Shown here piece after piece: positions 1-64,000 of a DNA stretch of 64,000 nt. The position numbers were made by a program, and so were the translations under genes. The DNA comes from Gracilaria domingensis (Eukaryota > Rhodophyta > Florideophyceae > Gracilariales > Gracilariaceae), in the NCBI GenBank assembly GCA_022539475.1, contig VCMS01000294.1:1-64000 (forward strand), in the 5' to 3' direction. The notes under the pieces were generated by a model. It worked only from the letters and a program-made list of their open reading frames with translations. It did no database searches and had not been told where the DNA came from. Position 1 is the first letter of the stretch. The number at the start of each line of letters is the position of its first letter.

Positions 1-600
1 TCGTGCAGGGGTGGGGCAGGGTGGGCTGTCGGTGCGCTGAGTGTTCTAAGAAATTGGCGCGCTCGTTCAGCGAGCACAGACGTCTGACACTAGCGGCGCG
101 GAGCGTAAACGCTGTGAATGACCGTGGTTAGGAGCGCGACGGTTCTGCCACGAAGGAGATAGATGCGTTCTCGGGCGCCGCGCGATAACGTTGTGCTGGT
201 GACGCATGAGTCGGCCGTGCATAATCTTTAGTCACTGTAGCAGGCAAATGTACAGTATCCTACGCTTTCTCGGCCAGCAAGTAATAAACGGACAGTCTTT
301 TGTAACGAATGGGACGTAACAGAATAGTAGGAACCTATCACCGCTACCATTGCCTGCATTAATTTTGATGGCGATCCTGCCCACACCCCGTGCTCATTCC
401 ATTGGACATGACATTGTACGCATATTTAATTTTGGGTTGAATAAATTAGGCACATTTTGGCCCTATTATGTCCAGAATCCACTGTCATAGGGATGTGCGT
501 ATAACACACTTTATACTCTCCCCTTTTCAGGTGCTCAAGATCTGCGCCGCACCTCACCACCACCTCCCTCTGCAAGCAAACTCCCTCACTACCTTCATAC
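1..600. other. Left edge, no gene recognised
   Basis: I see no coding sequence with recognisable features here. If copy A of the large transposon follows the plan of copy B, its left terminus and the promoter of its transposase gene should fall in or just before this stretch. I could not find a terminal inverted repeat by eye, nor similarity to the sequence beyond the transposase start of copy B. Confidence 0.5.
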
Positions 601-3600
601 CTTCTCACCACAGCCCATGCCACAACTGTGGTTCCCCCGCTGCTCATTTCCATACACAGTCCCTCTCCTCTCTCGCCCAGCATTCAGAGGCGATGCAGAC
701 ACAGGACTGACCCAAACCCGTTTTCTCACCCCAACACCTCATCAAGGATCCCACTCCCTCCCCGAAAAACAGCGCGCAGACTCAACAACAGCGAACCCCT
801 TCCTTCCCCCCTTCTAACCCGCCCGTCCGATAACGTAGCATTCGCAGACCGAGACCCTTATCCTCCAGAAACAGCATTGCTCTCTCCCTACGCTCATCCG
901 ACGCAGCACAGATACTCAGCCGCATCACCAACTCGCCTCCAGTCTCCTTCCACAGGCTCATGAACGCCTTATTTTCCTCTCTCCACCCTCACACAAAGAC
1001 CAAATCCATACCCTCGTCACCTACAATATCCTCCATCGCCACAAAACTCGAAAGCGTTCGCTGACGAGCTTATCAACATTCTCAAGCAATCCACCTTCCC
1101 TCTTCCCTCTTCCAGACCTCCATCACTTCCGCTGCCGAATGTCTGAAACTGCACTCCAAAATCTTCGAAGAAACAGTCAGCTCCATTGGGTTCACCTCAA
1201 CCATCATCCATGACAAAACCATAACTTCTCCGCCACCCTCTACCTCAGGACCCCGTTCAGGTTCTCCTACACAACTTCGTCTCGCATCCCACAGCAACTC
1301 TTCTTCATCCAGTCAAACAAGCTTCAAGAACAGGAACTACCGCAATCGCACACCCTATGGCTTCGGAACTCGGCCGCCATGTCGTCCCGACTATCAAGAG
1401 GCATATCATGCATTCTTCGGACCCCGACGTCATCTGGCACGATCCCAGTATCACCGGCACAGACTCGTTCGTCGGTCTCGTTCAACTATATTCAGACAAG
1501 TCTTCCACCTCTTTGAAAATTCTTCTTACGTCGTATCCTCTTCACATCACCCTCCTCAATTTCAATGACTCCTTCCGCAGAAAGTGCATCACGTAAAACT
1601 ACACACTCGTCGGATACATACCCACATCCTTCACCTCCGACTCGTCCTCCACTGACACAGATTCCTTGGAAGTCGCTCCCTCAACCCCCAGCGTGACCCG
1701 CATTGTGCGCATGCAGCTCGTCCAGGAGTCCCTAGAACCATCCTCAAACCTCTGTATCATATCGGTATGAAGGGTTTTCCCTTCCGCCGACGCCAAAGGA
1801 GTCCTTCGTCAATGCCATCCATCATCTCCAACTACAGCGCTGACATCCCCGAAGCAAGGACATTCTCGCAGTACTTCATGGCACAAAGCCAAGCAAACCC
1901 TGCCACCGGTGTCTCCTCCCTCGTTCAAAACTCAAACTCTACCAACCTACTCTCACAGAGCGAACCCTCTAACACACTTTGCAAACCAGAAAAAGACATG
2001 ATGACCTACTTCTCGAGGCAGATTCTGCTCTCCTCTCCCATAGACACGGGTTGCAAGGAACCTCAAAGAAGAAGCTGCAGAACTTCTCCACTCCACCTCT
2101 CTCTCTCCATACAAGTCCTTTCTGGAATCTTACCCTCTTCTCAACATCTCTTCACTGCTCACTCCTTATTCAATCTTCTCCTTCGAGCCCCTTCACAACT
2201 TTCACCTTGGCATCTCTAAACTCATCAAACTCGCCACAATCGAACGCCTGAAGTCCGATTCTCTTCACACTTCCGTGGGCTTCAATGGATCCTCCAGGTC
2301 GTTTCGGTCCATCAGAACATCTATTCTTACTCACGCCAACTCCATCCTAGCTGACATCGAACGCTCGTTTCCGGCTCCAGGACTTCATATTGATTTCTCG
2401 ACATCTGAAAAGGGTAAGTCTCTCAACGGCTTCTTCACCACTGACGGAATCAGAGGCATGCTAGAAGCAAAGAACTATCGCGCCCTCGACATGGTCTTCC
2501 CCTTCATCGGTGCATTCTTCGACCGTTGCTGCGGTGAAGTATCTCCCGCCCCAATAACCACCATTTTCACTCTTACGTCGATCTCGTCAATAACGTTCTT
2601 CACACCACACTGCCCCAGAATGGACTGATGATCGCTTACGCTCTTTGGAGACTCTCATCAAGAACTTCAAGACTCAAACTGTCTCAGTTTTGGGTCCATA
2701 CCAGGCCTCCAACTTTCGTACTCTCAAATTCCATCTTCTGGATCATATCATTCCAGACATCCGTCGATACGGAGCCTCCATTTCGGTGATGCAGGTGTGT
2801 ACGAGCACGCGCATCTCCTGTTCAAGAACCACTACCGCCGTACCTCTCGCAGAAGATCAACTGCGCATAAGGAAACAGTGGACTCATCCAAGAGTCGCAG
2901 GATTTCTTACACTCCATCTCGGTAAGGAAACACTTCTCCATGTCTACCAACTCGGCCAGTCGTTTGTCGCACGGTGTCCCTCCATGGTTCGTGATGGTAG
3001 TTCATTCTCCCTCTTCGACATCATCACGGCCGACAAGTATCTACGGTCCCATCCAAACGTCCCGTCATCTGCTCTCACAGATTTGTTCTCCAAACTACAT
3101 TGCAGTTCATCAACCAAATCTCTCGCGACGCCCTCTCTTCCTTCCGTACCTAAGCTTAGAAACTCTTCAACCGTTGGACAACCCCCATGACATCAAAATC
3201 ACCGTCGTTAATCGCTTACATTGTTTCTGGATTCTGCCCCTCGCTGGATGACTACGATCGTCACTTTCAATGCATTAGACTGCGAGAGCCGGAGGTCTCT
3301 TTGTGTGAACGTATTTTTGCAACCACTTCTTTCGGCCCTTCCAAGTCCCCAAAATTCTCTACCGTCCTGGTTAATGGAACTCCTCCTCCCGGTTGTGACT
3401 TCCCGACCGCATGGTATGCAAAGTCTTTGCCCTGGTTCGCTTTAGCAGATGTAACCAAAGCAATTCCGATTCTGAATTTGCCTTGTTCGCTTCTTCGAGG
3501 TAACGGAGCCGTTGGATAACATTGACGAATCCTTGAACTGCATTTCCCTCCGCTGGGCCACGAATGACGAGGAAGATCACACATTGCAAACCTCCAATTC

Positions 3601-3832
3601 TCTAAAACGGTCAACAACTGCATCTGTATTCCCATGGTTCGGTCTCGTCCCATTCTCTTCGATCAAAGGCTCGGTACACATCCTCCGACAAAACTATCCC
3701 GCACGCCCCTTTTCCCTACATTGCACTGGAAGTTCCACCGATTCTACATTAACAGATTCTATCGCAATCCCCGAGCTCGTTTACACTACTATCCAATCAC
3801 CAAACTTTCGTAACGTAACCATAATGCATTAG
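600..3832 (+). pseudogene. Plavaka/CACTA-like DDE transposase, decayed (T, copy A)
   Basis: Translations in all three forward frames line up in order with the better preserved transposase at 49,473-52,748. A zinc-finger-like CxxC...H segment lies near 620-700. The first acidic block (YSDKSS, then YPLHITLLNFND...R) is at 1,480-1,590. The FHLGISKLIK helix is at 2,200-2,235, and GLHIDFST.EKGKSLNGFFT.DGIRGM follows at 2,375-2,460. The YEHAHLLFK segment near 2,800 and LRWAT.DE...HTL at 3,545-3,590 are followed by a FYINRFY tail near 3,755. This architecture is that of fungal Plavaka transposases within the CACTA-like DDE superfamily. Frame changes occur near 1,600, 2,270, 2,600, 2,790, 3,480 and 3,710, so it cannot encode a full transposase. 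The N-terminal third is poorly preserved and its start is uncertain. Confidence 0.7.
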
Positions 3833-3951
3833 TGACGTTCTATCCAATTCCCCTCATGTAATCCTTCTTGCACAGACCTTTCCCTCACATCCTCTCTGCA
3901 GTTATGTCGTAGAACATACGGTCTCCCCGACTGCAGCATCTAACATAGCAA

Positions 3952-6330
3952 TCAGTACAGCTCCGAGCTTCTCAGAGATCTCTCCCATAAACACATCTTC
4001 TCGGACAGCAAGGTACATTTTCCTTTTCGACGGAATCCAGTAAACCACAGTGCCCACCCGTCATCATTTCCATGCGGCGCATCTTCAGCATTCGATGGGC
4101 CATTTCTGAACTCTGTTGGATAACTCTGCTGCATGCGGACCCTCACGGTCTTCAGTATACTCTCAAGTGCCAGTGGTAGATATTTCCCGAACAAGTTGGA
4201 GAACAACACTTGTCTCTTACCACCTCTCCCTCGTTCAGACTCTGTCGCGCGAACAACGGACGCTATCCAGGCATCAAGACGTGCCAGATGCATGATTGTT
4301 CCGTCCACTGGATCCCTCTCTTCGGTATTCCTCGAACTTGTTTGTAAAACGTCGTAGCCCATGAACTCACGCAGCACCTCCAAGCTCAGGCTGTTCCGAA
4401 AAAGCAAGTCACATGGTTCATCTTCGGTTGCATGATATGGGTTAAAGCCCGAGAAACATATATCTTCTACCTTCTGAGTTCTCCACGACGACAGAATCTC
4501 ACATCCATTTGCATCTTCGGGTAGAGTTTTTCACGTACCTCTCTGGTTTGTATTTCATACTTGTTCTGCTCCCTTTCATCATTTTTTATCGGGGTCCTTA
4601 CAAGCATGTCGTAACCTAGTCCCATCAATAACTTCTCCTTCGCATGGCGTTTTCGAACACCTATTGCATCACTTAAAGCCTGTTTCAACCTTCTGCGCAA
4701 ACAAATGTCGTGCGTTAACTGTTTCACACAGTCATCTTCCATTTTCATTCCTCGGATAGATTCCCAACGTGGCTTCATTACCTCCGTCTCCACAATTTGC
4801 ATCAACAAATGGTCGCCTCCACCACGTACGGATGGCGTGTACGCCCTCATCTCCATGGCAAGATCCATTGGGCACCGTGGCACTATCTCCTTCCATCAAC
4901 AACCAGCACACTGTCGTCTTTCTCAGGTCCAACTGTCTCACTTCGGTTGCCCCAGTTCCTTGCTGGTATACTCATCTCGAAGCATAGCTCTCTTGTCTCG
5001 TCTTTGGCGTATTGAAGTATGGAGTCATAGACGGTCTTCGCAACACCAACAAACTCGTCGTTCACGTCAATGTTGTACCGCTTCCTGCTCTTGTTACTGT
5101 CACGTTCGTTCCTTTTCCCTCCACGTCTGAGAGCCTCTCTCAAAGAGTGTATGAGAACCTCTTGTTCTCTGACCTTAACCTCCAGTTGCTCTATGTTCTT
5201 CTGAGCAAGTCGTACGCTCATTTTCAGACTTTGCTTGTCCTCTATTGTACGATACAGATCTCCCTTCAGTTTCAGGATCTTTTCCAAAAGCTCGTATCGC
5301 GGAGTAAGGGATTCATCTTCATCTTCTTCCATTGCACCATGCAGGGAAAAGCTCCGTGACAAAGCACCACGATCAACATCTTTATCGTTCCATACTTCTC
5401 TACGGGCGTTTGCTATGACAGGTTGCCGATCGTTCCCCACCCGTCTATTCTCATTTCCATGGTTCGTCCTTCTTCTGACCTGATTGAACCTGTTTCTCTG
5501 TGACTCACCTGTGACTGGTGTCGGTTTATCTCGTCTTCGTCTTCGTCTTCCTTGTGTCTGGACCCAATATGAGGGACGGAATCATGCCTGCCTTCGATGG
5601 GAGCCATATGCGTTGCATTTCCGCCGTCCACGTTGTCGTTCGCCTCCACGTTATCCTTGTCCTCGACGTCACTTGGGATATCTACTGCGTCCGTGGACTC
5701 CCGCTCCTTCTGCCATTGCCTTTCTTGGCACGAGAGACACCCTCATTCATTTTCTCGTTCCTCTTCACTTTCTCGAATCATAACTGTTACGTTCTGTTCC
5801 GGCAGCGCTTTGGGTATCTCCCTATCCCCAGGTTCGGCTCTAGGTTCGGCTCTCACGATGGCGCAATCCACGGTTTCCATCTCCGCATTGTCATCCGCAG
5901 TTCTCACCTTGTCGAAACAATCATCGATACGAGGACCTTCTGTTCCTCCACTGCCTCTTGTCCTCCTTACATTCTGACGTACAGCCGTTCTTCTCTTATT
6001 TCCTTTCATCGCTTTGATATCTACATTTCCATCATCACTGACCCTTGGCTCTTCCATTGCAGCCATGTGGCGTGTAACAGGCCCACGCATTGCACTATCC
6101 TTGGCTTGAACGGTTTCACTTACTGTGCGTTCCGTAGTGCATGTGGAAGCTCCTGACCTCCTTCTCGGTTTTACTTCCGATACTGTAGATGAAGATTTTG
6201 GTTTGCGAAGTCCAGCACGAGGTGCTCGGCCTCGGCTACCTCTCCCATTAGTAGCACTACTTCGTGACACGACCGCGCTCCTACGTTTGGCCACCCCAGT
6301 ATCCCAGCGCTCCGGCGGTACCGATGCCTT
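3952..6330 (-). pseudogene. Basic coiled-coil protein, decayed (C, copy A)
   Basis: Minus-strand fragments in different frames (about 6,330-5,743, 5,649-5,413, 5,440-4,883, 4,883-4,467, 4,407-3,952) align in order with the longer C protein at 47,080-49,315. Shared blocks include DEF.GVA..VY......A..E...L...IPARNWGNR, then VE.E...WE.IR, then C.R.R..Q..SD..GVRKR...KL...LGYD, then the tail LARLDAW.........RGG.RQ. The N-terminal part is Arg/Ser/Lys-rich and is followed by an acidic patch and a predicted coiled coil (LLEKILKLKGDLYRTIEDKQ region). No enzymatic motif is visible and I do not recognise the family. It runs tail-to-tail with T and in line with M. No in-frame ATG precedes the basic N-terminus, another sign of decay. 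Confidence 0.6.
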
Positions 6331-6833
6331 CGCGGTTTACCACCTGCATGCTCCGCACGTGAGAAGCCATCCGAGATCCTTCGGCCTTCGTGCGCGGTAG
6401 TATTACGGAACGGATATAGAAACGTGAACGATACTGAAGGTATATGATGAGAGTGATATGTGAGGGTCACGTACTCGGTATGCGGAACTGATATGTGACG
6501 GGGAGGGGAATTTAACCTCGTACTGCATATATGGAGGAAAGCATTCTGCAGCATTTGTGGCGGATCGGCATTCAAGTTTTGGACCTTTCCCGGGTCCATA
6601 TTCCGGACTTGGTCCGATTTTCCCGGATGTTGCGCCCTGCATATACAAGTACGGCACTTTCAACGATCTTTCATACCACTATATGCATCAATATGTTACA
6701 CAGTACAGCTTGAGTGTACATATGAGTAGTATGTCTGCAATCATAGCAGAAGTGTTCAATACAATTTACTTCAACAAAAAGCTTTTCTCACTACATTGAG
6801 CCCATACGAAGTTCAAGGACATTGTCTGAGAAC

Positions 6834-9800
6834 CTAGGTTAACCTTTCCCAAGGATATGTGGGTCCATAGTCAACGTAAATTTCGTCATGCTCCTTAATG
6901 TCCCTTGAGGCCGTGACTACGAGGAGTCTGTAGTTCTCCAAAAGCCCCAAAGTTGTAGCCTGATACTCTGTGGGCTGGCGAATGAATACATTTGTTTTGC
7001 GTGCCATGTTAGAATCCATTTCTTCCAATTCCTTGTCCTCATCACCTTCACGATATGACGCGTCATTGATATAGCCCGTTACACAGAAAGGAGCAGGAAC
7101 TATCCAGGCATGACCAGCGTTGACTTCAGTATCATAATGCGGGAGAGTGTTGTACATTTGCCCCTTCACCCTCACTTGCATGCAATACTTCCTGAACCGA
7201 GATGCAGTTGCCCCCAGCATTCCGTCTCCATACGTCAAATGTGTGGTATTGCGTCGGCTTAGATCATGATACACCAAGGTCCCATAAAAGTATCCAATAA
7301 CCTCCCCTTCGGAAAATGCCCTACTCGTAAATACTCCATTTCCACTTGCTGCATGTTTGATATTCGACTTCTTCACATAGAGCCATAGCGATGTCGCCTC
7401 GACAGAGAGTAAAGTGTGACTGTCCAACGTACTCATCTTCCCTTGTAAGGCAAGTGGCCACTCATGGAACGGTTTCTCTTTGTACGTAGTGATAAGACCA
7501 GGTTCATTCCAATAGGTGGATGGGTACGACATGATATGGAATGGGAAAGATTGGTACGATGGGAATCCCTTGGGTGCATTCCATATAGTCGAAGTCTTTC
7601 GTTTCCGTTCAGAAAATTTGGCATCCACCACATAAGACGCTTAAACTACCTCATTCGTAACCGGTTCTTTCATCTTCAATTCATTGCGCCACACTTTTCT
7701 TGCGTAATGCACAATAGCATTGTGCTTGGCATGAGAGAAACACTGCTCATCTTGCTCACATCCAATGAAACGCCGAGGCCCCTCAATATCCATACATTCC
7801 AGCGCGCACGAGAACTTCCCGGAGTAGAGATCAACCACAACATCCCCGGGATTCGAGAACCTCGCTATCAGCTCCATCAGTAGTTGCCTCGACTTTTGTT
7901 CTGGACGAGCCTTCGCGGTTCGAATTTTTCTACCACTCTTCACTCTCCATCGGAGACTCTCCCCAGGCGTAAGATTTGGAACCTGGTCAATGATAGAATA
8001 GTGCCCAGGATAGCGAGCTGAAACGTAGTTGAAGTTCTGATAGTTCACCATTACCTTCTGTTCCGCGTACGGGTTTCCATTCCTCATGCCATGCACGGCG
8101 TACTCCGTCGCCCGAAACAGGCGAGTAGTATTACGCGCAGGGTTCTTCAAGGGGTTCGAACGAGAACGAATGAAGTTCATGGGCGTCGAATCCACTAAGA
8201 ATGATGCGGTTTTCTTTCCGCTTGCGTCCTCCGACTTGTGCTCTCGCAAAATCTCTTCCCAGTCTCCAAACTGGTCGATACTGCAGAACAAAACGAAATG
8301 TCCTCCTGGTCGAAGCATGGATGCCATGATGTCCGCAGTATTGTCCATATCATCGTCAGCCAATTCGTCGTACTCGCTGTCGCGGATGCCATATGGTGGG
8401 TCTGTGAGCACGAACTGAACGTTGCCTTCCAAAGATGTATCCGATGGGAAGATAGTACCATGGGCCGCCACCAGTTCGTCATATCCGACACAATGCATTG
8501 AGAATTGCTTCTCCATGCTTCCTCGCACCACATCTAGAGCATTTAACGTGCGCGTGTCATCAAAGTCATGAGGGGGGAGAACCCCATCTGGAACGTTATC
8601 TTTCGCCCCAACAGAGGCACCAGGTGTATCACCTTCTTCATTGTCGCTATCGAGGATGACGATGACATCGGAGTTAACTGAGCTTTTCCCTGCGGCGTTC
8701 CTCTTGGAGGAGCTCGGAATCTGTATCGAGTCCTCAACCTTAACCGTGAAGGTATTACTTCCTCCATCCTGCCCTGAAGGAGCGCCCCTAAGGATAAGTC
8801 GAGATGGTTGGAGGTTATGTACAGACATCGCTTGACGAATAGAAGACATGTACTCTTTGGAGAATACATTGAAACGGGGTGGTACTCGTGCGGGGCGGCC
8901 AGGTCTGAAGCTTTCCAACAAATTCCATCTTGACGTTGGGGACATTTTGTATAGGAAGCCATTCAACACAATCTTGCTGAAATCTGCCAAGAATTCCTTT
9001 GCCAACTCCCGTAAGTTGGCGTCGATAGTATCCGGAAGAGTATGAACCCAAGAAACGGTGTCGTTCACATCCAACGTGGGTTTCAGTTCTTCCCCCAACG
9101 TATGAAAAGCTGACTCCGGACTGTACCCAACAGAGCGGGATTCAATGACATGGAACGCAAGCGACTTCTTTTCTACAAGCAGGTATGGCAGCAACATCTG
9201 CTCACCATCACCAAAGCCTAAGGTTGAGGCAAAGAAATCCCATCCCTTACAAATCGTTTGCACTGCATGTGCCATCCGTCTCCCGTGCGTCTCATTCGAA
9301 GCTATGTAGCCGTCGACGAACTGCACAGCTCTATGGGTTCCCTTCCCGGTCTTTCCTCTCTTCGCCGCTGGGAGATTTCTCTCCGTAGTTATATGCTTCA
9401 CGAAAGAGAGATAGAGTAACTGCTGAAAACGAGTGGGAGGCCCAATCCTGAACTTAGTTCTCTTCGTCTGCTTACTGCCTGGACCATGTCGTTTCAAAAG
9501 GTCATTCCAGAAAGCCCGTTCTATGAACGAGTTACCGTTGTCTACATTCTTTTCAAGACTCCAGGTAAACAAATCTCTCACGCGCCGATCAGAATTCTCG
9601 TCGTCTAGATCAGTGATACGCGTATATTTGTAGACCCTGCTCAGAAAACGCACGTCCAGACAGATCTTCGTGACTTCTTTTGCGGAGTAGTTTTGGAAAG
9701 GACCCTTGACCGCAGTGGTGATGAACTCTCGTGCACATGCCAGGTGTTCACGGTTTGATACAGCGTATTCCACAACTTCCGTGTACCCAACTTCACGCGG

Positions 9801-10001
9801 ATTACCAGTACCACTTCTTGAAGCGGCATACGCATCTCGCAACTCAATGAACAACCCCCAACATTTCAAGAAACGCGTTGCCATGCTGGCTGAATCGAAC
9901 GACGCGCTAGAGGACGCGCCAGAGGATACCGTGCCGTGGTTCTCATCGGCCAGCACACTCTGCTTAACAGTCCGAGGAGCGTCATTTCCGGTGGACGCCA
10001 T
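6834..10001 (-). pseudogene. DNA methyltransferase-SET fusion, one nonsense codon (M, copy A)
   Basis: A single reading frame spans this region, broken only by a TAA at 7,641-7,643. The start at 10,001 (MASTGND) is preferred over an ATG at 10,118 because copy B begins MDSTDDG at the equivalent place. An unrecognised N-terminal region of about 350 residues is followed by a low-complexity linker. Next comes a beta-class amino-methyltransferase: catalytic TDPPYGI near 8,400, RPGGHFVLFC, then RPEQKSR.LL and the SAM-binding VVDLYSG near 7,830 and GCEQD. DPPY precedes the SAM motif, as in N6-adenine/N4-cytosine enzymes (PF01555 type). Beyond the stop the frame continues into a SET domain with GNGVF......GE.IGYFYGTLVY, YINDASY.......NV and DEIYVDYG. 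Copy B reads through the equivalent junction without a stop, so I infer a native fusion. Two separate genes remain possible for this copy. Confidence 0.82.
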
Positions 10002-10281
10002 GTAAGAACTGAGAATCGGAAAGGACGGGAAGTAAACGAGTATTGTGAAACGGTAGAAGTTTCGGAGATGTTTAAATGGGTGGGAAGCGTCGGAAACGTC
10101 GGGAAGCGTCGGAAACAATGGTGGAGAGCGCGGTTGCGACGGATTACCGAGAACTGAGCGGGTAATGAAATAGATAGACGAGAGTGGGATCTAAACACAT
10201 CAAACCGGTGGGGCACCTCAGTATGTGCAGTGCATTATATGTCTAGTATGTAAAACCAACGTAGAAAACACTGGGTTCGTA

Positions 10282-10417
10282 CATCTTTGAACATCGCCCG
10301 AGCGCGGTGTGGGAACCGCGGTTCGCCGAGTTCATAGCCGAGATCATAGCTATGATCTCGGCTATGAACTCGGCGAACCGCGGTTCCCACACGGCGCTCG
10401 GGCGATGTTCAAAGATG
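10282..10417. repeat. 136-bp near-perfect palindrome between M and P
   Basis: Two 68-nt arms meet with no spacer at 10,349/10,350. By eye I find one mismatched pair, a G in the left arm near 10,306 against the right arm. It sits in the shared upstream region of the divergent M (start 10,001, minus) and P (start 10,698, plus) genes. Such a structure could be a binding site, a cruciform or hairpin, a small fold-back insertion or a replication element. It could also be an inverted-duplication assembly artefact, although the mismatch argues mildly against a simple artefact. Confidence 0.9.
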
Positions 10418-10697
10418 ATGAAAGGCGGGGACAGTGGTCAACCAGGACGGAATCAGACATTGATCCAACCATTTATAACCATCAGGAACTGTACCCACAC
10501 TGCTCACGTGTGCATTGCAGCCGTTTTGAACGTGAGTGGTTGCGTCCATTGTGCTCACGCGAGAAAGGGCGGAGATTCGAACACGAGCGGTTGCAACTTC
10601 ACGGGAGCAAACGTACGATTTGAAGAACACCAGGACTCGTGTATATCACACACACTGGCACCATATAATGGATATGAGAGGACTGGGAAAGGGTCAA

Positions 10698-13600
10698 ATG
10701 AGACGCTCTCGAAAGGTGAGAAAGCCTCGACGAACCATGGCACCACAACTTCGGAGCGGGACCAGAACTGCTGAACCGAACGCAGCGACGGGGAACGCAT
10801 CCACAGCTATGAAGTCGAAGCCCGCACCAGGCGAAGAAGTGACCTTGTTGTTGGGAGGGGCAGGAGGGAACAAAGCAGCGATTGGGAAAGCTGTTCTCGT
10901 TGAAGTGGACGCTGGTGGAGGGAAGACAACGTTCAGAAGGGAAATGCATGGACATGCTCTGCAGGGAAAACCAGGGGAAGATGTAGTTGGTATATGGCGA
11001 GCGAAGATATCTCATGAGCTTGACACTCCCTATCCCTATCCCTTTAAGTGTACCGATGAAGATTCTGTTCCGAAGACATTGAAGGACATGAACAGGCCCG
11101 GTTTCTACGCCTGGGACCTGAACTTAATGTCTAAGGTGGGTGACGTCGTAAGCGCTGATGAAGGAGACAAGGGTGCTCCGAGTTCCAAACTCGTCGCCCC
11201 TGAGAAGCCATCGAATACTGCTGGGAAACGGGTGCGAGTGGTAGAACCTAAAACTCCATCCAGTGCCCGAAAGCGAATGCAGATGAAAGTGGCTCATGTG
11301 AAAACCCCGTCGAATGCTAAAAAACCCCAAGGCGGGAAACAAGCGCCAGTACCAAAGCTGAAAACACCATCGAACGTTCACGGTGGTGGAAAGCAGACGC
11401 AAGAATTCAAGATGACCACGACCCCAGAGAGTGCTGTATCGGCATTTCGTAAACAAACTGCTACGATTGTGCAGTCTGGAGCGTCGAGGAACAGCACTGC
11501 GGAAGCTATTACTCAGGCTGGAAATCGCAGTGGAGTGACAATGGAAGTGATTGACGTGGATGAAGACGAAGACGAAGACGTGGTTCTAGTGAAGGAAAGC
11601 CTTGGAAGCAACGTCAATGAACTCTTTGATGAAGGTGATGTGATACCTCCTGATGATGTCGATACGAGTTTAGCGAGTTTGGTATTTGACTTAGATCATT
11701 ACGAGTATGTGTCTGTTCAAGTCGATATTGAGCTCATTCAAGTTCCGGAAATGACTGTGAGAGGGTTGTTCCGGAATCATGTCGAGGCTCTGAAAGAAGA
11801 GATTGAAAGCTTCTTACAGGCACTTGGGACAATGAGCGTTGCTGTTCTGTCTCAGGATGTGTCCGAGAAGGACATAGTGCAGAACAATCGCTTGAAAGTG
11901 AATTGTATGCTGATTGATGGAGCTCATCGTCATGTAGCACTCAAAGAGCTCTGTGAATCTATGCCCAACATTAGGAATCTATGTCGAGGTCTTTCTGTTT
12001 CGCTGTGGAAGAGAAAAGATGGACAGAAGATGACCACGAGGGAAATCTTGAGCCTTGGCAATGTGCTAAACGATGGATTGAAGCAAGCTCGTCTTATGGG
12101 TTTTGCTGACAAGGTGCATTCTATTGTGTCATTTATAAGGGTCCTGGTTGAGGAAGAGAAGAAAGACTTGAGCAAGATGACGAGGACCTCTGTCGCAGGT
12201 GCACTAAGTGTTTGCGGTATCATTGGCCAGTACAATATCAAGCATTTGGCAAGATTTGCAGAGATGGGGTTGAAAGTGGCGAGAAGTCCTGGATTGCTGG
12301 AACATTTGGAGCGGATTTGTGGGGACTACCATGAGATTGGAATTTCTTGTATATCAAGTGATGAATTCTTTGCCATGGATGAGCATACAACCCACTTCAC
12401 GCTCGACGCTCTGGTTGCATACTTTTCCAGGAGGCGAGTGTCGAAACTGACGGGTCGTTTTGAAGACGTACGCAAATACTTCTTTATCTGCTGCAGGAGG
12501 CTTCAATCTTTGGCAGAGGAGCTTTCGAAGAAGAAGAAAGTTACATTGGAAGAAGCGTATGCCATGAAGGTGGAAGTAACAAAGTTTGAAATGCGCATCG
12601 TTCGTGAGTACCTTGCAACACAGGCAGCACGAATTGAAGTACCTTCGAATAAGAAGCTCTGGGAAGGAAGGATTTCGAGAAGAGTCTGAATTGCTCGTGA
12701 TAAGCTGGCAAAGAGTTTAGGGCTGGATATGTTGAAACCTGCCACTGGTACTACTCCGACTGAACCACAGTCTGAGACCAAAGCGGTAGACGAGTCTACA
12801 ACGCAGAGAATGGCCACACGTTCGGCAAGTAGGAAGGCCAAAGCGCCAGTGCGCAAGGGCTCTAAGGACTCTGATGTAGAAAGTGAAGAGAATATGCCAT
12901 CGAAGACAAGAAGCATGAGGAGTTCAAGACGAAGCCGTCGACGAAGGAATTCAATGAGAGACGTGAACCCTAATCAACGGAAGAAGTCAAGGACGGAGGG
13001 TATTCAATCTGTTCAGGATGAAGTTATCAGTCATCTGCGGAGTCTTGGTGCGAAGGGGGTGAGAAACTTGTTGAAAAGTCATCAGATATCCATCGGCAGC
13101 GACACAGACTCAGATGGAGTACCAATTGTGCTCTCACAGGCAGAGGACACTGACCCGTTCGATGACACAGTACCGCAGGTGTTGGCGCGAGGTCAGAAGA
13201 AGGCTGAAGAAGTAGCATATGAAGGTGACGATTCGTGGCTAAAGTTGGTGAAGACCTTACCAAGCAAGTGGCCGACTGGAGTGGAGAATGTCATTAAATC
13301 TGTGTACCCGTGGATGGATGCGATACATATCCAGAAGCAACACCGAGGCCACTTGTTGGAGCCCAAGGACTTTGAAAGTGTGCACCATGCAGTCTTTTGG
13401 CATGCATCGTATCATGGCCATAAACTCCTGAACGCGGCAATGGGAGGCATGGAGGTCGACGAGAAGACGTTATGGGGGGATGAACTGAAGAACGACTCTC
13501 TTGCGTATGTCTATTTTGTGAAGAAGAACGTCGAGCTTCGAGAGAGAGGTTTCTGTATTCTGGACGGCTTTGCATCGGATGGAGAGTTGGTGAAGCTGAC

Positions 13601-14508
13601 AGAGAGTTTGAGCAAGCTCATTGACGGGGATGTTAGTGTGGAATTACTGGACTTCTTCCGAAGGGACTTCGAGAGGGCTCCAGACCTTAGGATACCAGAG
13701 AACCGAATCACATGGATACCGATCATCAACGCAGATGGTGGGAGGTACATGACTACGAGAAGAGGCATAGTGGATGACATGGAGGCAGCCGTAGAAAGAC
13801 ATGTGCTTGTGAAGAAGAGAGCTTTACTGGATGCCCGACTGGGACAGATATGTGCTTTAATGGGTTTACAAGATAATAGGGTGGAAAAGGAGAGGATGTA
13901 TGCGCCGAAGACGGGGGGGAGGGTGTTATGCACTGCAGTTGGATGCAAGCGGCAGCAGTTACATACGGATTTCCCGACCTTGGCGAATGAGGATAAGCTG
14001 GAAGAAAAGAAGAACCCGGGGTACTTTATGATGGTGTCCGGAATTGTGTCGTTTCCAATTTGGGTATGTGAAGGGTCTCATACACTACGCAGTTACTCCC
14101 AAGGCATTTGAAGGTTTGGCACGGGGGATGTTTGTGAGGAAGTTTTTCGTTCCGCCTAAGTCTATATTTATTGAAAGAGGTGATGTGTTCCATGCAGGCG
14201 CTTCAAATGAGGATGGAAGATTCCCCTAGATTCCCTTGTTTCGTTACCACATGTACATGGTACCTGAGAAATACAACCTCCCGGATGCGGTACATCTTAA
14301 CCCACACTTTCGACCTCAGTTCAAGGAGGATGAAGACCTGGTTAGTATGAAGGAGAAGAGGAAGAATCCAGAACCGTCGAATTTGGAGGAGGAGAATGAT
14401 GAGGTGATAGTAGAGGAAGGGGAAGAACAGTATGAAGAAGATGACGAAGATGAGAATTATGAAGTGGAGGAGATTGAAAACGATCTTGAGGATGGCGAAG
14501 AGGACTGA
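10698..14508 (+). pseudogene. ParB-like domain fused to 2OG-Fe(II) dioxygenase, broken (P, copy A)
   Basis: The start MRRSRKVRKPRR is chosen because copy B begins MKPTRVRKRT; an ATG at 10,668 is the alternative. The N-terminus is basic with repeated KTPS-N/A-K segments (11,250-11,400), then an acidic strip. A ParB/sulfiredoxin-like domain follows at about 11,700-12,000, with VDIELI, HVEALKEEIE and the signature LIDGAHRHVALKEL. A long helical region and a Ser/Arg-rich linker lead to a double-stranded beta-helix dioxygenase. Its visible features are GFCILDGF, LHTDF (HxD iron ligands, near 13,965), CEGSH, GDVFHAGAS (distal His, near 14,190) and RYHMYM (candidate 2OG-binding Arg, near 14,245), then a Glu/Asp-rich tail. 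Lesions are a TGA at 12,687-12,689, a frameshift near 14,085 and a TAG at 14,227-14,229. Phytanoyl-CoA-dioxygenase-like or TET/JBP-like affinity cannot be decided by eye. Confidence 0.78.
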
Positions 14509-14785
14509 GTGAATATGTGATGAAACTTTGTAGTAACCTATGTGTCGAATATAGTTTCGAAGTAAATGATCTTGTGAATCGAGAGAAAGTTTAAGAATTG
14601 TGGAAGCGACGACTCTATCCAAGATTGAAGGGTAGGATAGGATACCATACCAAACACTTCAATCCTGGAGAGCGTCATGAATATGTGGGAACTATGTTTG
14701 TAGAGAAGAGATTCTGTTTAGTTGAAACATGTATCAGTTATGTACTTATGTTCGTATAGTACTTGTCTCGCACTTGATGAATACG

Positions 14786-15988
14786 TCACCCAAAAGGCAG
14801 TAGATGTTGTGTCGGGGGTCTAGGGTGCTCACCAATGGCGCACAAGTATCGCTTTGCGTTGATTCTTGGTGCGTGTTTGACGACTCCGGAGCATACAAGT
14901 AGTACAATGAACAAGGTGTTTATGAGGAGGGGCGGGATACCTCTGTACGAACCAAAGGATTCGGGGTCCAAAGACTCGGAGAGTGTGTGTGCGAAGAAAA
15001 CTGGGACCACTCTGTTCAGAAAAAGTCTGATAGAAAGCAGGAAATCCTGAAGGAACAAAGCTTTCCGGAACGAGTTTAGAATACAACGGCAGTACGGATT
15101 TAGCCCTCTTCTCCGGTATATCACCCGATTGGAGAGCGGAACTATGTTGCTGAACGTATGTTTTGTAGAGAAATAGATCCCAAATGTGTTGATGAGAATG
15201 GTGAAGAAGCCGAAGAAGAAACCGCCGGGGAAGAAGGAAATACATGCAGTTTTGAGAGAATCCATGACATCGATTGGAGGAGGACGGAGCTGATAAGTGA
15301 CGAAGATAGAGAGGTTGAGGACGATAAGCCCACCGATGCCCATGCCGAGGTATTTATTCCTCAGTGCCGAAACGGTGCTGGATGTGTGCGACGGAGTCAT
15401 TGGATCATATGCGAGTCTACCATACCTTGTGGCGTGAAAAGAGAATGCCAATTCAAACAGAATAATGTGAAACATAGTTTCGAGCATGCTGTACAGGATA
15501 GTGAATCCCAGTTGTGTTTGGCGGGAGGAGCGATCGTAGAGAAGAGCGTGTGTTGTGAGAGGCTTTATAATCCCATAGAGAGCTCCTATGGCTACTGAAA
15601 CGAAGAGGGAGAATGCCAAGAGAGAGGATAGCGAGAGCATGTTCAGGGGATTATGTGAATAAGACCGAGCCTCTGACATGTAGTTGGGTAGCTCTGAAAG
15701 ATTCCCAATTGTGTGGAAGAAGGGAGGATGTTCAAGGATTCGGTCATGAATTGAAACTTCGTGAAGTATGTCATAAACATCACTGAGTTCATCCAGCAGT
15801 TCGGGGGATAAAAGGGTCTGGACTCCTCGAACCGTGGCTTGCCCGGTGTCAACGTCGTACTTCAGTTGAAGGCAGTCGTCAAAGGTGATGTATGTCCTAT
15901 GGGGAAATGCGTTGAGATGGATAGGTATGAGAGCAGTTTGGTTGCGAAGCTGTACATGCGATACCTTGTGGGTGTTTTGGAAGGCCAT
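14786..15988 (-). CDS. Multi-pass membrane protein of unknown function
   Basis: A 400-residue intact frame begins with ATG (MAFQNTHKV). The first 130 residues look soluble. They are followed by about five hydrophobic segments, around SLSSLLAFSLFVSVAIGALY, TILYSMLETMFHIILFELAF, GMGIGGLIVLNLSIFVTY, FFPGGFFFGFFTILINTFGI and PLLINTLFIVLLVCSGVV. I do not recognise a family. It is convergent with P of copy A, ending about 280 bp from it. Whether it is a fifth cargo gene or host sequence is open, since copy B has no such neighbour at its matching end. Its lack of lesions contrasts with P. Confidence 0.6.
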   Translation of the reverse strand: MAFQNTHKVSHVQLRNQTALIPIHLNAFPHRTYITFDDCLQLKYDVDTGQATVRGVQTLLSPELLDELSDVYDILHEVSIHDRILEHPPFFHTIGNLSELPNYMSEARSYSHNPLNMLSLSSLLAFSLFVSVAIGALYGIIKPLTTHALLYDRSSRQTQLGFTILYSMLETMFHIILFELAFSFHATRYGRLAYDPMTPSHTSSTVSALRNKYLGMGIGGLIVLNLSIFVTYQLRPPPIDVMDSLKTACISFFPGGFFFGFFTILINTFGIYFSTKHTFSNIVPLSNRVIYRRRGLNPYCRCILNSFRKALFLQDFLLSIRLFLNRVVPVFFAHTLSESLDPESFGSYRGIPPLLINTLFIVLLVCSGVVKHAPRINAKRYLCAIGEHPRPPTQHLLPFG

Positions 15989-16627
15989 TGTGAGCTCTGC
16001 TGCCTGTGAGTAGGTAGGAAAGAGGAGAAGAAATGAAGAAAGAAGGGGCGAGGAGAAGATATATTTATTGAGAACGAAACGAGCAGATATTACCTATAAA
16101 GAGGTGTATCGAAGGAGCTATATCTATGTTTTGTTTCCTTTAAGGCTTGTAAATTTGAAGTGAAGAAGGTGTTCATAAACGAGTGGCGAACTTAGCTTCT
16201 GTGATGGAAAAGCTATGAAGAGACGGAGTACATGAAGAGTAAAATGTAGGGCGATGAAGAGGACGGAAGAATCATGATATGATGGTAGTGGTAGGATTCA
16301 TTTCACATACTACTGGCATGAACCATGTATGAAAAGGGACGCCCTTCTCGCAACGCTTGGGAGAACATGGAGAATGAGAAGCATAGAGAGTGTTCAAAAG
16401 TGAAGAATTGTGCTAGTAAATATGAAAATAATTGCGATGCAGAGGTTGGACGGATATGAGCGGGTGCTGCGGTACTACAGTGTCATGGGACGAAAGCGTC
16501 TACCCTTGGTACACCGTGCTCGGTTTGCGAAGGAACGATCAGCGAGTTCTGTTCTTTTCGGCTTCCCTGATTTCTCTTCTTTCGATATCCCTTTTGCTCT
16601 TCTACCAGATCTTCTACCAACGCGACC
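15989..16627. other. Intergenic, nothing recognised
   Basis: This A/T- and purine-rich stretch separates two divergent genes (membrane protein on minus, acidic coiled-coil protein on plus). It presumably contains their promoters, but I can name no specific element. Confidence 0.5.
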
Positions 16628-17458
16628 ATGAGCGATGACGATTCGCGTTCGAACATTAGGTGGCCGTGGGAGTGGGACGAAGGGGTACGGTCGCACAAGA
16701 AGTTAAAGAGTGTGTTCGAGGAGGAGGAAGAAAAGGACGAGCTGGACTGGTGGGCCACTGCAGTGCTGGGGTGTGCCGGAGCGATGGGGACGCGCATGGG
16801 AGAGGAGGTGGGTCGACTGACGAAGAAGGTGACAGGGTTCGTGGTAAGGGAACTGAGGGGGATGAAAGAGGAGCAGAAGAAGATGATGAAACGCTTTGAG
16901 AATCTGGAGGGGAGCTCGAAGGAGGTGAATGGGAGGAAGAAAAGCGGGGTAGGGGGTGTGGAGGGAACGCCGGTAACTCCGGCGCCGAAGACGAAGATCG
17001 TGAACGGCGTTGGGGTTGGAGTGTGCATCGGAAGCGAAGACGAGGATGCGAGAGACTTTGTACCGGCGACGGGTAGTTTTGGGGCGGATGAGGTGATGGA
17101 GGGAGAATTGGTGAGGAAGAGAGGTCTGAAGAGGAAGGTTTACGAGAAGAGACCGATCCAACCGAGGAGTGTGGGGGTAGAAGAGGATGAAATTCAGCCG
17201 AAGGTGGAGAACAAGAAAGGAAAAGGGGATAAAGAATTGTATAATCTACATCTTGACGGTTTCCCGCTCCCAATGCTTCGTTTGTCGGCTAAGTTGACCA
17301 CGAAGCGTCCTTTCATTTTACCCGCCGAGTCCGACCTCCAGACTGTGAACGCGGATGATATCATCTTTCCCTCTTTCACCTTCTCCATAGCATATCGTTC
17401 TGTCACTTCTTCATATATATGTTCCAGAATTCCTTGCTCACGATCCTTCTCCACGTAG
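16628..17458 (+). CDS. Acidic coiled-coil protein, 3' end probably replaced
   Basis: The frame starts MSDDDSRSNIRWPWEW and runs 276 codons. Residues 1-110 are Trp- and Glu-rich with a helical stretch (MGEEVGRLTKKVTGF...LRGMKEEQKKMMKRFENLEG). A Gly/Val/Pro-rich linker follows, then a basic region (KRGLKRKVYEKRP). No known domain is visible. From about residue 205 onward the sequence changes character. The opposite strand there (17,194-17,559) resembles a reverse transcriptase fragment, so the last 70 codons may come from an inserted retroelement piece rather than the original gene. A second acidic, Trp-containing coiled-coil gene lies at 24,623-25,408, but I cannot establish homology by eye. 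Confidence 0.5.
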   Translation: MSDDDSRSNIRWPWEWDEGVRSHKKLKSVFEEEEEKDELDWWATAVLGCAGAMGTRMGEEVGRLTKKVTGFVVRELRGMKEEQKKMMKRFENLEGSSKEVNGRKKSGVGGVEGTPVTPAPKTKIVNGVGVGVCIGSEDEDARDFVPATGSFGADEVMEGELVRKRGLKRKVYEKRPIQPRSVGVEEDEIQPKVENKKGKGDKELYNLHLDGFPLPMLRLSAKLTTKRPFILPAESDLQTVNADDIIFPSFTFSIAYRSVTSSYICSRIPCSRSFST

Positions 17459-17981
17459 GTTCGATCTACCCGAGACCGTGGAATCGGTGTCAACGCGACG
17501 CCATTGGTAAACAGGACTGATGGAGGGTCGCATATCTCGTATCTGACGCTGAGTGCCACGAAATGAGACGCACCTAAAATGCTAACCCATTGGTCAGCTT
17601 TCCGGGACGTTTTGAGCCAAAAAGGGCAGATTCAAGTGCCTTTTTTGTGCGCGGAAGCCATTTGAACTACTAATTTCTGGGTGCGCCGTCTTTGGGTGCT
17701 TTCTTGCTCCTGGATCCCTTCTGATTAAGCATCATCCTCGCAATTTCCTTGGCGGTTTCGATCTCTAAACTGGATGATAGCGCTTTGCGGAATGTCCTAT
17801 GAGTCTCGAAGAAGACTGCGTCGTGGCTCTGCTCGACGAGGAAAGACGTCGTCCCTGCAAGCTCAAGTCCATTTTCAGTTATATCACGGAAGCACTGGGT
17901 TCTCATCGTCAAAACGTCAAGGCTGGCTTCGCCAGCAATCTTTGCTGTGAAACGAAACCGAATCATTTTGGCCCGGATCAT
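17194..17981 (-). pseudogene. Retroelement debris, possible reverse transcriptase fragment
   Basis: On the minus strand, 17,559-17,194 reads GILEHIYEEVTERYAMEK...GKMISSAFTVWRSDSAGKMKG followed by RFVVNLADKRS. This matches the early reverse transcriptase pattern in which a helix, an 'S.F.V' strand and 'GK.RFVVNL' follow one another. Upstream in the same orientation, 17,981-17,670 encodes another open stretch ending KKAPKDGAPRN. No catalytic YxDD block, LTR or poly(A) tail is evident nearby. I read this as a truncated retroelement of unknown class; similarity search is needed to confirm. Confidence 0.3.
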
Positions 17982-19178
17982 TTGCTGAGGGACCCAGCTT
18001 CAACGTAGCAAGCTGCATTTCCAGCTATGTGCCTGCTTCGTTGATATACTCTCACTACCTGGCCGAACGACGATCTCGGGCACTGAGCTCTGTCAAGAAT
18101 GCGCTGGGCTACCGCATGAAAAACCCCCTGTGATCGACGGAAACGTGGGGCCAACGGTCGAACATGGTGGTTTCGCTCATCATTTTAAAGCCTACAAGCT
18201 CCGAGCAGATCTCTTGATAGTCTTTACGCAACGTTTTCTTTTCTTACACAAGGTCTGAAAGGTTTGGAGTTCACCTGGCCATGCGTCGGGAGACGGAGCT
18301 TGCTCTGCCATTTCAAACGCTATGGGCTCGGCTCCATGAAGATGTCACCGCTTCGGTGTGAAGGGAAGTTTATTAGGCTAGCGAAAGAAGCGGACATACG
18401 GAAAGAGAGAAAGGCGGGCATCGAGGCTGCGCAGGCAGGCGTTATATATGTACTCTGCAGTGTTTTTTGCCGGCGGCAAGAGTGCTGCAAAGACGCTTGA
18501 TGGCGGCGCGGCATCCCGTCGAGAGCCAGTGTCTCCGAAAAAGACACTGTCTCTTTTCGTGAGTCGATAAGTGTCTTCGGACAGTGCCGCCGTCTTGCCC
18601 TCTTCTGCCCTATTGTACTGCTCGGCTAGAGCAGCGGTTGGCTGCTCCGCTCGCTATCCTTTGTCCGCACCTCTTTATGGCTGTGCATGTCTGACAGTAG
18701 AGATAAATAAAATTAACTGTTGATTTGAAATTTTGAACTTGGGGCAAAAACGGGGATTCTATAGCGATAAAGAAATAAAAACCATTCACACTTCCTACCG
18801 GAGTTGAAAGTGCCAAATTGGTAGTATAGGGGCTATGATTTTCCTCTTCAAAACAATGTAAACTTTGCCTAGCAGGTATTAATGTGTAGAAAAAATATAT
18901 AAACACATATTTAATAGGGCTTAAGGCGACCATGAAAAAGAGATAAATTGCACATATCTCCATTTTTCTTTTACCTGAGGGCCGTTCTAGGGGTTGACGA
19001 AGGTGGCAAAAGGGAAAAAAAAAGTTTTCGTTTACTTGTTTCCAGACAAGAACGTGTTCCATGAGTGTAAGTAAATAAAAGAAAGCGTTAGCACAAATTC
19101 CACACAAGAGCGCATTCATGTGTGTGCAAGTGCGAAATCGTCTCTGTTCTCCTCAACGCAGCACTTCAACTCTGCTTC
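17982..19178. other. Non-coding flank of the Harbinger-type gene
   Basis: No gene is supported here. The part from about 18,640 to 19,110 is notably A/T-rich compared with its surroundings. The left terminus of the element carrying the transposase at 19,179 should lie in this stretch. I could not pair a terminal inverted repeat with the sequence after 20,405. Confidence 0.5.
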
Positions 19179-20405
19179 ATGATCGGACACAAAGGTTCGG
19201 TTTGCCTCCATTTGCTGCATCGAAGAGTGCTTCAGAAAGCTCTAAAAATCAGACAATGGAGGACTACAGAACTGCCAGATACTATTGAGGTTCTTTATCT
19301 GTTGCTTCAGAAATTTCAACGTTCAAAGAGTCTGCGATCTAGGACACTCATATTTCGCCCACTATTTTCAGTCTCACATCATCTGCAACCGCTACCAAAT
19401 AATTACTTTCAACGTATGTCTCGTGTTTCAAAGCAGCAGTTTGAAACTCTTTATGAGCTTCTCCGAGAACGATTACATCGCACACAAAGGAATAGTTCTC
19501 TTTTTGAACATGCACTTCAGGTCGAAGTCATGCTGTTCATAACCCTTCGACTATTAGCTGGGGCTAATTATCTCGACGTCAGCTGGCCGTACGGGATTGG
19601 ATTTTCTACTGTGTATTCCGTCTTTGAAGAAACCTTGTTAGCGTTCGATGACTGTCTACGGCGAATACGATTTCCACAAACAGAGAGCGAATGCGTGCAA
19701 AACGCAAATATGTTTTGTTCGCTGCGTAACACACCACTCCGTGGTGTAGTGGCCGCACTAGACGGTCTTGGTGTTGAAATTCGAAGACCAAGATCCGACG
19801 AAGTCCCTGATGCTCGTAAGTACTTCAATCGAGAAGGATTTTTTGCGATCTGTGTGCAAGCAGTAGTAAGGGCCGATTATCGATTCTGTTTCGTATCAGC
19901 GCGTCATTCAGGAGGGACACACGACTCTACTGCGTTTGGAGCTACGAGACTATGTGAGTTGCTCACTGGTTCTATTCTACCAGCATGGGCAGTCGTGGTC
20001 GCTGACGATGCCTACTCGAACAAGAAGGCTGTACTGACACCCTACCGTGCAGAATCGCTCACACAGCGCGAAGATGCTTTTAATGCGTACTTATTTTTGT
20101 GTCGAACAGTAGTGGAGCAAGCATTTGGTATGCTCGTGTGTCGCTTTGGTATGTTCTGGTCTGCGTTGCGCTATCCATTGCCAAAGGTAAGTCTTGTAAT
20201 AATGGTAGCTTGCGAACGTCACAACTTTATTATCAAGAACTGCGATTCTTCACTGTTTGATATGATCCCAATGCATGAGGAAAATCACGTGAGTGAAAAA
20301 CCTTATGTTCACTTTCAAGATGTGTTGCATATGGAACAAAAAAGTATGAGAGGGCGAAATCGCAGTCGCGAATCATCTACACTCCACGATGGGATTGCTG
20401 ATTAG
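19179..20405 (+). CDS. PIF/Harbinger-type transposase (DDE_Tnp_4)
   Basis: An uninterrupted 408-residue frame is given from the ATG of MIGHKGSVC. The family's DDE residues are visible in order: D in VVAALDGLGVEI near 19,760, with KYFNREGFFAICVQAV and the GGTHDS loop following; D in WAVVVADDAYS near 20,005; E in TVVEQAFG near 20,115, with RFGMFWSALRYPL after it. The N-terminal part has the helix-turn-helix-like region typical of HARBI1 relatives. It would cut and paste its own element, normally together with a Myb-like DNA-binding partner, which I do not find nearby. It is one of the few mobile-element genes here with no stop or frameshift. A neighbouring stretch to the right (20,615-22,180) is decayed and has no visible Myb domain. 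Confidence 0.85.
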   Translation: MIGHKGSVCLHLLHRRVLQKALKIRQWRTTELPDTIEVLYLLLQKFQRSKSLRSRTLIFRPLFSVSHHLQPLPNNYFQRMSRVSKQQFETLYELLRERLHRTQRNSSLFEHALQVEVMLFITLRLLAGANYLDVSWPYGIGFSTVYSVFEETLLAFDDCLRRIRFPQTESECVQNANMFCSLRNTPLRGVVAALDGLGVEIRRPRSDEVPDARKYFNREGFFAICVQAVVRADYRFCFVSARHSGGTHDSTAFGATRLCELLTGSILPAWAVVVADDAYSNKKAVLTPYRAESLTQREDAFNAYLFLCRTVVEQAFGMLVCRFGMFWSALRYPLPKVSLVIMVACERHNFIIKNCDSSLFDMIPMHEENHVSEKPYVHFQDVLHMEQKSMRGRNRSRESSTLHDGIAD

Positions 20406-20614
20406 CTTCAAGCACTTGGCTTAGTTCGCCGTAGAATTCTGCATGGATAGAAAGTTTATTGTGTTCTAACAAAGGCTTCTACGAGCGACAGTGTTCTCGC
20501 CTCTCGCATCCCCAAATCCGACTTCCTCTCTGTCAGCAGTTTCTTGGCGAGAGGTGGGACAGGAGAGGCGGGAGAGTGGGTAGAGGAGCGTTGCTATAGT
20601 TATGCACCACCTCG

Positions 20615-22180
20615 ATGGACAGCCCCGCGGCATGTTCCTGTGCGAAATGCAATCTTGCAACTATCTACGAACCCGATTACATCATCAACGCTCAGTGTTT
20701 CAACGCTTGCGGGAATGCATTGCAAGTCGCTGCATGTCGGAAACGTACAGGAACGGAGCGGCGCAGCACCATGATGATCATGAAATGCAATAAGACGCAG
20801 AAGGGCTCTTCCGCATTCCCGGATTTCAGCGCGAATCAGCATGCTCCCAGTTGCCGCCAGAAAAACGAGTCGCACCGAAACAGCTGCTGCCTTCTTTCAG
20901 AACATCGCCATCGAACGTCAACAAAAGATCAATCCTCGTCGCCCGACCATCCGCCATTCCTCCGCCCCCGTCGTTCGCGCAGCGCAATGACCGAAGTCGA
21001 CCCGCACGCTAACGCCGATTTCCGCCAGTTCTTCATCCCCCCAGCGCATGAAAAGGCGGCACCGTCCACTTCAACAGAATCCCATGCCAAACAACCCGAC
21101 AAAGAGAGCAATGACGTGCAGTTGGACACAAAACTATCAAATCTCTTTGACGGCCTCGTGCCAAATGAGTCACCTCCATCTCCTCCGTCTGCACGTCAAA
21201 TTGAACCGGGCCTCGCAAACGACTCTGATGTTGAGTTGGGTGCCGAGCTTTCAAAGGTCTTCGACAAACCGGCTGTGACGGAGGTATCGCCCTCCCCGTC
21301 ACCGTCCGTCGCGCCGCAGCAAAAGCGCTGTCTAGCACATGCGCTTCGAGCCAACTCGAAGCGACTTTCGCTCTCCGCTGCGTACAAGAGGAAGGGTGCT
21401 GGCGACCTGCTTCCGGCTTCGTCAGTAGCGCCCGTGACGACGAAGGCGAAGCCCAAGCCGATCAATGCCGAAGAAACGGAGCCTGCTACCGAGGATACCA
21501 CCAACGCAACGAGCGAGGGTGATAAAGAGGTTCGAAAGCCGCTCAATGACGGACACAAGTCAGAAGACGTCGCGCCTGCGTCTGCGAGGGAGCTGATGAA
21601 GAGGCGCCTGGCGGCGAAGAATGGCGCGTCCAGGAACCGCCATGCTCCATCAAACTCCTCGTTGATGAACGGATCAAATAACGCGTCTCTCCCAAAGCCT
21701 TCAGAAGAACAATTCCTGTATCATGACAAACACACGACCAGAAAATCGCTGAAAGATGCACGATTGGGCGACACACAGGCGCGCCGACGCACAGTACACT
21801 CCAAAGAGTATCAGCGCGGAAGGGCAACAAGTATGAACAGAAGGATGAGAAGCGGCTGCGCCGCCTCAGGGACAGTGGACAAGCCCGTTTGGCACAGCCA
21901 GCACAGAGTGAACAGCCGCACCAAGTGACAATCGTGCGTAGAACGCAGTATACGAACGTAGTGCGCACAATTGAGCACCTGGGCTTCACCTTGGATGAGC
22001 AATGTTCCTTCTGGATCCGCGCGACGAGGTGCAGACCGTCGGGTACGGCCCACTGCTGAAGCGGGCGCTCATGCACGTGGCACGCGAAGAACGCACTGCG
22101 ACGCAAAGCGCCGCTGCAGACGAGGCGCGCACGGCGCTGATGGAACTGTCCGACGAATCCGAGAGCGAAGGCGGCGGATA
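20615..22180 (+). pseudogene. Unrecognised Ser/Pro- and Lys-rich gene with two frameshifts
   Basis: A 437-codon open stretch (20,615-21,928) is low-complexity: Ser/Pro/Ala/Glu-rich with basic patches (KRRLAAKNGASRNRH) and no named domain. Coding-like sequence continues through two frame changes. From about 21,830 another frame reads KDEKRLRRLRDSG...RTQYTNVVRTIEHLGFTLDEQ. From about 22,000 a third frame reads LLDPRDEVQTVGYGPLLKRAL and ends ELSDESESEGGG then TAG. The ordered change of frame suggests one decayed gene. Its base composition is more G/C-rich than that of the Harbinger gene beside it. Function unknown. Confidence 0.4.
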
Positions 22181-23081
22181 GAAGAGCGGCACGCTAACGC
22201 GCTCGCAAAAAACGTACAACACGTGCTGTATACAGCCGTAAAGGCGTTCGATATCGAAGGTATATCAACGCAGCTGTACATCGATGCACAACAAACCGAT
22301 GTCGTTGCAACCGCGATGGCGCCTCCGCGGCGATGAGCGAAGGACGCGGGTTCAGCGCCACACGACCTGCAGCTACCCAAATGGCGCCTTCCATGACGTG
22401 AAGCGCCGCCACCAAAAGCGCGGTGTCAGTCCCGACCCGCGTAGCTAGCCGCTCCGTGCCTCGTTCACGCTGGAGATCCGGCCCGCGTCCAGCAGCTCCT
22501 CGCCGCCCTCCGCGTTCATCGTCGCCGCGCTGTTGGTGGCAGCCGCAGACCCCTCCTGACCGAGATGTGCGAGCAACTCTGTCTGTTGGCCCTGCACGTC
22601 ATAATCACCGCCTGCACGCCAAACCCTTCCAAGACCATCATCCCGTTCTCCGCATCGGCTCCCGGCTCTTGCAGTCGGCGACAGGCCGCGGCGGCGATGA
22701 GCGCAATCTTTGCGGGCGTGGTGGGCTGAAAGCGCACAATCTGACGATTCTGGTCGAGCAAATGGTGGTGTGAAACGCCCTGCAACTGCTCTGCATACGT
22801 ACAGCACGCCGCTGCCCGTGCTTCAACTCGGCGGCGCTCCATTCGTCAACCCTCGATTGAAGCACGTTTTACTTGTGAACAGTAACGTGTGTGCTTTCGA
22901 CAAGCAAGGAATCCAGCCCAAGGTTGTTCACAAACGACGTCAACGAGCGCTTTGAATCAGATAACGTTGAAAGATTCGTTTCGTTGCCCGGTGTCAGAAG
23001 AAAGGGCGAGTGTGTGAGTCCGTCGCTGATCAAGTCGAGCGCGCACCGATCTCTGGCGATGAATAGACCAGAGGCGGCCGA
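22181..23081. other. G/C-rich stretch with only short degraded open frames
   Basis: No gene can be named. The minus strand around 22,840-22,590 has a coding-like run (LLDQNRQIVRFQPTTPAKIAL) in a short frame that I do not recognise. The rest shows short overlapping frames on both strands, as expected for decayed G/C-rich sequence. Confidence 0.35.
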
Positions 23082-23716
23082 TCAGCCGCAACTCTTGTTG
23101 AGGGTAATCATGATCGCTTTCCAAGCGCCCATGTCGATGGTCACATTCGCCGCAGCGCTTCCCGAATGGTGATAGGTATAAAGCAGCCGCAAGTTTTTGT
23201 CGCCCTGCACGAAGGTGCCGTTTGATGACAGGCCGCGCGTGCTGATGGACAGCACTTTGTCGGAGCTCTTCACGCTTGGATTGGCGTATTGAAGGGCTGT
23301 GGCCTTCTGGTTGACGCGCACGATCAGCGTGGTCACCGCAGATGATGCAGACACGAGCATTGCGTACCAGATGTCACCAGGTGTAGGAAAGAAGGCCGTA
23401 CGCCACTGGCGCATCGCTTTATCACTGTGGTGTGTATCTAGTACTGATCCGGAGGACGTACAGAAACATGATGAACCTGGTCTCATTCTCGCGATTTATC
23501 GCGCGCACATCGAAATAACAGCGTGAACCAAACGCGCCCATGTGGGTGTGCAAACGCGCTGAAGACGGCATGCGCTTCCGGCGAGCCTGTAGAAAGCTTC
23601 TGAGACTTTAGTCGATACTCTGCCTGGCGCGCACGGTCAAACAGGTGGAGGAAGGACACTCGATCGTGGTGGGTTCGGAACATGGTGAACATGTTGGGGC
23701 GAGGCGGCAAACACAC
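23082..23716 (-). pseudogene. Unrecognised decayed gene fragment
   Basis: Two minus-strand frames follow each other. The frame at 23,716-23,483 includes DRARQAEYRLKSQKLSTGSPEA. The frame at 23,486-23,082 includes GDIWYAMLVSASSAVTTLIV, then VLSISTRGLSSNGTFVQGD, and ends with a stop after LNKSCG. The second part has the alternating hydrophobic pattern of beta strands. I know of no matching family. The fragment is probably the end of a longer gene whose upstream part is damaged. Confidence 0.3.
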
Positions 23717-23872
23717 AGGCGACTGTGGTCACGGCGGCGGTGCCGGCGATCGGATGGCGGGCGCAATGCACGGGAATGAAAAAAGATATTTTTACGACAT
23801 GGTGAGCTGGATGTAGCGCGCGCCCAATGGGCGACGCCCATGTTGTTTTTGTGAATACAGCACTGCACAGGT

Positions 23873-23908
23873 GTCACACGCCCAGCCACTAGTGGCTCAG
23901 CGTGTGAC
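23873..23908. repeat. 36-bp interrupted palindrome
   Basis: The arms GTCACACGC and GCGTGTGAC flank a perfect 12-bp palindrome GCCACTAGTGGC, separated by the non-pairing triplets CCA and TCA. Nothing nearby shows what it does; a terminator-like or protein-binding role is possible. Confidence 0.75.
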
Positions 23909-24622
23909 AGTGCGCTGCAATGAAGAGCTAAGAAGGCCGCGGCGCCGATCCCCGGACGCCCACACTCAGCGCTTCTTCGACATCTCGCTCGAAGGATCCT
24001 CCACGCTCACGTCTGTGTTCTGCAAAGTGGAATATAGTCTGTTCGCTTTGGAAACTAAGCTAGTTTTGGGGCTATTTGGGGCGCGCGAGGGGGTAGCAGA
24101 GGCTGGCACTCAAAAAATTAAGAAATTTTGGAATATTAAATTCCATTTCGCGCAGTTTAACTTTTGGGTCCCCTAGTTTTTGTAGAGGTTCTACTTCGCC
24201 GCACCACCCCATTTACTCTTTTCCGCGACCCTCTCTCAAAACTGCTGTCGTGCTAGTTTGCCTTTCCATTTTCTCTCATGTTGCAATGCCAATCGCAACT
24301 CATCCCACCTCAATCATCCCATCACTTCTTCCCAGTCCACACCACCCCCGCTATTTACCCATTTCTCGCCCATCACGCGTTCGTATCCTCTCTCTCCGTC
24401 TCCGCAAACGTCATTTTGTAGAAGTCAGGTGTACAACCCTCCCCCTTCTCGTATACCGCCCTCGCTCCAAAACGGCTTCAAATCCCTCCCATCCTTCTCT
24501 CCTCCTGTCCCCTCAGAATCCCCTTCGCAGTCCGCGCTACCTCCGCCGCACTCCTAAACCCAGTCACCACCGGAGCTCCGACTCCCTCCCGTCGCACCTC
24601 CTCCACCACCTTCTTCATCTCC
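23909..24622. other. Non-coding stretch, nothing recognised
   Basis: There is no supported gene. After about 24,180 the plus strand is C/T-rich and contains long but biased open frames that are the mirror image of the acidic gene on the minus strand. I treat them as shadows. Confidence 0.45.
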
Positions 24623-25408
24623 TTACGCCTCTTCTTCAGACGGCTCTTCCCATCCCCAACCCCACCACCCTTTGTCTTCGGTGTCACAGGAGACTCCTTC
24701 TGCACCGCCACCCCTTCCCACACTTCCCTTCTCCGTCTTTCCCTCCACACGTCCTTTCACCGTCTCCTCTTCCACCAATCTTTGCCTCTTGCCCAGCTTC
24801 TTCACCTCCTTCTCCAGCACGTCCAACCTCTCGTTCAGAACCCTATTCTCCTCCCACAACTCTCCAACCTCCCTTCCCGCACACTCCACTATCCCATACA
24901 CATGATTTCTCATCTCCACTCCCAATACCGACAACGAATTCCGCAGGCTCGAAATCGCCTCAACCGAAACACCACTACCACCCCCACTCAGCACCACACC
25001 GCCCATTTCCGTTACAATCTCCACAATTCCATCGTCCAGTTGCTCCTTCATCACCAACCCCAACATCCCCACTCTCGCCTTCATCTCCCCCACAAACCGC
25101 ATCTCCCTGTCACCCTCTCCACCCCCACTCTCTATCTGGTCTCCAACCTCTAACTGACTCAGATTCACCGCACCCCTTCTCTCCATTGCGACCTCCTCCA
25201 CCTCCAATTCTACCCCCTTCTCCACCTCATCATCATCCCCTCTCCTCGCCTCACACTCCTTTCCTTCATCGGCCACTTCCTTCTTCTGCAACATCCGACC
25301 AGCCGCCGTAATCACGTCCTCTTCCCGCTTTGGTGACGGCGTCTGCGGTACCTCCTCCCCCTCCAACAGCGCCAACAGCTCCTCATCCTTCACGTATCCG
25401 TTCGACAT
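24623..25408 (-). CDS. Acidic coiled-coil protein of unknown function
   Basis: The frame from ATG at 25,408 (MSNGYVKDEELLALLEGEE) gives about 261 residues. It is strongly acidic with Val/Gly-rich helices, then a heptad-like coiled coil (VGELWEENRVLNERLDVLEK and onward). It ends in a Gly-rich linker and a Trp-rich acidic tail (WWGWGWEEPSEEEA). No known domain is visible. Plus-strand frames over the same DNA are Pro/Ser-rich mirror images and are not proposed as genes. It resembles the 16,628 gene in composition only. Confidence 0.5.
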   Translation of the reverse strand: MSNGYVKDEELLALLEGEEVPQTPSPKREEDVITAAGRMLQKKEVADEGKECEARRGDDDEVEKGVELEVEEVAMERRGAVNLSQLEVGDQIESGGGEGDREMRFVGEMKARVGMLGLVMKEQLDDGIVEIVTEMGGVVLSGGGSGVSVEAISSLRNSLSVLGVEMRNHVYGIVECAGREVGELWEENRVLNERLDVLEKEVKKLGKRQRLVEEETVKGRVEGKTEKGSVGRGGGAEGVSCDTEDKGWWGWGWEEPSEEEA

Positions 25409-25766
25409 CTTCAGAAGAAGAAGTAGTAGTTGGATCGAAGTTTCCGCTGCGATACAGTGCAATCGAGCTAAACTGTGCTGTCCACCCCCACTGTCCAACC
25501 ACACGGGCTATATCCAGCACCATGATTGTCCCTGTTTCCCTCATCCCATTTCCCGCCAAAACATCTACTGTACACCTCCGCACCTTCCACTATTTAAGCG
25601 CCATCTCTCTGTCCCTTCTTACATAATCCCCACTCACCTCGCCTCGACAGGAGATATTTTTCTCTTCCACCATAACCTCACTCGATGGTTATAGCAAAAC
25701 AGGAAGATAGTGCCTGTGGAGGCAAGCTAGGGACTAGTGATTGTATTTAAGAGTTGCTCACCCTCT

Positions 25767-25974
25767 GTCTCGACTGGGGGTATGTTCTTCTTCCGTCACA
25801 TCCTGTGTGGGTTGTGACAAAAAAAGAATATGTCACCACTCGACACCGGATGCGTAACAATGATAGCACGTAGAGTAGTTCATCCTCCCTCTCAGCGTCC
25901 ACTGGGGATATATTGATGTTCTCTCACATCCTTTCCCGGTTGTGATACAAGAGAAATACATCTCCAATGGACAC
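25767..25974. repeat. Two related ~80-bp hairpin-forming units
   Basis: Units at 25,767-25,846 and 25,892-25,974 share the plan CACTGGGG-TAT...TCACATCCT...GGTTGTGA...ATAC/ATAT...GACAC, and each is an imperfect inverted repeat. A more distant relative may start near 25,645 (CTCGACAGGAGATAT). They may be small non-autonomous insertions. Confidence 0.45.
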
Positions 25975-26041
25975 GGAGAATACAGTCGTGAAAACACGTA
26001 AAGGTAACAATGTAATAAACAATAAATTTATGCTACTATCT

Positions 26042-26362
26042 CTAACCAACCTTTCGAAAACCAGCTATGACATGAGCTGGGTTACTCGAGCCAAAGATGG
26101 CAGATCCTGCAACTGAAATGTTTGCACCGGCCTTCACTACTCCTTTCACAGTACTCAGTCCAATACCCCCATCCACCTGTATCCCTATTCTTGGGTACAA
26201 CTTCCTTGCATGTCGCACCTTATCAAGAACACCCTCCATAAACGTCTGTCCTCCAAACCCTGGCTCCACCGTCATCAACAATAACATGTCTACAACTCCT
26301 TCCTTCATAAGTGCTTCTACGACCTTTATAGACGTATTCGGGCGCAACCCAACTCCATCCTT
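26042..26362 (-). pseudogene. RPE: Ribulose-phosphate 3-epimerase, C-terminal half only
   Basis: The minus strand reads DGVGLRPNTSIKVVEAL, then VDMLLLMTVEPGFGGQTF, then IQVDGGIGLSTV and AGANISVAGSAIFGS, ending RKVG. These match the second half of the (beta/alpha)8 ribulose-phosphate 3-epimerase of the pentose phosphate pathway. They include the phosphate-binding loop and the catalytic Asp of VDGG. An in-frame TAA at 26,363-26,365 stops the frame upstream, and no N-terminal half is found on either strand nearby. The fragment is either a truncated pseudogene or a 3' exon (an AG precedes the homology) whose upstream exon lies outside this neighbourhood. Its own residues look well conserved. Confidence 0.75.
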
Positions 26363-26365
26363 TTA

Positions 26366-26759
26366 ATTATGGCAATCCGAGTGAAGCTATAAAACCCGTT
26401 CACGTCATTTATGAAGCCAAAATGGCTCCTTTCATCCTGTATTCAAGCTCCCCGTAACTCGTACTTTACAACTACTTTACAACTCAGGTTCGAAATCAGT
26501 TTCATTCATTGCACACTTTCTACTCTTCCACCTACCTTTCATAAAACATCATCACACTTTGTGGCTTGTCGTCTCATACAAGCCCTATCATTCATTCAGT
26601 ACAATCACATATCATACATTTCGCTCACTTTCACAAAGTGAACCATGTTCCCGTTCTGCGCTTCCCAACCGTTTTTACTTGAGTATCACTCTTTACCCCA
26701 GCAGTTCTCCGCCCCATTTTCCATTTCTATCGTCACACAAAAACATTCGAACACTTGCA
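26366..26759. other. Intergenic region before the reductase-like gene
   Basis: No gene is seen. It is C/T-rich on the plus strand immediately before the ATG at 26,760, which may be its 5' untranslated region. Confidence 0.45.
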
Positions 26760-27662
26760 ATGAACTCCCAGTCCGACATGCCTCCCACTCCGCATCCGAG
26801 TCCCAGATACTCTGACGTCCCTCAGGCCTCATCTCCCGCCCGAAGGACTCGGGCCGTTATTGTTGGAAGGGGGCGTATAGGTACCATGCTGGCGAACGAA
26901 GAAGATACGGTCATTTCCGCACACGAATTCTGCAGCATGGCTGCTACCTCTCATCTTTCTGATGTACCGATACTAGTTTGTGGAAGAACGAACACCCTGG
27001 AGACCGTAATTCAGGCTTGCCCTTATTCGCTCAGAGAGAATCTCGTTTTCTTCCAGAATGGAGACATCATACCATTGGTTTCGAAGCTCGGTGTGGACAA
27101 ATGTTCAAAAGTTGTCCTATACGTTGGTGTCCCCTCAAGAAACGCAGCTCCGCAGGATGGTGTCACTCCTCAAGGTCCGGATGGTCTCACTGTCGCAACA
27201 GGAAAGTGGGCCTCCGACGTTGCAGACAGGTTTAGGTCTATGGGTCTCACTTGCGGGGTTGTCGACGAAGACACATTTCTCGTAAGCTATTATGAGAAGC
27301 TCGTGTGGCTATCAGCGTTCAACATCGTCGGGGCCTCAAGAGGTTTCATTCCTATGGACGTAGTCGCTACGGAGTGCAGTACGGTTGTGCTCACAATAAT
27401 GAAAGAGCTGTTGAAGATAGTTTCGCTTAAGACCGGTACTACTTTCAACCTGGAAGAGACCGTTGGGCGACTTCTTGCATATGGGAAAACTCTCGTTGGC
27501 TTCCCTACTTCTTTCTCCGACTTTCAGTTTAGGAACGCGTACTTCTACGACTTTTCCCGCCAAGAAAGAAACATTGTAGGCGGTGACCCCGCTCCTTTTC
27601 ATACAAACTACGTCAACGTTGTTAAGGAAAAGTTATCCCCCTCCGCATTCCCCCAGCTTTGA
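26760..27662 (+). CDS. NAD(P)-binding protein resembling ketopantoate reductase
   Basis: The first clear ATG gives 300 residues. After a Pro/Ser-rich leader, AVIVGRGRIGTMLA is a Rossmann GxGxxG nucleotide-binding start. It is followed by a second strand (VPILVCGRTNTLE), the segment NLVFFQNGDIIP and, in the C-terminal helical half, YYEKLVWLSAFNIVGA. There the Lys and Asn fit the K...N catalytic pattern of the ApbA/PanE (2-dehydropantoate 2-reductase) family. Length and domain order suit that family. The true substrate is not known; many eukaryotic PanE-like proteins are uncharacterised. The gene has no lesions and lies head-to-tail with the HAD gene at 28,289. Confidence 0.6.
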   Translation: MNSQSDMPPTPHPSPRYSDVPQASSPARRTRAVIVGRGRIGTMLANEEDTVISAHEFCSMAATSHLSDVPILVCGRTNTLETVIQACPYSLRENLVFFQNGDIIPLVSKLGVDKCSKVVLYVGVPSRNAAPQDGVTPQGPDGLTVATGKWASDVADRFRSMGLTCGVVDEDTFLVSYYEKLVWLSAFNIVGASRGFIPMDVVATECSTVVLTIMKELLKIVSLKTGTTFNLEETVGRLLAYGKTLVGFPTSFSDFQFRNAYFYDFSRQERNIVGGDPAPFHTNYVNVVKEKLSPSAFPQL

Positions 27663-28288
27663 GGTTAGAACACATGACTTTTCGGTGTTGTAAACCTTTT
27701 AGAGATAGTTAAAAATAAAAGTTACTTTATCGGAATGACCTGTTCCTATTACATTACTTATATTGTTCGTCCTTCTGTGGTTCAAATATGCCCCTTTAAA
27801 TCCTACATCCCTTATCACTAACACCTGGCTAAGTTTTTGTTAGATGAAAAAGGGTCATTCCACATCATTAAAGTGCACGATACTAGTAACGAAACAAGTA
27901 CAAAATTGTGATATTTCTGAAGAACTAAACCTTTGCAATACTTGGGGCACCCGTATAAAGTAAGGTAAACCTTTTATGGGTTTCAACCCTTAATGGAGGT
28001 TGTTTTACTGATCTTGATTTCTAAGCTCATGTACAAGATATTCATAGTTCTCTTTACCCACTTGAACACGTACATATAATTTATGACTAAATCATCCTTT
28101 CTTTACTGCAAATCGATGCAAAAGCTTCTCGTCGTAGTAACGTTTTGAAACAGTACTACAATACCCGTATATGGTCGTTCTTAGACTCTTTTTATACTAC
28201 GAAACACCTTGTGAACATCAATCACATCCTTCTCATTCGTATACCCACACCCATTTGCAAAACGAACCCTTTCGAAATCTTTCAAAAC
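27663..28288. other. A/T-rich intergenic region
   Basis: No coding sequence is seen between the reductase-like gene and the first HAD gene. A conspicuous GGGTTTCAACCC inverted repeat lies near 27,980. The region presumably holds the terminator of one gene and the promoter of the next. Confidence 0.5.
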
Positions 28289-29161
28289 ATGTATAACTCA
28301 GAAGTTAGAGCCCAAGAAGTAACTTCTCAGCAGCTGGCTAACGAAATATTCGAAAATGGCTACGCTGTGATTAGTGATGTTGACGGTACTCTGAAAAGAG
28401 CTGGGGAGAACATTCCTGCCGAAACAGTCAAATGCATGAAGTACATCAACGCACTCGTTGGTTTCGGAATTGCTACTGGGCGAGATATAGAGGATGCCGA
28501 GAGTTTCATGGAGCACCTGGGTGGCTACACTTTTGGCATCTCTGGAAACCAAGGCGCACGGGTGAGATTATCCAATGGTACCATAATTGATCAGGACCTT
28601 GACAGGGAAGGCTACGAAAGATGTGCAGCCGAACTTGAGAGACTTGCACTCTCCTTAAATGAATCGCACGGACTTCACGAAGAGCGTCAACAAGCAGTGG
28701 TGAGCACTAGAAAAGACAGTGGACTCCCTAACTTCACGTACAATGGACTGTCGAAGTGGAAAACAGAAGTTAACTCCGGTATTTCAAAAGTGTTGACATC
28801 CTTTCCGAACCTGGTTGCGTACTCTCAAGATGAAAACTGTGACATAGGGGACATTCGTTTCACGAAAAATAGTGGGGCGCTAGCCTTGGTTGAAAGCGAG
28901 CCCCAGTTCGACACACATTTAATCGTTGCTTTCGGGAATGCTCCCAATGATGGCCCTCTATATGAAATGGCAACCCTGGCAGTTCATGTGAAGGGAGAAG
29001 ACCATCCAGCAGCGGTAACATATCTTGTTGATGGTGTGGAGGACGTGCATGAGACCATCAGAAGGGTGGCAGTACTGTACGGGTACAGAAAATGCAAGTG
29101 TCAATGGTTTAGAAATGCTCTTGGAATTTGTTTCAAGTGCTACGATGCCTGTAATACTTAG
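28289..29161 (+). CDS. HAD-superfamily phosphatase (sugar-phosphatase type)
   Basis: The start MYNSEVRAQ is chosen because it aligns residue for residue with the start of the paralogue at 30,053. Motif I is SDVDGTL, with both aspartates present, motif II is ATGRD, SGNQGA follows, and motif IV is FGNAPNDGPLYEMA, then AVHVKGE and a YLVDGVEDVHETI tail. The order and the late motif IV are those of HAD class IIB enzymes, close in pattern to trehalose-6-phosphate phosphatases and Cof-like sugar phosphatases. The sugar is unknown. The C-terminus adds a Cys-rich tail (KCKCQWF...CFKCYDACNT). It is tail-to-tail with its inverted paralogue, 55 bp apart. Confidence 0.7.
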   Translation: MYNSEVRAQEVTSQQLANEIFENGYAVISDVDGTLKRAGENIPAETVKCMKYINALVGFGIATGRDIEDAESFMEHLGGYTFGISGNQGARVRLSNGTIIDQDLDREGYERCAAELERLALSLNESHGLHEERQQAVVSTRKDSGLPNFTYNGLSKWKTEVNSGISKVLTSFPNLVAYSQDENCDIGDIRFTKNSGALALVESEPQFDTHLIVAFGNAPNDGPLYEMATLAVHVKGEDHPAAVTYLVDGVEDVHETIRRVAVLYGYRKCKCQWFRNALGICFKCYDACNT

Positions 29162-29216
29162 CTACGATATGAGATCTCAGTAATAAAAGTGTCGTATATA
29201 TCTCAATACCCTTTTA

Positions 29217-30053
29217 TTATTCATGGTGGTTTTTATCGTGCTGCTTTTCCTCGCAGCCGTACAACAGAGCCACCAGCATAATTGTCGAATGTACATCCTC
29301 CACGCTTTCGAACAGGTTGTATGCTCCACCCGGGATACAATCTTCTTTGACGTGAACGCCGTACACGCCTACCTCATGCAAAGGCCCGTCGCTCAAAGCA
29401 CTTCCGAACGTCACGACGTCATCCGTATCAATAAATCTCGGTTCATTATCCACAAGATTTGCTCCTCCGCTTCCTTTTGTGTATCGCTTGTCCACAATAT
29501 CGCAACTTTTATCGCCGGGATAGATAACAAACGCATCCATCTTCTGCAACAGGTCCCCAATAGCAGAATCCACTTCTTCTTTCCACTGCCACAGTTTGTT
29601 GTACACGAAATTGGGAAGGCCACTATCACTTCTGGTCTCCACGAACCCCTTTTCATCATCATTCAAAATACCATGCCTCCTATTCAAATCCCTTGCCAGG
29701 AACAGTAGTCCGTCAACAGTGTGGTCAAGGGTGTGATCATTGAATGCACCCTTAATTTCCCTCTCGTCAGAGAAACGCAGGAAAGCTCCATGATTCGCCG
29801 AGACACCAAACTTATAGTCTCCGAGTCCTTCCATTTTCTCCTCCACGTCGCCCACATCACCCCCTGTGACAAGTCCGAAACCAACACGTTCGTCAATGAA
29901 CTTCATACACTTCACAACTTCTTCTGGAATTGACTCTCCTTCTCTTCTCAACGTTCCATCAACGGAACTTAATATACCGTAACCATTGGCATATATGAAC
30001 TTAGACAAGGTATTGGGTGAAATTTCCGCCAAGTCTCTCTGTTCCTCTGCCAT
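29217..30053 (-). CDS. HAD-like paralogue with lost nucleophile
   Basis: This is an intact frame of about 278 residues from MAEEQRDLA; an upstream ATG at 30,125 is possible. It aligns along its length with the plus-strand HAD gene: GYGILSSVDGTLRREGESIP, GFGLVTGGD, SANHGA, TFGSALSDGPLHEV and VHVKEDCIPG. In motif I the first Asp, the phosphorylated nucleophile of HAD enzymes, is Ser (SVDGT), and motif II has GG where the partner has GR. From what is known of HAD chemistry it should not be an ordinary phosphatase. It could be a regulatory pseudoenzyme or a relaxed duplicate. The frame is nevertheless clean. Confidence 0.65.
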   Translation of the reverse strand: MAEEQRDLAEISPNTLSKFIYANGYGILSSVDGTLRREGESIPEEVVKCMKFIDERVGFGLVTGGDVGDVEEKMEGLGDYKFGVSANHGAFLRFSDEREIKGAFNDHTLDHTVDGLLFLARDLNRRHGILNDDEKGFVETRSDSGLPNFVYNKLWQWKEEVDSAIGDLLQKMDAFVIYPGDKSCDIVDKRYTKGSGGANLVDNEPRFIDTDDVVTFGSALSDGPLHEVGVYGVHVKEDCIPGGAYNLFESVEDVHSTIMLVALLYGCEEKQHDKNHHE

Positions 30054-33000
30054 TTTTCCTGATACAGTCACCATACCGCCACAAGTACCGCATAGACAGA
30101 AACTGCATAGACTTCTCAGTTTCATACTTCTCTTAAAAGCAACCTTAAGTGCATTTTCAGAAGTGTTAGGACGCTACATGTTCAATTGCGAATTGAATGG
30201 TGCTACCAATGATGTTGACAATACCGAGCATGTGGCATGTTGCAATTAGACGCAACTGGACCAAAGACGTTTGACATTTGTTCAATTACCAGCCTGCCGC
30301 ACCTTTTCTATGTTCATATTTATAGCCTTGCAATAGTATACAACTCTTAATACTCGCAAGACACTCATAATTTACTAATCATCTCATTCTTATCCACTTC
30401 GAGGCGCTCGCAGCCTCATTATTGGCAAATCGTCATCACTACTACTCTCGAGCACTTCGGTTCTACGGGCGTCCGCTTCCACACCAATCTCCACGACCAC
30501 TTGGTCTTCGTCCATGTCAACCGCCCCACCCTCCTTATCGGACAACAGTTCATCCTCCGCCTCCTCCTCCTCGTCACCATTGACAAACGTGGGTCGGAAA
30601 TCCCGCACCCGATGAACAGCATCAGGTAGTGCGTAGCCCTCTCGTACCATGTACATGTGGTATCTAACCAGCAAATCCATAGACTCGGGCCTATCCACCT
30701 TGTCCTTCCCACTTGCTCCAGCATGTGTCACATCACAACGGCCCACGAATACAGAGTACGGTGGGATGATTATCTTCTTCGCTGGATACACCTCCGACAT
30801 CACTCGCAACTGTTGGTTGTTCATCCCCACCAGTCGATGGCTTCCAGCGCTCACCCAGAGAGGAAAGCCCTCTTTCCCAGAGGCCATTACAAAGTATCCG
30901 GGGTTACCAGTATTCATTGTTTCCTTCGTAACCAGACAACTGAAGTCAGTGTGCAGCGTCTGGCGCTTGCACTTTCTCGTCGTCCCCAGAAATCGACCAC
31001 CAGTTTTCGGAGTGTACATCTTCACAGCTTCCCTTTCATTGTCTCATAGTCCCAAAGCCGCAGCAATTGTACCCATTCGAACATCAAGTAAAGCACGCGA
31101 CCTTACAACCCACCTGAGCTCCTCATTATCCTCCGGCTTCTCCACCTTACCCCAACGTGTCGACATCACTCTCCCCTCAAATGGTCCATCGCTACCGTCC
31201 TTCCATCTTTCGTCATCGTTGATTATTTAAACAAACGACTTCTGTTCTTCTCCTTTCCGTATATCCGGCATCGCTCCATACTCATTCTCGAAGAAGTCCA
31301 CCAACTTCCCGGACACATCTCCGAACTCCCGAACTTCTTCCAACTCCTCCCATTTAGGGACACCATTATCCGTCGCAGAGCTATCAAGCACGCAATATCC
31401 ATTCTGCCTTAGCTCAGCTTGCATTTGGGCGAAGAACATTTGCCCAAATCCGTCATGCTCCTTCGCAGCAACCCACAGCACCTCTTCATCATCCATACCT
31501 GTCGGCCGAGTACGAGGATACTGCATACCAAATGTCTCCGCCCGTAGGCGATGTTCAGCCCTTGCAGCGTGCCAAAAGACAAGATGGTGTACATCTCTGA
31601 GATTCGAGACACTTAGCAGCTCCGACCTATGTCCCTTCGGCAAGTGAATGACTCTGAGCCAGGGGTCCTTGTGCTCAATTACGTTCTTCCCTTGCCATTC
31701 CTGCGGTCTCAGCCTGGCATACCCGCACCATGATGGGTTCGGTGGGCCATCATATGGGTCTCCTCGAACAAGTCCGTGCTCCTCAGATTCCGGAAGAGCT
31801 GTAGGTAACTCGTCATCAAATGACCCCCCACCTGTCTCTTGCTGATCGTCTGGCGCAGCATCTTTCTCGACGGTGACAACCCGTGGAACCGTCACGGAGA
31901 GAAGCTCTTCGTCATTCGCAAATTCAGAACTGCTTGCGTTCTCTGCATTCGCTCCCTCTCCCAATGTCACGAACTGAACCTTCATCGACCTTCCTCTCAG
32001 CACCTGTTCATTTAGTTGAGACATCAGGTCATCCGGTGTCATGCTGTTCAGAGTAGATCTCATCTGTTGTGTGAAAGTCTTTCTCCGTTTCTTCCTCGGC
32101 GGAGCCCGCTGTTCTTCTTCAGAGCTATCCAGAACTTCTATGGCACCTCGATTTCGGCGGTGCTCAATTTCTCTATAACTCACCTGCGCCCGTTCTCGTG
32201 CACTTCTTCGCGGCTCCCCTTCTTCACTGACAGATGTTGCAGCAGCAGCAGCGGGAGTCCTCCTCTTCGTCACGGACTGCTTCACTGGTGCGGGGGGCGG
32301 AATTACCTTGAGCATCGTCCGCAATCGATTCTGAACGGAAGTCGTGGCGGTTCTAATTGAGTTCGTCCTGCTCCAAACACGCGGCAATGTGTTGAAGTTC
32401 ACAACTTGTCCCAAAAGGAACTGATACACAGCTGCGTTGTTGTCTGGGTCTTCAACGTCATCTTCATCCGATGGAGCAGAAAGACTGACTTCGCGTTTCA
32501 GGAACACTTCCATGGACTCTTCCTCGTTCAGTTCATTCCTTACTGCTCGAGCCGTGCGGAACAGAGACACTGCTCTATCATAAAAGAAACCTCGAACCTC
32601 CTCAAAGCTTTTCCATTGCTTTGTCTTCGTCGACTTGCCCTTCAATAGAAACATCTGAAGACGATCAAGAATGAAGGAAAACTCCTCGGCATCCAAAACA
32701 TATAGCGGAGTATGGGACAGATGTGTGAGACCTATGTCACTCACAGTCTCACATATATCCTCGAAATGGGCCAGCATTCCCTCACGAGACATGAGTTGCA
32801 GGGCGACATTGGCATATCTCAGATACTGACGCTCTTGCACAGTCCCAATCAGTTGGCTCTCCTTCAACACTTCTGTCACTTCTGCAGGATCCACGTCTGC
32901 CGGCGTCACCCCCTCAACATCTTCAATTAGAATGGCGACCACACTAACTATAGAGTGTATCTTGTCTGCAAACATCATCCTTCGCATGGTATTCGTCAAC

Positions 33001-33070
33001 TCATTGAGGTACGAAGCAACACATAACAATTCCTTCATCCCAATGTGCCTCCCATCTCCTCATATCAGCA

Positions 33071-33075
33071 GATTG
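33071..33075. repeat. Left target-site duplication GATTG
   Basis: GATTG directly precedes the 5' LTR and recurs at 40,413-40,417 directly after the 3' LTR. A 5-bp duplication is standard for Ty3/gypsy integrases. Removing the element and one GATTG rejoins the two halves of the P gene. Confidence 0.95.
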
Positions 33076-33603
33076 TGTTAGGATTTCGTTAATTCTGGTC
33101 ATGTTTATATTTGAATTTGTTATATTGCTATGATTTTAGTTAGTCATTTAATGTTTTGATGCTTTCTTTGAATTCCCCGTGATCTAGCCATCCGATTTGA
33201 TATCCTAATGATCCTCAGAGTCTTTGTTTGACATTAGTTGTCATAATCTTACCAAGACATGTCACGTGTGATGTCTGCCTCGTCAGTTGACGTCATGACT
33301 GACTTCATAGTTTCGATGCCTTGCTGGAACTTCTACAAATGGACACGTTGCAGGAACTTCTAGAAGCTTCTAGAAGACTCCACTGTCGAGTTCTACGCAC
33401 AGTTTCTACACTAATTCCGACGCAAGGGCCAGTACTCATAGACACATTAGTGTGAGGGATATTCTAGAAAGCTGCGTTAGCGACCTTATTTTCGAAGGTC
33501 GCATTCTCCATATAAACTCTGGTCGACTGCCCGAACTCTCCTCGACAGTCACCATCGTTCACGTTCTCAACCATTGTTCAACCTCAGACCCAGTGTTCTA
33601 ACA
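33076..33603 (+). repeat. 5' LTR (528 bp)
   Basis: It runs from TGTTAGGATTTCG to GTGTTCTAACA and matches 39,885-40,412 throughout without length change. It carries the heat-shock-type array, a TATA-like CATATAAA at 33,509-33,516 and the presumed transcription start downstream. I could not match the sequence just after it (TTGATAGCATCGCAAG) to a known tRNA primer-binding site. Confidence 0.95.
33358..33516 (+). promoter_or_regulatory. LTR promoter: heat-shock-element array plus TATA box
   Basis: At 33,358-33,375 the sequence TTCTAGAAGCTTCTAGAA gives four alternating TTC/GAA units with perfect 2-nt spacing, the consensus for heat-shock factor binding. A further GGAAC precedes it, and another TTCTAGAA lies at 33,462-33,469. 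A TATA-like CATATAAA follows at 33,509. The 3' LTR keeps three of the four units (the last GAA is changed to GAC). Heat responsiveness is inferred from the motif, not demonstrated. Confidence 0.7.
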
Positions 33604-33617
33604 TTGATAGCATCGCA

Positions 33618-34383
33618 AGTAAGTATTGCGCTCATTTGAAACTGAGTGACCATCCAGCCCTAGTGGATTTTGCTATACAAAATTCCCTAGGTTTGGATGA
33701 GCCACAGACGCCCAGCTCTTTACTGACTGTTGATTTCTGACCCAATTTGGGTGTTTCCAGTGAGCTCAATACGCCGATTCCAAGTACCGCCGTCATCGCC
33801 GTCCTTCTATACGAACACGGAAATATCCACCGAACCGCCGTGATCGCCACCACCGCCGCCACCCCCTGTCAACACCACCAAAACCCCTGTTTCCGCTGCC
33901 GTGTCCACCTTGGAACCGAGTACACCACCTTCATACACACCGTCACCACCGTCGTCACTAGCTCGTCAACAACCCGATCCTGTTGACAGCAATCCGATTT
34001 CAAGGAACCGATCGGTTACCGAGGCTACCGAGGGTACTCCACGTCATCTGCTCCGCATAGACGACGCGGCTAATATCCATATCCTTCGCGTGGCCACCGA
34101 TCGAATCAAGCGACGGCGTGTACGGAACCTTCGACGTCGCTTGAAGACCCCCAGTTGTGACGACTGTGAACTCCGTTTCAATAGCCGGGTGCAACTTCGC
34201 GAACATTTGTCTGGTAGCCGACACCGCAACAAGCTCCAGAACAAGCGCTCCCCACCGGGCTGTTACGAATGTGGTATACTCTCGTTCAATAATTGGAAGC
34301 ATTACGAGGATCACCGAGGTGGACGCAAGCACCAAGCAGCTGTCAACAAGGAAAACCGACGTCAACAGCGTTATTTCAAGTAA
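33618..34383 (+). pseudogene. Retrotransposon ORF1: two U1/JAZ-type C2H2 fingers, predicted spliced start
   Basis: No ATG opens the finger-coding frame. A good intron lies upstream: donor GTAAGT at 33,619, branch-like TACTGAC near 33,721, acceptor TTTCCAG ending 33,760. Splicing joins A(33,618) to TG(33,761) and makes an ATG in frame with the fingers. The protein would be about 206 residues: a Ser/Pro-rich N-terminus, a basic helix (IKRRRVRNLRRRLK), then CDDC...H.....H (CX2CX12HX5H, from 34,156) and CYEC...H.....H (CX2CX13HX5H, to 34,332). The long linker and HX5H spacing are those of matrin/U1/JAZ-type fingers that often bind RNA or structured nucleic acid. One TGA at 33,841-33,843 interrupts this copy (CGA to TGA would explain it). 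Such an ORF before gag is unusual for a chromovirus. Confidence 0.6.
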
Positions 34384-34829
34384 ATTATGACGTAAACACC
34401 TTGTGTTGACAAAAGTTTCCAAGAATCGGTTGTTCTACCCTATAAGCTACCGTTTGTGGTTGTGTTCCAGTTTCCGCTACGTTCGTATTACTTAGCATTG
34501 TCAAGGGAGAAGTCGCCGTACAGGGCTTACTATCTTCCCAGTTGCTTGACGCTTTGTAATTGAACTGAAGAAACCTTAATTGAACCACTCCGGCTGCAAT
34601 TGCAACTTACAGCGAAGGGAATCGAACCTAGAACTTCTGAAATTGCACCGGCGCCGCCTACCGACTTGGCCAGGCGCGCGGCACTGCTTGTCTGCAACCT
34701 GCAAATTGCAATTTTTTAAAGTAGCAGCGCGAGGCTTGATTTGCACTTTTCGAAAAATTAGACAATTTATTTTGGCAACCCCCCGATTTGAGCCAATTTC
34801 AAAGGTTCTCCGTTCGCGCAGCTCATACC
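34384..34829. other. Retrotransposon leader before gag, with antisense tRNA-like segment
   Basis: On the minus strand at about 34,690-34,612 there is an A-box-like TGGCCAAGTCGG and, 32 nt further, a perfect B-box-like GGTTCGATTCC. These are the internal Pol III promoter motifs of tRNA genes. The flanking arms do not pair into a cloverleaf, so this is not a functional tRNA; it may be tRNA-derived (SINE-like) or chance. The rest of the leader has no coding potential that I can support. Confidence 0.4.
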
Positions 34830-35702
34830 ATGACGACCCCTCAAGGCAACCCAGGCACAGCCCCACAGGTGCGTGCGGGCCAAATGATCCAAAGCATGGC
34901 TCGCGCGCTTGATGAAACACGGGCTCAGATGGAATTGTTGAAGCAAGGAGCGCAAACGAAGATATCCGCTCTCGAGACCTCACTCAGTGTCCTAGCCAAT
35001 AAGGACAGCCCAGCCACGAATCCAAAGATCAACAAGCCCCCAACGTTCACTGGAAAGCAAAACATTCACAGTTGGATCACTCATATTCGCAATTATCTTG
35101 ATGGAACCCCCGACGACAAAGTGTTAACGATTGCGCTTAGTTACATCAGTGGAGCTACTCATGAGTGGTATCTCGCCCAGCAAAGAAATGGACTGGAGCT
35201 GCAAACCGTTGAGAAACTCTTTGAACATCTTCAGAAACGATTTACTATTGTCAACAAAGAGAAACTTGCTCGGGACAAACTAAGCAAGTGGAAGCAGTAC
35301 AAAGATGTTCAACAGTTGAATGAAGACTTCCTCAAGATTGTCCTGGAAATCCCCAACATCAGTATGGAAGAGCAAATCGACAGATATACCAGAGGCTTGA
35401 AAAGTTACATCTGGAAAGAGCTTTCCACCAATGAGTACAAATCTTTGACTGATGCCATGAAAGACGCTGAGCGGGTGGAATCTGCTTTCCGAAGGGGTGG
35501 ACAGGCGCGATTTGGCAGGCAACCTGGCGGCTCTGGATCATCTCAAGGACCGGTACCGATGGAAATTGGAAATATGAAGCTGAAGAAGTTAACCAAGGAA
35601 GAGCGCGAGAACTGTCGAAAGTTGGGAATCTGTTTCCGCTGTCGACAACCTGGACACATGGCACGCGATAAACAGTGCCCAAAAAACTCCCAGAGGAACT
35701 GA
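34830..35702 (+). CDS. gag: Retrotransposon Gag polyprotein
   Basis: ATG at 34,830 (MTTPQGNPG) gives 290 residues. A retrotrans-gag core runs from PPTFTGKQNIHSWITHIRNY to the region around YTRGLKSYIWKEL, followed by a Gly/Arg-rich linker and a C-terminal zinc knuckle CFRCRQPGHMARDKQC. The knuckle spacing is CX2CX4HX6C, two residues longer than the usual CX2CX4HX4C. Gag would form the cytoplasmic particle and bind the element RNA. The last codons overlap pol in the -1 frame, with a frameshift signal just before the stop. Confidence 0.9.
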   Translation: MTTPQGNPGTAPQVRAGQMIQSMARALDETRAQMELLKQGAQTKISALETSLSVLANKDSPATNPKINKPPTFTGKQNIHSWITHIRNYLDGTPDDKVLTIALSYISGATHEWYLAQQRNGLELQTVEKLFEHLQKRFTIVNKEKLARDKLSKWKQYKDVQQLNEDFLKIVLEIPNISMEEQIDRYTRGLKSYIWKELSTNEYKSLTDAMKDAERVESAFRRGGQARFGRQPGGSGSSQGPVPMEIGNMKLKKLTKEERENCRKLGICFRCRQPGHMARDKQCPKNSQRN

Positions 35703-35736
35703 CTGCAGGATCATCTGAAGAACCCACGTCAGTTCC
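35681..35736 (+). promoter_or_regulatory. -1 ribosomal frameshift signal between gag and pol
   Basis: The heptamer A AAA AAC (35,681-35,687) sits in the correct gag phase for simultaneous -1 slippage. After a 7-nt spacer, GGAACTGAC (35,695-35,703) can pair perfectly with GTCAGTTCC (35,728-35,736), giving a 9-bp stem with a 24-nt loop. The gag stop is inside the stem. The pol frame (-1) is open across this point, so the signal explains how pol is made without its own start. Confidence 0.85.
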
Positions 35737-38700
35737 ACCGGACCACCATTGCACCCCACTGAATTCCATCGAAACGCAACCGTTGATTAAGCCAGCAAAC
35801 CCCGTACCCATTGAATCTGCAGATAAACATCGTACCCAGGAAAAAATATTAAGCAATGAAAGACATAAACTTCTTACCTCACGCTTAGCGTCACCATTTG
35901 AAACCCCCTCTGTTGGACTACTCCTTGCATATGTATTCATCAATGGCAGAAAATGTACGGCTCTGTTCGATAACGGTTCCGAAATCAGTTATTTGTCCAA
36001 AGCCATCTGCAAAAGCATGAAGATCCCAACCATTGACACTAGTTATGAAGCCGAAATAGCCAACGGTTCCATTACTGTGCTCCAGGAAACCCGAGAAGAT
36101 AGAGTAGATATCCAGATTGAAGAACTACGAGAAAAGAGACGCTTTGCAATATGTGCATTATACGGATATGACGTCATTTTAGGAAAAGACTAGCTATATG
36201 AATATAACCCCTATATCAACCACCGAACCAATGAAATTTCTTTTGTTCACAATTCCAGAACCATTTTCATCAAAGCAAACATTAAGAAGAACGAGAAGTT
36301 AATTTCTGTGAACACAATCAAGAAGTCAATACGAAGGAAGCTACCTGTATCTGTTGTAGCACTTCGGCCTTCAAAAGAAGAAACCTATGAACCAGCGAAT
36401 GATCATAAACCCAAAGAACTACTTGAAGAATACAAGGACCTATTTCCAGAGAAATTACCAAAAGGATTACACCCTCACCGAGAACAAGATTTTCATATCG
36501 AGTTATCCCCTGAAGCAACAACTCAGAAGAAAGGCGTATATCGAATGTCAAATAAAGAGTTGAAAGAGCTAAAGAAGCAACTCCATGAACTTTTGGAACA
36601 AGGTTTTATTCGACCTAGTTCAAGCCCTTGGGATGCCCCTGTTCTTTTCGCAGCAAAGAAGGATGGGAGCCTAAGACTTTGCATTGATTACCGAGCCCTC
36701 AATAAGTTGACCATCAAAAATAGTTACCTTATTCCAAGGATTGATGATATTTTTGACCAACTCCGTGGCGCAAAAGTATTTTCAAAAATCGATTTAAGGT
36801 GGGGCTACCACCAAATTCGACTCTCTGATACCTCCATTCCACTGACCGCTTTCAGAACTAGATATGGTCATTTTGAGTTTCTTGTCCTACCTTTCGGCCT
36901 CATTAACGCATCCGCAAGTTTCATGAGCTTAATGAACAATGTACTGAAGGATCATTTGGATAACTTTGTCCTGGTGTATCTCGACGACATTCTTATTTAC
37001 AGCAAAACTGTAGAGGAGCATATGGAACACATTAGAAAAGTATTCGACCAACTTCGTGCACACAAGCTGTATGGGAAGCTTTCAAAGTGTAAATTTCTAA
37101 AGAAGGAGGTTGAGTACCTCGGGCATGTGGTTACACCCGAAGGAATATCAGTAGAGAAACAAAAAGTGAAAGCGATCACAAATTGGGAAACAGCGAAGAA
37201 TAAGACCGATGTTCAAGCTTTTCTTGGACTTGCTAATTACTACCGACGATTTATTAAGAACTGCTCCGAAATATCAAAACCACTAACCGGTCTGTGTGGA
37301 AATAACCCATTCAAAAGGGGAGGGGATCAAGAAAACGCCTTCAAAAATATGAAAGAAGCAGTTTCAAGTACACCAGTGCTTCGTCATTTTGACCCAAAAC
37401 TGCCTATCATCGTAACCACTGACGCATCTCAGTATGCTCCAGGAGCAGTATTGGAACAAGTAGAAAACGGTATTGCCCGACCTGTTGCATTTCATTCAAA
37501 AACCTTGAACCCAGCCGAGCAACGCTACGCCGCCCACGAGCGAGAACTTCTTGCAGTTGTAGACACGTTAAGAGTTTGGAGAGTCTACTTACATGGACAA
37601 CGCTTCAAAGTGCGTACAGATCATTTTCCACTGAAGTATCTGCAAACACAGCCAAATCTTTCCCAACGTCAAGTAAGATGGCTCGAAAGGATCGTTGAGT
37701 TTGATTTCACTTTCGACCCAATCAAAGGAAAATCCAACATAGTTGCAGATGCTCTCTCAAGATATCCTAAGCATGTTGAAGATCCGCTGGCTAGTAACCT
37801 CTCTCTATTAGATGAAGCAGTCTCCAGAACCAACCCATTGAACTCTTTATCTCTTATTTGTGAAATATCCAAGAAGGATATGCGCGCATTCACTGATGGA
37901 TATAAGAAAGACAACGAATTTTCAGCTGCTTACCTGAATCCCGAACTTCCCTTTGAACGAAAAGGAAATCTTCTCTTCTACAAGAATAAGTTATGTATAC
38001 CGAGTGGAGAAATCAGAACTAAGATTTTATTCGAGAATCATGATCTCCCTTCATCAGGACATATGGCATTTAAGAAGACATTAAGAAGAATTTGGAAATC
38101 TTACTTTTGGAAGAACCTGAGAAACGACGTGTACACCTACAGGAAGACATGCCAGAAATGTCAGGAGACGAAGCCAATTACCAAGAAGCCGCATGGATAT
38201 CTCCAGCCATTAGAACCCCCATTGAAGAAGTGGTCTCAGATCACAATGGATTTCATTACTTCACTTCCACGAACTAAGTCTGGAAACAGTGCCATATATG
38301 TAGTAGTCGATCGCCTTTCGAAACTTATACGCATCATTCCCACAACCAAGAATGTAACTGCTGTAGAAACAGCCAAGCTATATCTGGAGAATATCTATCG
38401 TCATCATGGACTTTCTGATTCCATAGTATCCGATAGAGATTCAATATTTATGAGTAAGTTCTGGAAGGAAGTATTTCGATCACTTGGCACAAAGTTAAAG
38501 CCATCATCAGCATATCACCCACAGAGAGATGGACAAACCGAAGTAATGAATAAGAAGATTGAAGAGATGATCAGATGTTTTGTCAACCACAGGCAGAATA
38601 ATTGGGATGAACACCTCATTCAATTCGAAGTTGCTTACAATTCTTCAGTCAATTCTACCAAGTTATTTACTCCATTCTTTCTCACATACGGAGAAGAACT

Positions 38701-39301
38701 ACGTGTTTTACCAATGCATGCAATCACTTCCCAGAATCAAGCCGCCTCCGAGTTTCTGACAAGTATTTCAGATGCTGTCAAGCTTGCTAGGAGCCAAATC
38801 AGCAAGATAAGCAAGTACTCAGAAAGCTACTATAATCGGAAACGAACGCCTTGCGACTTAAAAGTTGGTGACTACGTCATGCTATCGACAAAGAATCTCA
38901 AGATGGACGAAACAGGCCCACGGAACAAACTCGGAATCAAGTACTGTGGTCCATTCAGAATCACGGAACAAGTAAGCCCAGTAACCTTTTGACTTGATAT
39001 AGGGACTGTCATGAAGCAGAGAAAAATACATGACGTGTTTCATTGCCAACTACTCAGAAGGTACCATGAAGACAATACCTTCAGAAGACCCCAGCCCAAG
39101 CCAACAGTCATCCAATTATCTGATGCAACAGAAGAATATGATGTGGAAGCAATTCTTAATCATCGAAAACGGAAACGCAAGTCAGAATACCTTGTCAAAT
39201 GGCTTGGTTCTCCCGATCACGAAAATATGTGGCTCCCTGAATCCGAACTCAAAAACTGTTTTGACCTCCTCGAGCAGTATAAAAGAAGCCACAACCTCTG
39301 A
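35688..39301 (+). pseudogene. pol: Retrotransposon Pol with two in-frame stops
   Basis: Pol is read in the -1 frame after gag. The aspartic protease segment is TALFDNGSEISYL (35,955-35,995), where the usual DSG/DTG is DNG. A TAG at 36,191-36,193 replaces the Trp of the usual GxDWL. The reverse transcriptase has [11 protein letters not shown] and YLDD (near 36,980). RNase H has [14 protein letters not shown] (near 37,415). Integrase has H...H and CQKC zinc-binding residues (38,040-38,165) and D (MDFITSL), D (SDRD), E (MNKKIEE). The GPY/F motif follows at 38,950. A TGA at 38,990-38,992 interrupts the frame just before HDVFHCQLLRRY and the chromodomain EYDVEAIL....KRKSEYLVKWLG....ENMWLPE (39,138-39,270), which normally guides integration to marked chromatin. 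Confidence 0.9.
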
Positions 39302-39336
39302 ACATTCCCGGGCCCAGTAACCACCCATCACCAACA

Positions 39337-39849
39337 ATGACGAACAACGGACAGCCGAACATCGCGAACAATCTGCAACTTGATAACGCCAGTCAGTTCT
39401 ACAGTCGTATAGTTCTTGGGGGACGAAGGATGCTTACCTGGTTTGATGGTATTACCGATGAACTTTTCGAGAGATTTCGTCTTGCATGGGCCTCATGTCA
39501 CATTTGCTTTGCCTTTCTGCAAGTTCGAGGATCATTTCTAACCCCAGAGAATGCGATCATGCTAAGAAAGCTATTCAAAGCTTATGAAGATGGCACACTT
39601 GAAGATATTCATGAAGAGTTCGTTCTATTCCTATTCTCTTACCTGGTATCTCAGTTTGGTCACCTCTCGCCGGACCCCGGAGATACATTCTTGAATACAA
39701 TTGAAAGTGCTATTCTACACATCGAGGAATTTGGAGATAATACTGATCTTTCCATAACGTTTGAACCGCGTTCCGATATGGTTCTCTTCCCTTACCCTCC
39801 AGGACAGTTTGAAAATCATCCTATTCTGAATGGTACGCCCAACAACTAA
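39337..39849 (+). CDS. Retrotransposon ORF3, unknown function
   Basis: The frame runs from ATG at 39,337 (MTNNGQPN) and encodes 170 residues after the chromodomain and before the polypurine tract. It looks mostly helical (TDELFERFRLAWASCHICFA, then LRKLFKAYEDGTLEDIHEEF). There is no signal peptide, no transmembrane helix typical of an envelope, and no motif I recognise. The frame is uninterrupted although pol is not. Chromoviruses usually end at the chromodomain, so the extra gene is notable. Confidence 0.6.
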   Translation: MTNNGQPNIANNLQLDNASQFYSRIVLGGRRMLTWFDGITDELFERFRLAWASCHICFAFLQVRGSFLTPENAIMLRKLFKAYEDGTLEDIHEEFVLFLFSYLVSQFGHLSPDPGDTFLNTIESAILHIEEFGDNTDLSITFEPRSDMVLFPYPPGQFENHPILNGTPNN

Positions 39850-39867
39850 CGAGTCGGGACGACTCTC

Positions 39868-39884
39868 CTTAATGGGGGAAGTGA
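39868..39884 (+). other. Polypurine tract
   Basis: CCTTAATGGGGGAAGTGA directly precedes the 3' LTR. It resembles the plus-strand primer site of Ty3/gypsy elements (GACGACTCTCCTTAA followed by G-rich sequence). Confidence 0.8.
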
Positions 39885-40412
39885 TGTTTGGATTTCGTTA
39901 ATTCTGGTCATGTTTTTATTTGAATTTGTTATATTGCTACGCTTTTAGTTAGTCATTTAATGTTTTGATGCTTTCTTTGAATTTCCCGTGATCTAGCCAT
40001 CCGATTTGATATCCTAATGATCCTCAGAGTCTTTGTTTGACATTAGTTGTCATAATCTTACCAAGACATGTCACGTGTGATGTCTGCCTCGTCAGTTGAC
40101 GTCATGACTGACTTCATAGTTTCGATGCCTTGCTGGAACTTCTACAAATGGACACGTTGCAGGAACTTCTAGAAGCTTCTAGACGACTCCACTGTCAATT
40201 TCTACGCACAGTTTCTACACTAATTCCGACGCAAGGGCCAGTACTCATAGACACATTAGTTTGAGGGATATTCTAGAAAGCTGCGTTAGCGACCTTATTT
40301 TCGAAGGTCCCATTCTCCATATAAACCCTGGTCGACTGCCCGAACTCTCCTCGGCAGTCACCATCGTTCACGTTCTCAACCATTGTTCAACCTCAGACCC
40401 AGTGTTCTAACA
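39885..40412 (+). repeat. 3' LTR (528 bp)
   Basis: It runs from TGTTTGGATTTCG to GTGTTCTAACA. Compared with the 5' LTR it has no indels and about 12 substitutions, one of which damages the fourth heat-shock unit (GAA to GAC). It is followed by GATTG at 40,413-40,417. Confidence 0.95.
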
Positions 40413-42028
40413 GATTGCAACGCCAAAACTTGGCTAATCGCTTCCACTTCGGTGCACCAGTCGCTGCCAAATATTGTATAGCTTTCAGACGATGCAAACC
40501 ATCTACAATGAAGCACTTCTTCGTTAGGCGTCCGTTGTCAGTATCCCTCTCTCCCGTAGTAGCATCTTGTAAGGCCACCACTGCAGAACCCATCGACTGC
40601 AATATCCCCCGCTCTTCCATACTCTTCACAAGGGCTTCAACGTGGCGTTTACTTACTCCACGGAGTAAAATGGGCGGAGTGTCCACCAGAGTGATGTCAA
40701 CAGTAACAACAACCATCCGGTACTGATTGAGGTTCACCTTTGGTACCTTCTGACGAATTCGTCTGTAGGTCTTGCTCCGAGTAGGTGTCCCTTGTGTTCC
40801 AGACCGCTCGCCAGAAACACTTGAACGTGCCATTCTTGCGGACAGAAGCACAACGTCATCGTCCTGCTGCTCCGCAGTTTCTGGTGCAGTTTGGGGTACA
40901 GATGGACCAGCTCCTTGTGCGGATTGCGCATCCGCGTCTGGAAGGGGACCTTTTATGATCTCATCTTCCTCTTCTTGCACAGCCGTCCCGTGCTGAACCG
41001 TCTGTTTCGACGCAGAAGATCCCCTTGTGTAGACGGTCTGATTCATCGCAGGAGACGCCCTTTTCGACGCAGTGGGCTTCGTAGCGGAGGTAGACTTTGT
41101 TTGACCTGTCCGCTTCGTAGCTGGAGATGCTCTCGTCTCCATAAACCGCTTCGTAACAGACGACGGACCTGTCCGCGGAGGTGCTACTGATGCGCTACCT
41201 CTCGGTGTTGATGAACTTCGAATTGGATCCGTGCGGCTTGTCGGCGTCATCACCTCACTCATAGCGCTCATCATTCCTCGCATGGACGCCGGAATGCTGG
41301 CTGCCATCGGTTCCATCATTTTCTTATCCCAAGGAGCGGCCGTCCGGAGATCCTGGATGTATTGTGGAAGATCCAGGCCCTCCGCCCGGCAAGGGTAGAA
41401 CGTCTGACCGCTTCGACTGATGAGAATATTATGAACCACCACAAGACCTGGGGGTCCAATTGCTTCCCGTGCAACTTGCGGCGTTGAAAACTTCCAATTC
41501 CATGCAACAACGCTTCTCCGACTATCACCTTTCCTTCATTCTCAATATCCATCTGCAGAGAAACCCGCATTCTACCTTGCAATAATCAAGTGCTGCGCCG
41601 AGTGCGAGGAGTCACGCTTTGCGTACGCTTTCGAACACGAGTTGGCTTCATGTTGAACAGCTATTGCAGTGAAAGGTGTAAATCAACAATACGCTCGCTC
41701 TACACGATACAACAACGGAGGCGAGCCTTTAAATGGTGACTTACGCTGGGCACCTCCGCTTTCGCCAGCTCCTCCCAGCGCACTGTCAGTCTCACCCGTG
41801 TCCTGTCCGTGGCCGCTCGCACGCTGATTGTACGTTTTAGAGTCGTGGAGTTCGCGCTATGATGACTCACGCGAGCAATGGTCGCGCTCTCTAATCGTGC
41901 TCTTCAAATGCTTTCCATAGTAGTCAAGAGTACACTCATTCACATTCATGTACAGCCTACTCGCGCCAATACACGTGGACAGCGGCGCCAACGTACCGGC
42001 GGCCGGGTGTAGCGGATTCACTGCGAGG

Positions 42029-42329
42029 GGGCGTGTTTTGGGAGGTCCCGGAAAGGCGCCAGAATGTGGCCAGAACGTGCCCGCGGGCGGGGCGGGTCGG
42101 TCGTGTTAGGGTAGGTACCCTAACACGACCGGACCCCCACGCCCGCGGGCACGTTTTGGGCGATTTCTTGAAAAATGTGCGATTTTTTGCCCGCGGGTGG
42201 AGAGGTCCAGTCGTGTTAGGGTAGGTACCCTAACACGACCGACCCGCCCCCCCCCTCGCCCCTGGGCACGTTTTAGGCACATTCTGGGACCCTTCGGGGA
42301 CCTCCCAAAACACTCCTCCCGGCACTTCC
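42029..42329. repeat. Fold-back element 1 with two GTCGTGTTAGGGTA palindromes
   Basis: A left arm (GTGTTTTGGGAGGTCCC...) pairs imperfectly over about 60 nt with a right arm (...GGGGACCTCCCAAAACAC). Inside are two copies of a 30-bp palindrome with arms GTCGTGTTAGGGTA and TACCCTAACACGAC around GG (42,100-42,129 and 42,210-42,239). The right end continues CGGCACTTCC, as in fold-back 2, but the left end does not. This copy is therefore truncated or is a fusion of two units. It sits in the divergent M/P intergenic region of copy B. Confidence 0.8.
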
Positions 42330-43186
42330 GGCACCCACCGCGTCACTTCAATGCACTAACGCATCTTCTCCATCCTTCAAACGCTCCCTAAATCCCACGC
42401 GCACGACACCTACCCTCTCTGCGATCACCATCTCCCTTCCGAGGTGCTACACCTCACTGAATCAGTGACTGAATCTGTACTATTGAGTGGTTCCCATCTG
42501 TTCTACACGCTGCAGCAGTATATGCACTAGTCTGCCCTAGTCGTGCAAAATGGCACTTGACCGGCGAGCGCGCGAGGGAGGTGTCTCACCACAGAATCTC
42601 CGGGAGCACGCGAGGCTGCGATAGAGGCTACGAACTGTGACGCTTTGTGTTTGTGGCACAAAGGTGGTGAGAGGAGAGGGAGAGCACGTACGGAAGGGTG
42701 TGAAGCGCGTTCGCAACGCCCTTCACACCCTGGTGTCAGCAGCGGTCGGTGTCGTGGGTTCGGAGTGAGACTGTTGTTGCGCGCGGTCGCTGGCGAGCAT
42801 AGCGGCGGCTCTCCGATTGGCTGCATGCGCGTAACGAACTTACGGCTCTTGGATGGAAGTGCGTCGTGTACAGTCGATGACTGGCGTAAAGATTACTTTA
42901 CTGAAAGTTATAAGTTGTTTCATACCTTACCACTAGACTACAAAAGACTGCTATCGATGGCGCTCTTAAGTATTGCTGCGCCAGGGGCGGCCGCTGCGCC
43001 ATCGGCGGTGCATCCAGTATATCAGCTCGCGTCGTGGAACACGGCGCAGAATGCATAGAGTCCCCCACATCATTGACTCTCGACAACATCCTCTTCTCTA
43101 GGGTAGGTGTGGTACGCGTGGAAATTAGGGAGTTTATGGAGGGTGGAGAAGACGGGATGGTGCACTGAGGTGACGCAAAGGGTACA

Positions 43187-43396
43187 GGAAGTGCCGGGGG
43201 GTGTGTTTTGGGAGGTCCCGGGAAGGCGCCAGAATGTGCCCAAAACGTGCCCGCGGGCGAGGGGGGGGGGGGGGCGGTCGTGTTACGGTACCTACCCTAA
43301 CACGACCGACCCGCCCCCCCCCCCGCCCGAGGGCACGTTCTGGCCACATTCTAGCACCCTCCGGAGACCTCCCAAAACACTCCTTCCGGCACTTCC
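43187..43396. repeat. Fold-back element 2
   Basis: The termini GGAAGTGCCGG and CCGGCACTTCC start long inverted arms that include GTGTTTTGGGAGGTC and GACCTCCCAAAACAC-type sequence. In the middle is a third copy of the 30-bp palindrome (43,277-43,306; one arm has GTTACGGTA instead of GTTAGGGTA), flanked by runs of G and C. It is a MITE-like fold-back close to the start of M in copy B. Confidence 0.8.
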
Positions 43397-43695
43397 GGCG
43401 GTGATTTCGCTGCACACGCCGTGCACATATATCAAACTAGAGAAAACTAGCGCTTCACACCCACTTGGTGCGCGAGTATTAGCACAATGCGCGACCTTGT
43501 AATAGCTCCGAATCGCGACGTGGCCGACACGCGACGCTATCGCACCCGCTCAAAGCGGCACAGACACCTGCCTCAGAAGCCAGCGGACAGGGACACGGAT
43601 GAGACTGGCAGTGCGCTGCGAGGAGCTGCCGAAAGCGGGGGTGCCCAGCGTAAGTCGACATTTAAAGGCTCGCCTCCGTTGTTTGCGCTGAAGCG

Positions 43696-46600
43696 ATGGA
43701 TTCCACCGATGATGGAGAGGAGATACATCCTATCGACATGAGTGCTCCGCCTCCGGCGTTCCATGCATATGTCAGACTTTTCTTGGTTGTTCGCGATGCT
43801 TTGGCAAACAGCGATGGAGGCCCTGATCGGCCACGGGACGTGGGGTTTAGAGGGTTAATAGAGTTCTGCGCCGAGAACTATAAGAGTATTCCGGAGGCAA
43901 GGAAGATGTTTGAGGAGGCCACTAACTCCAAGAACCTGCAGAACTTGACACTGCAACAGCTGCGAAAGAGTGTTGTGAATAACAAACCTGTGGAACAGCG
44001 ATATCTTGTAACGAAGCTTCTTGACAAGAAGGACGGGGATGAGGACCAGAGACTGCGCGATTTTTTCCTTCTCTCTATGGATATGGGTATATACCTACCG
44101 GTGCGATGCCTGGTTGGTTATTTCATGACCAGGAGAAAGCAGGTTCTGAAGACGACAGTGTTCATCCCACCAACAGCTGTGAACCCATTTGAGGTCGTTA
44201 TATACTTATCATACCTCGGCCACATAATGGGAGAGAACGACAACATCCGAATGATGAAGAAGAAACAACCGAAAAAGAAACGAAAAGTGAACCATGCACC
44301 ATCTGTGTACATACCCACTTTTACGTCGTTCTCCAAAGACAACTGTGATCGACTGGGATTCGCTATCAGTGAGGTCGTATGGGCATGGAGTTGTTTTGCG
44401 GCTCATCTTGGATACACGAACGTTCAGCACATGGTGAAACCATACATTTACATGAATATGCAGACGTTGAAGTATACGGCGCTAGAGACACGGGAGTCTG
44501 GTTATGCCCCGCCGAGCCAGAGTACTCGATTCAACACACAGGATGTGCCACAGAGCAGTACTAGTGGATCGGTGGAGACCTTGAGTGATGAATGCGATAC
44601 AAACCTCCGAATACTGGCTAAGGAATTTTTGACAGACCTCGAAGCCATATACACCCACGATAGCCCCTATAGCTTACGGGCTGATTAGATGAGGAACTGG
44701 ATAGAGTTTTCGGAGATACGGATGGATACCGTATCTGGTTCTGACTCCGGTGAGTTGCCTGCTGGATTTCAGAAGTTTTCGGAGTTGCTATGGAAACCGA
44801 TACAGGATATGCGTCATGCGGCAGGGTTCCATGTCGGCATTCACGCGAAACCTGATATTGAACTGACGAAAACCCCTAAAACTTCCGGTAATGCCGAACC
44901 TTCTTCGACCAAGTCTGCCCCACCCCCACCTCGTCGAGAGTATATGAACCTCGTGAGCTCCGATAGCGACGACTTCGAGAAGCCGGTGAATCTTGCCGAG
45001 CATGAATCTCGGGTTGCCGGTTACAACATCCAAAAGTCTGGTATTGAGCCGCCCATGAAGGGAATATCCAGTCTCCTTCGAATGAATATGGACAAGGTGT
45101 GGAAGGGGATGAGAAAGTCACACTTTGTAGCGTACAACTGTGACATGAAGGACCTGAGGCACACACACGAAACGTTTGTGAATCAGAGTGAGATTTTATG
45201 GGGTGAGGCACAGCTTGTCCTAACAGACCCTCCCTTTAACACTCGAAGAAAGAGGAACAAACGGAATAGTGCTCACGATGTCTTCAGTGGGGATGACATG
45301 ATCCGTACGGCTGACTTAATAAGTTCCGCGCTTCGGTCAGGTGGGCACTTCATTATATTCTGTGCCATGGCACAGTTTCACGTTTGGCACAGAATACTTT
45401 CGGAAACGGCGAGTACGAAAGATGAAGCTAGAAGCGAAGGTAAACCAGAACTCATGCCTTCGTTTAAAGTGGATGCGAATCCACTGGTGTTCATCCGGGA
45501 TCGAAGTAATGTTGGAGGGAATCCACGGAAGTTTGGGATACAGCCCGTAACAGAGTACGCCGTTCATGGGGTGAAGCGTGGTTTGCGACCATCGGAGGAA
45601 GCCAGTCTTACTCCATTTGAGGAGAACAATTTCATTCCTTCTACTTTCCCGGCTAACAGGAATGTAATTGACCGGGTGCCAAAACCGAGAGCGGGGGAGT
45701 GGTTGACATGGAAGGTACATGAGCCAGGTAGTTCAGTACCAATTGGGCAGTACATAAGACCGGAGCAGAAGTCGAGGGAGTTGATGAAAGAGTTGATATG
45801 TCGCTTCACAAGACCGGGTGATCTTGTCATGGACATGTTCGCGGGAACGTTTTCTACGGGTATGGTGTGCCTATCGCTGACAAAGCATAGGAAGTTCATG
45901 GGGTGCGAGAAGAATAGGCCCTGTTTCAGCCATGCGAAGCACCATATAACGACCCTTATGGCCGAAGTTATTCGTGTGGGGAAGAATGATATCCGGGTTG
46001 AACAGGAGGTGATGGATGTGGCTTCAACGATTTATGAACAGGTTCCACATCGGGACCGAGGTCGGCTTGAATGGGAGGCTCCATTTGGTTACCCCCAGTA
46101 CCAAGTAATGCCTGCACATATTACTCAGTTCCTAGGAAGATACTGGAAGGACTGGGACTTTGTCGACAAGTGTGGACAGCATACTGTAGATCTTTGGGAG
46201 GAGAAGTACCGAGGAGCTCTGAATCTAATGCATATGCATATGCTGTTGACTGTTGAAGCCAATCGCTATCGCTTACATGTAGCATCTTCTAAGATTCGAC
46301 ATCCCCGTGCTGGTATGGGGTGTTCACGGAGCATAAGATATTGGTTGGGGAAACTATCTGTCATTTTTATGGAACTTTGGTATACACGGATGTGACGAAC
46401 CGGAAGGAAAGACACTTGACGTATGGAAGTGGCTGTCTCGGAGCAACTCCAGTGCGGTACAAGTTGTTTTCTATGATGGTCACTGTGACTGGCACGGACT
46501 TTCTGCACCTGAGGAACAGACCAGGACAGGCTCAGAATAGAAAGGAGAGCGAAGTGTACATTGTCCTGGCGCCTTTTTGTATCGGGGGCTACATTAACGA

Positions 46601-46832
46601 CGCCGGATATCATGCCGGGGATCCCGATTTATCGGAGCCCCGGTCAAACAGGACTCGAAGTGCCAATGTGCAGGTGGTGGAAGCGAAGTCCGTGATACAG
46701 TTTAAGTCCGACCTTTCTAACTATGCTCTACTTCGTTGTAGAGCAGTAAGAGATATTGAGAGGGGCGAAGAGTTGTATTTCAACTACGGAGAGCAGTACG
46801 CGTGGGACTGGGCCCTGACATTGGAGCAATAG
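43696..46832 (+). pseudogene. DNA methyltransferase-SET fusion, one stop and one frameshift (M, copy B)
   Basis: The frame from MDSTDDGEE runs to 46,395 with one in-frame TAG (44,686-44,688). It then moves to another frame near 46,317 and ends at 46,832. The methyltransferase part has LVLTDPPFNT (near 45,225), SGGHFIIFC, RPEQKSREL and DLVMDMFAGTFST (near 45,835), then GCEKN. Without any stop, the frame crosses the junction where copy A has TAA and enters the SET part (APFGYPQYQVMP...LHVASSKIRH). After the frameshift come GETICHFYGTLVY, GGYINDAGY, ANVQVVEA and GEELYFNYGEQYAW. The uninterrupted junction supports a native DNA methyltransferase-histone methyltransferase fusion of about 1,040 residues. 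The residue change DPPY to DPPF is within the family range. Confidence 0.82.
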
Positions 46833-47079
46833 ATGAGTTCAGTACCGAATAGAAAGTAAATATGCTTGTGAATGTCGCAGCTGCCTGCAATACGCGTTGT
46901 TTTACATGTACACTGCAGCTCTTCATCTGTAACGGCGATATTTGCGACCCATTGGGCACCTCAAATTCCTAAAAAGCAGGAACTGCGGAGTCTCCCGGAA
47001 TATCTGAACCATGCACCACGCCCCCACCCCTTCCCCCCCCCAAACAATTTCGTTTGATTACCCCGTTTATCTCCACAAC

Positions 47080-49315
47080 ATGGGTATAACGCCGAGAAAG
47101 CGAAATAGTACGCAGCGGAACAAGAGTGGACAGAAGAAGAGAAAAGCATCATATGATACGAATCAGGCTACAAGCACCGTACTTCCTAAACGGAAGTCGT
47201 CCTCGACGAAGGAGAGAGTCAGTGGGCGTCCTTCTACAGTACTCTCTCGCCCATCTCGCAGCGGAGCGTCTTCCGAGATTGCGTCAAGAATTCGTGGATC
47301 AGCGAACGATGTCGTGCCGTCAACTGCCGATAATGCAAATCGTGCATCTGTCTCTGCTCCTCAAGAAGATGAGGTAACTCGGCCCAGCGCGTCAGGACAG
47401 GAGGGCATGACAACTGAAACTGAAGAGGTTCGTATGACACCAAAACCTTCATGTCCCCTGCCGATATCGAAGACCGGAGCTACTGGGGCGCGGGTTACGC
47501 CGCCCAGTGGATCTGGACAACAACGGACAATGACGAGAAGTCATGAGAGCCCTAGTATATTAAGATCGTCACGTCCATCCCTGTCTTCTAGAACTGGGGA
47601 CGCTATGAATCGTATTATGCCTCGCAATGGGTCCGGACAAGGGAGAAAGACAATAAGAAATCGAGAGACAACTGATAGACGAGTTACTCCTCGACCTTCC
47701 CCTCTTTCCAGAACGGGGGCCATTGCAGCTCGTACGAGGCCCAATTCATCTGATATACCATGCCATGGAGGAGGACAGACACGGCAGTTGGAGCTCGGAG
47801 CCGTGCCAAGGGTGGAAACAGAACGCCTGCAGCCTCTGGTGTCTAAGGGTATGGCACATGAGGATAGTTCCGATAACGAAATAACACCGAATCCTGCGGC
47901 ACTACCGGGGCCTGTCGCCGAAGAGGCTAGGAAAATACCGGAAGATATCCACACTGGTGTGAAATCAACCTCTATGAACAGACGTGATCTTTTAAATGAA
48001 CTGAATTGCTTGAAAGAAAAGGTTAAGACGCTACAAGAGGACTTGATGGTTCGGGGTATTCTAGTGAAGGTCGCCCAAGAGCAGAGTACGGCTTTGAAAA
48101 AGAGGCTTGAAGAGAAGAATCTAGTCATTGAAGGGCTAAGGGGGGCACTGAAACAGGAGGGAGATAGGAGTACACGTGCTGGTGAACCTGGGCAGACAGG
48201 TCGAAAGAAGCATAAAATTGAGGTGTGCGACGAGTTTCGAGGGGTTGCTCGAGCAGTGTATCACAACATGCTGACGTGGGCAAGGAGAGAAACAAGTGAG
48301 CTATGGCTCGAAGGTGAGTCGCTCACCCGAAATTGGGGTAACCGTGTCGAGAAGGTGGAAGACGCAACTGAGAGTGGGGAAGGGCTTATTGAGCCGGAGG
48401 ACGGTGGTTCATACATGGTTCCTAAAAACCCTGTGGAGCTCTTGGGCAGTTTTGGCATGTTCACAACGTCGGTAGAGGGGGGGCCAGATGCTTTGCTGAA
48501 GAAAATGGTTGAAAGCGAGTTGAAGGAGTTGAGCTGGGAAGGTATTAGAAAAGCATCTCTTACCGACAGATGTATACTGGAATTTTGTGCAGATATGTGC
48601 CTTAGGCAGAGAATGCGGCAGACCATGAGTGACGTCGTGGGCGTTCGTAAGAGAAATACGAGGGATAAACTATTTCTGCTCCTGGGGTACGATCTGATTT
48701 GGAGAAGAACAAAGCTGGTAGAAGAGAATGCTGACGAACTCACAATGCAGTTGAAGGAAGCGCAGGAGAACATACTGCGTCTTGACGAAAATGGTGTACC
48801 GAACACTTCATGGTGGAGGAAAGCCCCATTTGTTCGTCTAAAGTACTCCAATGCGGACAATGTCGAAGATATGCCGACGGAAGATCAAGACTTGTTCTTC
48901 AGAAACCGTGTCGGGGTACAAGTACTGAAGGAGTTTATTGGGTATGATGTGGAAGACAAGGATACGGGCACCTTTTTTAGATGGCACAATACTGTTGCTC
49001 GCACGTTTGGACGCTTGGGTGTTGACGGTTGTGAGCCTTCTAAGTACGGATGTGTCAAGGGGTGGCCAGAGACAGAAACTGTTTACAAAGAAGTTTGCCG
49101 AACTGCTACCTCTCTGTTTAAACAATGTTCTGGGGGATGTTGGGCAACGTGTCTTGAGGACCAATTCCAGCGAGTTTCATAATTTTGGAACGACAACGGA
49201 AGATTGGACTAAGGTTCTTGGTAATGACATGAGAGAGGCTACATTTGGATATCGAATGCCGTCGAACGGAAGACTTTACCTCACTGTAAAAGAACAATTT
49301 TTTTTGACAGTGTGA
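47080..49315 (+). pseudogene. Basic repeat-rich coiled-coil protein, one frameshift (C, copy B)
   Basis: ATG at 47,080 (MGITPRKRNSTQ) opens a basic N-terminus with at least three degenerate ~40-residue repeats built around S-R-T-G-A...R..P..GSGQ. A coiled coil follows (LLNELNCLKEKVKTLQEDL, continuing to about 48,170), then a globular helical region shared with copy A (CDEFRGVARAVYH...LTRNWGNR...WEGIRKAS...CLRQRMRQTMSDVVGVRKR). Near 48,940 the frame changes; the homologous tail (LARLDAWVLTVV...RGGQRQ) ends at 49,315. No known domain. It lies downstream of M on the same strand, about 250 bp away, and is convergent with T. A role as transposase partner or DNA-binding structural protein is a guess. 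Confidence 0.65.
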
Positions 49316-49472
49316 GCCGAAGATTGGGTTCTATTAGCGATTGTTTTGTTGGTGAATGCGAGGAAGGGGATATGGAGTTCAAGGAAATGGACATGAACGA
49401 TTTCGGAAGTAACACAGGATCACAAGAAAAGGCACCACGAGGTGAACATGTAGAGGATGGAGCCCTTAATGT

Positions 49473-52400
49473 TTAAGGCTGTACAAGATCAACGTGCTCA
49501 GATGGTCCTTCATCTGAATCATGATAGAATCGATTGATGTAGAATCGGTGTTGAAACCATTGAAGTGGAGGACAAAAAGGTGGAGCAGGGTAGTTTGACC
49601 GAACAACATGGACAGTTCCCTGTAGTGCAGAAGCCGGAACCATCCCGTACCAAGGAGTTAACTCTACGATAGTCTCCGCTTTGGAATGACGAGGGAACGG
49701 AAGAGTGTGGTTCTTTTCATCGTCTGTAGCCCACCGTAAAGAAAGGCATTTCAATGTGTGGTCGATGTTTGTCGCGGGGGATAAAACCTCGAAATACCGG
49801 ACGAATGCCACCTCTGGTGAGGTAAGTGCAGAATCAAGGAGAGATATTCGAATCAGAGCAACTACCTGGGCCACCTAAGTCTCTGTATCTTCTCCGCTTA
49901 ACAATACAGTGGAAAACTTTGGCTTTCTACTGGGACCAAATGCTGGAGAAGCGAAGACTCGTTGGATGATGGGGTATTTGGGTCGTCCCAGCTTAAGTGC
50001 CTTAGAAGACGAATCGAAGTGTTCAAGAGTCGGAACGAAACCGCCTTTCACGAGGGCCGAATTCACCAGAGTTATCCTTGTCTTTTCTGGGAAGTATGTA
50101 ATAGAGTGCTCATCCAGTGTTTCTTTCACGAGACTGAGGAAAGGAGGAAGGGCCTGTTCACCAATTTGGTCAAGAATCGACCTTGCGTCCGTACTTGAGA
50201 ACATCTCTCTAACAGCAGTCCATGTTTTTGAACTGGACATACTTGAAACACAATGTTGAAGAGCTCGTAAAGTGAAAGAACGCCCTCTCATTGCAAATCG
50301 AGGAAGCTGTGTGGAAGTTCCTTGTAAACCTGGATTACGCTGGTAAGGAGTATTGCCATTCCATTGCTTTCTAACATGTCCGTGCTCAATGGAGCGAATA
50401 GTCTCCTCCACAGCCGTTGCTGTTCTTCTGGACGTCTTTTTGTAGTGTCTCTTAAATAGCAGGTGTGCATGTTCGTATATGTCTGCGTCCTAGTACTTGA
50501 TACTTCCCAGACGGCGAATATCGTCCACGAGATGATCGAGAAGATGAAACGTCAGAGTTCCCAGTCTGGAGGGATGAAAATCCGCCAGAGTCTTTGTTGC
50601 GGAACGCTTGAAGGCTTCAATCTCCAAACTTAGACACAGGAGAGAGCTTTCAGTCCAATACGGGTCACGATTGTATCTGAATAAGGTCGAAAGCAAGTCC
50701 GAGTACTGAGAGAAAACGGTTGTGATTGGGGCAACGTCTTGTTCTCCACAGCATATGTCAAAGAATGCTCCTATGAAGGGGAAGACCATGTCAAGTGCTT
50801 TGTAGTTTTTGGCCTCCAGCATTCCACGGAGACCGTCTTTCGTGAAGATACCATTCAAAGATTTGCCTTTCTCCTGCGTGGAGAAATTGATATGTAAACC
50901 TTTGGCAGGAGAATCGCGTTCTATGGCAGCTAGAATTGCGTTTGCATGGTTGAGGAGTTGGGTGCGTATCTTTCGAAATGAATGCGATGCAGATGTTCCT
51001 ATTGTGGTGCACAGGGTGTCTGACTGCAGTCTCTCGATTGTGGCCGTTTTTATCAGCTTCGAGATGCCGAGATGCAAGTTTTGTAATGGTTCGAATGAGA
51101 ACAGACTGTATGGAGACAATCCCGGGATCATTCCAAGGCTTACGGAAGTTTCGAGGAACGAAGGAATGAGAGATATGGAACTTGAACGCATCACAGTATC
51201 CGCTTGAGATCTCCTCTCCCTCGCACGACGTGGACGTCTTTCCGCCTCGTCTTTTTGTGCATGTTGCAAGATAGCTGGGTATGTCTTTCGGATGCTTTTC
51301 GTGTGCTTTTGAGAACGTCCGTTGAATGAGGTGGGAATAGGACTGCATAAAGATAAGCGAGGGGCTTTCCATCTATGACACGGGCTTTCCGTTTTGGTCC
51401 CATGAAGAATGGAAAGAATATCCTTAGCCTCAGGAATATCCGCACAATAACTTGCAAGCAGAGGATGGCACACTCGACTTAGTTTGTCTTTGCCGATGAA
51501 CTGAAAACCTTTCTGCGTGAGATTTAGAATGGGCTCCAGGACTTGACGAAGAGATTCTTGAAGGATTTGCATCCTGGAATCGCGTAGAGACTTGCTAGAA
51601 ACGAATGGCATTGCGTCTGCTTCAGATGCGGAAACCTCGATCAGTGTGGTAGGGAAGTATGCCACTACTGTGAGGTCATCACGGATGCACTTACAGCGTA
51701 GCTCGTCGGAGAAGTTGAGAAATATGAGGTGAAGAGGATAGGCGGTAACCGATGTTTGCTTTAGAGTTGTTGAAGACTTATCGGTGTATACCTGCAGAAG
51801 ACCTACGAAAGATTCACTGTAACTTATTTCTTGGGAGTACCACACTATTCTACTATCCAAAGAGCCCATGACCATTTCCTTAAGTTTTGAGGTGGCGTCT
51901 CTTGCGAGAGAGCCGGACATGGGGTGAGATATTTTCGTGGAGTGGGTCTGAGGTATAGGGTGGAAGAATGTGTTTCCGTTGTTAGCCATCTGGAGCTGTT
52001 TTACAAGTGTCTGAACGAAGTCTCTCGTGTAGAGGGCGGCGCTGAACTTACATCCTTCTGGCGAGACAGTTCTTCGATTGAAACCGTCCTTTGAGGCGTA
52101 TCGTTCGAAAATGGCGTTCTTCAGTTCTGTACAGCGCTTGGAACATGTTATGGTCTCGTTGAATCGCTTTTGCGAGAATCGCGGGTCCCGAAGTAGCCCA
52201 ATTAGCTCGTCTGCCTCACGATGACCAAGATTGGAAGCTAATGAAGCCAGACAAACCGTGAGATAATCCATATGCAAATCACCGAGGGCCTCCTCAGAAG
52301 GCACTGGGCGGGAACTGCTTCCGTGTTCTCGCTCTAATGACGCGGGACCCGGGGAAGGAGAAACACAATGCGAAGTGTCCGGAATGGGAGGGGCGCACGG

Positions 52401-52748
52401 AGTGGGGTGAACGATGTCCTCGGACACCGGAGACTCTGGAAGACGACAAGGGGCAGTGACCGTTTCGGAAGATGCGGGCGCGGGCGCGGAAAGTTTGAGA
52501 AGCTTGCTTCTCCGAATGGGCCGGCTATTGTCGTCTTCCAGCGCTGCTTTCAGACGAAACGGGCAATGGTTGACATGCTGTGGAAGAGATAAGACTCCTC
52601 GGCGAATAATGAAGGGGCACCCACGCTTCTTATGTGTACAGTAGTAGACCATGGGAAGAAGAAATGAACGAGAAACGGCGACAAAGACTGCAAGGGAAGG
52701 TCGTAAGAAGGGAGAAGGAGGTCGAGCGACAGTCAAGATCGACGTCAT
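49473..52748 (-). pseudogene. Plavaka/CACTA-like DDE transposase, two in-frame stops (T, copy B)
   Basis: One frame of about 1,090 codons is broken only by TAG at 50,490-50,492 and TAG at 49,875-49,877. Two starts are possible, 52,748 and 52,652 (MVYYCTHKKRG). The N-terminus has a C/C/H/H-type finger (YYCTHKKRGCPF...QHVNHCPF), then a Pro/Ser linker. The catalytic region includes VYTDKSST and YPLHLIFLNFSDELRCKC (near 51,780), the LHLGISKLI helix, GLHINFSTQEKGKSLNG, and FHLLDHLVDDIRRLG leading, past the first stop, to IYEHAHLLFK..YKKTSRR. The C-terminus has RYFEVLSP...LRWATDDEKNHTL...WYGMVPAS..GTVHVVRSNY and FYINRFY. These are hallmarks of Plavaka-type transposases. It is the best preserved transposase of the two copies. 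Confidence 0.78.
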
Positions 52749-53161
52749 GCTGAGAACGGAGAATATATTTTCAGTTTAAATCACATGCTTTCGTTCACAA
52801 AGGAACGTAGGTACACGTCGACCTCATCACAAGGGTGTACTTCTCGTATTATCTACCACTGGTTATAAACATGTGGTTTCGCAACGTTGTACGCTGTACA
52901 CCGGTCCAATCTCGCACAGAAAAATAAATCTCTTCCCTCCGCCGCCGCCGCCGCGCCTCCGGCGTCCGACCTACCGTTACCGTCGCGCGTTCTACTCCGC
53001 CGGAGTAGAAGGCCAGGATGTGGATGGCACGGATCACGAGCGGCGCTCCGTCGTACCTTTCTCCGCCCTCGCACTGGCTACGAAATAGAGTGCGGGGAAG
53101 AGAATGAGGTGCGTTTCATGTCCGCCTAATGGACGCGTCCATAAAGCGGATATCATCCGTA
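52749..53161. other. Flank beyond the transposase of copy B
   Basis: The right terminus of copy B should lie in or near this stretch. A CCG-rich run (52,940-52,960) is visible. I see no gene and cannot identify a terminal inverted repeat. Confidence 0.4.
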
Positions 53162-53450
53162 TCTCACGGATGTATTCCGTGCAGTCTTTTCGTACGTGCT
53201 TCCATATCCTTCTACCTATCTTTGTTCTAAACTAACCAGTCCTCACCACGTCTCTTCGCGCTCTGCGACATGTACACGGCAGGAAATAAGCTTTGGGTTA
53301 CTTTTGCGAGTTACTAGGTCCCTCGACTTTTCTAGCGCAACGTTTCTGTTTTGCTCTGTTAATGGTAGGTTCCATCGCATTTCATATGTATCCAACCGAG
53401 CATTGACTAACTTATGGATACTTTCTGCTTCCGTACACAGGTAAACGACC
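53162..53450 (+). repeat. Direct repeat unit 1 (~290 bp)
   Basis: It is near-identical to 53,555-53,854, from TCTCACGGATGTATTCCG to ACAGGTAAACGAC, with scattered substitutions. It has no coding potential of its own that I trust. Confidence 0.9.
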
Positions 53451-53554
53451 AATTTCATTTCGTCCCTCAAGATCGATCTCTGGCTGTTCGGGATAGGCGA
53501 TTCTGGTAGTTGGTTGGAACATAGGCTGCTCTCACGTTTATCGCATCTTGAGGT

Positions 53555-53854
53555 TCTCACGGATGTATTCCGTGCAGTCCTTCCGTGCAGTCTTTTCGTA
53601 CGTGCTTCCATATCATTCTACGTATCTTTGTTCTAAACTAGCTAATCCTCACCACGTCTCTTCGCGCTCTGCCACATGTACACGGCAGAAAATAAGCTTT
53701 GGGTTACTTTTGCGAGTTACTAGGTGCCTCGAATTTTCTAGCGCAACGTTTCTGTTTGCTCTATCAATGGTACGTTCCATCGCATTTCAAATGTATCCAA
53801 CGGAGAATTGACTAACGTATGGATACTTTCTGCTTGCGTATACAGGTAAATGAC
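53555..53854 (+). repeat. Direct repeat unit 2 (~300 bp)
   Basis: This is the second copy of the preceding unit. Near its start it holds an 11-bp internal repetition of CCGTGCAGTC-type sequence. The two units are separated by about 100 bp of unique sequence, so this is a spaced direct duplication, possibly subterminal repeats or LTR-like remnants of another element. Confidence 0.9.
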
Positions 53855-53861
53855 TTTTGAT

Positions 53862-54429
53862 GCGTACGTAGCTCACGAGTTGCAGGTGTAGGGTACTCAA
53901 GTAGGGAACCATGCATCTAGGCATGGTTTTCTACATGAGGAACGGAGAGAATGAGGCGCTTTGCGCTTCATCCTCTCGGAGTGCGTATTTGTTCTACCGA
54001 TACCGCCCTCTGTGGCAGCTGGCGCATATTGCGCCTACACCCGCAACATGATGAAAAAATGGTACATGTAATATAGCAAGGTAGTGGTTAGTAAAAGAGG
54101 TCAATTGAAGAATAAATACGAATAAAACGGTATGATTTCATAATGGGCATCATCTGTACTAGCACTAGTATTTCATGCGTTGCAGGGTATCATTCCGCAG
54201 AAGGTATTGTGTAATGTGCACCTTTATGGAAACTGAACCTAGACTTCGCGAAATACCGTTCAGGTAGCCCTCGACTAAAGAACTAGCATGAGTGGAAAAC
54301 CCACCAGTATTTACTGCACAGCGATTCTGGACGACCCAAGCAATTATCTCCAAATTTTGAAATAATTGATCTCGATATTTTTTCAAAAAATTTACTGGAC
54401 GACCCTCGGCAAAAACTAGCATCTGCAAG
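53862..54429. other. Non-coding or rearranged region before the Clp1 remnant
   Basis: The plus strand has no supported gene. A hairpin AACCATGCATCTAGGCATGGTT-like structure lies near 53,908-53,929. The minus strand at about 54,430-54,250 may encode a piece of Clp1 in reverse orientation (see findings), but this is uncertain. Confidence 0.35.
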
Positions 54430-54921
54430 AGACAGACGATCAAATCTACCTTTGAAAGCACCCCCACCGAGGTGGTTTTGTTAGCGAAGAGCGGCGGTGT
54501 CGTTTCGAAGGACGAGGAGACAAGACAATCTTTGCGATCAGCGGCTATCAAGGCCTACTTCTACAGCAGTGATAACAGACTCAGTCCTTTTTCCACGACG
54601 CTTGATTTCGACAAAGTGACCGTCTTGCGCATTGGTGGGGAGGCCACAGTGGTCCCCGACAGCGTCCTGCCCGCGGGGGCGTCCAGTTCTCTGGATCCAT
54701 TGAAGCCAGTTCGTATTACGTCTGTAGCTGATGTCCTGCACAACGTGCTCGCGGTTAGTCAGGCAAAAGAAGAAAAGGACGTTTATGAGATGCTCTTGTT
54801 CGGCTTCTTGCATGTTGTAAAAGTAGATATAGAAAGGAACAGTATGACTGTGCTCGCTCCGTCACGCGGCCCTGTGCCGGGCGATATTTTGCTTGCCGGT
54901 GATACCAAATGGGTCGAGTAG
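54430..54921 (+). pseudogene. CLP1: Clp1 polynucleotide kinase family, C-terminal region only
   Basis: The plus strand reads VVLLAKSGGVVSKDEETR, then IKAYFYSSDNRLSPFSTTL, IGGEATVVPDSVLPAG, LHNVLAVSQA and GFLHVVKVDIERNSMTVLAP, ending LLAGDTKWVE and a stop. This is the C-terminal third of Clp1, the RNA 5'-hydroxyl kinase-like subunit of cleavage factor and tRNA splicing complexes. It includes the conserved KSGGVV joint, YFYG-type segment and Clp1 C-terminal domain. The N-terminal part and the P-loop ATPase domain are not found upstream in this orientation. It is convergent with the clathrin pseudogene. This is a truncated or rearranged copy unless an intron hides the rest. Confidence 0.75.
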
Positions 54922-55290
54922 AAACTAACTTTCGTGCGGCATGGCATAGCATTCTTGTACAGGAGCACATAATTTTGGGGACTCGTGTCGCGTACCCGCG
55001 GAATACGCAATCAATGGCTGGCGTCGACCAAAATGGTAAAGACAGCGGCGTTGTGAGCTGCTCTACAACCATATTAAGTATAAATTGGGAACCGAGCGAA
55101 TCCTCCATCCTTCCTCTGTTTGATCCTGTGCCCTTCTGATTGCCACTCCTGTCAAAGCTTCATCAAGCAAATCCTTCTCTCTGTCAGAAGACGAGCAGTG
55201 AAGGAAGACAGCGTCACAGAGAAGTTCAGACGAGGGTTTAAAAGCCAGTTGAGGAGGGGATTAGAATCTTACCTCCGGGGTAGGAAAGCA
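54922..55290. other. Intergenic region between convergent remnants
   Basis: It lies between the stops of the Clp1 remnant (plus) and the clathrin pseudogene (minus). No gene or clear terminator is seen. Confidence 0.5.
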
Positions 55291-58200
55291 TTATATCACT
55301 GTGATCTGGTAGTAGAAGGCAAGAGTGGAAAAAGAATGAAGCATTGTTAAACTAATTCCCTTTCTTCTGGTTTTCACTTTGCAGAGGGAGACTACATTTG
55401 CAGTTGCAGGGTGTACAGAGGCCACCGGACCTACGACTGTCAGGGCGTTACTAGGGCCCTGTGGAAAACCTGTGTTACCTCCATTCCAGCCTATCAAGCC
55501 CACTCCGTTCCCTCCACCACCACCAAGAGCTGACCCGCCAACAACCCCACCATCAGCTTGGTAATAGGTCAGCAATGGTTGCTGTTGATAATCTTGTAAA
55601 CCATAAAGTAATACAGATTCGTCTACAACATCTTCCTCTTCTTCCGACAGTTTCATTTGTTCTTTTTCTCGTTTCGTCTTTCGCTCTTCTTCTAGACCCG
55701 TGAAGCGAGATCCTGCTTCGGCAAGCGTTTGAATCATAAACGGCATTGCGAAATCCCGCAGCGCTCTCATCCTAACGTATTCCATTGCCACATCCGGGGG
55801 GAAGAAATTGTAGCAGGCATACGATAAAGCAGCAAAACAATCCCGAAGTTGATTTTCGGCGAAGTACTCCGCATATGTTTCGGCCAACTCTTGGTCTTCA
55901 GACTCAGCGATATCATCAATCATGTCATAATAAAGCACGTCCTTCTTCGCCAGTTCGATTGCTTGCTCATATCTTCCGTTCCGAGCCAATAAATATCCTG
56001 AAATACGTCTAAACTCGAGGGCTTCGTTGTCCTGTAGTCTTCTGGCCAGCTTGGTTTGATCAAAGTTCTTGAACTCCTTCACTGAGTTTCGCAGGCTAAC
56101 AGTGTCGCCAGATGTCAAGTAAACCTCATTCAAGGCTTCATTGACTTCAGGAACGTCTGCCGATTGTATCTTTTCAAGATGCTTAACAGCAAATGGCAGG
56201 CATCCAAATGAACCAAAATCACGAGCTCGCGCTCTTTGAAGAATGCCAACCGCCCGCGAACCGTCTATTCGAGGAGAAAGGACGTTCAAGAGATCTTCCA
56301 AGAGTTCCGGCTGCTCACCTAGATAGAAGTCGATGGACCGATACATGGTATTCAAAGTTCCAACTCTTGATACAACGTCCAAGAATTCACTGGCCGTTAA
56401 TGCAGTTGGTGAGTGATCCATCATGAGATCAGCGGCGTTATCAAACTCATTGTACTGAACGTGTAGGAATACCACAGAATCCGAAAAAGATGAGCTGTTG
56501 TACATGATCTTATTACGTTCGGTATCGCAAATCGACCATGCCATAATCGGCAGAAGTTCAGCACTGATTCCTCTCTGTACCTCGTCTTCAGAACCGCTTT
56601 CTCCGTAAACATTGCATCATGAGCCCTTGGAAGATTCAAAGCAATTTCGAGAACATCCAAAATCTCCCCAAAGTGCCCTCTATCTTCGTAGTATTCAAAG
56701 CATTCTTGCATTTCTTCTGTTTCAACGAGGAACCGCAAAGCACATGATACTGCCAACCGGAACTCAAGCCCGTCCACACACCCGAAGCACACGATACGCC
56801 AGGTTGGGATCTTGTTCGCCTTCTTGGCTGCATACACAGCTTCTTTGTATTCTTTGAGCATGATGTGCGTGTGAGCAAGCTTAGACCATTCGGGTACAGC
56901 ACGGAACATCATCTTTGCTGCTTGGTACAGCTCAATATTAAAGCATCTGTCGCCTACTTCTTCGAGGTTACCCTTGTGCCCAACAGTAATTATGAATTCT
57001 TCGACATCGGTCAGTGCATTAAGACGACACAGCGCATATACAAGTTCGGTATCAATTGATCGAAGAGCCGATTCTGGTTCGCGAATTTTCTTTCTCGCAA
57101 CACGCATAAACTTCGAGATCATCTTGAAGTCGTCATTTGACTCTGCGTTATATCTAGAGGCTTCAACGACGATGGCATATTGAGATACATCTTTTGCGCA
57201 CATCAACGACCTAATATCGTCTGCAACGAAGCCATTTTCAACCTGGGCAACATCCAAGTAGAGCCACACATCTGGACGACTCAAACGAATGGCAAACTTC
57301 TAAGCACGGTCGAAATCCTTGATATGCTCCAAGAGAACGTCCAATTTGTCGTCGTACTTCTCGAACTTGTAGTATATTGCATAAGCCTCTTCGAACAAGC
57401 CGGCATCAATACACGAGGGCGCGACGTCTGCATCATCGTAGTTGTCAAGCCTTCTCACGTACTCCATCACCCTTTCTGGCGCTGCACCAATAGCTGTTAG
57501 AATCAGGAGATTCTGAAGGTTATTGTTGCGTGAAAACGCAGTATTGCTGGTTTGGACCACGATCTTCTCCAACATCTCCATCAGAACCTCAGGCATTCCG
57601 GCTGTCAAAAATGCCTTGACAGCAGCCGAAGCCTTATCAGGTCTTTTGCATTCAGGCATTGCAGTTGAAACGACCTGATCAATCACAAGCCGTCGGAAGG
57701 GAATAGCTTCATCGAATATCTTTCCCCATAGTTCACTGTCGGCCCTGTCAACTACATACACAGCCTGCTCGCGGGAAAGTGAGTTGCCGTTAGTGACTTC
57801 GAGAACTTCTTCATCACACTCCCCTCTATGATAGGCAATGAAGGCCAAGTAAGGATCTCGCCTGGTACAAAACCGGCCAACCTCCCGAGAGTCGTAGTAC
57901 GCATTCGTTTCCAAAAAGTGTTGCGCGTTTCGGTTCGTATCTATGTACACTTTTGCCAACCCAGTATGCACGGATGCTTCGGTAGATCCATCGGCAAGTC
58001 GGCTTTCCAAAAACTCTAGTAGAAGATTGATCTTTCCACGAGATTGAACAGAGTCAACTAGATCATCGACCGGAACCATTTTCTTCACTGACATGATCAT
58101 CTCCTTCACATCTGCTTCTCTCATTTCCCGTTGTCAAGCAACGCTCCGACTACAGTTGGGCATTGCAACGGATTAATGCGTTGAACGTAGCCCTGAATGA

Positions 58201-60447
58201 ATTTTACTTGCCTGTATTTGACACAGTAGTCAACCATCTCGTCAACAAATCCAAACCGGTCGCACACATTTATCAAAGGTCGTGGGTCCTTCGGTCGAGC
58301 GTACTTCAAGAATGACTTGATCATTTCTGGGTCGTAGTAATTTGACTCCCGGGTGATCTTGTGAGCATCTTCATACTGATGCAGCCCAACGGCTACCTTG
58401 ATGAAACGATTGTGGACTTCAGGAACGTCCGTGTACCCCACAATAGCGCCGAGGTAGTAATAAAAATCGTCAGGAACCTTGGGGACCGACTCAAACACAT
58501 AAATTACTTTGAGTGGATCACCCATGGAGTCTGTATATTTTGCCACAACGTTAACACATAGTCGAATATTTGCTCGAGGATTCGTCACTATCAACTCTTT
58601 CAATACCTCCAGCTGGTCATCCGGGTGGATGGTTCCAAAGTAGTTCAGAATGAACTCGGGATTGATAACGTGTGTGTTGGTGATGACGCGCTTTACGTTC
58701 GAAAGGTCTGAGTAGTGCTCTAATGCATGCTGAAACAATCCTGACCGCTCACATAACATCGCAATAGAAAATGAATCGAACTGGTGCCATATATCCTGCG
58801 AAAGAATGCCATCTGCTACCGCTGGAGCATTCGCTAAGCATGCTTTCAAAACCTTTGTCTGAACTAGCCATTTTTCAGGGTCTTCATCGGTCAAATGATC
58901 CATTGCATGAGCTGTAGCTTCATTGAGCATTCCCTTTTACAAGAACATATCAATCATCTTGTTGATATCTTCTATCGATTCTTTCTTCTTCTTAGGGTCC
59001 CCAAGAACAAGCGCATTGCTCGCATTATTTGCAATGCCCAACGTCACTTGCGGATTGTAATTGGCGGCCATCTCAACAAGGTCTCGATGTTTCACTTTCA
59101 TACCAACCTTCTTCGCGTACAAGGCAATCTTTGAAGCCTGGCCGGTCTAAATCATGAACTGCATAACTTTCTCGTGAGCCTTTGCTTTGATAAACACAGC
59201 TAGTGCCAGAGTGGGGTTCTTCGGTCTAATGACATCGCCGACGGCTTCGGTGAATTCGAGCTTGTCCTCCTTGATTCATTTTTCCAACATATCAGTCTTT
59301 TTGTTATCCATGAGCTGCTTTGCAAACTCAACGCTTTCATCGTTATTGAGCTTGCCTCGACCGAGGCAAGTTTGAAAGTATACAAGTACAGGAGGGGCCG
59401 GACCATCAGCAGGTAAGCTACGAAAACGCTGAATAGTGTCAACTGTTCCGAGAAAACCGCCAGGCGAGTCTGCTGCGAGCATTGCGGCCTTCTTGTAGTC
59501 GCCCTCCTCCAAAGCGTCTTCGAAACTATCAGCAAAACCGCTCTCCGCACCAGCAAAGCCGTTTCGCGACGCGAGGCTAACCGCTAATTCTTCATCGCCA
59601 AGCTTTTTACGCACGTAAGAAACGATGGCGTCAGGATCTACCGACACAAGGAGGACGTTGCCTTGTCTGTTAATACCAATGAGGCCGCCACTTGCAGTGT
59701 GAGGCGCAGTGGCAAACATTGTGGTCTCAGAGATGCGATTCATGTAGATGCACTTGGTAATCTCCAAGGCATACAGATGAATGTAGCCCATCTTCGTGAT
59801 TAGATACAAAATTGTCGGGTACTTTGACGACACATGCAAGGCGATTGGAAATTCGCTGCAAATTCGGGAGGATATTAGATCTCAATGGAGATCTTTCCGA
59901 AGCGGGAACCGCCCACCTCAATGATTTGGAGCAGCGACTCCACCTTGCTCGTCTCCTCGCTTTCGGTACGCGACGCAAACAGGAACAGATTGGCGGTGTA
60001 CTCATCAAGCATGAGTTTGGCAAAGGTTGCGGCGTGCGCAGACAAGATTTGCGACATTTTCTACGCGCACGAGAAGAGCTGCACATGTCCCGCGACGCCG
60101 TTCTGCTGGGCGGAAAGCGCGGTGACAGCAATCCACTTCTGAGACGCATCGGCCGAATACGCGATGATCTGGGAGTTGAGCAAGGAATCATGACGCTCGA
60201 ACACGACCTGAGGCTCTGCGGAGAGCTGCCAATGAAAAACGGCCGTCAGGGTGACGATCGCGAGCATATCATCGGCGATCCAGTGCCAGAACGCAACGGC
60301 GTCCGGCAAAACAGCCTCCTAAAACTTCTTCTTCGAGGCAATGTCGATCACAGAAACATTGACGCCGACACGCACAGCAAGCCAGTCCTTCCGGGGGTGC
60401 AGCAAGGCAGCGTCGGTCGAGAACGGGTGGCGAGTCGGGCTGCTGGG
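55291..60447 (-). pseudogene. Clathrin heavy chain, nearly complete but disabled
   Basis: Homology runs from the N-terminal beta-propeller (RHPFSTDAALLHP near 60,440; DAVAFWHWIADDML; SAQQNGVAGHVQLFS) through the linker (GYIHLYALEITKCIYMNRIS) and all the leg repeats (e.g. NLQNLLILTAIGAAPERVMEY; GAAPSWR-equivalent blocks; LRDFAMPFMIQTL) to the C-terminus near 55,330. About 1,640 codons are covered; only the first 45 or so residues are missing. In-frame stops occur near 60,319 (TAG), 60,061 (TAG), 59,875 (TAA), 59,276 (TGA at the conserved Trp of LLEKWLKEDKLE), 59,147 (TAG at the Glu of AETGQ), 58,937 (TAA), 58,121 (TGA) and 57,300 (TAG). Frameshifts occur near 59,845, 58,115 and 56,495, the first and last at T-runs. 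Clathrin is essential for vesicle coats, so a working copy should exist elsewhere. Confidence 0.85.
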
Positions 60448-60479
60448 GCTGGCGGTGTGCTCAATGTTCTTGACAGAAT

Positions 60480-61420
60480 TCCGCGCCAGCACAAGCGCCA
60501 GAAAGACAAGAATGGAGAGGCAGAACCAAAACCGCCATCCAAAGAAGGTTCACATGGCGACAATGGCGTTGAGAAAGGGAGGCACAGCAATATACAAGGC
60601 GGTCTTTGTGTACATAAAAGCAATAGGCAAGATGTGGAAGATCATGAGAATCCGCGGAGCGGGCGCGCCATTCGATTTCAGTCCATGACCTCAACGACAA
60701 TCTTTTCGTCTTCAAACTCGAGTCCGGCGCGTACACTGGAGAAAAACGGCAGTTGGTTAACCATGCAGCTGAGCGTCTGTCTTTGCCGCCCTGTCTTCTT
60801 CATAATGCCCATGGCGGTCGCGCACACAAACGGGTCAGCGCTGCCTATATCATCAACTCCTCGCAGATTCCGCCGCTCGAAAACGTTGACCCTGACTGTC
60901 TACTCGCCGTTTGGCAAGTGGCTGAGCATCTGCCTGTACGAGAAGCTGCTACTATCCACTGGTGTGATTCTTGCGGAGGCACGCAGCACCGCGGCGCGCG
61001 ATATTGCTTGCAACCAACTGGATGCAACGGTATTCGCAGCTCAGGGCTGGTGATACCTTCCGTATCCGCTCCAACACCAATGCGCAGGGCACTCATGCGG
61101 ATTTTATCGATCACTTTTGTCGGGAGCGAGCCGCGCATGAACCGGCGCGCACCATCGTTCGCCTAGAGTGGCGACCCATGGCGAACGCGAAGCAAAAGCC
61201 TGATAAGAACGTCAAAAAAGCCACCATTCACAACAGTAGTGTGCGCGCGCAGTGACAGTCGCACCTCGCCTTGCAACGTATTGTTCTCGAACGAGGCGCC
61301 GCAGTCCTTCCAGGCGTTCGATCGGGAAATGTTACGGATGACCGATCGGTCAATGACCATGTCATTATAAATCCACTCCACCCAGACGTTGGTATACTCT
61401 GCGTGCAGTGCCTGAGGCAA
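60480..61420 (-). pseudogene. Remnant of an unidentified membrane protein
   Basis: Directly upstream of the clathrin homology on the same strand, frames read WKDCGASFENNTLQGEVRLS, then VVNGGFFDVLIRLLL (61,300-61,170). After frame changes come hydrophobic segments MIFHILPIAFMYTKTALYIA and WRFWFCLSILVFLALVLA (60,660-60,480), with a TGA between them. This looks like the last part of a multi-pass membrane protein, now merged with the start of the clathrin pseudogene where clathrin's first residues are missing. I cannot name the family. Confidence 0.35.
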
Positions 61421-62062
61421 ATCTCAGGTTGGCAGGAAGCTTTGATTTATACGTGGTGGCGTGTCTTGGCGAAGAGCGGGCGTTTGGCGCGGGTGGACGG
61501 GACTGCACATCGAGCGCTTGCAACGACGAAGAAACGACGGCCAAGGAATCGGTGACTGCTTCTTCGTTTAGCCAATAACAGAGGCGCACACAAACGGCCA
61601 TCTCATGCAGCGTTCGCACAACCTGCAGCGGCGTTCGCACATCAACAAAGAGGCGTTCGCTCAGCAGGCAGGTGTCGTTCGCACGGCATTAGACGTGAGA
61701 GTGCTCACTTGTACGGGGTTTCCAAACCTTTTCGGTGTGCGGAGAACGGAGTGGCGTTCGCACTCAACGATGGAAAGCTTACAGGGAGCATTCGCAAGGC
61801 AGGAAAGGCGATAGAGGAGCACGAAATACTCAAGACCTTAGAGCAAAGAAACGGTTACAGATTCAAACCGAAGGTGACGCAGTCCGAAATGGAACCCAAC
61901 CCAGTGCTCTCACCCATAGGTGTATAACTAAACTAGGACATTAAGAAACGCTTGCCTCAATCCTTCCAGCGTTCGATAAATCCTTAATCCCTCAACCACT
62001 TTCTTAGCTACTCCTAGCACACCGTTCATTGGGGCTTGATTGTAGCTAGCAACGATCACATC
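61421..62062. other. Non-coding stretch with a GTTCGCAC motif cluster
   Basis: No gene is supported. Between about 61,608 and 61,762 the motif CGTTCGCAC (or GCGTTCGC) occurs about five times at irregular spacing on the plus strand. This may be a small decayed tandem repeat. Confidence 0.45.
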
Positions 62063-62070
62063 GACCTATT

Positions 62071-62175
62071 GCATTTATCAGCGCTCCACCGTGAGTACTT
62101 TAACCACTGCATTTGTCAGCACTCCACCGTGATTACTTTTACCACTGCATTTGTCAGCACTCGGCCGTGAGTGAT
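62071..62175 (+). repeat. 38-bp tandem repeat, about 2.8 units
   Basis: The units at 62,071-62,108, 62,109-62,146 and 62,147-62,175 share GCATTTGTCAGCACTCCACC-type starts and GTGA(G/T)TACTTT.ACCACT ends. The last unit runs into the ATG of the following open frame, so the repeat may form its 5' leader. Confidence 0.85.
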
Positions 62176-62923
62176 GATGGCACCGAACGTCCATGAGGGC
62201 GAGTACAAAAAGCCCAGAATTGGGCTGAGTAATCACCAGATGGCGACAGAGTGCAAGCAAGCGACGAGCCAAGAACCTGTGCTGGCGCACCTGTTTTGTG
62301 CACATTTACCCATTCCTTTCACATACATCAATCTAATGGAGAACGAAAGCAACACTTCGTCTACACCAATCCAAACAACCGGGGCTGAAGATTCCATGTG
62401 CAGAACACGCGGAAAATTCTGTCGGAGTCGCAGTAGGAAGAGACGTAAGCTTGGTCTTCGCGCCGTCTCTCCTACCCCAACATATTATCAAACCATGCTG
62501 ATCGGGAACCTGGAACAACCGTACCTGCCCTACGAAGACAATTATGATTACTATAATAGACTTCCTCCAAAAAGTGCGAACTCGTTCGTGACAGTATCAA
62601 CCAGTGCGCAGCAACCTCCTCCCCACCCGAATGCTGAAGCAGCCGCTCCACAGACATCTTTGACGGAGAATAGTTCGATTCATTCGGAAAGTGTACCAGT
62701 TTGTAGTGAAGGTGTTGATCAAGTTTCATACCGTCTCAGCGGCGAAATAGAAAGAGAATGTAATGGAAATGCCATTCATAGCTCTTCTATAAATTCAGAG
62801 ACCAGGGGTATTGTGGCGAAGAATGATGTGAGTACTGGTCCGGATGATGGCAGTAGAAATCGTCGCGGAAACCAAAAAGCACACGAAAGGAGGCGTAAAC
62901 GAAGAGCCACACGCTTTGGTTGA
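62174..62923 (+). CDS. Unknown protein with basic C-terminus
   Basis: ATG at 62,174 (MMAPNVHEG) opens about 249 codons without interruption. The composition is polar and probably disordered: a basic patch (RSRSRKRRKLGLR), a Tyr/Pro segment (PYLPYEDNYDYYNRLPP), Ser/Gln/Pro-rich stretches and a strongly basic end (RRGNQKAHERRRKRRATRF) that could be a nuclear-localisation or nucleic-acid-binding tail. No known domain. Lacking homologues I cannot exclude that it is a chance open frame or part of a mobile element. Confidence 0.45.
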   Translation: MMAPNVHEGEYKKPRIGLSNHQMATECKQATSQEPVLAHLFCAHLPIPFTYINLMENESNTSSTPIQTTGAEDSMCRTRGKFCRSRSRKRRKLGLRAVSPTPTYYQTMLIGNLEQPYLPYEDNYDYYNRLPPKSANSFVTVSTSAQQPPPHPNAEAAAPQTSLTENSSIHSESVPVCSEGVDQVSYRLSGEIERECNGNAIHSSSINSETRGIVAKNDVSTGPDDGSRNRRGNQKAHERRRKRRATRFG

Positions 62924-62946
62924 TTTCATTTTATCCCCCGAAAATT

Positions 62947-63420
62947 TTAAGGGGTATCGTTCCCGGTTTGGGTACCCCTTAAATGTACGCTGCCAAAAAG
63001 TTATGTTTGCGTAGACGAATCTCATTCAAATTCATGCAGCCAATAGAGATTTTAATCAGCTTCTCGCGTACAAAGTTTTGGCTCCCCAAGTTTCCAAACC
63101 ATGCCTCTGCGTACCCAAGAACTAGAGAACTTTCTACCACCTCGCTGCGGTGCCCCTTATTGGAACCGGTACCCCTTGTAAGGGGTCCGGACCACCGGTA
63201 CCCCTTAAATCAACTAAAACAGATAAAATTTTGAAACTATTTGAACGTGCTTGCGTCAACGTATGCCACGTATGCCACATAATTCATCGGTTTGGTTTTC
63301 TAAAACTTGTAACACGTGTAGAACAACGCCAGACTTCCGCCGTCGAAGGCGGCGAAATAAGGGGCACCCAATGGGCTTGTAATGGGCATTGCCGGTACCC
63401 CTTAGCACATAAGGGGTACC
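62947..63420. repeat. Cluster of GGTACCCCTTA motifs in both orientations
   Basis: GGTACCCCTTA or its complement TAAGGGGTACC, with close variants, occurs at 62,947, 62,971, 63,140, 63,168, 63,178, 63,197, 63,355, 63,393 and 63,410. Several are arranged as inverted pairs, such as GGTACCCCTTAGCACATAAGGGGTACC-type at 63,393-63,420. This density in under 500 bp is far above chance. There is no gene in this stretch. Confidence 0.85.
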
Positions 63421-63554
63421 ATTATGGCAATCAAAGTACGCGTAGCAGTCCGTATAACGTACCTGACTGCTTGCGTCCCGATGTGCATATCGGGACAGGA
63501 TCCTTGCTGGAGCATTCGACACTTCTTCTGAAACATCCGCCCTGCTTCCAGTAC

Positions 63555-63900
63555 TTAACCCTTTTAAGACTAAACGTTCTTATTTCTAGTGAGCTAGATA
63601 TAAAAAAGAGCCAATAAGAAGAACAGAAATGATTGAATCATGCGGCTGAAACAGAACGGTATAACAAACCATCTTGATTAAAATACACGTAGTACTCAAG
63701 TTTAAATGTTATTGGTTTTATCTCAAACAGATTGGACTTGTACCCAATTAAGAACATTCTTCGCTTATGTTTAGTGAGCTAGACATAAGCAAGACAGACA
63801 AGTGACACGCTGACAATGATTCGTTATAGCGGCTACCCAATTATGTTGCCTGCTTATGTCTATCTCACTAGACATAAGCAAACCGTTTCAAAAGGGTTAA
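63555..63900. mobile_element. TTAA-flanked MITE, piggyBac-like
   Basis: TTAA at 63,555-63,558 and 63,897-63,900 flank a 338-bp unit whose ends are CCCTTTT and AAAAGGG. The ends extend to a further shared inverted segment (CTTAT-T/G-TCTAGTGAG). Inside, a hairpin-forming motif of the type CTTATGTCTAGTGAG.TAGACATAAG appears about three times (near 63,575, 63,765 and 63,860). TTAA targets and CCC(T)-starting termini are features of piggyBac transposons. No transposase is encoded, so it would be non-autonomous. Confidence 0.75.
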
Positions 63901-64000
63901 ACTGTGACTAGCGCCACCGCCAGTAAACTTTCATGAGGCATTCCTAACACACCTAACGATACCCCGCTTCGCGCATCCAACCTCTCAGCGAGCCAGCATC

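Follow-up and report, generated by a model that had tools for sequence, protein, structure and literature searches.

Can a DNA transposon of a red alga carry, next to its transposase, genes that write and perhaps erase marks on DNA and chromatin? Transposons with one anti-silencing gene are known already, and the role of N6/N4 methylation in eukaryotic nuclear DNA is still disputed. The question is raised by a stretch of 64,000 nucleotides of Gracilaria domingensis (contig VCMS01000294.1), hereafter the window, in which a preliminary description had recognized two diverged copies of one four-gene plan: a Plavaka-like transposase (T), a coiled-coil protein (C), a DNA amino-methyltransferase-SET protein (M) and a ParB-like/2OG-Fe(II) dioxygenase protein (P).

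Two inverted elements and their genes

The window is made up of two inverted elements of one kind, A and B, plus other DNA. In tblastn comparisons 1225-12689 matches 52025-40420 collinearly and in inverse orientation, and the similarity continues between 13284-14418 and 31688-30489; the larger aligned pieces share about 25-66% protein identity, which argues against a chance origin of the shared gene plan and bears out its occurrence in two diverged copies. The interval 600..52748, initially taken as one element, has thus to be corrected to two elements and other DNA, including a DDE_Tnp_4 gene outside A and B (19122-20405) and a Ty3/gypsy LTR retrotransposon (33076..40184, + strand, 300-nt LTRs, 98% alike) lying inside the P gene of B. 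In A, the four genes occupy about 619-14520; the window sequence begins inside this element, which is broken at 17236. B extends from 24010 to 54438. Element length is about 20 kb for A (19,977 bp in a full-length copy) and about 23 kb for B, without the Ty3 insert. In the window both elements have decayed: T, M and P are each interrupted in A, and in B too. On the best reading, A and B each represent an old subfamily of the same cut-and-paste DNA transposon, which is Plavaka-like and belongs to the CMCT group.

The T gene of A (619..3829, + strand, interrupted) was located by tblastn to T of B, with coordinates mapped from another copy, C12, where T is an open frame of 1,110 codons. T of B (49518..52748, - strand, interrupted in its 3' part) matches PF18759 with an E value of 6.3e-15 and 55.7 bits (cut-off 26.3), rising to 87.5 bits in other copies, and the Plavaka-like label is confirmed. 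Alignment of an A copy (L006), four database relatives and window B revealed conserved D, D, C(2)C, H(3)H and E residues, the E being Q in L006 and E in C12, while window B has neither the second of the two C residues nor the end that bears E. The arrangement expected of CMCT transposases, D, D and E with C(2)C and H(3-4)H between the second D and E, is therefore present. The C genes, judged coiled-coil by eye, lie at 3833..6513 in A (- strand, coordinates mapped from C12) and at 47011..49228 in B (+ strand), and are collinear with each other; in the C127 copy a long stretch of the C frame is open, collinear at 98.6-99.6%. In C12, T and M are open and P and C broken; no copy was found in which all four are open together.

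The core T-C-M-P is kept in both elements, whereas the far-end cargo beyond P differs. A contains an accessory gene of 400 aa that is specific to it (14786..15988, - strand), an open frame that falls inside the termini in C12; its product has hydrophobic stretches, membrane-spanning in appearance by eye, and a family search gave no convincing match. A last accessory reading frame (16628..17236, + strand) ends where the window copy is broken. Inside the termini of B are a 367-aa open frame (26559..27662, + strand), a HAD-IIB (Cof-like) hydrolase (28145..29161, + strand; PF08282 E 4.5e-14, TIGR01484 42.0 bits against a cut-off of 41.8) and a second HAD-like hydrolase (29217..30125, - strand; PF08282 E 7e-5, 23.1 bits, cut-off 20.9). 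A search for relatives of the 367-aa frame returned none that was convincing, and a ketopantoate-reductase label was dropped, as searches gave no support.

Termini and gene linkage across copies

The full-length A copy is bounded by inverted repeats CGTCTGT..ACAGACG, with a TIR of 23 bp (91%). Among the scored matches, 37 of 40 start within a few bases of each other at the left end, and 33 of 40 stop at query 1731-1737 at the right end. Position 17236 was discarded as a terminus of A, because other copies run on to C12:85355; in these the right terminus is found about 630 bp beyond the break point. Six of the nine paired A copies feature a 2-bp TSD, within the 2-5 bp of Plavaka and CMCT elements, and no match was found in C12, C61 and C233. 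The end alignment proposed in the preliminary description thus yielded common termini, TIR and TSD and, with the gene spacing, strongly supports the claim of a mobile element for A.

For B, the P-side terminus (24010..24030, CGTCTGTGTTCTGCAAAGTGG) coincides with the start of all 16 other scored copies, within 24003-24010 (17 of 750 candidates scored, window copy included), and the T-side terminus (54419..54438, the reverse complement of which begins CGTCTGTCTCTTGCAG) with the end of 20 out of 22, at 54436-54442 (23 of 813 candidates scored, again including the window copy). Subterminal direct repeats, with units of 177 and 100 nt about 405 nt apart, are located at 53175..53854, and a subterminal motif, TGCTAGT, is common to A and B. 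No matching TSD was found at the two ends of B in the window: mobility of B is thus backed by its common termini, but not by a duplication at this copy.

In A, 29 of 38 left ends have T close by and 31 of 36 right ends have P; at 34 of 52 M places, P lay on the expected side and strand. The M match list, in which 55 of 845 candidates were scored, left most left-end copies, 27 in all, without M, giving the impression that T occurs mostly without it; this was overturned when a 150-bp segment, always at the same offset, was sampled in 16 of these copies: 12 contain an A-type M and one a B-type M, while one of the other three has a shifted C sequence and two have nothing. Two copies of 13.6 and 13.2 kb with both A ends (C202 and C120) are probably internally deleted, since M is absent from them in the scored M list. 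Of the 16 sampled A copies, 13 have M where it is expected. One copy, C22, is an A/B chimera. In B, T and the P-side end were found on the same contig in 4 of 16 scored copies, few candidates having been scored. In A, then, the genes are enclosed by one pair of termini and T is not mostly alone, B being less tested; common termini and constant spacing rule out a chance grouping of the four genes. The left ends of A are 97-99% alike to C12, and family A looks recently amplified.

Two core proteins (TnpA and TnpD), subterminal repeats and a CMCT transposase are also found in CACTA/EnSpm elements, which, unlike A and B, have CACTA termini and a 3-bp TSD and in which, to our knowledge, no chromatin-writing module is known. 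A close likeness is to the TET+ Plavaka elements (PlavakaB) of Agaricales (Kojima 2025, PMC12730594), which have a CMCT-group Plavaka-type transposase, 2-3 bp TSDs and a dioxygenase gene with a supposed anti-silencing role. Their dioxygenase is, however, a TET protein, whereas P is matched by no profile, and the portion of that article consulted mentions no Plavaka element with a methyltransferase, SET or ParB-like gene. By its termini, A is neither PlavakaB (CATCA..TGATG) nor PlavakaA (TGT..ACA), as described there.

The methyltransferase-SET protein and its divergent neighbor

M is composed of an N-terminal domain, a beta-class N6/N4 DNA methyltransferase and a SET domain, both in A (6834..10118, - strand), where a single in-frame stop separates methyltransferase and SET, and in B (43696..46832, + strand, interrupted), where profiles and collinearity define it and the methyltransferase motif is DPPF. 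PF01555 (E 5e-14 and 2e-15) and PF00856 (E 7e-7 and 8e-6) were detected in both copies, as the first description had anticipated, and in C12 a single 1,055-aa open frame contains the two. PF00856 scores are 28.4-30 bits in A and 26.7 in B (cut-off 22.4), and just under the cut-off (20.5) in P0007, a database protein with the layout of M (35% over 97%). Motif IV (DPPY/F) precedes motif X/I, the beta-class order; motif I, AGTFS, is unusual relative to the canonical form. The nearest solved relatives of the methyltransferase are DpnA, CcrM and MboIIA, over about 65 residues. A bacterial origin of the methyltransferase is hinted at, but not established, by matches of 41-42% in two loci of Phycisphaerales, covering some 50 residues, and by 95 phage records below 60% identity. 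The canonical active-site motif of SET protein methyltransferases, NHSCxPN, is not found in M, which has YIND...N in its place, as does P0007.

As dS is saturated for whole M, raw pN/pS was used for it in place of dN/dS: in one pair of copies it is 0.19 for the methyltransferase and 0.24 for SET, the dN/dS of the latter, also from one pair, being 0.10-0.12. With both domains present, fused, and at low pN/pS, M is a predicted writer of DNA and histone marks, although the unusual motif I and the replaced SET motif speak against this. A comparable recruitment of a bacterial N6_N4_Mtase domain in a eukaryote, linked to chromatin, is the bdelloid N4CMT (PMC8885841), a host gene with an SPPY motif fused to a histone-reading chromodomain, whereas M is a transposon gene fused to SET, which writes on histones. 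SET genes are also carried by DNA transposons of Phytophthora, HarbingerS and MuDR (cited in PMC12730594); these belong to other transposase superfamilies, and a SET-DNA methylase fusion is not mentioned in the sections consulted.

P is encoded divergently from M. In A (10536..14520, + strand, frame broken) the ParB-like part begins at about 11655 and the 2OG-dioxygenase-like part covers about 13233-14379, both labeled by motif only; in B (30390..41442, - strand) the gene is split by the Ty3 insert and contains two further in-frame stops. Open frames of 1,326-1,327 aa are found in three other copies. Between the two genes lie, in A, a near-perfect palindrome with 68-nt arms (10282..10417; 99% complementary, z -20) and, in B, nested GC-rich inverted repeats (41711..43683). 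The ParB-like motif (I/V)D(G/A)xHR is kept in five of five aligned rows. Cooperating ParB-like and adenine-methylase domains are described in phages and plasmids (PMC5512222, seen in part) as fusions within one prokaryotic protein, while A and B feature two divergent genes, with ParB at motif level only.

The assignment of P as a ParB-like protein and dioxygenase is not confirmed: the motifs are there, but searches of both domains against Pfam, NCBIfam, PHROGs, PDB profiles, phages and plasmids gave nothing convincing. P may erase marks, as its dioxygenase-like motif, HTD...H...RYH, suggests. It is also quite conceivable, if somewhat doubtful, that P does something else, its C-terminal domain hydroxylating protein (for instance histone lysine), repairing alkylated DNA, or not being a 2OG dioxygenase at all. 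Such a role would agree with the lack of any profile match and with a scan of 5.8 billion proteins in which none of the 7,997 scored candidates was a relative at E 0.001. It would also agree with the substitutions of the motif R, by C in L077 and L078 and by L in C61 and C140; these last two are among the three copies whose unbroken P frame is longest. It has to face, however, the conservation of HTD and the distal H in six of six rows, and of R in five of six, across A, A-like subfamilies and B at 49-75% identity, and a pN/pS of 0.21 for this region in one pair of copies.

Possible roles of the proposed marking module

Element structure, copy number, gene order, the domains of T and M and low pN/pS between two subfamily copies are observed; from these we infer every biochemical activity, and the benefit, set out below. 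We regard it as probable that the element is a Plavaka-like transposon equipped with a module that marks chromatin and DNA, in which M would be a dual writer and P would remove or convert marks. Between the CGTCTGT..ACAGACG termini, T would act as transposase and C might act on the shared TGCTAGT motifs, like the CACTA accessory protein TnpA. M would methylate DNA at an exocyclic amino group, with adenine-N6 the likeliest position, and its SET domain would methylate histones, so that element copies would carry a private chromatin state; P would probably oxidize, removing or converting host marks or those of M. The purpose is probably anti-silencing or self-marking, the likely benefit being that the element evades silencing by the host or has its transposition licensed.

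An unlikely alternative is that the marks of M serve copy-number control or target immunity, silencing or tagging both rival copies and those of the element itself, instead of protecting the element. Amino-methyl marks can indeed join silencing, N4CMT placing 4mC at active transposons of bdelloid rotifers (PMC8885841, in the part available), and many A and B copies are decayed, with stops or partial matches. This, however, leaves unexplained the dioxygenase-like gene kept beside M, and agrees poorly with the apparent recent amplification of family A. That M and P were captured by chance, as passengers with no role for the element, is far less probable: B does hold other genes, the HAD pair, inside its termini, but T-C-M-P is retained in both subfamilies while the cargo differs, pN/pS is well below 1 and the layout of M is preserved in P0007. 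An endogenous virus of the giant virus or adintovirus type, evoked by size, by an own methylase and by the presence in Amoebidium of such insertions and, separately, of Plavaka giant repeats (PMC11244446, seen in part), is hardly credible and was rejected, given the DDE-type transposase with TIR and TSD, the absence of capsid, DNA polymerase and packaging families from the Pfam-scanned part of the window's frames, and the lack of any confirmed relative of M, P or T in three pattern-based scans covering 2.9 million viral contigs.

The Amoebidium Plavaka repeats themselves have tyrosine recombinases as many of their genes, and the portion of PMC11244446 consulted speaks of no methylase-SET gene. 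Known relatives, in the literature examined and in part accessible, carry TET or SET genes, not this full set; the proposal that no described element combines these genes is consistent with the literature searched, which is thin on subscription papers.

Returning to the dual-writer module, a transposon-borne methylase-SET protein with a possible mark-oxidizing partner means that the element may set its own chromatin state. More tentatively, and somewhat short of probable, it may embody a private epigenetic code, where one protein would write a DNA amino-methyl and a histone mark, its divergent partner would read or remove them, transposase and helper would act on marked ends, and related giant Plavaka elements would shuttle metabolic cargo genes. 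The occurrence of a DNA amino-methylase-SET fusion in an amplified, apparently recently active element offers a test of linked DNA and histone marking by mobile elements, and of whether N6/N4 methylation can matter in eukaryotic nuclear DNA; this natural fusion could also become a tool for writing both marks together.

Two gene sets and the termini of family A

The window covers the initial 64 kb of contig C294, from an assembly of 77.9 Mb in 680 contigs; its genes are those of a eukaryote. Translated comparison revealed two sets of genes that are collinear and inverted relative to each other, at 1225-12689 versus 52025-40420, belonging to element families A and B, respectively. Collinearity resumes at 13284-14418 versus 31688-30489, the gap in the B copy being a Ty3/gypsy element (33076-40184) whose 300-nt LTRs are 98% alike. 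The DNA separating A from B includes a DDE_Tnp_4 (Harbinger-like) transposase gene (19122-20405), and a 95% copy of 18975-22000 is found on C188; B has clathrin heavy chain gene frames as neighbours, about 0.9 kb away (55291-58930).

When the protein M, a methyltransferase-SET fusion, was used as query, 65 matches were obtained in the same genome (best 55 of 845 candidates scored). A full A copy on contig C12, assembled by reading adjacent pieces and containing about 423 bases given as N, extends over 19,977 bp from the left, transposase-side end (C12:65379) to the right end (C12:85355), and features a 23-bp inverted repeat of 91% identity at its ends. Forty places were scored for each of two DNA queries covering these ends. 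At the left end, 37 of 40 matches start at query positions 448-456, and three (C12, C444, C393) extend into common flank. At the right end, 33 of 40 terminate at 1731-1737; the exceptions are three matches extending into common flank (C12, C299, C233), one falling short (C200), the window copy with its near-identical C25 partner, and one match to the flank alone. Since matches on either side stop at shared positions, family A is bounded by a single pair of termini.

The A copy in the window is truncated: other copies match it only as far as 17236, and its first 496 bases have no match to C12. The stretch 15-18630 is 97.7% alike to C25:316173-334879, which is perhaps the other haplotype of the window start; the two diverge at 18630.

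The preliminary description had proposed aligning the ends of full copies in search of terminal inverted repeats and target duplications, and family A has both. Comparison of the flanks of C12 and of eight further copies whose two ends share a contig yielded a 2-bp target duplication in six out of nine (AA, AT, CG, TA, AT, TT), while the flanking bases of C12, C61 and C233 give none. The flank to the left of C61 joins those to the right of C12, C233 and C299 as one TG site, found uninterrupted in the B copy of the window near 31113; this fit among flanks of different copies suggests exchange between copies, or assembly joins.

Family B and gene linkage

The P-side terminus of B, named after the putative ParB-like/dioxygenase-like protein P, lies at 24010: all 16 other scored copies (best 17 of 750 candidates, window included) reach 24003-24010 and then stop. 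The opposite terminus, on the side of the transposase T, lies at 54438, where 20 of 22 other scored copies (best 23 of 813 candidates) end at 54436-54442; of the remaining two, C248 is a few bases short and C591 does not reach the terminus. CGTCTGT opens both ends, as in A. The dinucleotides flanking the window copy differ, giving no matching target duplication. The stretch of B between P and the P-side terminus contains two HAD-like hydrolase genes (28145-30125) and a 367-aa open frame of unknown kind (26559-27662); it is found in all 16 other scored copies, in pieces 93-97% alike, with one piece at 85%. B is a cargo-carrying Plavaka-like element.

According to the preliminary description, its proposal would be refuted if the genes were not bounded by one pair of termini, or if T lacked the others in most copies and the grouping were chance. 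For family A neither holds, because T, M and P are mostly found at expected offsets between shared termini. For 29 of 38 left ends, the Plavaka domain of T was located 2.75-3.99 kb inward, and for 31 of 36 right ends the C-terminal part of P was located 3.4-4.3 kb inward. Around 52 M places, P was found on the expected side and strand in 34 cases, the right end in 23, T in 15 and the left end in 11, figures which are lower bounds, as only top candidates were scored. M-P distances, which partial matches shift, range between 0.8 and 5.9 kb, with 13 of 34 at 3.10-3.19 kb. Of the 27 left-end copies with no listed M, 16 were used to evaluate the occurrence of T without M, by reading 150 bp at a constant offset: twelve contain A-type M (four of these at 80-87% identity), one B-type M, one sequence of the coiled-coil gene C, and two match nothing. 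C202 and C120, having both ends, are probably internally deleted, since they are 13.6 and 13.2 kb long with no M among the matches listed.

Gene linkage is weaker in B than in A, because few candidates were scored: of 16 contigs on which a P-side end was scored, 4 have a B-type T in the correct place and strand, 16.6-19.6 kb away. A chimera of the two families is present at C22:684158-702359 (matches L042, L001, L043, L013, L044), where A-type T, C and M run up to a palindrome, followed by B-type C and M sequence.

In A as in B, M and P are divergent genes; between them lie a 136-nt palindrome in the former (10282-10417) and nested GC-rich inverted repeats in the latter (41711-43683), with no sequence kinship by eye. 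TGCTAGT/ACTAGCA, noticed before 7-mers were counted, ranks first among those common to the end regions of A (C12) and B (window). Four of its five occurrences in A, and all four in B, lie no more than 700 bp from a terminus, and all eight such sites face inward.

The encoded proteins

The Plavaka-like transposase of the preliminary description is borne out: T exceeds the Pfam Plavaka cut-off in many copies, and the domain was found in T of the B copy. Four relatives, at 32-38% identity, were identified among 5.8 billion proteins (best 8,000 candidates scored). D, D, C(2)C and H(3)H are kept in the alignment of copy L006, the window B copy and these relatives; E is kept in the four relatives, L006 having Q there and window B being broken. 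According to Kojima (PMC12730594), D, D and E with the C(2)C and H motif are the marks of CMCT transposases; the termini of A and B are unlike those given there for both the PlavakaA and PlavakaB subgroups. For C of the B copy, no family was matched in domain and profile searches.

N6_N4_Mtase and SET domains were both detected in M of either family, as anticipated for an amino-methyltransferase-SET protein. Open frames of 1,055 aa (C12) and 1,057 aa (C157), 64% identical, contain an N-terminal domain of unknown kind, the methyltransferase, with its DPPY before motif I, and SET, in this order; the motif is DPPF in B versus DPPY in A. A database protein of 1,060 aa (P0007) shares this layout, with 35% identity over 97%, its SET score (20.5) being slightly under the cut-off of 22.4. 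The closest solved relatives of the methyltransferase, across about 65 residues, are the adenine-specific DpnA, CcrM and MboIIA. Since 6mA and 4mC specificity arose repeatedly among N6_N4 domains, according to PMC8885841, domain type alone is no proof of adenine specificity. A single pair of copies, C12 and C157, gives a raw pN/pS of 0.29 overall, with 0.19 for the methyltransferase and 0.24 for SET; SET dN/dS is 0.10-0.12, the remaining parts being saturated.

P is encoded by open frames of 1,326-1,327 aa in C434, C61 and C140, with no stop in the matched part. Its double label, ParB-like and 2OG-Fe(II) dioxygenase, is putative and drawn from motifs; profile searches identified neither domain. 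(I/V)D(G/A)xHR is kept in all five rows of the ParB-like part; in the dioxygenase-like part, HTD and a distal H are found in six of six rows, and R preceding YH in five. Outside this six-row alignment, the R position is L in C61 and C140 and C in L078. No database relative was found among the best 7,997 candidates scored. Between two subfamily copies, the dioxygenase-like part has a pN/pS of 0.21 and the ParB-like part one of 0.33.

A transposon with epigenetic genes

The analysis establishes a mobile element, its gene order, its transposase type, a methyltransferase-SET fusion and low pN/pS. A literature search, largely without subscription papers, retrieved no element with the T-C-M-P gene set, in agreement with the preliminary description, and no account of the methyltransferase-SET fusion was met in it. 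We therefore call this a CMCT/Plavaka-like transposon with epigenetic genes, and regard the gene combination as new. As alternative explanations, the element might be of viral origin, or the genes might be passengers; P might have a role other than that of an eraser, and the marks might instead serve self-silencing. On the reading proposed here, M and P would serve self-marking or anti-silencing.
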